DNA of 64,000 nt. It comes from Bolinopsis microptera (lineage: Eukaryota > Ctenophora > Tentaculata > Lobata > Bolinopsidae). A model generated the notes under the pieces. The model saw nothing but the letters and a program-made list of their open reading frames with translations. It did no database searches and was not told the DNA's origin. Numbering within the stretch: the stretch's first letter is position 1; each line of letters opens with the position of its first letter. The translations under genes were made by a program, and so were the position numbers. Positions 1 through 64,000 of the stretch are shown here, in pieces. The stretch spans positions 17,954,712 to 18,018,711 of the forward strand of contig NC_087074.1 of assembly GCF_026151205.1 (NCBI RefSeq), written 5' to 3'.

Positions 1-81
1 TGCCCAAAACCCAGATGTTGGTTGCAACACCCAGGGGGATTGTTTATGTAAGTTACTTTATAACCTTGTTACTATTTACAG

Positions 82-1905
82 GACCCCGGGAGACATGAGC
101 ACAATAGTCAGCCTTCAAACTGGATCAGGCACGGGTAGTGTGAATCCCATCTCTCTTAGTGGTGGTTTTAGCAGTTGGCCCTTCCCTTCCGGCAGTGTCC
201 AGAGAACTGCTGAACCTATTGGGCCTGTTTATCCGGAGCCTAGACAAGAGGATAATCTCAAACGTCTCAATAGTAGAGAATGTGATGTAATTATAAGCCA
301 AGCTACTGTGAACATCAAATTCTAGGACCATTTTATTCGCATCGCGTAATTTGTCAGTATTAAAAAGTGTCGCTAATTTTGGTCTGTTTTTGTCGTGCAT
401 TTATCTTCGATGGGGTAAGTAAATGCCACGATTGAAACAGCAACGGGAGTTCTTTGGTGTAGGAATTTGGTGTTTGACAATGTTTAATTTAAATATGTTA
501 ATCAGATTAGGCCTATAAATGAATGAGTTTATAATTCATCTACTGATTGTAAAGTTGTAATATGTATTAACATTGTTGCACGTTGTTGATAGTGCTGTGA
601 TTCTAGTTGTAGTTCGTTTCTGACCGGCCACTCTTCAGGAGTGGGTATTGGGTGGGTATAAGGTTGAAGGAAAAACACTTGTTTGCAAGTCGTATAAAAA
701 CATCACTGGTGAAACTAAAGATAACATGATGACTGAGTATTTCTTCCTGTCCAATGTTAAACACTCAAACATAGTGGAGTGTGTTAATGAACCGAGGGAG
801 ATCTCTTTTAACAACGAGAAGAAACAGTACGTTAAGTAAACTCCTTATTATATTGCATAATGCATATAATATAATACAGGGTGGGCCGCCAAAAGTCAGT
901 ACCCATACGTTGGCCTTAATAGCTCCGCCGTGTTTTATATTTGAGAGCTGTTGCTTTGCAGATGGCATACTGTACTTACTGGTTCGAGGATTCCGTCGTC
1001 AAAATTTGAAAATTCGAATATTTTAGACCACGCCCATTCAATATTAAAACACCTATATTGTTTTCTCTGAACATGCTGAACGCCTAATTTTTTCAGAGAC
1101 GGTAAATTATCAAATGTTGCATATGATCTGAAAATATGACGCAAAACGGATTAGAAATGACGAAGTTATCAAGCATTTTCTGTATCTCGTTAACAAAATT
1201 GACTGGGTGATTATGTGACACCGTGACACGACACTTTAATTGGGCACCCTTAACAATTCCCATAATGTTTAACGGGGTAGTTAACGGGGGCACCTTATCA
1301 CGTGATTAGGTAAACCAATCACCTGATCACACGTAATGAATAAACTCGTTATGCTTCATATCTCGGTCATCTGAGAAGCTACAGTTCTAATTCTTTCAGG
1401 ACAAACGTAAATCGAATGGCCAAACACAATTCAATAACATTTAGCTTGATCCGACTATCCAAACTATCAAATAAATGTGAAAATGAACCTCCATTTCAAA
1501 AAAATGAACGCGAATATTTTTCGAGTTGACAAATTCCTCGAACCAGTGGTGGTACTAAGCCATACCAGAAAGAAGTATTTAAATTGGGCACTCAGTGACT
1601 GAGCTATAAAGGCCAACGTATGGGTACTGACTTTTGGCCCACCCTGTATAAAATAATTTTATAATTTTCTTTGACGATAAAAATGTCGTAAAGCTCATAT
1701 TTTTATATAATGATTTGTTTCGTTATTTACATTGGAAAAAACTCAAATAGTGAAAAATTCGATAAAAAGCTGTTATAGACGCAATTTTGAGGGGAATCAT
1801 GTTTAATTTTCAAAACAAGAAAATAGTGTATCGAATTTACTGAATTCGTGAAAACGAGCTACTCATTGATTTATGTTTGAAATGTTAATACCAGAAGTGT
1901 AGGAA

Positions 1906-1939
<34 letters not shown>

Positions 1940-4900
1940 GGAGGACGACCCTGGTTCATACCACTTTTCAATTTCAGATCATTTTTCATGGAACGCTTGG
2001 AATTTGGTGGCTTGGACTCTTATTTGAGAGGAGATTCTAATGGAGTAGCTAATGGTAAATGTAATTAAAAACGATGACAGGGAAACGGGCTGGGGGTTGC
2101 GGCCGGGGGGGGGGGGGGGGGGGGGGGGGGGGTAAGGCTGGGAATGGGGCGGCTTGGTTGGGGATGGGAATGGGGCGGCTTGGTTGGGGATGGGAATGGG
2201 GCGGCTTGGTTGGGGATGGGCTGGGAATGGGGCGGCTTAGTTGGGGATGGGAATGGGGCGGCTTGGTTGGGGATGGGAATGGGGCGGCTTGGTTGGGGAT
2301 GGGCTGGGGGTGGGGCTTGGGTAGGGCTTATGTGGGGCTGGGGCTAGAGGGATTGGGTAGGGCTGGAGATGGGGGTGGGGGGGGGGCCTTCAGTGGTTTG
2401 GGCGGGGTGGCTGGGAGTTGCAGCATTTACGAAATATTGTATTTTATGGATTGAATAATCTTATTGAATGAGTACAAACTCTCAAATTGGACGACAGCTT
2501 TAAAACTGACATTCAAGTAAAAACATGACGAGAGTGATTTTAGAGGAGCCATTCACCAAATCACGTAGCAAATTGAGTGTTGTTATCTTTCTGGTCAAAG
2601 AGCTATGTACCAGTTCACCACTGCACATTGTCAATGATAATACTGCTGTTACTAGAGATGTTAATGTTACAGGACATTTAATGACAGTAGAAGATGCTAC
2701 AAGCGTTGTCGTGGGGGCCTGTAGAGCCCTTCACTATGTACATAGTCTGGGATACGTCCACGCTGATATTTGTAGTGATAACTTATTTGCCTTCAGAAAT
2801 CCTGACACGGTAAGAGTTACTATATTATATAATATTATATAATGTTTACAGTACTTCGTGAGTAGTACAGTACTTCACAACGATAATCCGCCTCCCCAAT
2901 CGCAAATTAAAAAACATTACACACAGTATGCACACTCACAAATATGGCAGTGAGTATCCCAGCTGCATATAATGCAGTGTACTAATAGCAGCAGATATGA
3001 GATAACGACACGATTGCTTACTGATAGGCGTGCAAGAAATTCCTGAGCTGAATAGGGCCGGTAGCTCAATTGGTAGAGCACCAGGCATGTAACTCGGAGG
3101 TTGGCGGATCATACCCGCCCCGGCACTATGCCGGCCCATGATTTTCCGAATCGCTTACCAGTGGAAATCTAGTCAATTCAAATATCTGCTTATATGCTTG
3201 GTATTCATGGTCGATAAAATCACAGCCCAACCACATTCTTGACCAGATCACATGTGCATACGACATCCTTGGGAGCCGTCAGTTGAGCTTGCTCTCTGAC
3301 TCGTGGGTTGAAAACATCGTGTACAGTACTTCGTGAGTAGTACAGTACTTCACAACGATAATCCGCCTCCCCAATCGCAAATTATATAATGTAGTAGTAC
3401 TAACATAACCGACATAACCCAGCTGTGAGATTATAAATATACTAGTGTAACTCTCTACGATTATTAATATTATTATAAATAAATAAGAGATGATTAAATA
3501 TTATTAATATTATTGCTTAGTGAAGAAATCGGAGTGTATGTGATTTTTAAAGCAATATTCGTTTTTCTTCTGGGGAATAATCCGGGTGCAAATTTTCAGA
3601 GCCATAAATATTAGTGTTACCCTAACCCTAACCCTAACCCTAACCCTAACCCTAACCCTAACCCTAACCCTAACCCTAACCCTAACCCTAACCCTAACCC
3701 TAACCCTAACCCTAACCCTAACCCTAACCCTAACCCTAACCCTAACCCTACTACCCTAACCCTAACCCTAACCCTAACCCTAACCCTAACCCTAACCCTA
3801 ACCCTAACACCCTGTACTTTAATAATATAGTATACTCTACTTTAATAATGTACTAAGTACTTGAATACTGATATTATCTTTTATAGTGCTTTGTCCTGTA
3901 TGATAAGGGGTCGTTCACATATTATTGCGTAATTATTGAGGGGCCCGAGGGCCGAGGGGGGTGGTTTCGAAATGATTACGCTAGTTTAATTTTAACACAA
4001 TAGTCATGTGTAAAACTGGTTATGGAGGGGGGTTGGAGTTTAAAATGAGTCAAAAAGTGATTACGTACTATTATATGTGAATTGTGAACAACCTCTAATA
4101 AATTGTGGGCGAGCGTTAAATATTAGATAAAAAATACCATTTAACAGCTACAGGTCAATTACCTAGATCTTTTTTTTCCCAGAAACTTTTGGATGTCAAA
4201 TTGGGAGATTTTGAATCCTTCTACCGCCCACAAAAGAGAGAGGATGGGGGATCAGGCTGGAAGTCAGTAAAACATACCGCCCTATACACTGCACCTGAGT
4301 GCATTCTAGACTGCCCCAAAAATGCGAACGAAAAAGTCATCAAACGAGATGCTTTTAAGAATGATGTTTGGGGCATTGCTTTAGTTCTTTGGGAAATTCA
4401 ATCTTGGATCATGTGCAAAAATAATAAGACTTGTCTCAGAAGGTAACTATGTTTGACAGCCGTTAACTCACTATTTATTGTCGCATTTTACTCTTTATAT
4501 TATTAGAACCTTTAGATTAGAAAGAAAAACAAGAATTGCGCCCGTTGTTTCGTTTTGGCGGACGCTATATTTCCATTTCACTATAACATATAACTATTAA
4601 TATAAGCTCTAATCAGCTCACATTATAATAATAATATTGAAACATTAGTACACTACGCGTGCCACGTTCAAGTTGGGCTTATTACAAAATACTATACATG
4701 GGATACATTACTAGTATACATTAAAATACGCTCGTGCCGCGCATTCATTGACCACAGACTAGCTATACACCACATCTCCGCAAGCAATCCTCGCGCGCGT
4801 GCGCGCGGCAAGTTGACATGGTTACTAACGGAAGTAAGGAAGGACTGACGACATATTCAGACCCGCCTACTGCTATCTCCAAAATCCACGTTTTTCTGCA

Positions 4901-5520
4901 AAAACGTCCATTCGTAACCTTTCACTATTGCCTTTTTTCAAAAGAGTGAAAAGGAAAAAATGGTACACCGACTACAACATTTCAGTAGAGAACAACCAGG
5001 GGAAACAGTAATGAATACTGTGTCAAGATACTTCAAGTCTAGGATTGCACATGTTTACGACTATAACGACTGCAGATCACAGGTCCACGTCGCTCTCTTC
5101 CAGAAGATAAATCGTGTCAACCCCAGTGTCCTAAGCGCTAAACCAGACACTAAACTCATGAAGGAATTCTACGAAAGAATTTACCCGTGTAGCGTGGGGT
5201 ATCCTTTAATGGACCCTAAACTGGATATAAAGTTCGGTTGGCCTATAACCAAACTTCTGAAGATGTGTTTGAGGATAGAACCGGACAACAGACCGTCAAT
5301 GAGGGAGGTATTAGAACAGTTCCTCAATCACGCCAACTCATCCTTCTTGAAATACAAACACGATATTGCATCAGATTTGGACACAAAAGGTGATTTATCA
5401 CTTAGTCTAGAGGATGTTGATCCTATTGATCTCCACTTCCAGTCAGAAATATATTCACCATCTAGCCTCCAACCTAACCTGGGCCAATTGTCCCGTTCAC
5501 GGCCTAACTCAAATATCTGA
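82..5520 (+). CDS. Divergent protein kinase (receptor-tyrosine-kinase-like), 3' part of a multi-exon gene
   Basis: Six exons join in phase: 82-286, 639-826, 1978-2054, 2673-2809, 4183-4442 and 4947-5520 (TGA). All introns are GT-AG. The 5' part lies outside the window. Together they encode about 480 residues: a Ser/Pro/Gly-rich segment (exon 1), then a kinase fold with a beta1-beta3 strand containing LGGYKVEG and the lysine in VCKSY, a C-helix glutamate in MTEYFFL, a hinge MERLEFGGLDSYL, a catalytic loop HADICSDN (canonical HRDxxxxN), GDFE in place of DFG, TAPE as the APE motif, DVWGIALVLWE for subdomain IX, and CLRIEPDNRPSM for subdomain XI. The catalytic Asp and Asn are kept, but HRD has become HAD and DFG has become DFE, so activity is doubtful. 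After the kinase fold comes a tail of about 70 residues with no recognised domain. The family is not resolved; a receptor tyrosine kinase or TKL-type (pseudo)kinase fits best. The 639-826 donor (CA|GTACGT) was chosen because it restores phase with the next exon. Confidence 0.75.
877..1646. mobile_element. Tc1/mariner-like miniature inverted-repeat element
   Basis: The sequence begins CAGGGTGGGCC and ends GGCCCACCCTG. Terminal inverted repeats run about 50 bp inward and share the CCCATACGTTGGCCTT block. TA dinucleotides flank it at 875-876 and 1647-1648, the target duplication expected of Tc1/mariner elements. No transposase frame is present inside. It lies in the kinase intron between exons 639-826 and 1978-2054. 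Related but rearranged copies occur at about 19100-19760 and 59743-59960. Confidence 0.8.
1908..2400 (+). repeat. G-rich tracts and about 26-bp G-rich minisatellite
   Basis: Two long G runs (about 1909-1936 and 2106-2132) surround kinase exon 1978-2054. They are followed by about six copies of a 26-bp unit built on GGAATGGGGCGGCTTGG up to about 2310, then degenerate G-rich sequence. The open frames across it are products of the repeat. The array lies in the intron just after the exon 1978-2054 donor. The unit does not copy exon sequence. Confidence 0.85.
2847..3384 (+). mobile_element. Small element with 63-bp terminal direct repeats around a tRNA-like core
   Basis: The 63 bases at 2847-2909 (TACAGTACTTCG...GCAAATTA) recur essentially exactly at 3322-3384. 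Between them lie about 410 bases with a tRNA-like segment at 3055-3126. An AT-rich motif (TATAATGT) occurs just before the first repeat and just after the second, and could be a target duplication. The layout fits a terminal-repeat miniature retroelement or a composite tRNA-derived SINE. No coding capacity is seen. It sits in the kinase intron after exon 2673-2809. Confidence 0.55.
3055..3126 (+). tRNA. tRNA-Thr(UGU)-like sequence, perhaps a SINE head or decayed gene
   Basis: The segment folds as a cloverleaf: acceptor GGGCCGG with CCGGCAC (one mismatch), D arm GCTC/GAGC with loop AATTGGTA, anticodon arm CCAGG/CTCGG (one A-C mismatch, one G-T) with loop CATGTAA giving anticodon TGT, variable AGGTT, and T arm GGCGG/CCGCC with loop ATCATAC. 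The T loop departs from the TTCRANY consensus, and each of two stems has a mismatch. A decayed tRNA or tRNA-derived SINE is therefore more likely than a working gene. No T-run terminator follows closely. Confidence 0.5.
3619..3807 (+). repeat. Interstitial telomere-type repeat (CCCTAA)n
   Basis: About 31 tandem copies of CCCTAA run almost without error, with one disturbed unit near 3748-3752. This is the animal telomere motif TTAGGG read on the opposite strand. It is embedded in a kinase intron rather than at a chromosome end. Confidence 0.97.
3903..4098. mobile_element. MITE with GGGGTCGTTCACA-type ends
   Basis: The left end AGGGGTCGTTCACATATTA and the right end TATGTGAATTGTGAACAACC are imperfect inverted repeats about 190 bp apart. 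Related sequences recur at about 39385-39475 (complete), 37585 and 45508 (left ends only), so it is a dispersed family. No coding sequence is present. Confidence 0.55.
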
Positions 5521-8500
5521 AACAGACGGAACTTTCTTAAAATACTATCTAGTTTATGTCTGCCACGTTTCAGAGTGATTCCATAAACATTTTAGGAAGA
5601 ATGGTTATTTTTGGGTATTTACATTTTAAATCTTGCTTGCAATAGAATTACACATGAATTACACAACTTGCCATTACTTTTGCCAGGATCAGTCTTTTTT
5701 GATATGGTAAAGAGTAATTAATACTGGTTGGGAGAGGGGTCAGGGTATCTGTTAGATATTACTCTCCTCCCAAAACATCATGAAATTTATTTTCATGATC
5801 GATCAAAATATTAGATACCGTCAATAACTCAAAACAGTTTTTTTTGGAGAAAAGCCCTTTTTATTTTTAATACGCTTTTATTTTTAATACGCTCTTCACT
5901 ATACAGTTTTACACATCCTTAATAATATAATCAGTTAGGGTTTGAACTGAGTAAAGCAGTTGAACATATTCCAAACCCAATACACACATTCAATAAATGT
6001 AATAGGTTGATATTGTGAACTGTTGTCTGTTTCAAAGTTAAAAAACGGCCCTTTATCTGACCTTCAGTTTCATGGTAAATGAGTAAAGAGCAGCTTATGG
6101 TAATCTGACATGAAACGTAAAGTTGGATATAATTGGTATTTGCTCCTTAATAGAGAATTTTGTTGAAAATACAAACTTTCAGATCTGCAGACTTATTGTA
6201 ATTGGTTTAATTAGTTGAATTATTTAAATAATTATATTGAATTGTTGTAGACACGAATGCTGATACACTGTCTTTTAAAACGTCATGAATCATGTATGTG
6301 AAAATTTTGATGTTGTTGCTTTTCATAAAAAAGTTGAGACTTCAAACCGATATTTTATTCTTTTATTTTTGATTATTTTTAATAGATGATTTTACTGTCC
6401 ATGTTTCCAGTTAAGAGAAGTTTTACAAAAACTTTCTTGTCTTGTTATTTCTTTGAAACGCCATATTATTTACTAATAAGACTGCCAAGATTGTTGGCAT
6501 TTTGAAGCGATTAGGCATTATCTAGTTCTATTTTAGCAAAAAACCGATGATATTAAAATGAAATGAAATAATGTGCTTATCATCTTGTACTTCTCTGTTT
6601 ATTAATCATAAAGTTAATAAATCGTTACCAAAAGTTGACACAAGGAGCATTTTTAGCTTAAAATCACAATACAGTATAATATGTAATATTGTATACATTA
6701 TGACCCTGGTTTAAAATTTCTGTAATTTCATTTCTGTTTTAGTTACGCATTTGATTTTTGGTATGCGTATAAAAATTAGAAAATCGATACGGCTTTAAAA
6801 TGAGATGTTTGGCGACCTCCTAGCTCACTCACTAGACTCAGTAGGAGTGATTGAATTGCGAGGGACAATTGAGGCTAACGGATTAGCCTCATCACTTTTC
6901 AAAAAGAACTTTCTCATGTTACGTCCATGATATCCAAGTTGCAAGAATAGTCCATAGTTATTATACTTGATCGAGATCGAATCTAAGCTTTAAATATTCG
7001 AAGTGAAAATGAGGCTAACCACCTTTTGAGAGGATGAAATGAGGCTTACAAGTACACTTTTGTGTATATTTTCGAGCAGGTTCGGTATTGTGACTATCTA
7101 ATATGTCAACAATAAAGATTGATTCATCCTCTTCAAGCTCAACATTTCAGAAATCGCTGAGTCTAATTGTAGGAGGCCAAAATGAGGCTAATAAAGAATT
7201 TGATTTCGTCCGCATTTTTACTTTAATGTACGGAAACAGGTTATAGACCCACTAATAAACTTGTTATTGTAGCCCGCAGGTTATTGAATTTTATTAATCG
7301 AAACTCAATTAGTTGAACTATAGACATATAAAATATCATATGCCTATCTTAAAAGTTCTTCCTGTGACAATCTTCTAAAGTTAAATTGGGAAAAACGTAA
7401 TCCATCTCGTGCGAACTTTCCGAATGACCAGGGTCTTATACAGTAATTATCCTTGTCGATATTCTTGATCATGAATTATTTGAAATTTCAATGTTTAAAA
7501 TTGTAATCAATAATTTTTCCGATTTTATAGCAGGGTTGTCGTAATGTTGGCGCGTTTGAAAATAGATATGGGGGGTGGGAGTCATACCATCCCTCTAAGC
7601 AAGAGATGTAATTATTGTAATATCAGTCAGGGTTGTAAACCACGTCATGTCCACCAATAACTTGTACAAGCTCTACAATAGCCAGAGAGAATGTGGACAC
7701 TAACCGGCCTATTCTATATTCCTCCGGCCTATTCTATATTGCTCGGCCTATTCTATATTGCTCCGGCATATTCTATATTGCTCCGGCATATTCTATATTA
7801 CTCTTGCCTATTCGTTGCTCGCAGAACTCGTGACTTTGTGGAAGACCATTTATCTCTGATTTTGCTAAATAGATTCATCAAAGCAAGCAAAGAGTTATTA
7901 CAATTGTCCAATCCCTTGTGGTGAGCTGTCCATCATCTAGTAGAGAGTCTTTGACTAGTGTAGGAACTCGAAGAGACACAGTGATCTGTTAAGTTTCTAA
8001 CCCAACTCCACTCAGTAATCTCGATTCTTTTGTCTTGTTCAGTAGTGTACTAGCATTGTGGCCCCGGGCTTACCTCCATTTTGGTGTTACAAATGGAGTC
8101 ACGACCGGCATGGGCGGAGTTAAACGTCGTTTAGCGGGCGCCCAACGATCCTCCTTCCCACATTGCGTGTGTTAGAAATCACATGATAGAGGTCTTTGTC
8201 CGTAGTCTTCAGGACATTCAACTATAGAAGGTTGTGATACCTAATTTTGCGAGACCAAAGTGACCAATATATTTCTTAACATAGCTAAAGGGAGAATGAT
8301 GCAACATAATTTTGCGTTTTGAAAAATTAATTTGTATTGATGTCATATATCAATATCTACAACTTCGACTTTTAGCATAATGTAATTATAAGTGAATATA
8401 TATATATATATAATATACATATTATATATAATAAGATAGAATAGTCTGGCAGTATATCTCACTGCAGTGTAAAATTCTAAAAATGTCATTAAATGTCATT

Positions 8501-8834
8501 TACTGTCATCTCGACCATGAAAGTAGACTGCAGCCCCCCCCCCCCCTCCCCCCACTAGAAACTTTTAACAATTTTAAGATCCTGCTGTACAGTTACTATG
8601 TGAATTATATGTGTGATTTTCTTTCATAAAAACGCTGTGTTTTACTCTTAGAATGCTAAAATATTATCAGGTCACTTGTACTTGAATATTGAAGTTACTA
8701 GGTATTGTAATTAATATAGGTTACTATTTTAAAAATAGTTTACTATTGTAAAAACAAGTTATCTAACACTAAAAATGTACTGATTGTTTTCCAGCAACAA
8801 TGAAATGACTGCTAGAACACCTTACTGCTAGAAG
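5521..8834. other. Intergenic region between kinase and VPS39
   Basis: This is AT-rich sequence with no supported gene. It includes a C run at 8534-8555, a (TA)n stretch near 8398-8412 and the short 17-18-bp array at 7703-7815. No polyadenylation signal or promoter stands out enough to call. The VPS39 5' UTR probably begins close to 8795, where TTTTCCAG could be an acceptor 40 bases before the ATG. Confidence 0.6.
7703..7815 (+). repeat. Short 17-18-bp tandem array
   Basis: Six imperfect copies of CGGCCTATTCTATATTGCTC are present. The 77-codon open frame across them is a by-product of the repeat. Confidence 0.8.
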
Positions 8835-11800
8835 ATGCTGGAAGCTTTCACTGCACACGAACTATTGTCCAATATTCCAGTACAAATAGAATCTATTTGT
8901 ACTTATGAAGATCGACTTCTGGTCGGCACCAAACAGGTACTTCAAGTGATTTAATTTGTTGACACAATAGCGACACAATACGTGCATATAAGCATGATAA
9001 GACCCCTTATGGGACCTATATTTGAGTCGAGACAGTTGACAGGTTATTTGAGAGGCTCCAGATACTAGGAATTGGAATCATATTGCATATAATACCGTTT
9101 TTTTCTATACCATGCACTTTTCGTTTCCCCGAGGAGCTCGGTATATCGAGGTTCGACTGTACATAATATTATTCAATTTCACACGTCAGTATGTTTTTGA
9201 TTTTATAATTCATAATTCAATGTTCGAAATAAAACTTAATGATTACTCATCTCCCCCCGGCAGGTAGCCCACCTCTCCCCCGCCCCAAGCCCCCAGCAGG
9301 TATTTATAGAACATCTTTCAGGGAACACTGCTGGTGTACAAGTTTGAGAATGACAAAATTGACCTGTTTCTCACTTTGAAGGGATTTTCCAAGAAGACTA
9401 TTAATCAGGTTATAATTTAGTTAATTCTATTAATTCTGGCTGATTCTAGTTAATTCTGGCTAATTATAGTTAAGGGCACTTTCAAAAACTATGTTAACGA
9501 ATCTGTCACGGGAAAAATTTCAACTTCTAGAAGCTCTCATTTGGTGGATAAACTCAATATTTTGATTAAACTTTTTTTCAGCATAGGATTTGCGATAGTT
9601 CAACTTTTACAAAAAGAATAAAATGTCTACTATGTCTATGAGCAGAGATACACGCATTTAAATCAGGGCTAATAATGGTGGATATACTTTTCAGAGGGGT
9701 TTGGTGTCCATATATCATTGATTGGCCTGTAACTTTACGTGTGGTTAATTTATGGTGATTATTTAAAGATAGAATTGTAGCAAATCGATATGCCTCTATG
9801 ATAAAAGGCGAAAATAAAGAAAGATTTCAATTTTAAGGCTAGATATGGTGGATAATAAAACGATGAAATAAAATTCAATACCGAAAATTTTCAACTGAAA
9901 AAATTATATTGGTCAACAAGTTCACCAGCTTTACTCAGTGAACGGATCAGGTTGGAAATCGTTTCAAGTTTATGATAGCATAGAAGATTTAATTTTTAGG
10001 CCACTTTTGGTGGATATATTGGAGCTTCAAGATTGATTTAATTTTAAGTCAATTTCTGAGTCAATAATGCAGGTTATCCATTGTTAGACCCCAATTATCT
10101 CGTCTAGAAGCTGAAAATGTATACAATTATTGCTCTAGGGCCATAATGAATGGATATAGTTTCATACGAACTTAACAAACTGTTTCCTTTCAGCCTTTAG
10201 AGCTGTTTTTGGTGGATAAAAGTACTAAAACGGGAAAATTTGCTTTTGTATCCACTATTTTTGGCCCTAGATGTGTTCTATCATGAAACTACAACTGTTT
10301 CTAGATAGAAAATCCCCTTTGCTGAGTCAGTTCAAAAGAATTTTCAGTCCAAGACGACTTTTAAGGTTAAAATTGGTGGATATTAAATGTGAATAACCTA
10401 CCTCAGTGATTGAAATAACGATTTCTTGACTGATAACGTATGTGATCCACTTTCAACGCCCAATAATTATATCTTAAGGTCGAAAGAGCTGAAAATCATT
10501 GCTCTGAGGTCGAAGAGAAGGGCTATAGTTTCAAGTAAACGTTCCAAAAATTCTCCATTTAGGGCCGTTTTTGGTGGATAAATGCCTAAGAAATTAGCTT
10601 AAAAACGGTTAAATTTGCTTTTTTATCCACTATTTCTGGCCTTAGATTTGCTCGATTATGAAATCATACACTGATATTGGTTTGTTTAGACCTTTTTCTT
10701 GTTCAGCACAAAATGTGATAAGCTCAAGCCGACTTTTAAGGCCAAAATTGATGGATATCAAAATATCCAGGTCGATATTTTAAGTATTTTTGAGTTAATT
10801 ATCCACCAAATTGGCCCTGAATGCTTAAAATGCCATAGTACCTTATGCATAAATGTTCAACATCTTATATTTTATCTTTTTCGACTGTTTCTAATCACGA
10901 TGATGTCTTATTTATTGATATTTTGGTAACATTTACGTGTTTAACTAATTAATATTGACTTATATCCACCAAAAATAGCCTTTTAACTTGAATCTCGAAC
11001 TCTAAGTTGGTGCCATTCATTTAACATTGCCTTTGCACCATTTTAAGACCAGTAAATTGATGTTAGCTAACAAATAACAGTCTTAAAAAAGAGGTAAAAA
11101 AATATATCCACCAAATTTGGCCCTTAAGAAAAATCCCGGCCCTACATATGAAATTGTGAAGTTATAACGATTATTTATAAGTCTCAATCATATTTTAGGA
11201 GTTTAGATGGAATTAAATATTTTTAAAGGCCACCTGAAGTGGATTGGTCTGTTTCACTTTTATCCACCAGATTTAGCCCTAAATCGAAACAAAAAGTGGC
11301 AGATAGTAAAGGTTAGGGTATAGCACACCATATCCTGGAGTTTCATCCCGTTCCAAAAATTATCCACCAAATTATGCCACAAAAACTGATTTTTGGCAAA
11401 TTTTAACATTTTTTCCGTGACAGATGTTTTTGAAAGTGCCCTTAATTGTATTCAATTTTAGCTAATTCTAGTTAATTATATTTAATTCTAATTAATTATA
11501 TTTAATTCTAATTAATTCTAATTAATTCTAATTAATTCTAGCTAATTCTAGATAATTCTAGCTAATTCTAGTTAATTATATTTAATTCTAGCTAATTCTA
11601 GTTAATTGTATTTAATATATTTAATAATAGGTAATACTAGTTGAAATACTAGTTAATTCTAATAAAAAATAAATTCTAGCTAATTCTGATTAATTCGAGT
11701 CAATTCTAGTTAATTCTAGTTAATTCTAGCTAATTCTAATTAATTTTAGTTAATTAGATAGTTAATTCTAATTAATTCTAATTAATTCCAATTAATTCTA

Positions 11801-14800
11801 GCTAATTCTAGTTAATTCTAATTAATTCTAATTAATTTTAGTTAATTTTAATTAATTGTAATTAATTCTAGCTAGAATTAAGAGTAGCCTGCCAGTGGCG
11901 TAACGTTGCCTGTTGGCACTCCCACCGAAAAAGCGCGCCCCTGTTGGCGCCCCCTCCCCTTTTGGGGCCCCTCCCTAAAATTGAACAAATTAGGTGATTT
12001 TAGAGGATACGCCGGTAAAATCTCTAAAAAAGTGTGTATCTAGAACAAAACGCGCAGTTTTGCTCATCTCTAAAAAAGTGTGTATCTAGAACAAAACGCG
12101 CAGTTTTGCTAGTACTTTAGTTAAGTTTTCGAAATTGTCCCACATTCAAACGACGATTTGGCGCCCCCCTAAGACGGCGCCCCCCCCCCCCACCCCCCCC
12201 CCCCCCCCCCCCCCCCCCCGCACAGCGGGGCCCTTCGTTACGCCACTGTAGCCTGCTGACATGACTGTAGCTGCTTGAGAGTAGCCTGCTGATATATACA
12301 GTAAATATTCTCACTACTCTCAAGTTACAAATGAGCCAAATTGTTCAGTGAAATGTATACCATATAATAACTCATGTTAATTTCAGATTTCAGTGACCTC
12401 AGTGTTCAGCCCCTATCAATTAGTGTCCTTATCTGAAGGTACACTGAACATACACACTATACAGCAGTCTGGCTCTATTCAGCCCCTACAATGGTACATA
12501 GGAGGAATTAAAGGGGAATTTTGGGGTATTTTGGGGTATTTTGGGGTATTATGGGGTATTTTGAGGTATTTTGGGGAATGCCTTAGTGGATTTTGGAAAT
12601 CCCCCATAGTAGAGTCCCCCATAAAACCCCAAAGTACCCCAGAATACCCCTTGGCTTCCCCCTACATAACTCTATAACTAACTACGCCACATTTTCACAA
12701 TACGTGAAATATTTTCAAAATTTCACGTATTGTTTTAGCTTCCATTATTGATGGATTGATTTGCCAGTTGGGTTACTTAGTGACCAGGTAATGTTACCTA
12801 GTGACCAGTTTGGTTGATTATTCCTCTCCTCAGTGAAGGCTTGGCTAAAGCTCGTGGCTCAACCCTCTTCACTCTTCATCAGTCAACTGCTGCAGATGAG
12901 CAACCATCCGCTCAACTAGCCGTCGCTTGTAAAAGGAAAATAATACTGTACCGTGTAAGTAGGACCAACCCTTGAGTGTAGATTACAATAACCTACATAA
13001 GTAGAACCAACTCTTGAGTGTAGATTACAATAATCTACATAAGTAGAACCAACTTTTGAGTGTAGATAACAATAATCTACATAAGTAGAACCAGCTCTTG
13101 AGTGTAGATTACAATAATCTACATTTAAAGTAGAACCAACTCTTGAGTGTAGATTACAATAATCTACATAAGTAGAACCAACTCTTGAGTGTAGATTACA
13201 ATAATCTACATAAGTAGAACCAACTCTTGAGTGTAGATTACAATAATCTACATAAGTAGAACCAACTCTTGGGTGTAGATTACAATAATCTACATAAGTA
13301 GAACCAACTCTTGAGTGTAGATTACAATAATCTACATAAGTAGATCCTACCCTCGAGTATTGATTAAAATAATCTACCTAAGTATTGTGTAGTGGCTAAA
13401 GAAAGGACCACCTCAAGAAGTCAAGGAGATAAACCTGTATGACGTTCCCAAAGCGATGGTATTCCACGGCCAGGGCTACTCAGATAAGATTTACATTGGG
13501 TTTAAAGGGAAATACTGTCAGTTACATGTCTCGACTGAACAAGTTAAAGATATGCTTTGTACAGGTTAATAATAACCATTACTACTTTACTATTTCCATT
13601 ACTATAGTATCCTATTTCCCTGTTTGGGTGTTTCTTCTCCTCTTGATATTGTTAGCTACTTAGCGGGAATTATGTTGAACTACGGGTATATAAGTATGTC
13701 GAAGGTGCACATTCTTAACATGACATGTACTAGTAGGCACGGGTTACACTAGTTAGTAATATTATAGTGGGTAATGTAGTGAGAGGGTTACACTAGTTAG
13801 TAATATTATAGTGGGTAATGTAGTGAGAGGGTTACACTAGTTAGTAATATTATAGTGGGTAATGTAGTGAGAGGGTTACACTAGTTAGTAATATTAGAGT
13901 GGGTAATGTAGTGAGAGGCGCCCCAATCTAAAAGATGAGGAGAAATATAGCACCTAGCCAAGAACATCCCAGTATTGAAAATACATAGGAATATGTATAG
14001 ACTATAGGCTATTACCATTTTCTACTCAACTCCCACTTTTAGAATAATTTATATTTCAATACCGTGTCTCTTACACGCTAGTCGCTTTGTAGGGGCTTTG
14101 TATCTGATAACAGTCTAACCATTACCAAGACTCAGGACTCATGAGTGGTATTATGATAAACTGCTTGCGGAGGTAAACTGCTTGCGGAGGTAAACTCGTG
14201 GACACTGGACAGCGGGCCTAATTCATTACCATATTTTTGTAAAGTGATCTTATAAAATATATATTAATATAACAATGTAGTACTTAAAATAACTCATACT
14301 ACTAGGGAGGCAGTTGGAGGCGACAATGTTGTGGGTAGACAAAGAAACTGTTGCTATCTGTAAGGACGAGTGGAGCATTCTGCTTGCGGAGGACGGCAAA
14401 CCCTACCAAGATGAGTTCAAGTCAAACATTAAGTACGTTACCCTTCAAGTAGCTATTAGATATCGGGGGTGGGATGGCGGCACCCCACCCAAATGAACGT
14501 GATTATTACTTGATTTGATATTAGGTTCCTCAAATGAGTGATAATAGTGAGTCATAACATAACGAATTGTCTCAATCGAGCACTCAGTGGCTGTACTACT
14601 CAGTGACTGACAAATAAACGTTTGTACACTTTTTAAAGGCCCATCCTGGCAGGTGGTGCGACTGTCCCTCTGCGCTACTCTACTGCAAGCCCTACATTGT
14701 AGCGGTTATCAACAAGGGAATTGAAGTGAAGACTATTCAACTGGTGGAGCCCATTCAGGTAAGAGTCTTATTGATCCATCTTACTAACAGTCTTACTAAC

Positions 14801-17800
14801 AGTCTTACATGATATTCAATTTAGGGTCATGTTTAAGGTCAGGTTAGGGGTCGTACCCTCAAAACGCTTTTTTAGATAATAGTATGATATAAACAAAGTA
14901 TCGAGTATCAAAGTATCAATTTAGTGTCAGGTTTAAAACGCTTTTTTATTTAATATTATGTTATAAACAGTTTATAAACTCTATCACCTGTTTATCTAAC
15001 CTTAGTTTTGTAGGCAAGTTGATAGAAAGAGTAGTGCTCAGGCGTCTAAATGAACATCTAGAAAACAACAACCTGAACATCCCACAGCAGTCTGGATACA
15101 AATCAAAACACAGCACCGAGACTCTGCTTGTGAGAGTTGTTAACGATCTGCTCATTGCATCTACAGAAAGCAAGGCAACTGTTGTTCTTCTCCTAGATCT
15201 CAGCGCAGCTTTTGATACAGTTGACCACTGCAAACTACTGAACATCCTCAGAAATGAGTTGGGAATAACAGGGACAGCTTGGAAATGGTTCAGCAGCTTC
15301 CTCACAGGTAGATGTCAAACGATTAAAGTTGGAAATGAGGAATCTTATGAGATAGTGATTAAGTTTGGAGTCCCACAGGGCTCTGTGCTGGGTCCGGTCC
15401 TGTTCAACATCTACATTCGCTCTTTGTACTCAGCAGCACATGATTTGAACTTCTCCATCCAGGGTTACGCCGACGATCATCAGCTGTATAAAAGTTTCAA
15501 GCCAAACGAGGAGCCCACCGTCCTTATCAACGATGTTCCCAAATGTTTCCAAGAAATTAATGACTGGATGAAAAAACATTATCTACAGCTCAATGCAGGA
15601 AAAACTGAGATTCTTGTTTTTGGGACACCGCTTGTTCTCCAGCAGCTGTCTATAGGGGGCGTGTTTGTTAACTCTGAGACGTGTGTCAGGCTGTCACCTG
15701 TTGCAAAGAACCTCGGATTTCGTCTCGACTCTCAACTAAACTTTGGTGAGCAAATCAAGCAACTTAAAACATCGTGTTTTCTGAAACTAAGAGACCTTGC
15801 TAAGATGAAAACATTCCTCACAACCAAACAGATGGGAACACTGACTCAAGCAATTGTAATCTCATCGCTTGACTACTGCAATGCGCTTTACTATGGTTGT
15901 AGTCAAGCCTCAATTACGCAGCTGCAGAACATTCAGAACCGAGCATGCCGTCTGGTTTTTGGATTAAAGAAGAGAGACTCAGTCGAGGAGAAGCTCAAAT
16001 CCCTTCATTGGCTCAAGGTGAAGGAAAGGATTGAGTTTAAGCTATGTTTACTGATTTTCAAAGCAGTCAATGGTGTTGCTCCTGCATATCTGTGTGATCT
16101 AGTAACATTTGTTAGTTCGAGTAGCAGAAGAACTTCCTCCTTACACCTACCTGTCGGATCTACAAGATCGCACCCAAGAGCGTTTCAGACTGTTGCTCCG
16201 AAAATCTGGAACCAACTACCAATTGAAATTAAGACTTGTTCTGATGTTGATCTGTTCAAAACATTATTAAAAACTCACCTGTTTAAGAAAAGTTATGGCT
16301 TGAGCGATTAATTGACAATATAACTTTATGTTATTTGCTTAAACTGTTTAGGATGCAACCTAATGTCATGATCTTTTTGAACTTATTAGCAATTAGACTG
16401 TTAGCTCGCTTCATAAGCATATCATCTTCTTTCCAAAACTTTTTATGTCCTATGCATACACTCCTGGATAGTTATCTTGATCTAGTATCTTTGTTTCACA
16501 CAATAGAGCATAAGTTTTGTGGTTTATCCACTGGGCTTAGAGTTTGTGTTTAAGCTACCAAATTTTATTATTATTATTTATTATAAACAGGTGATAGAGT
16601 TACCGAAAGTGAAGTTGGTGGCACGAGATAAACGAATGTTCGTAGCTTCAGCCACCCACCTCTGGGAACTGAAACTGAAGGACCTTATTCTTCAGGCGAG
16701 TGCTTTACAAGAAGTATCTTCTTAAAAATAGAGTATAACCTCATCATTATAATTTCTCTTTCTTTAGAGTCAAAACATGAGGTGACAAAACATACATTTT
16801 GTATCATGATTACATTTTCATCCCTTCCATGAATGTATTTGTAAATATTACGTATAAATATACGTATAATATACATGTTTAATATCTTACTTTATACAGT
16901 CCAAAAGTGGCCCAAGTGTGACTACCCACACGCAACCTCTTAATAACTCACGTAATTCGTCTCCAAATTGCACCAAAATTTCAGAGATTATAGATATGGG
17001 TCAAACTTAGATTTCCTGAAAGTTTCGTAAGCCACGCCCAATTACAGTGGGCGTGGCGTGACACTCCCTCTTTTTCACTAATGTCTTCATAAAATGAGAA
17101 CGCTTTAAGCTAAGAACTCCAAATTTTTTGCACAAATTTGGCTTGATAATTTAAAACCTTTCCCAAAGTTTCAAGTTCATTGTTCAAAATTTGGCTGAGT
17201 TATGACCATTTCAAAATTCATCGGAAACGTGATCCGAGCACTCAGTCAGTGATCTCTGCACTCAATCAGTGATCTCGTCACCCAATCTGATCAAGAGTAA
17301 GGCGTTAGCTGTATTAATGAGGTTCATTAGGCTTTACCAAACATACTGAGGAGATGAAGTTCTGATCATGATTGATTGGATACCGATAATGACTTTGCTA
17401 GACAGGAAAACACCAAATTCTTCGTAAAAGTAAGGTCCTAGGATTCCACGAGAACTGATGGAGCACCAGATCGTGACCTTTTCAGGAAAATCAGGAATCA
17501 CGGTCTAAAAGTTGGTGTTTCTTTGTGATCCGATAGACCCGGTTAGAAAGATCTCGCTTTAGGATTCGTTGAAGGGATGTTCTGCTGAGGTCTAAGGCAG
17601 GAGCTCGTTTTCGGGTGCCAATTTTAGGTGTATCCATCACGTCACAAACAACCATGGTGATGTTTTCTTCGGTCCTCGCAGTTCGTCTTCTGCCGACTCT
17701 TCACCGATCGTTTGCAGAAAAAGTGAACTTGATCTTGTGATGCATATCAAAGCAGCTTTTCCGGCAAGGGGATGGTCGGTTGAATTTCATTTAAAATTGT

Positions 17801-20800
17801 CGATTAAGCTGAGGACAGAACTCCCCATTCTCTTTCTTCAGGTAGACAAACAATCGTTGTTCCGCAGATTCAATGGATAGTTCATTCCTTTTTATCGATT
17901 GTAAGGAACGAACCTGTGACTAGCAGGGCTAACAAGCCCTGCAACCAATCAAGCGGTGCATGTGAGCCAAACAGGCCATTAACCAAGTGCAGAGATCACT
18001 GACTGAGTGCTCGGATCACGTTTCCGATGAATTTTGAAATGGTCATAACTCAGCCAAATTTTGAACAATGAACTTGAAACTTTGGGAAAGGTTTTAAATT
18101 ATCAAGCCAAATGTGTGCAAAAAATTTGGAGTTCTTAGCTTAAAGCGTTCTCATTTTATGAAGACAATAGTGAAAAAGAGGGAGTGTCACGCCACGCCCA
18201 CTGTAATTGGGCGTGGCTTACGAAACTTTCAGGAAATCTAAGTTTGACCCATATCTATAATCTCTGAAATTTTGGTGCAATTTGAAGACGAATTACGTAA
18301 GTTATAAAAAGGTTGCGTGTGGGTAGTCACTTTTGGGCCACCCTGTATATAAAGCAAGACGATATATGTATCATAATATAATAATACATAACATGAAGAC
18401 GTTTGTAACTTGTTTAAAAAGCATTAATACAGTAAAACACCCATTATTACCATTTTACTGACATGATTTTTGACTACTTTTCGCGAAGACCACACCGTGA
18501 GAGATGCTGCCTTTTGACCAGTATAAAGAATTTAAAAATTGGCCAAGGTATAAGAGCTTTAGGTCCAGAAATTTGGACCCCCAAATGGTATCACAAACAC
18601 AAAATAAATGAATTTTGTTTTATCTTGACACCACTTTTGGGTCGGACGGGTTTCTGCTAGGAGAAAAAGGCTGGCTTCGTCTAATATTAGTACCCTAAAG
18701 CGAAAGTACAATAGCAATGGATTACACAGGATTAAATCTGTAGCAATGTGTCAACGCTTCGTGCTTTAATTCATTGAACAATCCTTCGGAAAATTGAACA
18801 TTACAGGAACAAATAGCATCCTGAACGTTTAAATGTATTTTCCAAAGTAACTTGCCAAAAAAACAGCCAAAGAACTGGTCACAATGAAATAGTGGTCATC
18901 ACCAGAAGTCTTAAGTTAAATGTTGACAAACCCATACCCATAAGTTTAGGTTGTCACAACATTCCTTAGTCCTTACCGTACATTGCATTCTTACCCCGGC
19001 CCTACCTAGATTGAGCGTTATAAAGTGTGCACTTAACAAGAATTTCTGTGTCATTTTCGTAGGTGCGCTTTTGTGCCGCCTACTCTGCTGTTCTCGCGCA
19101 TACGCTCACTTTTTTGGAACCAATTTACATCAATACACGTAGAGTATACAGTAATTTGTCGAATCGAAAAATATTCGTGTTCATTTTTTTCAAATGAAGG
19201 TTCGCATTTATTTGATAGTTTGTATAGTCGGATCGAGCCAAATTTCATTGAATTGTGTTTGGCAATCCGAATTACGTTTGTTCTGAAAAAATGAGGGTTG
19301 TAGCTTCTCAGATAACCGAAATACGAAGCATAACGAGTTTATTCATTATGTGAGATCAGGTGATTGGTTTACCTAATCACGTGATAAGGTGACCCCGTTA
19401 TGGTTAAACATTATGGGAATCTTTAAGGCTGCCCAATTAAGGTGTCGTGTCACGGTGTCACATAATCACCCAGTCAGTTTTGTTAACGAGATACACAAAA
19501 TGCTTGATAACTTCGTCATTTCTAATCCGTTTTGCCTCATTTTTGTTAGATCAGATGCAATATTTAATAATCTACCGTCTCTGAAGAAATTAGGCGTCCA
19601 GCATGTTCAGAGATAACAATATAGGTGTTTTAATATTGAATGGGCGTGGTCTAAAATATTCGAATTTTCAAATTTTGGCGACGGAACCCTCGAACAAGTA
19701 GGTACAGTATGCCATCTGCAAAGCAACAACTCTCAAATATAAAACACGGCAGAGGTATAAGACTCAACGTTTGCACACTGACTTTCATTTAGATAACATA
19801 TTGTGTTTAAAAAATGTGAGGATAATTAATATTTAAACATGTGACAGGTGGACAAGCTAATAACTTTAAAGCAGTTTGAGTTAGCCGAGACACTCAACAA
19901 GATGACACACGAGCAAGGTGGTGATCACGAGCAAGCGGTCAGTTTACTAGATTGTGGAATAAACACGTTATTTAGTACTCAGTATGATTATGATATGTGT
20001 ATTTTATGTTTCTTTCATCCAAATTTCTGATTGTTTCTGAGTAGACTAATACTCAGTAACAATCTGAAATTTGAATGAAAGAAACGGCAAATCACGAGAC
20101 TCAATAATAATACACGACTCAATCAGATGTGATATGTATTTTAGATGTAGTGCTATTTTGCAGAGTAGACTGCATTGTGATGTAGTGCTATTTTGCAGAG
20201 TAGACTGCACTGTGATACAGTGCTATTTTGCAGAGTAGACTGCATTGTGATGTAGTGCTATTTTGCAGAGTAGACTGCACTGTGATACATTGCTATTTTG
20301 CAGAGTAGACTGCACTGTGATGTAGTGATATTTTGCAGAGTAGACTGCACTGTGATACATTGCTATTTTGCAGAGTAGACTGCACTGTGATACATTGCTA
20401 TTTTGCAGAGTAGACTGCACTGTGATACAGTGCTATTTTGCAGAGTAGACTGCACTGTGATACAGTGCTATTTTGCAGAATATACTGCACTGTGATACAG
20501 TGCTATTTTGCAGAGTAGACTGCACTGTGATGTAGTGCTATTTTGCAGAGTAGACTGCACTGTGATACATTGCTATTTTGCAGAGTAGACTGCACTGTGA
20601 TATAGTGCTATTTTGCAGAGTAGACTGCACTGTGATGTAGTGCTATTTTGCAGAGTAGACTGCACTGTGATACATTGCTATTTTGCAGAGTAGACTGCAC
20701 TGTGATATAGTGCTATTTTGCAGAGTAGACTGCACTATGATACAGTGCTATTTTGCAGAGTAGACTGCACTGTGATATAATGATATTTCGCAGAATAGAC

Positions 20801-23800
20801 AGCGAACAGTGATCAACACCCAAGCAGCGTATCATGAGTTTATTAATAAGAGATATGAGAAGTCAATGACGAGGTTTCAGAAAACTAATGTCGAGGTTAG
20901 ATTTATAGTTTTTATTTTATCTAGCTGTCGTGTGCATTGCCGAAAAATCTATGTTTTTACAAATAAGCAATATCTTCAACTTCAAATACATTATACACTA
21001 TAGGTTGCCAACGTTATAGGACTGTTTCCAGAGCTCCTCTCCAAGAAGATGCAGGATAAGCAGGTCTACCCTGCAGACATTCTGGAGGCTAGAAAATACC
21101 TTACTACTAAGGACATTGAAACAGGTGCTGTTCTGATCATTAATTATATAGATTAATAATTTATAATAATTCGCATATTAACTGGGAAAATAATCAATTA
21201 TTTGTAATAAGTTTTAGCTCTGATGTGTAGGTCATTTTTGATGTCACATTTTATCTCAAATTGTGCCTACAGAGTGAAAACATAAAAACTTAATCATTTT
21301 AATTTCTAAGCTCTAGCATTGATTTACAATTATTTATCATCCAAAATTTTAGGAGATTTTACGACACAAAGATTAACTGTTAATAATTTTTGGAGGAGGA
21401 AGAGTTGGAATTGGAGGGGGGGGGGGGGGGGGGGGTCATGTTAATAAAGCATGATCCCCCACCACCCATTTAGCAACCAAAAGCTTTTAACGAGCTTATA
21501 CATGCTGTCAGGTCTGGAAGCATTAGAAAAGTATCTGGTGGCGAAGAGATTTGACCTGAACAAATACGAGGAGGAAGTTGAGAACAGCAAACAAACCAAG
21601 ATAATTATCGACACAACTCTCTTGAAGTGTTATCTGCAGAACAAACCTAAGATGGTCGCTTCTCTCCTCAGGTTTAAATCTTTTTTTCGATTGTTAATAG
21701 AAAGTTCCTAATTTTGACAAAAATTTGCCAGGCTGTGTCCCCCCTCCTTCGCAGTGCCGGGCTGTGTCCCCTCTCCTTCACATTGCCGGGCTGTGTCCCC
21801 CTCCTTCACACTGCCGGGCTGTGTCCCCCCTCCTTCACATTGCCGGGCTGTGTCCCCCCTCCTTCGCAGTGCCGGGCTGTGTCCCCTCTCCTTCACATTG
21901 CCGGGCTGTGTCCCCCTCCTTCACACTGCCAGGCTGTGTCCCCCCTCCTTCACATTGCCGGGCTGTGTCCCCTCCCTTCACACTGCCGGGCTGTGTCCCC
22001 CCTCCTTCACACTGCCGGGCTGTGTCCCCCCTCCTTCACATTGCCGGGCTGTGTCCCCCCTCCTTCACACTGCCAGGCTGTGTCCCCCCTCCTTCACATT
22101 GCCGGGCTGTGTCCCCCCTCCTTCACATTGCCGGGATGTGTCCCCCCTCCTTCACACTGCCGGGCTGTGTCCCCCCTCCTTCACACTGCCGGGCTGTGTC
22201 CCCCCTCCTTCACATTGCCGGGCTGTGTCCCCCCTCCTTCACATTGCCGGGCTGTGTCCCCCCTCCTTCACATTGCCGGGCTGTGTCCCCTCTCCTTCAC
22301 ATTGCCAGGCTGTGTCCCCCCTCCTTCACATTGCCGGGCTGTGTCCCCTCTCCTTCACACTGCCGGGCTGTGTCCCCCCTCCTTCACATTGCCGGGGTGT
22401 GTCCCCCCTCCTTCACATTGCCGGGCTGTGTCCCCTCTCCTTCACATTGCCGGGGTGTGTCCCCCCTCCTTCACACTGCCGGGCTGTGTCCCCTCTCCTT
22501 CACATAGCCGGGGTGTGTCCCCCCTCCTTCACATTGCCGGGCTGTGTCCCCTCTCCTTCACATTGCCGGGCCGTGTCCCCCCTCCTTCACATTGCCGGGG
22601 TGTGTCCCCCCTCCTTCACATTGCCGGGCTGTGTCCCCCCTCCTTCACAAGTTCACACTGCCGGGCTGTGTCCCCCCTCCTTCACATTGCCGGGCTGTGT
22701 CCCCCCTCCTTCACACTGCCGGGCTGTGTCCCCCCTCCTACACATTGCCGGGCTGTGTCCCCCCTCCTTCACACTGCCGGGCTGTGTCCCCCCTCCTTCA
22801 CACTGCCGGGCTGTGTCCCCTCTCCTTCACATTGCCGGGCTGTGTACCCCCTCCTTCACACTGCCGGGCTGTGTCCCCCCTCCTTCACATTGCCGGGCTG
22901 TGTCACAGTATATAATATATCCGACTCTCTCGTTTGTGTAACAGTTAGTGACCAATATATCCCACTTTTTTGAGGAGGACAAATTTAACAAAATTGAAAG
23001 CTAACACGTTCACTAATACTATATAGTAATATGTAAATATTATAGTAACCCGTGTATAGATATAGAATATCAGCAGAAATAGAGTAACCGTTATTTATCT
23101 GCACTGATATGATAATTGAATAAATTGAACCGATTTAATGGCAAATGGTTAATAAAGGTAAACATTCGTCACTTAACTAATGATTGGTATATTATATGAT
23201 CATTGACTACCTTAGGTGACTTATTTATATGGGGATTTTGAGAAAAACAAAAACCCATATTTTAAGACCACCAAAACTTCAATTCTCAGAATTATATCAT
23301 ATAAATGCAACTTAAATATGTCTCCTAAGCCCCTGAGGTGTAAGGTTACAAAGATTTTGCTCATTGTAAATATTGTCACTAAATTTGCAGGTGGTAATAA
23401 TAATTACTGTGATCAAAGTAAGAGTCTCATTTCCAATTCTCACACAGGCTGAAGGATAACGAGTGCCACATAGTGGAGAGTGAGCGGGCGCTTAAACGTG
23501 CGCGCCGCATGAACGACATCATCATTCTCTACAAGTCTAAGGTAAGACAACATTATTAACTATTTCAACAGGTCCAAATTAACAATCTCTAGATTTCTAA
23601 GTTGTTTTTATCTCAAACTGTGACTGTGACTGTGACTGTGACTGTGACTGTGACTGTGACTGGTGTTCACACCTGTAATATGAGACCTTTATTACTTACA
23701 GGGGGTTATTAGCACCTGTACTTACAGACCTGTAACCACCTGCAACAGTGTGTTTGGCACTAAAATGTGGAAGTATTCCCTCTCATCCCCGAGCAGGGAC

Positions 23801-26800
23801 AAAAGGATTTCGCGGTTATTTTGGCCAAAAATCGCGATACCGCGAATTACATTTCGCGGTATATTAAACTATACATAAAATTGGTCGCAAATAATGGGAA
23901 AAATCGCGATTCCGTACATGCCGCGATTTCCTTTTGTCCCTGTCCCCGAGATAAACTATATGCACTATAATAGTCAGTAGATTAGGAGGAACTGTAGTTA
24001 CATTGTAAACAGTGTAGGTTAAACCCAATCCTGACTCCAGGGACAGCACGTAGTTACATTGTAAACAGTGTAGGTTAAACCCAATCCTGACTCCAGGGAC
24101 AGCACGTATTTACATTGTAAACAGTACAGTGTAGGTTAAACCCAATCCTGACTCCAGGGACAGCACGTAGTTACATTGTAAACAGTGTAGGTTAAACCCA
24201 ATCCTGACTCCAGGGACAGCACGTAGTTACATTGTAGACAGTGTAGGTTAAACCCAATCCTGACTCCAGGGACAGCACGTATTTACATTGTAAACAGTGT
24301 AGCTTAAACCCAATCCTGACTCCAGGGACAGCACGGAGTTACATTGTAAACAGTGTAGGTTAAACCCAATCCTGACTTCAGGGACAGCACGTAGTTACAT
24401 TGTAAACAGTGTAGGTTAAACTCGATCCTGACTCAAGGGACAGCACGTAGTTACATTGTAAACAGTGTAGGTTAAACCCAATCCTGACTCCAGGGACAGC
24501 ACGTAGTTACATTGTAAACAGTGTAGGTTAAACTCAATCCTGACTCCAGGGACAACACGTAGTTACATTGTAAACAGTGTAGGTTAAACCCAATCCTGAC
24601 TCCAGGGACAGCACGTATTTACATTGTAAACAGTGTAGGTTAAACCCAATCCTGACTCCAGGGACAGCACGTAGTTACATTGTAAACAGTGTAGGTTAAA
24701 CCCAATCCTGACTCAAGGGACAGCACGTAGTTACATTGTAAACAGTGTAGGTTAAACCCAATCCTGACTCCAGGGACAGCACGTAGTTACATTGTAAACA
24801 GTGTACGTTAAACCCAATCCTGACTCCAGGGACAGCACGTAGTTACATTGTTAACAGTGTAGGTTAAACCCAATCCTGACTCCAGGGACAGCACGTAGTT
24901 ACATTGTTAACAGTGTAGGTTAAATCCAATCCTGACTCCAGGGACAGCACGTAGTTACATTGTAAACAGCACTGTAGGTTAAACCCAATCCTGACTCCAG
25001 GGACAGCACGTAGTTACATTGTAAACAGTGTAGGTTAAACCCAATCCTGACTCCAGGGACAGCACGTAGTTACATTGTAAACAGTGTAGGTTAAACCCAA
25101 TCCTGACTCCAGGGACAGCACGTAGTTACATTGTAAACAGTGTAGGTTAAACCCAATCCTGACTCCAGGGACAGCACGTAGTTACATTGTTAACAGTGTA
25201 GGTTAAACCCAATCCTGACTCCAGGGACAGCACGTAGTTACATTGTTAACAGTGTAGGTTAAACCCAATCCTGACTCCAGGGACAGCACGTAGTTACATT
25301 GTAAACAGTGTAGGTTAAACCCAATCCTGACTCCAGGGACAGCACGTAGTTACATTGTAAACAGTGTACGTTAAACCCAATCCTGACTCCAGGGACAGCA
25401 CGTAGTTACATTGTTAACAGTGTAGGTTAAATCCAATCCTGACTCCAGGGACAGCACGTAGTTACATTGTTAACAGTGTAGGTTAAATCCAATCCTGACT
25501 CCAGGGACAGCACGTAGTTACATTGTAAACAGTGTAGGTTAAACCCAATCCTGACTCCAGGGACAGCACGTAGTTACATTGTAAACAGTGTAGGTTAAAC
25601 CCAATCCTGACTCCAGGGACAGCACGTAGTTACATTGTAAACAGTGTAGGTTAAACCCAATCCTGACTCCAGGGACAGCACGTAGTTATATTGTAAACAG
25701 TGTAGGTTAAACTCGATCCTGACTCCAGGGACAGCACGTAGTTACATTGTAAACAGTGTAGGTTAAACCCAATCCTGACTCCAGGGACAGCACGTAGTTA
25801 CATTGTAATCAGTGTAGGTTAAACTCGATCCTGACTCCAGGGACAGCACGTAGTTACATTGTAAACAGTGTAGGTTAAACCCAATCCTGACTCCAGGGAC
25901 AGCACGTAGTTACATTGTAAACAGTGTAGGTTAAACCCAATCCTGACTCCAGGGACAACACGTAGTTACATTGTAAACAGTGTAGGTTAAACCCAATCCT
26001 GACTCCAGGGACAGCACGTAGTTACATTGTAAACAGTGTAGGTTAAACCCAATCCTGACTCCAGGGACAGCACGTAGTTACATTGTAAACAGTGTAGGTT
26101 AAACCCAATCCTGACTCCAGGGACAGCACGTAGTTACATTGTAAACAGTGTAGGTTAAACCCAATCCTGACTCCAGGGACAGCACGTAGTTACATTGTAA
26201 ACAGTGTAGGTTAAACCCAATCCTGACTCCAGGGACAGCACGTAGTTACATTGTAAACAGTGTAGGTTAAACCCAATCCTGACTCCAGGGACAGCACGTA
26301 GTTACATTGTAAACAGTGTAGGTTAAACCCAATCCTGACTCCAGGGACAGCACGTAGTTACATTGTAAACAGTGTAGGTTAAACCCAATCCTGACTCCAG
26401 GGACAGCACGTAGTTACATTGTAAACAGTGTACGTTAAACCCAATCCTGACTCCAGGGACAGCACGTAGTTACATTGTTAACAGTGTAGGTTAAATCCAA
26501 TCCTGACTCCAGGGACAGCACGTAGTTACATTGTTAACAGTGTAGGTTAAATCCAATCCTGACTCCAGGGACAGCACGTAGTTACATTGTAAACAGTGTA
26601 GGTTAAACCCAATCCTGACTCCAGGGACAGCACGTAGTTACATTGTAAACAGTGTAGGTTAAACCCAATCCTGACTCCAGGGACAGCACGTAGTTACATT
26701 GTAAACAGTGTAGGTTAAACCCAATCCTGACTCCAGGGACAGCACGTAGTTATATTGTAAACAGTGTAGGTTAAACTCGATCCTGACTCCAGGGACAGCA

Positions 26801-29800
26801 CGTAGTTACATTGTAAACAGTGTAGGTTAAACCCAATCCTGACTCCAGGGACAGCACGTAGTTACATTGTAAACAGTGTAGGTTAAACCCAATCCTGACT
26901 CCAGGGACAGCACGTAGTTACATTGTAAACAGTGTAGGTTAAACCCAATCCTGACTCCAGGGACAGCACGTAGTTACATTGTAAACAGTGTAGGTTAAAT
27001 CCAATCCTGACTCCAGGGACAGCACGTAGTTACATTGTAAACAGTGTAGGTTAAACCCAATCCTGACTCCAGGGACAGCACGTAGTTACATTGTAAACAG
27101 TGTAGGTTAAATCCAATCCTGACTCCAGGGACAGCACGTAGTTACATTGTAAACAGTGTAGGTTAAACCCAATCCTGACTCCAGGGACAGCACGTAGTTA
27201 CATTGTAAACAGTGTAGGTTAAATCCAATCCTGACTTCAGGGACAGCACGTAGTTACATTGTAAACAGCACTGTAGGTTAAACCCAATCCTGACTTCAGG
27301 GACAGCACGTAGTTACATTGTAAACAGTGTAGGTTAAACCCAATCCTGACTCCAGGGACAGCACGTAGTTACATTGTAAACAGTGTAGGTTAAACCCAAT
27401 CCTGACTCCAGGGACAGCACGTAGTTACATTGTAAACAGTGTAGGTTAAACCCAATCCTGACTCCAGGGACAGCACGTAGTTACATTGTAAACAGTGTAG
27501 GTTAAATCCAATCCTGACTCCAGGGACAGCACGTAGTTACATTGTAAACAGTGTAGGTTAAACCCAATCCTGACTCCAGGGACAGCACGTAGTTACATTG
27601 TAAACAGTGTAGGTTAAATCCAATCCTGACTCCAGGGACAGCACGTAGTTACATTGTAAACAGTGTAGGTTAAACCCAATCCTGACTCCAGGGACAGCAC
27701 GTAGTTGGGGGGGGGGGGGCAATGACTACTTTTGGGGACTTGGGGAATTACGTCAACGATTTTACCCCGAGTCCCCGTGATTTTTAGTCCCCATTAGTCC
27801 CCAAAAGTCTCCATTTGTCCCCATTTAGATGATTTTTAGTCCCCATTAGTCCCCAAAAGTCTCCATTAGTCCCCATTTAGATTTATCCTACTCTTATCTT
27901 GGACAAAACATCTCGATCGTATCGTTATTAAACTAACTTGAAAACCATAAATAACTGTCAAAAATTCTGGGGACTTATGGGGACAAATGGTGAATTACGT
28001 CAACGAGTTGACCTCTAGTCCCCATGATTTTTAGTCCCCATTAGTCCCCAAAAGTCTCCATTGGTAGTCATTGGCCCCCCCCCCCCGCCCCCCACGTAGT
28101 TACATTGTAAACAGTGTAGGTTAAACCCAATCCTGACTCAAGGGACAGCACGTAGTTACATTGTAAACAGTGTAGGTTAAACCCAATCCTGACTCCAGGG
28201 ACAGCACGAGAAGGCGCTGACAGTACTGAAGCAGTATGCAAATATGCAGAACACACAGAAACACGAGCTGGGAGGACCTGAACACACCATCAAGTACCTA
28301 CAGGACCTGGGACCTGAGGACATCCACCTAATCAAGGAATACTCCAAGTTAGCATTTACCCACCTTATCAAGGAATACTCCAAGTTAGCATTTACCCACC
28401 TTATCAAGCTAAGGAATACTCCAAGTTAGCATTTACCCACCTTATCAAGGAATACTCCAAGTTAGCATTTACCCACCTTATCAAGGAATACTCCAAGTTA
28501 GCATTTACCCACCTTATCAAGGAATACTCCAAGTTAGCATTTACCCACCTTATCAAGGAATACTCCAAGTTAGCATTCACCCACCTTATCAAGGAATACT
28601 CCAAGTTAGCATTCACCCACCTTATCAAGGAATACTCCAAGTTAGCATTTACCCACCTTATCAAGGAATACTCCAAGTTAGCATTTACCCACCTTATCAA
28701 GGAATACTCCAAGTTAGCGTTTACCCATCTTATCAAGGAATACTCCAAGTTAGCATTTACCCACCTTATCAAGGAATACTCCAAGTTAGCATTTACCCAT
28801 CTTATCAAGGAATACTCCAAGTTAGCATTTACCCACCTTATCAAGGAATACTCCAAGTTAGCATTTACCCACCTTATCAAGGAATACTACAAGTTAGCGT
28901 TTACCCACCTTATCAAGGAATACTCCAAGTTAGCATTTACCCACCTTATCAAGGAATACTACAAGTTAGCATTTACCCACCTTATCAAGGAATACTCCAA
29001 GTTAGCATTTACCCACCTTATCAAGGAATACTACAAGTTAGCATTTACCCACCTTATCAAGGAATACTACAAGTTAGCATTTACCCACCTTATCAAGGAA
29101 TACTCCAAGTTAGCATTTACCCACCTTATCAAGGAATACTACAAGTTAGCATTTACCCACCTTATCAAGGAATACTCCAAGTTAGCGTTTACCCACCTTA
29201 TCAAGGAATACTCCAAGTTAGCATTTACCCATCTTATCAAGGAATAATCCAAGTTAGCGTTTACCCACCTTATCAAGGAATACTCCAAGTTAGCATTTAC
29301 CCACCTTATCAAGGAATACTCCAAGTTAGCGTTTACCCACCTTATCAAGGAATACTACAAGTTAGCATTTACCCACCTTATCAAGGAATACTCCAAGTTA
29401 GCGTTTACCCACCTTATCAAGGAATACTCCAAGTTAGCATTTACCCATCTTATCAAGGAATACTCCAAGTTAGCGTTTACCCACCTTATCAAGGAATACT
29501 CCAAGTTAGCATTTACCCACCTTATCAAGGAATACTCCAAGTTAGCGTTTACCCACCTTATCAAGGAATACTCCAAGTTAGCATTTACCCACCTTATCAA
29601 GGAATACTCCAAGTTAGCGTTTACCCACCTTATCAAGGAATACTCCAAGTTAGCGTTTACCCACCTTATCAAGGAATACTTCAAGTTAGCATTTACCCAC
29701 CTTATCAAGGAATACTCCAAGTTAGCATTTACCCACCTTATCAAGGAATACTCCAAGTTAGCATTTACCCATCTTATCAAGGAATACTCCAAGTTAGCAT

Positions 29801-32800
29801 TTACCCACCTTATCAAGGAATACTCCAAGTTAGCATTTACCCACCTTATCAAGGAATACTCCAAGTTAGCATTTATCCACCTTATCAAGGAATACTCCAA
29901 GTTAGCATTTATCCACCTTATCAAGGAATACTCCAAGTTAGCATTTACCCACCTTATCAAGGAATACTCCAAGTTAGCGTTTACCCACCTTATCAAGGAA
30001 TACTTCAAGTTAGCATTTACCCACCTTATCAAGGAATACTCCAAGTTAGCATTTACCCACCTTATCAAGGAATACTCCAAGTTAGCATTTACCCATCTTA
30101 TCAAGGAATACTCCAAGTTAGCATTTACCCACCTTATCAAGGAATACTAGTTATCTTTGAAATGTCGTAAATAATTTAAATTACTCTAGGATCTTGTCGT
30201 CACAACAAATAATACCACTACTTATATAATAGCGTCTATTCTAGTCCTCCTTTGCCTTTTATTTCCTCTGCAATACGAGCAAATGGAGTCTGGCTTGCTC
30301 TTCAGGTGACCGATCCGGAGAAGGTTACACTATATAACATAATATTATTCTGAAATATCTGAACTTTGCGAGCAGTTTAAAAAGGAATGAAGTGATTATT
30401 CAGGATTGAAAATACGTAAAAACAACTTGATTAATGTAATTGAAATAATGAATAAAATAAATGCTAACATTTATTACAATTACGGACTTGATATGATTAT
30501 ATCAAGATTATGCACTATCAGTTCAGAATTTATTGTCAAATGTTAGTATGAAAATACCAAAATTATGAACTTCTATACATCGGTTCAGACATTGTATTAG
30601 GGCTATCATCAAAAGCTTAGTAAAAATTAAATGTTTTTAGGGAATATAAAAAAGATTTAACATTGATAATGCTCTCACTGAGTAGGGTAGTTCATTCCAA
30701 ATTTTGGTGCCACAAAACATATTATATGCAGCATCTGTAATATTCTGTTGATCTGAAATGTGGTGCAGGAGGATCTTAAACAGATGTGTAACCCCCCCCC
30801 CTCCCAGGTGGGTGATAGAATGTGTAACCCCCCCCCCCCCCCTCCCAGGTGGATGATAGAATGTGTAACCCCCCCCCCCTCCCAGATGTGTAACCCCCCC
30901 CCCTCCCAGGTGGGTGATAGAATGTGTAACCCCCCCCCCTCCCAGGTAGGTGATAGAATGTGTAACCCCCCCCCCCTCCCAGATGTGTAACCCCCCCCCC
31001 CTCCCAGGTGGGTGATAGAATGTGTAACCCCCCCCCCCTCCCAGGTGGGTGATAGAATGTGTAACCCCCCCCCTCCCAGGTGGGTGATAGAATGTGTAAC
31101 CCCCCCCCCCTCCCAGGTGGGTGATAGAATGTGTAACCCCCCCCCCTCCCAGGTGGGTGATAGAATGTGTAACCCCCCCCCCCCCCCCCTCCCAGGTGGG
31201 TGATAGAATGTTTAACCCCCCCCCCCTCCCAGGTGGGTGATAGAATGTGTAACCCCCCCCCCCCCCCTCCCAGGTGGGTGATAGAGTGTGTAACCTCCCC
31301 CCCCTCCCAGGTGGGTGATAGAGAAACACCCTGACAGATGTCTGGACATCTTCACAGACCCTAGCACAGTGCACACTCTCCCAAAAGAGCAAGTAGTACA
31401 ACACCTCAAGTCTATGAACCCCGACATTGCTCTTCAGTACCTTGAACGGGTTGGTGGTATCATTTTAGAAATAATAGATACAATTTTATATTACCTTACG
31501 AGACATATTTATGTTCGACATAATTCCGGTGACCTAAATGATTTGGGATCGAAAATATGGGATTTTTTTCCGGAAACCGCCACATTTCGTACCCCTAATT
31601 AAATCATGGTATTTGGGAATTTTTTTCATCTCCTTATTTTACAAAAATGAAACCTAATATTTGAGAAAATTAAATACAAAGATCTTCTCTGATCAGCTGT
31701 TCCATCTTGTAAACAATTTCTCCGGAGCCTTAACTTAACTTCTAATCTTCCAGACGGTATACGAGACCGACAGTGTTTGTTATATTTCACTACTCACCGC
31801 CGTGGTCAATATTATAGTAGTGACAGAGCTTGCTTGTTTTTAGTGGAACGTGTCCAAAATCATTTTTAAAGCAATTCATGATCGAATACTAGTGTTCATT
31901 AATTGTTTGATGAACCATATTTACAACTTGTTTGTTTGGGGACCGGTTTTTGGTACACCGGCCAATATTTACAAAATCATAATATGATACATAACAATAT
32001 AATTTTATTTAATATACGTGAATATAAGAATTGAAAATTATGATGTAACCTTTATCGTTTATTCATTTAAAAAAAAACCAAAACTTTAAAAATTAAAACT
32101 TGCATATCATGATTTATTAACATAGTGACAAATAATTTGATTTGATACGACAGATGATCACACGCACTGTTTTATGAGCTACTTGTGTTGGATTAAGATT
32201 AGTGGGCACTGGGCAGTGCCGAGTCGATAGTATAGTGCTCTGTATCAGTATTCAGTATAGTGCTCTGTTTGAAGTAAAAGAACTTACTATATTGATAAGT
32301 TGAGAGTAAATCGATAAAGTCATAATTAAGGAAAATGATGGTGACCTAAATTTTGGTAGTCCGAAAATACCATTTAAATAATATGTCTCGTAAGGTATAA
32401 AAACTAAAAAGATTTTAAACCCTTAACTCATTTAATTACCATAGCTAGTATTTTATTCTGCAAGCAGTTACTGTGATGGAATCTAGCGGTAATTTTCTAC
32501 ATAAAGTTTTTAGTTATTTATAATCTATATTTATCACAAACTCATAAACTTCCTAAAAATTTTAAGAGCTTTCCTTTCAGTTGATAGACATTTGGAACGT
32601 GAGCTCTCAAGAGATTGAAAACTCTTTGATAATACTTCTTGTTGAAAAAGTAACTCATTTATTTAAGTGTACTTAAATTTAAATATCTAATTCCGCAAAT
32701 TGAATAAATATTGTTCAATGTTTGAAAATGTGTCACTAGGTAGAAGTGCAGCTAATTGCAGCTAATTGCAGCTAATTGCAGCTAATTGCAGCTAATTGCA

Positions 32801-35800
32801 GCTAATATAAACCACATAATATCTGAAGTGAGCTACTCCCCAGGTCTCGAGCGAGTGGCCCACCTACCAAGGTATGCTGGCTGCTGGAGTGTTGGAACCT
32901 TGTCTCCCCGGGTCAGAGCCGGGGCAGCTGGGTGCACTGCGTCTGCGCTTAACGCACTTCCTGGAGCGTCTCCAGAACTACTCGCCCAGCCTGGTCATCA
33001 GGAGTCTGGGGTACGAGATACCACTCTACGAGGAGCTGGCTATCCTGTACGGGAGACAGAGTGAGTAAACATTAATAAATACTAGTCTGGGGTACGAGAT
33101 ACCACTCTACGAGGAGCTGGCTATCCTGTACGGGAGACAGAGTGAGTAAACATTAATAAATACTAGTCTGGGGTACGAGATACCACTCTACGAGGAGCTG
33201 GCTATCCTGTACGGGAGACAGAGTGAGTAAACATTAATAAATACTAGTCTGGGGTACGAGATACCACTCTACGAGGAGCTGGCTATCCTGTACGGGAGAC
33301 AGAGTGAATAATCATTAATAAATACTAGTCTGGGGTACGAGATACCACTCTACGAGGAGCTGGCTATCCTGTACGGGAGACAGAGTGAGTAAACATTAAT
33401 AAATACTAGTCTGGGGTACGAGATACCACTCTACGAGGAGCTGGCTATCCTGTACGGGAGACAGAGTGAGTAAACATTAATAAATACTAGTCTGGGGTAC
33501 GAGATACCACTCTACGAGGAGCTGGTTATCCTGTACGGGAGACAGAGTGAATAATCATTAATAAATACTAGTCTGGGGTACGAGATACCACTCTACGAGG
33601 AGCTGGCTATCCTGTACGGGAGACAGAGTGAGTAAACATTAATAAATACTAGTCTGGGGTACGAGATACCACTCTACGAGGAGCTGGCTATCCTGTACGG
33701 GAGACAGAGTGAGTAAACATTGATAAATACTAGTCTTGGGTACGAGATACCACTCTACGAGGAGCTGGCTATCCTGTACGGGAGACAGAGTGAGTAAACA
33801 TTAATAAATACTAGTCTGGGGCACGAGATACCACTCTACGAGGAGCTGACTATCCTGTACGGGAGACAGAGTGAATAAACATTAATAAATACTAGTCTGG
33901 GGTACGAGATACCACTCTACGAGGAGCTGGCTATCCTGTACGGGAGACAGAGTGAGTAAACATTAATAAATACTAGTCTGGGGTACGAGATACCACTCTA
34001 CGAGGAGCTGGCTATCCTGTACGGGAGACAGAGTGAGTAAACATTAATAAATACTAGTCTGGGGTACGAGATACCACTCTACGAGGAGCTGGCTATCCTG
34101 TACGGGAGACAGAGTGAGTAAACATTAATAAATACTAGTCTGGGGTACGAGATACCACTCTACGAGGAGCTGGCTATCCTGTACGGGAGACAGAGTGAGT
34201 AAACATTAATAAATACTAGTCTGGGGTACGAGATACCACTCTACGAGGAGCTGGCTATCCTGTACGGGAGACAGAGTGAATAATCATTAATAAATACTAG
34301 TCTGGGGTACGAGATACCACTCTACGAGGAGCTGGCTATCCTGTACGGGAGACAGAGTGAGTAAACATTAATAAATACTAGTCTGGGGTACGAGATACCA
34401 CTCTACGAGGAGCTGGCTATCCTGTACGGGAGACAGAGTGAGTAAACATTAATAAATACTAGTCTGGGGTACGAGATACCACTCTACGAGGAGCTGGTTA
34501 TCCTGTACGGGAGACAGAGTGAATAATCATTAATAAATACTAGTCTGGGGTACGAGATACCACTCTACGAGGAGCTGGCTATCCTGTACGGGAGACAGAG
34601 TGAGTAAACATTAATAAATACTAGTCTGGGGTACGAGATACCACTCTACGAGGAGCTGGCTATCCTGTACGGGAGACAGAGTGAGTAAACATTGATAAAT
34701 ACTAGTCTTGGGTACGAGATACCACTCTACGAGGAGCTGGCTATCCTGTACGGGAGACAGAGTGAGTAAACATTAATAAATACTAGTCTGGGGCACGAGA
34801 TACCACTCTACGAGGAGCTGACTATCCTGTACGGGAGACAGAGTGAATAAACATTAATAAATACTAGTCTGGGGTACGAGATACCACTCTACGAGGAGCT
34901 GGCTATCCTGTACGGGAGACAGAGTGAGTAAACATTAATAAATACTAGTCTGGGGTACGAGATACCACTCTACGAGGAGCTGGCTATCCTGTACGGGAGA
35001 CAGAGTGAGTAAACATTAATAAATACTAGTCTGGGGTACGAGATACCACTCTACGAGGAGCTGGCTATCCTGTACGGGAGACAGAGTGAGTAAACATTAA
35101 TAAATACTAGTCTGGGGTACGAGATACCACTCTACGAGGAGCTGGTTATCCTGTACGGGAGACAGAGTGAATAATCATTAATAAATACTAGTCTGGGGTA
35201 CGAGATACCACTCTACGAGGAGCTGGCTATCCTGTACGGGAGACAGAGTGAGTAAACATTAATAAATACTAGTCTGGGGTACGAGATACCACTCTACGAG
35301 GAGCTGGCTATCCTGTACGGGAGACAGAGTGAATAAACATTAATAAATACTAGTCTGGGGTACGAGATACCACTCTACGAGAAGCGTGATAATTTTTCAC
35401 TCAGGAGAATGCGACAAAGCTCTCATGTTGTACTGCCATGTATTAAAGAATCGAACTAAAGCCGAGGAGTTTTGTGACAAATACTACGAGATAGATAATC
35501 AGGTGAATTATTTAAACACAAGGTCTTTATTAATGCTTTTCATACAAAGTTACAACAAAGTCTTCATGTTATGTATCCTGGGTTTGGACAGGATAATACC
35601 CGCTTAAAATATTTCCATCGCGTTACATAATACTCAATAAATGTTATAGATTTGTAGTGTTGTAATTAGTTTAAAACTATGTTATGAGCTCGTAATGAAT
35701 AAGTTTTTCAAGATACTGAACTACATGTGTGTAGTATACTGATATACTACACACTTTTACTGTTAATATGTACCTGGGACAAAAGCAAAACTTAAGTTAA

Positions 35801-38800
35801 CAACTTCATTACAGATATACTACAAGCTGTTGAGGATGTACCAGTGTCCCATGTCATTGGAAGCACTGAGATTGGACAAATTCAAACTAGCAGAACCTCT
35901 TCCAGACATGGGGGCGGCGATTGATATCCTAGTTAAACACTACAAACACATTGACGTTAAGGAGGTAATATCGTAGTTAAACGCTGCAAACATTTCACGT
36001 TTTAAGCTGAAATATTGTTCAATTTATGGTTTATTCCTGGGTGTGAATGGCGAATTTCCTCTCAATATTGTTCTGATTAGGGTTAAAGATTAAATATTTA
36101 AGTTTTTAAAAAAATATTTTCGATAATCAATTCGATCATAATTGTTAATAGCTAGATCTTAAATAAAGTTGAATAATACTGGCAATAGCTCGATAATAGA
36201 GGAATTACAAGATGATGGCCGTGCCAAAAAACTGAGGTCTTCAATAATCGGGAAATGGAACGCGCGAAGAAGAGTACTGTATAACTTATCGCGCGTGGAT
36301 GTTATCCTCAATTAAACACGGCTGCGCTGTTCAGAACGTCGATTTCTGCGATTCTAATTAGACAGGATTACCCTAGGATTTATCCTAGCGCGTCCGAGAT
36401 ATCTCGGATTTTATCAATCCTAACGCCGATCCAGTCCCCCCAGGATACCTCCGACGAATTCCTATCGCCGAGCGGCGATAGGATGTGTAAGTTCCGAGAG
36501 GCGATAGGATTTGCTCTCGGACCCGATAGGAAATTAAAAACCTATCGGATCCGAGCGCTAATCCTAGCGGAGATAGGATTTAACAATTCCGAGTGCCGAT
36601 AGGATTTGCTCTCGGACCCGATAGGATACTCAAATCCTATAGGATCCGAGAGCAAATCCGAGAGGCGATAAAATTTCAAATATTAGGACCGATATAATTG
36701 GAAGACCACGCATATCTAACTGTAGGTTGAAACTTCATGCTTTCTGTCAGTTAACTTCAGGATCATATCATCGCTTTATCTTAAGTTGATCCACGGTTGC
36801 CTGCAGGCTACAACAACATGGAGGTTGTTTAGGTTAAATTAAGTAGATAAATGATAACTTGAAGCTAACTTGTAGTTCTCTATAAGAGTTAACTCTAGGA
36901 TACCTTGTAGTACTCTTCAAGTTAACTTCAGGATACCTTGTAGTACTCTTCAAGTTAACTTCAGGATACCTTGTAGTACTCTTCAAGTTAACTTCAGGAT
37001 ACCTTATAGTACCCTTCAAGTTAACTTCAGAATACCTTGTAGTACTCTTCAAGTTAACTTCAGGATACCTTGTAGTACTTTTTTAGTTAACTCTAGGATA
37101 AATTTATCAGATCACATCACATGGCATGAGCTGCTGGTATTGGTGATTCTACTACATACTAGCTCTATACTAATAATCCCAAAAAAAGTGTGTTCGTGTG
37201 TGTGGGAAATTTTATGGGACTAGTTTTTTTAAATCGGCTGGTGGTTATAGTTTTAATTAATGGTTTTGTGACCCAAATGTGATACTAAAGTGTCTCATGT
37301 ACAGCTCTCCCTCTCTCCCACTCGGGCTCTCTCTCCCCCATAACATATTTGCTATATAATTAGGTAATTTGGCAGTGGACCTCAAGATTTCCTCTCAAAT
37401 ATTACTATTAGATACGTGAGGGGGCACTCAGAATTAAATTGCAGTCTGTTTGGACTGAGCGACTTCATACTTTCGCACCGTTTTAACTGCGAAAATTTAA
37501 TCCGTATTTTCGAATATGATAGGCGGGTTTATAATTTTGGATTTCAACTGCGATAGTGAAGTCCCGGCCGTAGGCACTGGTTAGGGATCGTTCACAAATT
37601 ACGTTATCAGTCACTAGTGTACTAATAAATTCACTCACCAGCGCGCTATCACGTGACTATAATAATCAGTAACTGGCTGTCTAGCAGTCTGAACTAATAT
37701 AGGCAGAAACTTCAATTTTGGTGCGAAAAGAGAGTTGGAAAAGTGACTGATAACGATAATCAAAATACGTATAATTTTTTAATCCAGTTTAAAAGTTACC
37801 CAACCAAAAACTCCACAAAACCCAGGCGTTACGACTTCTTCCGGAGGACACTAAGCTACAAGACGTGGAGGAGTTTATGTGCGCTATACTCCGGGATCGG
37901 ACTAAAGAAAGCCGCAAGAACCTACTCTTAAAAAGCTTGAACTTATCAGATAATCTCAAGGTAATGTATTATATGTATAGGATAATGTATAGGATATTGT
38001 TCTAAATTGAATCTGTTAATTCTCTTTGATAATGTATTATACTTAACTTATTATATGTGACGAAGGTTGCACATTATATACTGACGGTGTCAGTATTATG
38101 TGCAGTGTGCAGAAGGACCCGAAGTAGAACGTGCATACACCTATCCTAATGTTCTACAAGTAGAACTTGCATACACCTATCCTAATGTTCTACAAGTAGA
38201 ACGTGCATACACCTATCCTTGTTCTACAAGTAGAACGTGCATACACCTATCCTTATGTTCTACAAGTAGAACGTGCATAGTGCATACACCTATCCTAATG
38301 TTCTACAAGTTGAACGTGCATACAATTATCCTAATGTTCTACAAGTAGAACGTGCATACACCTATCCTTGTTCTACAAGTAGAACGTGCATACACCTATC
38401 CTAATGTTCTACAAGTAGAACGTGCATACACCTATCCTTGTTCTACAAGTAGAACGTGCATACACCTATCCTTGTTCTACAAGTAGAACGTGCATACACC
38501 TATCCTTGTTCTACAAGTAGAGAAGTAGAACGTGTACGTCACACACCTATCCTTGTTCTACAAGTAGAACGTGCATACACCTATCCTTGTTCTACAAGTA
38601 GAACGTGCATACACCTATCCTTGTTCTACAAGTAGAACGTGCATACACCTATCCTTGTTCTACAAGTAGAGAAGTAGAACGTGCACACACCTATCCTTGT
38701 TCTACAAGTAGAACGTGCATACACCTATCCTTTTCACGGTTGTACTTGTAACTTGAGACATGTCTATTATAGGTTTATCGCTATCAAGCCAGCATAATCC

Positions 38801-39254
38801 AAACCTCTGAAATATGACCCAGGAGTCCGGAATCCGGATGGAATCGTACCACCAACCTTTTGAGAAGCATATAATCAGGTATTACATTATCCGGGTATTA
38901 ACCCCTGATTGTCCAGGTAAAGTCACAGAAGATGTTCTACCAAAAAGACAAACTTATCGTTACCGGTTAGTAAGATTCCTGGTTTTGGATATGGCGTCGG
39001 TAGAAATTAGAATTGTTCCGTATATATCACTAAAAGTCTCCATGATGTGAGAGCAAAAACTAGCTTTATGATATTTCATATTTAAATATTTGTTTTAAAA
39101 CACATAAATCATGTTTGCAGGAATGGACAGCTGTGCAGTGTGTAACAAAAGAGTGGGCGAGTGCGCGATAGCTTTCTATCCTGATAGGCGCATCGTGCAC
39201 TACGGGTGCATGTCACGTGAGACACTCCCGGACGTGTCTTCTTCAACTCCTTGA
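8835..39254 (+). CDS. VPS39: VPS39 (Vam6/Vps39-like), HOPS complex subunit, 21 exons
   Basis: Exons: 8835-8936, 9322-9408, 12387-12493, 12834-12954, 13393-13564, 14306-14432, 14653-14758, 16591-16695, 19848-19937, 20794-20895, 21004-21124, 21512-21671, 23448-23541, 28199-28347, 31311-31453, 32802-33060, 35405-35502, 35815-35964, 37826-37960, 38773 to about 38814, and 39121-39254. Phases agree at nearly every junction and total about 867 codons, as in animal VPS39. The protein starts MLEAFTAHELLSNIPVQIES with RLLVGTKQGTLLVY (CNH-type beta-propeller). Later markers are KQFELAETLNKM, IIDTTLLKCYL (Vps39 domain 1), HEKALTVLKQYA, YLQDLGPEDIHLI, and a C-terminal CAVCNKRVGECAIAFYP...VHYGC zinc-binding segment (Vps39 domain 2). 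HOPS tethers late endosomes to lysosomes with Rab7. Exon 8 has a GC donor (CAG|GCGAGT). Oddities: a frame break near 32866-32875, a stop at 38815 in exon 20, and an uncertain 3' limit of exon 15. Confidence 0.9.
9411..11880 (+). repeat. TAATTCTAGT decamer array, split by a transposon
   Basis: Imperfect copies of a 10-bp unit, (G/C/A)TTAATTCTA, fill 9411-9470 and 11446-11880 in VPS39 intron 2. The interval 9474-11441 between them is a mobile element. The two blocks were therefore one array before the insertion, or the array offered many TTAA targets. Confidence 0.85.
9474..11441. mobile_element. 2-kb TTAA-flanked inverted-repeat DNA element, non-autonomous
   Basis: The left end GGGCACTTTCAAAAAC and right end GTTTTTGAAAGTGCCC are inverted repeats, flanked on both sides by TTAA (9470-9473 and 11442-11445). 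A TTAA duplication is typical of piggyBac-type elements. The interior carries about ten copies of TTTTGGTGGATA in the left half and the complement TATCCACCAAA in the right half, so the whole element could fold as a long imperfect hairpin. No transposase frame is seen. Confidence 0.8.
11893..12248. mobile_element. hAT-type MITE, TSD TAGCCTGC
   Basis: The ends are CAGTGGCGTAACG and CGTTACGCCACTG, and a perfect 8-bp duplication TAGCCTGC lies at 11885-11892 and 12249-12256. Inside are a direct duplication near 12018-12108 and a long C run at 12180-12219. A second family member in the opposite orientation is at 39923-40188. It lies in VPS39 intron 2. Confidence 0.92.
12510..12665. repeat. GGGGTATT-rich and complementary CCCC-rich hairpin segment
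   Basis: Six copies of a TTTTGGGGTA decamer are followed after a short spacer by C-rich complementary sequence (CCCCATAAAACCCC and similar). The region begins just after the exon 3 donor (12494) in VPS39 intron 3. It could be a small foldback element. The 94-codon open frame through exon 3 and this segment is not the spliced product. Confidence 0.55.
12956..13385 (+). repeat. 42-bp minisatellite forming VPS39 intron 4
   Basis: About ten copies of a 42-bp unit (TAAGTAGAACCAACTCTTGA then GTGTAGATTACAATAATCTACA) fill the intron. The first copy begins inside the exon 4 donor GTAAGTAG, and the last ends about seven bases before the exon 5 acceptor at 13391-13392. The intron (12955-13392) is therefore almost pure array. 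Confidence 0.95.
13741..13917 (+). repeat. 44-bp tandem repeat, four copies, VPS39 intron 5
   Basis: Four near-identical copies of a 44-bp unit beginning GGGTTACACTAGTTAGTAAT are present. It is mid-intron, with no relation to either splice site. Confidence 0.93.
14971..16580 (+). mobile_element. 5'-truncated L2/CR1-type LINE inserted at VPS39 exon 8 acceptor
   Basis: The element is flanked by a 10-bp direct repeat TTATAAACAG (14961-14970 and 16581-16590) and ends in an ATT-rich tail (about 16562-16580), as in L2/CR1 LINEs. The downstream copy of the direct repeat is the working acceptor of exon 8. The first part (14977-14995) is a perfect 19-bp reverse complement of the acceptor/exon start at 16583-16601. 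Only the reverse transcriptase and 3' part are present; the endonuclease region is missing. Confidence 0.85.
15019..16311 (+). CDS. LINE reverse transcriptase (L2/CR1-like), 5'-truncated ORF2
   Basis: This is an intact frame of about 430 residues, and the frame is open further upstream to about 15000. Reverse transcriptase motifs appear in order: LLLDLSAAFDTVDH (motif A, catalytic Asp) near residues 56-69, GVPQGSVLGPVLFNIY (motif B) near 118-133, and GYADDHQLY (motif C, YADD) near 149-157. The C-terminal part SSLDYCNALYYG...IQNRACRLVF is typical of CR1/L2 elements. The endonuclease domain expected upstream is absent, so it is a dead-on-arrival copy. The lack of stops implies recent insertion. 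It lies sense-oriented in VPS39 intron 7. Confidence 0.93.
   Translation: MIERVVLRRLNEHLENNNLNIPQQSGYKSKHSTETLLVRVVNDLLIASTESKATVVLLLDLSAAFDTVDHCKLLNILRNELGITGTAWKWFSSFLTGRCQTIKVGNEESYEIVIKFGVPQGSVLGPVLFNIYIRSLYSAAHDLNFSIQGYADDHQLYKSFKPNEEPTVLINDVPKCFQEINDWMKKHYLQLNAGKTEILVFGTPLVLQQLSIGGVFVNSETCVRLSPVAKNLGFRLDSQLNFGEQIKQLKTSCFLKLRDLAKMKTFLTTKQMGTLTQAIVISSLDYCNALYYGCSQASITQLQNIQNRACRLVFGLKKRDSVEEKLKSLHWLKVKERIEFKLCLLIFKAVNGVAPAYLCDLVTFVSSSSRRTSSLHLPVGSTRSHPRAFQTVAPKIWNQLPIEIKTCSDVDLFKTLLKTHLFKKSYGLSD
16897..18345. mobile_element. Tc1/mariner-family element with about 350-bp inverted arms and a transposase relic
   Basis: The ends CAGTCCAAAAGTGGCCC and GGGCCACCCTG are flanked by TA. The outer arms (16897 to about 17250 and about 17995-18345) are long, near-perfect inverted repeats. 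The central part carries a decayed transposase on the minus strand. It lies in VPS39 intron 8. Confidence 0.85.
17340..17640 (-). pseudogene. Tc1/mariner (IS630-type) transposase remnant
   Basis: Read on the minus strand, two blocks in different frames resemble Tc1/mariner transposases: KIGTRKRAPALDLSRTSLQR followed by ILKRDL (DNA-binding part), and KVTIWCSISSRGILGPYFYE (the conserved block between the catalytic acidic residues). The region between them has a stop and a frame change. Only part of the gene remains, so the element cannot mobilise itself. Confidence 0.7.
19095..19765 (-). mobile_element. Degenerate inverted copy of the 877-1646 Tc1/mariner-like MITE
   Basis: Segments such as AATATAGGTGTTTTAATATT followed by GAATGGGCGTGGTCT and the TCACGTGATAAGGTG block match the 877-1646 element in reverse orientation. 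One end is diverged and TA flanks are not clear. It is in VPS39 intron 8, just before exon 9. Confidence 0.7.
20125..20793 (+). repeat. 35-bp array copying the VPS39 exon 10 acceptor
   Basis: About 19 copies of a 35-bp unit (CTATTTTGCAGAGTAGACTG then CACTGTGATACAGTG) are present. The last unit merges into the real splice site: TATTTCGCAG followed by exon AATAGACAGCGAACAGTGAT. The unit therefore carries the acceptor and about 20 bases of exon 10. Upstream copies would shift frame (35 is not a multiple of 3). Confidence 0.9.
21728..22905 (+). repeat. 29-bp minisatellite in VPS39 intron 12
   Basis: About 40 copies of a 29-bp unit (GCCGGGCTGTGTCCCCCCTC then CTTCACATT) are present, with one insertion near 22650. 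Open frames in all three forward phases reflect the low-complexity repeat and are not genes. It begins about 57 bases after the exon 12 donor and does not copy exon sequence. Confidence 0.95.
23619..23661 (+). repeat. (TGTGAC)n microsatellite
   Basis: About seven perfect copies of a 6-bp unit are present in VPS39 intron 13. Confidence 0.9.
23794..23942. mobile_element. 149-bp hAT-type MITE, TSD TCCCCGAG
   Basis: The ends are CAGGGACAAAAGGA and TCCTTTTGTCCCTG. A perfect 8-bp duplication TCCCCGAG lies at 23786-23793 and 23943-23950. The interior is largely palindromic, with repeated TTTCGCGGT and AATCGCGAT motifs. Confidence 0.93.
23995..28208 (+). repeat. 56-bp array (about 68 copies) copying the VPS39 exon 14 acceptor
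   Basis: The unit reads GTTACATTGTAAACAGTGTA, GGTTAAACCCAATCCTGACT, CCAGGGACAGCACGTA. The last copy runs into the true acceptor CTGACTCCAG followed by exon GGACAGCACG, so each unit carries the 3' splice site and ten exon bases. Variant units recur as a block (for example a TTATATTG variant at 25681 and 26745, 1064 bp or 19 units apart), showing block duplication. A MITE interrupts it at 27707-28092. Use of any upstream acceptor would meet an in-frame TAA. Confidence 0.95.
27707..28092. mobile_element. MITE inserted into the 56-bp array, TSD CACGTAGTT
   Basis: A G run followed by CAATGACTAC at the left and GTAGTCATTG followed by a C run at the right form inverted ends. The array sequence CACGTAGTT is present on both sides (27698-27706 and 28093-28101), giving an 8-9-bp target duplication, hAT-like in size. 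The interior repeats AGTCCCCATTAGTCCCCAAA motifs in both orientations. Confidence 0.85.
28325..30149 (+). repeat. 36-bp array (about 50 copies) copying the VPS39 exon 14 donor
   Basis: The unit is AAGGAATACTCCAAGTTAGC followed by ATTTACCCACCTTATC. Its first 14 bases are the end of exon 14 and the rest starts with the donor GTTAGC; in all about 23 exon bases are included. The first donor is at 28348. The unit is 12 codons and open in the exon frame (KLAFTHLIKEYS). Distal donors in the next copies would therefore lengthen the protein by 12 residues each, until a 5-base insertion near 28407-28411 breaks the frame. Minus-strand open frames of the MIRWVNANLEYSL type are repeat by-products. Confidence 0.96.
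30782..31310 (+). repeat. About 36-bp array (about 15 copies) copying the VPS39 exon 15 acceptor
   Basis: The unit is GTGGGTGATAGAATGTGTAA followed by a C run of varying length and CTCCCAG. The last CTCCCAG (31304-31310) is the acceptor of exon 15, which begins GTGGGTGATAGAG. Each unit thus has a full pyrimidine tract, an AG and 12 exon bases. It is at the opposite end of the same intron as the 36-bp donor array. Confidence 0.95.
31454..32747. other. VPS39 intron 15, no feature seen
   Basis: This is AT-rich sequence without a supported gene, element or array. The open frame extending from exon 15 to 31602 is read-through past the donor. Confidence 0.6.
32748..32807 (+). repeat. 10-bp array (six copies) at the VPS39 exon 16 acceptor
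   Basis: Six copies of GCAGCTAATT are present. Every copy contains a CAG/CT that could act as an acceptor. Exon 16 probably begins at 32802 (CT AAT ATA AAC CAC), inside the last copy, because that phase reads into the conserved HIISEVSYSPGLERVAHL segment. The exact acceptor is not certain. Confidence 0.8.
33005..35380 (+). repeat. 81-bp array (about 28 copies) copying the VPS39 exon 16 donor
   Basis: Each unit holds the last 56 bases of exon 16 (TCTGGGGTACGAGATACCAC ... GGGAGACAGA) plus 25 intron bases starting GTGAGTAAAC. The first donor is at 33061. Some copies have a weaker GTGAATAATC. A block of variant units (ATTGATAAAT, CTTGGGTACG, GGGCACGAG) at about 33720-33830 recurs 972 bp (12 units) downstream, so there is a higher-order repeat. 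Including a second unit in the mRNA would add an in-frame TAA. Confidence 0.96.
36370..36680. repeat. Cluster of inverted CCTATCGG / CCGATAGG motifs
   Basis: Repeated blocks such as GGATTTGCTCTCGGACCCGA followed by TAGGA occur twice (about 36508 and 36606), in alternation with their complements. The cluster could fold into several hairpins. It is more GC-rich than its surroundings and may be a MITE; no target duplication was identified. It lies in VPS39 intron 18. Confidence 0.55.
36860..37095 (+). repeat. 33-37-bp tandem repeat, VPS39 intron 18
   Basis: About seven copies of a unit containing GTTAACTTCAGGATACCTTG followed by TAGTACTCTTCAA are present. There is no relation to a splice site. 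Confidence 0.9.
38120..38735 (+). repeat. About 33-38-bp tandem repeat, VPS39 intron 19
   Basis: About 18 copies of TTCTACAAGTAGAACGTGCA followed by TACACCTATCCT are present, with and without an extra AATG. The array ends about 38 bases before the exon 20 acceptor and shares no exon sequence. Confidence 0.93.
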
Positions 39255-39385
39255 TCTCGTGACGCACTCAGAGACACTCCTTAAAATGCTTTGCTCTTCT
39301 CATTTTGAGACTCACTCCAGAATGAATACTGATTTCTGCTGGGGTTGATTTATACGAGTACACTATTATATTAAGCCATTAAGGG

Positions 39386-39476
39386 GTCGTTCAGATATTA
39401 CGTAATCACTGAGGGGGGGGGGGGGTTTCTAAACGATTTAACGCTTGTGTAAAATGTGAACAACCCTAATGAATTG
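39386..39476. mobile_element. Short MITE, GGGGTCGTTCA family
   Basis: The left end AGGGGTCGTTCAGATATTAC and right end AAAATGTGAACAACCCTAAT resemble the element at 3903-4098. It lies about 130 bp downstream of the VPS39 stop, perhaps in the 3' UTR or just beyond it. Confidence 0.5.
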
Positions 39477-39922
39477 AGTAAATTTTGAACATTATCGGAC
39501 GAGTTCCTGATTTATAAGATTTATAATTATATTAAACATTTTAATTGGTCTAGGTTGTTCTATATTGAAAATGTTGTGTTGATGTGTTAATGATTGAAAT
39601 TATTGTTGAATCAAATTATTTTGATACTACTATTTTATTGTCATAAGTGTATTTTATCTTGTTAGCGGTATCAGCAGTAATACTCACTGATCTAAAGTTT
39701 GCGGCGTGCACCGACCGATAAGTCCTAAGGGAAGGAAAATAGTTGTATGTTTATAACCTACCAGGACGCGCGTAGGTTTATAAACCTTTACCTACCAGGA
39801 CGCGCGCCGAGAGTTGGACTCGTCGACGGTCCTATAATATTTGAGTATCACCCGTTAAGAAAATAGTAATTGTACTTGTAGTACCCTAAACCAGAGTTTT
39901 GACTTTGTAGTCCCACTAGGAT

Positions 39923-40188
39923 CAGTGGCGTAACGCAGGGCCCCGCTGTGCGGGTGCAATCTGGGGGGTGCCAAATCGTCGTTTGAGTGTGGGACAATTT
40001 TGAAAAAGTAAAACTTAACAATAACTGCAGTACTACTACTAGTACTAGCAAAACTGCGCGTTTTGCTCTAGAGACACACATTTTTAGAAATTTTACCAGC
40101 ACCCTACCAGGGGGAGGGGTGCCAGTAGGGGGGCGCTTTTCAGCGGGGGGGGGGGGGCCAAAATGCAACGTTACCGGTTACGCCACTG
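39923..40188. mobile_element. hAT-type MITE, second copy of the 11893-12248 family
   Basis: The ends are CAGTGGCGTAACG and GGTTACGCCACTG. The interior shares AAATCGTCGTTTGA and AAAACTGCGCGTTTTGCT with the element at 11893, in reverse orientation. The flanks ACTAGGAT and CGTCGGAT match at only five of eight bases, so the target duplication has decayed. Confidence 0.82.
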
Positions 40189-41158
40189 CGTCGGATTGTA
40201 TGATTTCTCTCCGTAGAGTTCCCACTTCCCAGGCCCAATTCACTAGAAGTAATGGTTCACGGGCACTAAAGTAATAGTATTTAAGTAATAATATAAGGGG
40301 TTTTAGGGGTATATAATCATAATGAGCCTCATGACAAGCTCGCTGAGCATTATATTACTAGACTATTAGGGACCCATTTGTTGGCTGTATTTTCAAGGAT
40401 CACTTGAGATTTAATTAAAAATTAAGACAATTTTCCAAAAGAGGTACGATCGGGGTAAAGATATTAGATAAGTCGTGGTTTTACATGAAGTTACAACTGA
40501 TCAGAGCTTGCTTGTTGCTGTGGATTGAAATCTAGCGTCCGCCGCGTCGAGAAAACAGGCGCACTTGGTGTATTCCAAGTCGCAATTAACTAGTAGTAGA
40601 GGCTCTTACGGGCAAATATCACGCTTCTTTGCTCGAGCCCTGGGACTTCTTTTAGGGTTCTTATATGATAGAATGGAGTGTACTGAACACTCTGACGGTA
40701 TCGGGAACCTTCTAGAGCCTTAAGAAGCTGTGTTGTGAGCACTTTACTGCCAAAACTTCGGACATCTACAGACACCGGAATATCGACTAAAAATTTTTTC
40801 TGAGTTGTTCCCCTAATTTCTCTTAGGTTGCTTAAGCCCTAGAAAGTGTCAGATCGTCTAAATATTGCTCCAGTCCGGTGTTAGAGACCTCGAAAATTTC
40901 GACCTCGTAGAACGTGTTGCGCGTCGTATGTAGTGTTTACAATGGAAAAAGTGCACTTAAATCTGATTCGGTTGCGGCGCGTGACGTATCTAGCACGATA
41001 TTTGCTCGAAAGCGCGTCACTGCGCCAGAAACCTCGTGGTACCGTAACACTGTAGAAATAGATAATCACAAGAGACACAATAAACGTATCATCACTATGC
41101 AAAGTTAATGTTTAAATGATACAATAGCCCTGCTTTAACAGATTAATCCACATAAACA

Positions 41159-41820
41159 CTATATTTCTACAGTCCGATCAGTAAATCGAACATGTTTTTG
41201 AAGATAAATCTTCTGATAGAATTCGTTTCTACATTGAAAGATTTCTTTTCTAATCTCCTTTAAGAGTGCTGTCTTTGTTAAAGTGTTATCATCTCTATCC
41301 GCATCTATTGTTGCGGCTAAATTAGATACGACCCTGCTGTCGAAACAAACTCGTCTTACCGACATTGTCTTTCTGAAAACTGATGTGATCAGATTAAACA
41401 TTGCTGGAGTTTGCAGCGTTCTCAGATAAATTAGACGTCACATAGTCATTGTACTTAAGCTTCAGGTCAGACACGAGGTACAGTTCTGGTAAAACATTCT
41501 CCTGCTCCAGTTAAAAGGTCCGTATCAATACCTGCACTCATTAATGCAGCATTGGTGTTGTCGTGCGTGGACACGTGTCTTTCCATTTTAAAACCTGCCT
41601 TAGAGACAGGTTTTAAACTTACAGCTTCAGATAATTTACCCTTCAATTGTTTCACCCTCGAGTTGCTGTACCTCAAACGACATGTTTTGTGATATCTACC
41701 TAGCTTGCTATAGAGATATTTTCCGAGACTCTCAGGGTTAAGAACAGGGCACTTGTTCATGTGCGAATCAGGATTAACATCGATGTTGCACAGATCCTGA
41801 CGATTTCTGTAGATGTCCAC
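41159..41820 (-). other. Two minus-strand frames of unknown function, possibly transposon-derived
   Basis: Frames 41820-41467 (117 codons) and 41401-41159 (80 codons) lie in tandem. The first contains GRYHKTCRLRYSNSRVKQLK, a His/Cys pattern like those in element-encoded proteins of animals, which is only a resemblance. The second is charged and helical. Neither has a clear start or splice sites that join it to the other. They lie within the interval bounded by the 40594/49292 inverted repeat. Confidence 0.3.
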
Positions 41821-42386
41821 AGATAGTATGTTGCGAAATCGACGAAGAAACTATTATCTTTTCCTTGAATCAAACTATCCTTTTTCGTTTCTAACGTCTA
41901 GGGAAATTCGTATTGTTAAAGAAGAATAACCTCTCATACTCTTAAAATTAAATCGAGATAATATGTATAATAATTATATTTGCGAGCAAAAGTTTCACAC
42001 AAACCTGTTCAACCTGGCATATGAAACACAAGTCTCAGTCCATTTCAAACAAATCAACATCTGGTCCACTTGATTGGGAACTAAATGAAGAAAGTCTCCA
42101 CATTTTCTTAGTTCTATTCGAGGAGGGTGACAGAGGCGGGACTTTTTCCACTTGGATGGCAATAGCTTCTTCAATCTTCATCACAAGAGGATTCGTCAAT
42201 TTCAGAAACAGCACTGTACACCTGCAAATATATTATTACTTCCCACATTTATATCAACAGTATCATATCACATAAGTTTGAGATCGTACAAGTGTTATAT
42301 CATTTTAAAAGTTTGCAAATCCGATAGAAATGGATTAAAAATTACTACTGATCGCTGTCTATTTACCTTTGAATAATAATGTTTTT

Positions 42387-42954
42387 CAGGAGGTGACCGG
42401 GACATGATTTCAGGCCTGACCGGGACCGGGATACAAAATGTGACTTGACCGGGACCGGGACCGGGACCGGGACTGGGATAGCTCAAAATTGAGATTATCA
42501 ATTTACCGGGACCGGGACCGGGATGAAAAATGTGACTTGACCGGGACCGGGACCGGGATAGCTCAAAATTGCCAATCCCGGTACCGGGATTCCCGGTACC
42601 GGGAATTCCGGTCGATTACTGGTTAATTCATGATCATAATTTATTACTCAAACTTGTTAAGCAATTTTAAACATTGTTGTATTTGGCTCAGAGGATGTTT
42701 AAAGATGAAATTCACAATGAATGAAAGGAAAAACTTAAAATCACAGTGAATGAAATTATGTAAAAGATCCCGGTCAAAATCCCGGAAAATTTGAGTGATT
42801 GACCGAGACCAGGACCGGGACCGGGACCAAGAATCCCGAATTAACCGGGACCGGGACTGGGACCGGGATCATAAATAAATAAATCAGCATTTGACCGGGA
42901 CCGGGATAGCTCAAAATTGCCAATCCCGGTACCGGGAATCCCGGTCACCTCCTG
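42387..42954. mobile_element. hAT-type MITE with CCGGGA repeats, TSD ATGTTTTT
   Basis: The ends are CAGGAGGTGACCGGGA and TCCCGGTCACCTCCTG. A perfect 8-bp duplication ATGTTTTT lies at 42379-42386 and 42955-42962. The interior is rich in ACCGGG hexamers in both orientations, interspersed with AT-rich sequence. Confidence 0.93.
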
Positions 42955-42984
42955 ATGTTTTTAAATGTAAGTAAAACAGGAGGA

Positions 42985-43138
42985 AACCACTCAACCTGTT
43001 ATAGTTGTCTTTTACATAGTTAAGACACTGAATACACAAAAAAAGAGGTTTGCTTTGGTGAGCACAACCCAGGATTGATCTTCTGCAGCAGGGCGAGGAA
43101 TTCTCTAGACTGTTTTGTAATTCGTTCACTTTCAGAAA
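42985..43138 (-). other. Unassigned minus-strand frame, possible exon
   Basis: The frame encodes a Cys-rich segment (PCCRRSILGCAHQSKPLFLC followed by IQCLNYVK) and ends at AACAG|GTTGAG, a plausible donor on the minus strand. It may belong with the frames at 41159-41820 and 45312-45447 to one element-borne or host gene, but I could not join them in phase. Confidence 0.25.
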
Positions 43139-43326
43139 ACTGTGTCATTAAAATCCTTTATTTCTGTTCGGGTACAGATACAGCACTCTGAAAATTGATG
43201 AATGGTCACATTTTTGTATACCCTACGGCAAAGTCTTATGTATGTGGTAAAAGAATGATATTCTTTAAATATATAATAACATCTATAAACAAAAGAGCAC
43301 CTAAAGAGGCTCAGCAAAGTAATGGC

Positions 43327-44608
43327 CTATTTACGCTTACGAAGACTCATTCGTTCAATATGTCTCAAAGTAAATGAACTCCTCCATCCTACTCTATCTC
43401 TTGCTAAGTTCACTAAGTTGGTAAAATCATCTTCATTTTTCAAATAAATTTGTCTCTTAAATAGGTCCTTTTTCACAATAATACCATACAAATTAGTCCT
43501 GTGTCTACCCACTCGTCCCTTTAGTGTTTGACATCCTAGTGTAGCAAATAACAGAGACTGGTAGGCAGGCGTGTCGTTGTCACTGCGTAGAACATGACCT
43601 AGCATTGTCCACCGTGCCTTTTCCACTCTCTCGGAAAGGGGCCTGGTCTGGGTACGAGCGTAGAGGGCCTTGTTAGATGTTGAGCTAGGCCAATAGATGT
43701 GTAGGATGCGCTTGAGGTGCTTCCTCTGAACAACATCTACAGACTCTAGAACATGCTGAGGTACGGCCCAGCAGCAGCAGTTGTACAGGAATACTGATAC
43801 TACTAGTGAGTCGTAGAGTTTGATCTTTCTCTTCTCAGTTATCTGACTCCTCTCTGATCCCTGGCACCACAGCTTGTCAAATGACCAGAAGGCGGTGTTA
43901 GCTTTATTCATTCTATTAGTAACATCCTGCTCTGATCGAAGCTTAGTACCAAGAAGCGTCTCGTTTCTCCACTCCTCTTTTCCTCTTAGTTCATTATCCC
44001 ACTCGTCACATGCACCAACTTCTTCTAAATACACTCTGGTAAACTTTGTCTTTGTGTCATTGACAAAGAGACTCCATTCACTGAGAATATTCTTGGAGAT
44101 CTGAAAGATATCCTGTAACTCCTCCATATCTTCACCAATCTCCTCTACATCGTCTGAATAGCCGGACTCAAGAGGCATGTGGTTATCAGCTATCGGAGGG
44201 TTGGGGGTTGAGGGGAGGACTGCTCTTATGTGCACTACAGCTCCAGCTAGATTGAGGGTAAACAATTTACCAGCTGTGCTGTCTCCTTGGGAGGCTCCTA
44301 TGTTGAAAGAGAACATCTCTGAGTCAGTAGAACACACTCTGACTACTAGAGTGGTGTTAGCCATGAGGTATTGTACAAGCCTCAGGTCGTCTCTGGAGCA
44401 TCCTGCAGCTTCTAGTAGTCTGATTGTTGTACCTCTGCGGATGGTATTGAAGGCAGCTGACATGTCAATACTCACTTTGTTCCATTCAAACTCCTTCTTC
44501 ATTACTACAGATATGAGCATGCTCTGTGCCCAAACTAGGTCGGCACAGCTCCTGCCAGCTTTGTTGGCAGCTTGGAACGGTCCGGTGAAGTTTTTTATTA
44601 AAGCCTAA
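43327..44608 (-). pseudogene. 5'-truncated non-LTR reverse transcriptase fragment
   Basis: A single open frame of about 427 codons reads from the fingers/palm region (AANKAGRSCADLVWAQSMLI, IDMSAAFNTIRR as motif A, GASQGDSTAGKLFTLNLAGA as motif B, GYSDDVEEI as the YxDD motif C) through a thumb/C-terminal part (LVVSVFLYNCCCWAVPQHVL, ARWTMLGHVLRSDNDTPAYQ). The upstream endonuclease and ORF1 are missing. It differs from the L2/CR1 copy at 15019. Although open, it has no upstream part and is presumably a dead insertion. Confidence 0.85.
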
Positions 44609-44852
44609 ACTTAACTTCTACCAATTCAAAATTGTTTACGTCGGTCTCCCCTCCTTGAGCCACTTTTCACATAGCTATTGAGTATAAATCACTCTAGCAC
44701 AAGCGATTTCAAACCCCCTCCCCTAGGCTGGATTAGGTTATTATATGTGAACTGTGCTCTAGTGCATGACTGACTTTACATAATGCAGAGCATGCAAAGT
44801 TTTGATGTTTCATAAACTTATGAATAAAGTTTTAAAATCGTGACATAAAAAG

Positions 44853-45019
44853 CAGTGGTCGCCCGGTGCCCCCTGGCCAAAATCACAACCCCCAGCCAAA
44901 AATTGGCAATTCGCCGGGGGTAAACCCTGGCCCCGGCCAATTCTCAGTGGTCAGCCCCGGCCCCGGCTATATTGGGGCTCCCCGGCCCCGGTCAGAATCC
45001 TGCCCCCGGTCGACCACTG
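44853..45019. mobile_element. 167-bp hAT-type MITE, TSD ATAAAAAG
   Basis: The ends are CAGTGGTCGCCCGG and CCGGTCGACCACTG. A perfect 8-bp duplication ATAAAAAG lies at 44845-44852 and 45020-45027. The interior is GC-rich, with GGCCCCGG-type motifs. Confidence 0.94.
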
Positions 45020-45311
45020 ATAAAAAGTTAACTCACTGGATTTGTCCAAAAGCGAGAGAAAGTACTGAGAAAGCACTTATACGTCACCACCAGAGGGCCT
45101 AGAGAGGTTATCTTTGTCTGTTTAATTGAATATTGAGTATATAATATGAGATTTAAGATGAACATGATAGATATAACGTCCAAATTCTAAAGTTCCACCA
45201 AAATTGAGTCACATTAAACTTGGTTACGGTAACACAACAATTTTAGTTCTTCATTATGGTAGGTGATTTGACATAATGAAGTGTAGACTAAATTATTATT
45301 TATAATAATTA

Positions 45312-45447
45312 CCTGTCGGAGGGATTTAAGTGTTCCTTTGAACAGTCCTTTTCTGGAAGGTTGAGAGCTTTCCATACATCCAGAGAGCCAAATTGGATTT
45401 GTCCTTCTTTCGGGCATATGCAATCTTTGATATGATGCCTTGTACAT
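45312..45447 (-). other. Unassigned minus-strand frame ending at a plausible donor
   Basis: About 45 codons (MYKASYQRLHMPERRTNPIW ... FKGTLKSLRQ) end at CGACAG|GTAATT. It looks like a coding exon in composition, but the protein is not recognised and no partner exon could be assigned with confidence. Confidence 0.3.
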
Positions 45448-45925
45448 TTTGAAATCCTGCAGTTATCATTATTCAATACTTATAGAGCCTTAGATAAGGG
45501 GTTAGGGGTCGTTCACATAATATTGTGTAATTGCAATATAGTAAGGTTACTGTACATTTCCAACCCTTTGTCATGTATATCACAACAGATGATGTTAAAA
45601 GCATAATAATATTATGATACAGTTTTACAGTTTTTTTTACGTGTTGATAATCTAGCTCATATCTCTATTTTATCGCTACATTACAACTGCCATTTTGCTG
45701 GTACTGTGTTTTTACTTTATACAAGTACAAGTAATCGATGGAGGAAATGGATACTCTTCAAAGATTGTCAGTTTATTCTACCTAGCTACATTACTGAAGA
45801 GTATGAGGTCTATAACGGTTGGATCACTGAACTCGCGGAAGCTACGAACTGTGACAATAAATCTGAGTTTTCAGTTGAAACGTTCAAAAAGCCAGTGAAG
45901 TCAGTTTCAGTAAAACATTTATAAT

Positions 45926-46798
45926 TTGTATTCTGCGTATCAGACTACCGATAATCATGTAAGTACGTTTCTGGATAACAAGAAAGATATGGAGGAGTTG
46001 AAGAGCGATCTTATCCGATCGCAAAGTACTGTTATCAAGCTGCAGGCTGAATTTCTGGAAACTAAATCGAAGCAGTTGGAATCCATGCACTCCACCGTCA
46101 AGACCGCCGTTCAAGACACTGTCCAAGCTGAGATGAAGTCATACAGTCAAGCTGAGACTAAAAATGCACCTGTGCTTGCAGAAGAGAATTTAAAAAAGGT
46201 TGTACAGGATGGTGTATCGGAAGAGGGAAAAAGAAAATCAGCCAACAAGACTAGACCAGTCAAAGTTTCGCTAGATAATTCTAACTTACCGTTCATCAGA
46301 TATTAGTAAATGCCAAAAAGCTGAGACTGTGTGAAGATCATAAGACTGTTTTCATCTCTCCAGATCGATCACCTGAAGATCGAGTTATCCATCAGCAGTT
46401 GGTCTTGGAAATAAAACAGATAGCCAAAGCAGGCATGGCTCTACTGTGTAGGTTCGGGTGGGTGCGCACCCACCCAAAGGGTGTTGCACCCACCCAAACG
46501 ATTTGAAAATGTTCACACAAAAATTGTCAAATTTTGTATTTAAAACTAAGGGTCAATTGACTTCTGTAATCAATTGAGACTGTTTTGGAGATATTAAAAT
46601 ATGTTTAGGAGAGTAAAATTCCAAAATTTTCCAGGGGGCTTCACCCCCCCCCCCCCCACCGTGCGCCAAGCTGCACCCACCCAAAGATTTTGAGCTGGAG
46701 CCATGCCAGAGCCAAAGAAGACACAAAAAAACATTATTATATCAGAAGTGGTAATATTTGTAGTGAGGACAAGATGTTAGAGAGTGATACATAATAAT
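45926..46798 (+). pseudogene. LINE ORF1-like protein remnant, split by a MITE
   Basis: Frame 45926-46306 encodes a coiled-coil-like segment (KDMEELKSDLIRSQSTVIKL) and a basic linker. After a one-base frame change at about 46302 the reading continues ILVNAKKLRLCEDHKTVFIS, PDRSPEDRVIHQQLVLEIKQ to 46429. It resumes after the MITE (46710) as EDTKKHYYIRSGNICSED and ends at a stop near 46796. This arrangement matches ORF1-type proteins of animal LINEs. A paralogous copy is at 62763-63530. Confidence 0.75.
46430..46709. mobile_element. 280-bp hAT-type MITE inside an ORF1 relic, TSD AGCCAAAG
   Basis: The ends CAGGCATGGCTC and GAGCCATGCCAG are inverted. A perfect 8-bp duplication AGCCAAAG lies at 46422-46429 and 46710-46717. 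Removing one duplication and the element restores the ORF1 reading IAKEDTKK across the site. Confidence 0.94.
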
Positions 46799-46873
46799 GA
46801 GTGATATACGTCCATAAGTTTTTAATTTTGATTGTTGATATAAGCGTGATAAAAATAATTTATTTCATTTGTA

Positions 46874-47258
46874 TTGGACGGGACATACACAAAGATGCTA
46901 CGTATGGTGCTGGGTATCTCATGGAAGGACAAGGTCAGCAATATAACTTTGTATGGTAGTCTACCAAGGCTGTCAAACAAGTTACGAAGCAGGAGACTAA
47001 AAATGGCGGGACACTGCATCAGACATCCTGAGCTACTTACCAGTGATTTAGTCTTATGGAAACCTATGCATTGTAGAGCACAGCAAGGCCGACCAAGACA
47101 AAGCTACTTGTCTATGTTACTGAAGGAAATTGGGACAAACTCAAAAGAGGAACTGTGAACTCTGATGCGGGACAGGGATATATAATGGAGGGGGTTATCT
47201 GGCGTAGATCGGACTTAGTTCCGACAAAGTAGTAGTATTTCATTTCATTTCATTAATA
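46874..47258 (+). pseudogene. 3' end of a non-LTR reverse transcriptase
   Basis: The frame 46874-47158 reads LDGTYTKMLRMVLGISWKDK ... LKMAGHCIRHPELL ... GRPRQSYL, the C-terminal part of a LINE reverse transcriptase of a type common in cnidarian and sponge genomes. It continues out of frame for a few codons and ends in a TTTCATTTCATTTCATT tail (47238-47252), typical of a LINE 3' end. The element is strongly 5'-truncated. Confidence 0.75.
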
Positions 47259-47979
47259 ACCTGCATAGTTGAAAAGTTGATTGATGTAGTTTCGATAAAC
47301 AGGTGTCGTTCAACTCCACTCATTTCGTTTCAAGCTGGAATGTAGTATTGTTTAGTGTAGGTTTGTTCATGTACCTCTCATCATCAAAAGGTTTCAACTT
47401 ATACAGCATCGATAACATCATCTAACAAAGCTTTTTGAACAGCTTAAGATTCAGTTAAAATTACATTATTCAGATACATTTTGTGAAATGAAACATTGTC
47501 AGCCTGTATTTAATTAATTATAATAATTATGGTAACTTAGCTAAAAATCAAACCATTTGAGTTTTCATTGTTATCAAAATAATGTCGATCTAAATTCGTC
47601 TTAATCTGCATGGCTGTGAGCGGATCGAAGTCTTTTAACAAACCACACAAGCTTCTTTCATCAAGAAGATTCTTGAAGTGATTCGCATGTACACAGAGTC
47701 TTAGCTGTCTTAGCTAGTTCTGGGTCCATAAACATGTCACCTTCTTTCTAATGGTGATTGTCAAGTTTGTTCAGCAACATAATTCAGAATTGCAGAAATT
47801 ATTTGAATCTACTAGAGATGAAATGGCTTAAATAACAAGCAATAGATGTAACTAAACAATACATATTGTAGTTTGACTACTTCTTTGAAACAATCAAAGA
47901 ATGGGGGAGCTAAGGGAATGATTGCTCAAAACGAATGATATCTTCATGAATTCAATGCAGCATCTATACATTCATTCGA

Positions 47980-48410
47980 AATTAGTGATGGATGAGGGGG
48001 TTTAAGTCAGGCATTCCTGACATTTACTCTACTACTATTTATAAATTAAAAATCATGTTAAGAAGATAGCAGCAACTAATCTATATTATTTACAGTGCTC
48101 TATTTTATGTGTACTGAAGAGTGCCTTTACAATATTCCACTTTGTGGTGTAGATTTCCTCCATATCCAACAGGCAACACTGATTGAGTGATGGATGAGGG
48201 GGTTTAAGTCAGGTGTTCCTGACATGTATTCAAAATTGCATTGAGAAGATAACAGTAACTAATCTATATTATTTACAGTGCTCTATTTATGTACTGAAGG
48301 GTACCTTTACAATACTTCAGTTTGTGGTAGGGTTCCTCCACATCCAACAGGTAACACGGAATGAGTGATGGATGAGGGGGTTTAAGTCAGGCATTCCTGT
48401 CAAAAGATCT
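47980..48410 (+). repeat. About 180-200-bp tandem duplication
   Basis: The motif GATGGATGAGGGGGTTTAAG followed by TCAGG(C/T) occurs three times (about 47988, 48191 and 48368). Intervening sequence is similar (CAGTGCTCTATTT, CTTTACAATA, CATCCAACAGG). There are two full copies and a partial third. Confidence 0.85.
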
Positions 48411-49939
48411 ATAATTAATCTTGTAAGGGTACCATACAGTAGACATTTTATTGTTGATTGTGAACCAAAAGTTAATTCATACCCACAATCGATAAATTAT
48501 AAATCCAAATAGTCATATTAGCAATGCAATACTAAATTGGTGAAATTGTATTGACAAAAGGTAATCAGCCAAGTGTAGTAAAGGTATCTCAACAATATAA
48601 CATTGAAGTATTAGAAATGGCACTCTACTATTATAAAACACTTTACTGTGCTGTTTTAAACAATATTATATGAAATTAAGGCATGAACTTCAGAAAAGGA
48701 CAAAACACTACCGGTACAAAAACTTAAATGAGTTTCAGGGAAGGGTTACTAAAATTTTACGGTAGCGCTCGATTTTATTCAAAAAATTTCAAAGTGCTCA
48801 GCACCACGAAAAATATAATTTTTTCTTCCGCTTTCAAAACTTGTTTTTACGCTGAAAAATAATCAAATAGTATTATTGGACAGTATTAAAACACTTTGTG
48901 AGCAAAAATATTTCATTGTGGGTGTGTAAAGAGCCGAAAAAATTTAGCGCGCGAAAAAACATTTTTTTTGGGAGGTTTTTTAAAATTTTGACCAGGTAAA
49001 CTCTTGTGTATGCCTATTATATTGGTATTAACTAGTGCGGCAAATAAAAATGTACAAGAACCCAAAATATCTAAGCTTTTCGATTCAATTAACCTGTCGA
49101 AATTTCTAAAAAACCTCAAAAAATGGCCATTTTTGGGGCCAAAAATCGGTTTTTCAAAATAAAACCAGGTAACCCCCATTTTAAACACTTCTAACCACTT
49201 TTAATCGATTCTACGGTCAAAAATACGTCTTTTAAGATGGGTCTGGTGATTTTAGTGTATCTAGCAGACAAAGCCCGTAAGAGCCTCTACTATAGGTGGC
49301 GGAAGTTTTATAGACGGAAAAATTAGAAGATCCTTGATAATACATAACATTTTGACATCCAAAATGGCCGTGTTATTATTTTCTTGAATTTTTCCTTTTT
49401 AAGCCATATAATTATTGGATTAGAACTCACAGAAAAAACAAGAAAATTAAAACTTAAAAGCAGAAGTATCGAAATTCATAATTCATTCAACAATATACTG
49501 TCTATACTATAGTAAGTTAGTAACTATCTCCAATAACATTTTTACACTTAAATCGGAGCTACTTTCCAGAACCTGAAAGTTCTTAAAAGATTGAAACATT
49601 AAACTTTGTTTAATATTGCTAATATAAATATCAGCAGAATATCTAGCAAACTAATATCTCTATTTATTAACAGTATAAGTTATGGTTTATCTAAATAATA
49701 AATTTTCGTGTAAAGAGTAATAAAATATTGGGGGATGGGGTAATATTAATAAGAGTGAGAGTCACACACCTATTCTAATGACCTACAACAGTTAAAAACG
49801 CCATCAAGCCCTTAAAGTTTAGGAACTAACTTTACTATATTACAAATCCTCAATCAAATAATTACTATAATAATAATTACTAAAACGTGACCACAATTAT
49901 TGTTAACGGTTAGATACGGCTCGCTTGAACACTAGCTGG

Positions 49940-51725
49940 TAACCCCCCTCCCACTAGCTGGCTGGTACCCCCCCCCCTCCCACTAGCTGGCTGGTACCCC
50001 CCCACCCCCCTCCCACTAGCTGGCTGGTACCCCCCACCCCCCTCCCACTAGCTGGCTGGTACCCCCCACCCCCCTCCCACTAGCTGGCTTGTACCCCCAC
50101 CCCCCTCCCACTAGCTGGCTTGTACCCCCACCCCCTCCCACTAGCTGGCTTGTACTCCCCCCTCCCACTAGCTGGCTTGTACCCCCACCTCCCACTAGCT
50201 GGCTTGTACCCCCCACCCCCCTCCCACTTGCTGGCTTGTACCCCCCTCCCACTAGCTGGCTTGTACCCCCCACCCCCCTCACTAGCTGGCTTGTACCCCC
50301 ACCCCCCTCCCACTAGCTGGCTTGTACCCCCACCTCCCACTAGCTGGCTTGTACCCCCCACCCCCCTCCCACTAGCTGGCTTGTACCCCCACCCCCTCCC
50401 ACTAGCTGGCTTGTACTCCCCCCCTCCCACTAGCTGGCTTGTACCCCCACCCCCCCACTTGCTGGCTGGTACCCCCCCTCCCACTAGCTGGCTGGTACCC
50501 CACCCCCTCCCACTAGATGGCTAGTTCCCCCCCCCCCCCCCCCACTTGCTGGCTTGTACCCCCCTCCCACTAGCTGGCTTGTACCCCCACCCCCTCACTA
50601 GCTGGCTTGTACCCCCACCCCCCTCCCACTAGCTGGCTTGTACTCCCCCTCCCACTAGCTGGCTTGTACCCCCCCCCCCTCCCACTAGGTGGCTTGTACC
50701 CCCACCCCCCTCCCACTAGCTGGCTTGTACCCCCACCCCCCTCCCACTAGCTGGCTTGTACTCCCCCCTCCCACTAGCTGGCTTGTACCCCCACCTCCCA
50801 CTAGCTGGCTTGTACCCCCCACCCCCCTCCCACTTGCTGGCTTGTACCCCCCTCCCACTAGCTGGCTTGTACCCCCCACCCCCCTCACTAGCTGGCTTGT
50901 ACCCCCACCCCCCTCCCACTAGCTGGCTTGTACCCCCACCTCCCACTAGCTGGCTTGTACCCCCCACCCCCCTCCCACTAGCTGGCTTGTACCCCCACCC
51001 CCCTCCCACTAGCTGGCTTGTACTCCCCCCTCCCACTAGCTGGCTTGTACCCCCACCCCCCCCCACTTGCTGGCTGGTACCCCCCTCCCACTAGCTGGCT
51101 GGTACCCCACCCCCTCCCACTAGATGGCTAGTTCCCCCCCCCCCCCCACTTGCTGGCTTGTACCCCCCTCCCACTAGCTGGCTTGTACCCCCACCCCCTC
51201 ACTAGCTGGCTTGTACCCCCACCCCCCTCCCACTAGCTGGCTTGTACTCCCCCCTCCCACTAGCTGGCTTGTACCCCCCCCCCCTCCCACTAGGTGGCTT
51301 GTACCCCCACCCCCCCCCCCACTTGCTGGCTTGTACCCCCCCTCCCACTAGCTGGCTAGTTCCCCCCACCCCCCTCACTAGCTGGCTTGTACCCCCACCC
51401 CCCTCCCACTAGCTGGCTTGTACCCCCCCTCGCCCTCCCACTAGCTGGCTTGTACCCCCCCACCCCCCTCCCACTTGCTGGCTTATACCCCCCCTCCCAC
51501 TAGCTGGCTTGTACCCCCCACCCCCCTCACTAGCTGGCTTGTACCCCCACCCCCCTCCCACTAGCTGGCTTGTACCCCCACCTCCCACTATCTGGCTTGT
51601 ACCCCCCACCCCTCCCTCCCACTAGCTGGCTGGTACCCCCCACCCCTTCCCACTAGATGGCTAGTTCCCCCCTCCCCCACTAGCTGTCTGGTACCCCACC
51701 ACCCCCTCCCACTAGCTGGCGGGGG
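49940..51725 (+). repeat. 1.8-kb C-rich minisatellite (25-32-bp unit)
   Basis: About 62 copies of CTCCCACTAGCTGGCTTGTA followed by C runs of varying length are present. A block of about 600 bp is itself duplicated: the CTAGTT-C-run-ACTTGCTGG junction occurs at about 50520 and 51125. The many open frames (TSWLVPPPP and similar) are repeat by-products. It is intergenic, between the LINE fragments and the OSBP 3' end. Confidence 0.96.
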
Positions 51726-52552
51726 GGGGGGGTAAGCTAGCGTACCCTTGGCGACAATAATTGAGCTTGCAAACCGAACTTTGGCAGCGAGTTTTATAAA
51801 ACATGTGTTAAACAAATCGGAGGCTAGCAAACATACCTTAGCTGCGAAAACTTTCGGTAAAAATACGACTTTCCGACTAAAGTTTTCGCAGTCGTACATT
51901 TTATCTGGCGAAAATTTTGAATGACCAAAATTTACCTTGTCCAAGTGCATTTTTTCCCACCTGGTGCGGGTCTCGTGACAAAACTTACCCCAATTCATGA
52001 AGTTATAAAAGAATTTGTTCATCTGGATTGTAAATTTCTATCAAATACTACGAATTTTATATGAAACTTTTCACACGAAACAGTAGTCTTTCAATTGACG
52101 AAGATATTTCGTTCAAAATTTTCGCCAGCGAAATTTTTCGGAGTTAAGGTAATTATATAATTAGTTAAGGTATTCCATATAATTTAAATATAGCAAGAAG
52201 GTAATATATGATAGTTCCAAGCTTGCTGTTTTCATCTTGATTTTAATATTTAATAAAATCGGGGCTTAAACCAAATCATCTTAACTAGTTCGAGTTTTAT
52301 TTCCCACATAATATGACAAGCTAGAAATCTATAAAATGCTTATAATGATTATTGCACGAAATAATCTCTCTCTCATAATCGTAGAGAGTTGCTCCGATGC
52401 GCTTAGTTCTTAACTTTTCCAATATATATATATATATATATACACATATTATGTATATGTAAAGAGTAATGAAATTGTATCCTATGATGTCGCAAGTATC
52501 CCTTGCTGACTTTTCCGCTACACTAACATGCGTGACACGAAGTGAGCGTCTG
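51726..52552. other. Intergenic or OSBP 3' flanking region
   Basis: This is AT-rich sequence with no supported gene. It contains a (TA)n block at about 52423-52441. The 3' UTR of OSBP (minus strand) should lie in its right-hand part, but no polyadenylation signal is clear enough to call. Confidence 0.5.
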
Positions 52553-62463
<9,911 letters not shown>

Positions 62464-62473
<10 letters not shown>

Positions 62474-62762
62474 ATCATTAGATAATTATAGCTAACTGAA
62501 ACAGAGAATTATAAGACATATCATTAGATAATTATAGCTAGCTGAAACAGAGAATTATAAGACATATCATTAGATTATTATAGCTAGCTGAAACAGAGAA
62601 TTATAAGACATATCATTAGATTATTATAGCTACCTGAAACAGAGAATTATAAGACATATCATTAGATAATTATAGCTAGCTGAAACAGAGAATTATAAGA
62701 CATATCATTAGATTATTAAATAGCTAGCTGAAACAGAGAATTATTAGACATTATATCATTAG
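62464..62762 (-). repeat. 46-bp array abutting an OSBP exon acceptor
   Basis: Just over six copies of a 46-bp unit are present. On the minus strand each ends in TAATGATATGTCTTAT, and the final one continues into CCAG and exon 62460-62425. The array therefore ends about three bases before the acceptor and forms the branch-point and pyrimidine region of the intron. Each unit also has a TTTCAG of its own. Confidence 0.85.
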
Positions 62763-63530
62763 ATGGTATTTGGACTTCATGATGAGAAAGAAGATCTTTC
62801 ATCGAAGATCAACGAGTTTATGGTCTCTATTGGCCAAAAACCTTGTACGCATGACTGCGTTGGGTTAGGAACAATTTCAGAAGGTTTGGGCAACAGGCCA
62901 GTAAAAGTTGTCATGAGAAGTTCTGGTTCTGTTCAACTGAAAGCGATAGGGAACTTCAAAAACGTGTACATTAGTCCCGATCAGGCCTCCCACTATAAAA
63001 TTCCCTAAAATTCGAGGTTTTCAAGGTGGTTTTCTTGGTTTTCATAATTGTAACTGAATTATAAGCTAAACCAATAGGATATCAATACAGAAGGTTCACA
63101 GCGGTTGACAACACACTTGGTTATTAGTAATATTTTGATTTCAAAACATTGAACAAATTAAGATTAAGGATGGCACGAATTTTAAGTTATTTCGGATATC
63201 TCCAGTCCATTGGGATTACTCAAAACATAAATGAGGGGACTGGGTGGTCAAGGCTGTGATTTTCAGCAAGAAAACTGCAGGAGGCGAAATTTTTGTAAAT
63301 TTTTAGTTCAAGGTTTCCAAGCGTTTTTGTGAAAATTCAAGGTTTTTGATTTAAAATAGCAGAATTCAAGGTTTTCAAGGTTGGCTGGGAGGCCTGGTCC
63401 CGATAGAACATATAAAGAACGAACTGCACATCGCATGAACAACTTGTAAAAGAGATGAAGATTAGAATTCAGAGTGATCCAAACAACATCACTACATCAG
63501 GAATGGAACAATCATGAGCAAAGTTAAACA
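62763..63530 (+). pseudogene. Second LINE ORF1-like remnant, split by a MITE
   Basis: The first part (62763 to about 62982) reads MVFGLHDEKEDLSSKINEFM ... NRPVKVVMRSS ... FKNVYISPD. After the MITE, from 63397 in shifting frames, sequence like DRTYKERTAHR, EQLVKEMK and HHYIRNGTIMSK can be read. This corresponds to the VFISPDRSPEDR ... HYYIRSG part of the copy at 45926-46798. Stops and frame shifts make it non-functional. Confidence 0.72.
62983..63396. mobile_element. 414-bp hAT-type MITE inside an ORF1 relic, TSD GTCCCGAT
   Basis: The ends CAGGCCTCCCA and TGGGAGGCCTG are inverted. A perfect 8-bp duplication GTCCCGAT lies at 62975-62982 and 63397-63404. The interior contains AATTCAAGGTTTTC-type motifs repeatedly. 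Removing it rejoins SPD with DRTYKER in the host ORF1. Confidence 0.93.
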
Positions 63531-64000
63531 ACCAAATGATAAGGACTGATATATTAAGTGATATACTAATGAGAGTTCTAATTTATTTTGATTATCATCA
63601 AGTTTTCAATATTATCAGCAGGTTTTGATCCTGCGTTTTACAGATAATTCTGTATTGGGTTTTCAACAAACGCCTCAAGTTTTTACAATTTGAATGACAT
63701 TGTATGGTGTTACAAATTATTTATAAACCTAAATCTAAATCTAAAATTTAAAATCTTAGTGAAAAAAAAGGTCTACTAGGATAAATTGAGAAGTTGATTT
63801 AAGCTTTTAAGGTAATTATGAAATGTAAATCACTGAAAAAGTGGTCAGTGGTCTGGCACAACCGTCAGACTTTATCAGAAGTCAATTGGCAGATTCATTT
63901 TTACTTCAAAATTTGACTTTAAAGATGACAGTAATAAAAATAGCAATGTTGAAATTTCTACGAAAATTGCACAAAATCTGCATCAACACTTTATGAAACA
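63531..64000. other. AT-rich tail of the window, no feature seen
   Basis: No gene, array or element end could be supported here. The upstream OSBP exons (minus strand) must lie beyond this point. Confidence 0.5.

What the first reader, a model, noticed from the sequence alone, without database searches (positions are those of the whole stretch)
8835..62762. Tandem arrays whose repeat unit is an exon-intron junction, recurring in two genes
At least seven splice junctions are themselves the repeat unit of an adjacent tandem array: acceptors of VPS39 exons 10, 14, 15 and 16, donors of exons 14 and 16, and one OSBP donor. An OSBP acceptor and the VPS39 intron 4 donor are abutted by arrays too. 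Each unit mixes coding sequence with splice-site sequence, and the unit sizes differ (10, 34, 35, 36, 56, 81 bp), so no common element is spreading. This suggests a recurrent process that starts duplication at splice junctions, or selection that tolerates duplication only there because the outermost site still gives correct splicing. It could be a route to intron growth.
Basis: partly seen in the sequence, partly recalled or inferred. Interest (0 to 1): 0.9.

Follow-up and report, generated by a model that had tools for sequence, protein, structure and literature searches.

The report
Repeat arrays straddling splice sites
In a gene of what is probably a comb jelly, five exon-intron borders have been copied head to tail up to dozens of times, greatly lengthening the introns; the sequences compared suggest that the outermost copy is the one used for splicing, and a small sample of other genes does not show that such borders are copied more often than chance.

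Summary
The core observation is real. A 22-exon VPS39 model (877 aa, 42 junctions) carries five minisatellites whose unit contains a splice junction: acceptors of exons 10, 14, 15 and donors of exons 14, 17 (units 35, 56, 37, 36, 81 bp; about 13-71 copies). One OSBP donor shows the same in two copies. That relative joins exons 13/14, 14/15 and 17/18 with one unit copy, covering four of the five junctions, although 169 of 176 inner copies keep GT or AG. The five units searched match only their own arrays. These arrays and that of intron 4 make up about a third of VPS39 intron sequence. A "junction hotspot" is not shown: in a sample of other genes 5 of 223 junctions are spanned against 4.2 expected for uniform placement (12 against 6.6 including abutting arrays; up to about three-fold not excluded). 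VPS39 gives 5 against 2.0-2.7, but was picked for it. Best reading: random tandem duplication in a repeat-rich, probably ctenophore genome, tolerated at junctions because one intact site remains. Precedents exist (human IFI6; human segmental-duplication genes; potato RdRp).

The parts
8835..39254 (+). VPS39 (Vam6) gene, 22 exons, 877 aa model
   Evidence: continuous reading frame; Pfam CNH, Vps39_1, zf-Vps39_C on the first, partly wrong 850-aa model; 504/514 identity to P0001 without gaps
20149..20800 (+). 35-bp array, unit contains exon 10 acceptor (TTTCGCAG|AATAGAC at 20793/20794), 18 copies
23994..28208 (+). 56-bp array, unit contains exon 14 acceptor (CTCCAG|GGACAG at 28198/28199), about 68-71 copies, split by an insert at 27707-28092
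28324..30148 (+). 36-bp array, unit contains exon 14 donor (TACTCCAA|GTTAGC at 28347/28348), about 50 copies
30784..31322 (+). 37-bp array, unit contains exon 15 acceptor (CTCCCAG|GTGGGTG at 31310/31311), 13-15 copies
33003..35385 (+). 81-bp array, unit contains exon 17 donor (GACAGA|GTGAGT at 33060/33061), 29 copies; fills 2,325 of 2,344 bp of intron 17
12956..13384 (+). 42-bp array filling intron 4, starts at base +2 of the donor (12954/12955)
9413..11871 (+). 10-bp array starting after 4 intron bases at the exon 2 donor, interrupted by an inverted-repeat element about 9474-11441
58874..58943 (-). OSBP exon end (GAACAG|GTACTT, last exon base 58932) in a 34-bp unit, 2.1 copies; 12 exon bases lie in the array
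62465..62751 (-). 46-bp array ending 4 nt from a minus-strand open frame that starts at 62460; exon not verified
32747..32806 (+).

Best explanation
These are ordinary minisatellites whose founding duplication happened to straddle an exon-intron border. Steps: (1) tandem duplications of about 10-100 bp arise at many intron positions in this repeat-rich genome (inferred from the array density in the sample); (2) one that straddles a junction leaves an intact copy of the splice site at the exon edge, so the mRNA is unchanged and the duplication is tolerated (shown indirectly: a spliced relative has exactly one copy at three joins, covering four of the five array junctions); (3) later unequal exchange or slippage multiplies and homogenises the copies, splice dinucleotides included (the pattern is shown: low variation between copies in four of five arrays, 169 of 176 inner copies keep GT or AG; the process is inferred), lengthening the intron; (4) the spliceosome uses the exon-proximal copy, probably through exon definition (inferred).
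For: Units hold both exon and intron sequence at five VPS39 junctions. P0001, predicted from a 2,299-nt contig and therefore probably from cDNA, aligns 514/514 without a gap, crossing 12 exon joins including 13|14, 14|15, 17|18. Inner copies keep the dinucleotide in 16/17, 67/70, 49/49, 9/12 and 28/28. In the sample the number of spanning arrays equals the uniform expectation: 5 observed, 4.2 expected, 223 junctions, 110 arrays. Examples in other genes: kinesin donor with a 53-bp unit in 2 copies and kinesin acceptor with a 49-bp unit in 7 copies. Coding hits are almost free of arrays (118 of 22,881 bp, against 15,365 of 195,922 bp overall). The five units searched are not dispersed.
Against: VPS39 has more spanned junctions than the sample (5/42 against 5/223, Fisher P 0.011), and among its arrays of 10 or more copies 5 of 9 span a junction against 0.96-1.30 expected; both comparisons are after the fact. 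Arrays spanning or within 12 bp of a junction are in weak excess in the sample (12 against 6.6, P 0.037). Two of the five spanning arrays of the sample reach only 1 and 5 bases past the junction as placed by my weight matrix, so the count depends on placement. No RNA known to be from this genome was seen; the relative may lack the arrays.
Confidence: 0.65

Rival explanations
1. Splice junctions are hot spots: something tied to junctions (transcription-coupled breaks, R-loops, base-composition steps) starts or expands tandem duplication there.
For: VPS39 arrays of 10 or more copies: 5 of 9 spanning against 0.96-1.30 expected, 7 of 9 spanning or abutting against 1.28-1.74. Sample: 9 array edges in the first 20 intron bases against about 3.5 from the rate further in (arithmetic); 12 against 6.6 spanning or within 12 bp.
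Against: Spanning arrays in the sample match chance (5 against 4.2, P 0.41); 11 of 13 large arrays in the sample are more than 12 bp from a placed junction; the VPS39 statistics are post hoc.
Confidence: 0.15
2. The arrays are used: tandem splice sites give alternative mRNAs, as in human IFI6.
For: At exon 14, using the second donor would add 12 codons in frame before exon 15. Inner sites are mostly intact.
Against: The third and fourth exon 14 donors break the frame; the 81-bp unit has an in-frame stop and the 35-, 37- and 56-bp units are not multiples of three; P0001 uses no inner site at the three joins it covers.
Confidence: 0.08
3. Copy numbers, or whole arrays, are assembly artefacts.
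For: If the genome is Bolinopsis microptera, the published assembly was made with wtdbg, gap-closed and polished (PMC10232365, passages). The 81-bp array shows a 972-bp periodicity of variant copies (read by eye), which misassembly could also give.
Against: Copies differ from each other (0.6-7.6% in four arrays), units carry real junction sequence, and two-copy cases occur in kinesin and myosin genes. Existence is safer than copy number.
Confidence: 0.07
4. The introns themselves were born by tandem duplication of an exon segment, donor and acceptor both coming from copies.
For: Introns 4 and 17 are 98-99% array (coordinates).
Against: In all five spanning cases the partner splice site lies outside the same array (coordinates).
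Confidence: 0.05

Closest known systems
Human IFI6 (6-16) minisatellite providing multiple splice donor sites (Turri et al. 1995)
   Same: [quoted passage not shown] repeat units serve as donors (passage and reference in PMC4526556; the 1995 paper is not held, and details beyond this are recalled).
   Different: There two downstream units are used as alternative donors. Here donors and acceptors are both affected, five junctions in one gene, and the one relative seen uses no inner site.
Internal tandem repeats at exon-intron boundaries of human genes in segmental duplications (PMC2812944)
   Same: Minisatellites, units averaging 30 bp, some at exon-intron boundaries, that change intron structure (passages seen).
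   Different: Those were found as differences between recent paralogues and can alter splicing; here a conserved gene keeps its protein.
[quoted passage not shown] review PMC3443670, passages)
   Same: A tandem duplication crossing an intron-exon boundary.
   Different: Here no new intron is shown; introns appear lengthened, and donor and acceptor are not both from the same array.

Membership tests
Minisatellite with splice site in the unit (IFI6 type) | Repeat unit contains exon sequence, splice site and intron sequence | tested here: met
   Five VPS39 junctions and one OSBP donor
Minisatellite with splice site in the unit (IFI6 type) | Several copies are used as alternative splice sites | tested here: inconclusive
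   Only one spliced relative seen; it shows one copy at three joins
[quoted passage not shown]
   Partner site lies outside the array in 5 of 5 spanning cases (coordinates)
[quoted passage not shown]
   No gene structures of relatives were fetched
Introner-like dispersed elements | Same sequence present in many introns of the genome | tested here: not met
   30 of 30 and 145 of 145 matches of five units lie in their own arrays, counts being lower bounds; the 37-bp, 10-bp and OSBP units were not searched

The most novel reading that the evidence does not exclude
Splice junctions are favoured sites for the birth or the runaway expansion of minisatellites in this genome, so that introns grow mainly outward from their splice sites.
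Probability: 0.15. Interest if true: 0.75.

Novelty: new member of a known kind. Interest (0 to 1): 0.4.

Why it matters
It shows introns of a conserved gene made largely of repeats of their own splice junction (intron 17 is 99% such an array) without a change in the protein, and a spliceosome facing dozens of near-identical sites. It gives a natural test of exon definition and of whether tandem duplication is biased towards junctions; the sample here is compatible with no bias and does not exclude up to about three-fold.

Tried and rejected
My first gene model lacked the exon at 32581-32649 and had a false exon 20 at 38094-38130 that seemed to put a sixth array (34 bp, 38122-38732) on a donor. 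P0001 showed both errors, so the 'six spanning arrays' is withdrawn; the counts used are those. The searches used that earlier model or pieces of it.

The expected numbers assume that founding units fall uniformly over intron sequence with arrays collapsed to one copy. For VPS39 I give a value with and without three clear inserts (1.98 and 2.69). In one search I replaced redundant TRF rows by 22 hand-merged arrays with true units; arrays of period below 7 were left out. The intron 2 array counts as abutting only by its lower-scoring TRF row (start after 4 bases); by the other row it is 13 bp away, and the 7 would be 6.

In the sample, 144 of 193 Pfam hits lay in held sequence and gave 232 junctions, of which 223 lie outside the window region. 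Junctions were placed with a splice-site weight matrix trained first on the then VPS39 model and may be off by some bases. In one search one OSBP donor was placed wrongly (-46 instead of -12); it lies in the window and is not in the 223. Loci were the best 30 matches for myosin and kinesin, all 11 for the oxysterol-binding family, plus ten kinesin stretches. Locus L090 was fetched later and not analysed.

Searches of PF00118 and PF01602 did not complete; PF00176 was answered but no sequence could be taken, so it was not used. Near-identical kinesin paralogues were compared for array turnover; one pair differs by about 930 bp holding three arrays, which says nothing on junctions.

I first thought the Gln at residue 500, inside the exon 14 array unit, was an odd change carried in from the array. 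In one search, 99 of 120 listed proteins (P0001 included) gave a readable motif there and 23 of them also have Gln, so the idea is weak.

Literature searches. In their listings, and in passages of PMC8527503, PMC10232365 and PMC11797021, I saw no report of junction-spanning arrays in ctenophores; the library is open-access only. That the genome is Bolinopsis microptera is an inference from size (264.65 Mb, against 265 Mb and 13 chromosomes in PMC11797021) and from recall; the scaffold count there is 346, here 232 contigs.
Full report
What is there. The window is C3:17954712-18018711 of a 264.65-Mb, 232-contig genome, probably the comb jelly Bolinopsis microptera (inference: 265 Mb and 13 chromosomes are given for it in PMC11797021, though with 346 scaffolds). 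VPS39 runs from 8835 to 39254 on the plus strand. My final model has 22 exons, 42 junctions and 877 codons, with GT-AG borders apart from one GC donor at exon 8. The earlier 850-aa model matches CNH, Vps39_1 and zf-Vps39_C.

A spliced relative. A protein search gave P0001, 514 aa from a 2,299-nt contig. It aligns to residues 364-877 of the final model over 514 positions without gaps, 504 identical. The same coding stretch takes about 18 kb in the genome, so the contig is most likely cDNA (inference). It corrected my first model: an extra exon at 32581-32649, and exon 21 at 38917-38965.

Junction arrays. Five arrays have units that contain a junction: exon 10 acceptor (35 bp, 7 exon bases), exon 14 acceptor (56 bp, 10), exon 14 donor (36 bp, 24), exon 15 acceptor (37 bp, 12) and exon 17 donor (81 bp, 58). 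The functional copy equals the array consensus at the exon 14 acceptor and exon 17 donor, differs by one base at the exon 14 donor, two at the exon 15 acceptor and five at the exon 10 acceptor. Inner copies keep the splice dinucleotide in 16/17, 67/70, 49/49, 9/12 and 28/28 (order as: exon 10 acceptor, 14 acceptor, 14 donor, 15 acceptor, 17 donor); the 9/12, and the high variation of that array, come from an ungapped comparison of a poly-C array and are rough. The 42-bp array of intron 4 starts at donor base +2 and fills the intron; a 10-bp array starts after 4 bases of intron 2. The OSBP donor after 58932 has two copies of a 34-bp unit, with 12 exon bases inside the array. The 10-bp array at 32747-32806 is not an acceptor.

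Effect on introns. From the coordinates, the array part is 429 of 438 bp in intron 4, 645 of 856 in intron 9, 3,819 of 4,657 in intron 13, 2,328 of 2,963 in intron 14 and 2,325 of 2,344 in intron 17: 9,546 of 27,786 intron bases.

Use of sites. P0001 joins 13|14, 14|15 and 17|18 with one copy each, which covers four of the five array junctions. It does not reach the 9|10 join or intron 4. At exon 14 the second donor would add 12 codons in frame, the third and fourth break the frame; at exon 17 a later donor would meet a stop.

Is it more than chance? I searched the genome with three Pfam families, myosin head and kinesin, chosen without regard to arrays, and oxysterol-binding, chosen because OSBP is in the window, and held 195,922 merged bases with 119 arrays covering 15,365 bp. 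Outside the window 110 arrays and 223 junctions remain. Five arrays span a junction against 4.2 expected (P 0.41; ratio 1.2, 95% range 0.4-2.8); twelve span or lie within 12 bp against 6.6 (P 0.037; ratio 1.8, range 0.9-3.2). Two of the five reach only 1 and 5 bases past the placed junction. For arrays of ten or more copies it is 1 of 13 spanning against 0.35 and 2 of 13 spanning or abutting against 0.62. For VPS39, 5 of 22 span against 1.98-2.69 (P 0.05-0.14), and 7 of 22 span or abut against 2.76-3.75 (P 0.02-0.09). Among its nine arrays of ten or more copies, five span against 0.96-1.30 (P 0.003-0.011), while none of the thirteen smaller arrays does. Because the gene was chosen for these arrays, those P values overstate the case.

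Not a spreading element. All 30 matches of the 81-bp unit and all 145 matches of the four joined units lie in their own arrays (lower bounds by the tool's own note; the 37-bp, 10-bp and OSBP units were not searched).

Comparison. Minisatellites or tandem duplications at splice junctions are known: IFI6 (as cited in PMC4526556), human genes in segmental duplications (PMC2812944, passages), and a single duplication across an intron-exon boundary in potato (PMC4974935, abstract). A ctenophore genome rich in tandem repeats is on record: 13% of Hormiphora californensis by the same program (PMC8527503, passage). What I did not find described in the searches listed is the number of junctions in one gene, the copy numbers, and both donors and acceptors being affected.

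Verdict. A striking but probably ordinary consequence of frequent tandem duplication plus tolerance at junctions. The hotspot idea is unproven and testable.

Noticed in passing
28199-28207: Residue 500 is Gln here, Leu in P0001. The codon lies in the exon 14 array unit; 60 of 62 matching copies read CAG, 2 CAA. Gln is also found in 23 of 99 readable homologues, so conversion from the array is only one possibility.
   Followed up: partly
33003-35385: Variant copies of the 81-bp array recur at 972-bp spacing (12 units), read by eye; amplification in blocks or misassembly.
   Followed up: no
9474-11441: Element with perfect inverted ends TTAAGGGCACTTTCAAAAA inside the 10-bp array of intron 2; looks like a TTAA-inserting DNA transposon (label recalled).
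   Followed up: no
14893-16308: 472-residue open frame in intron 7 of VPS39 that resembles a reverse transcriptase (label recalled).
   Followed up: no
3619-3808: Interstitial telomere-like (ACCCTA) array, 31 copies.
   Followed up: no
16691-16700: Exon 8 has a GC donor (TTCAG|GCGAGT).
   Followed up: no
49935-51720: C-rich array of about 30-bp units, roughly 60 copies.
   Followed up: no
L069 and L082: Kinesin paralogues 87 kb apart, 99.9% identical over 1,130 bp, differ by about 930 bp carrying three arrays; recent duplication or uncollapsed haplotypes.
   Followed up: partly
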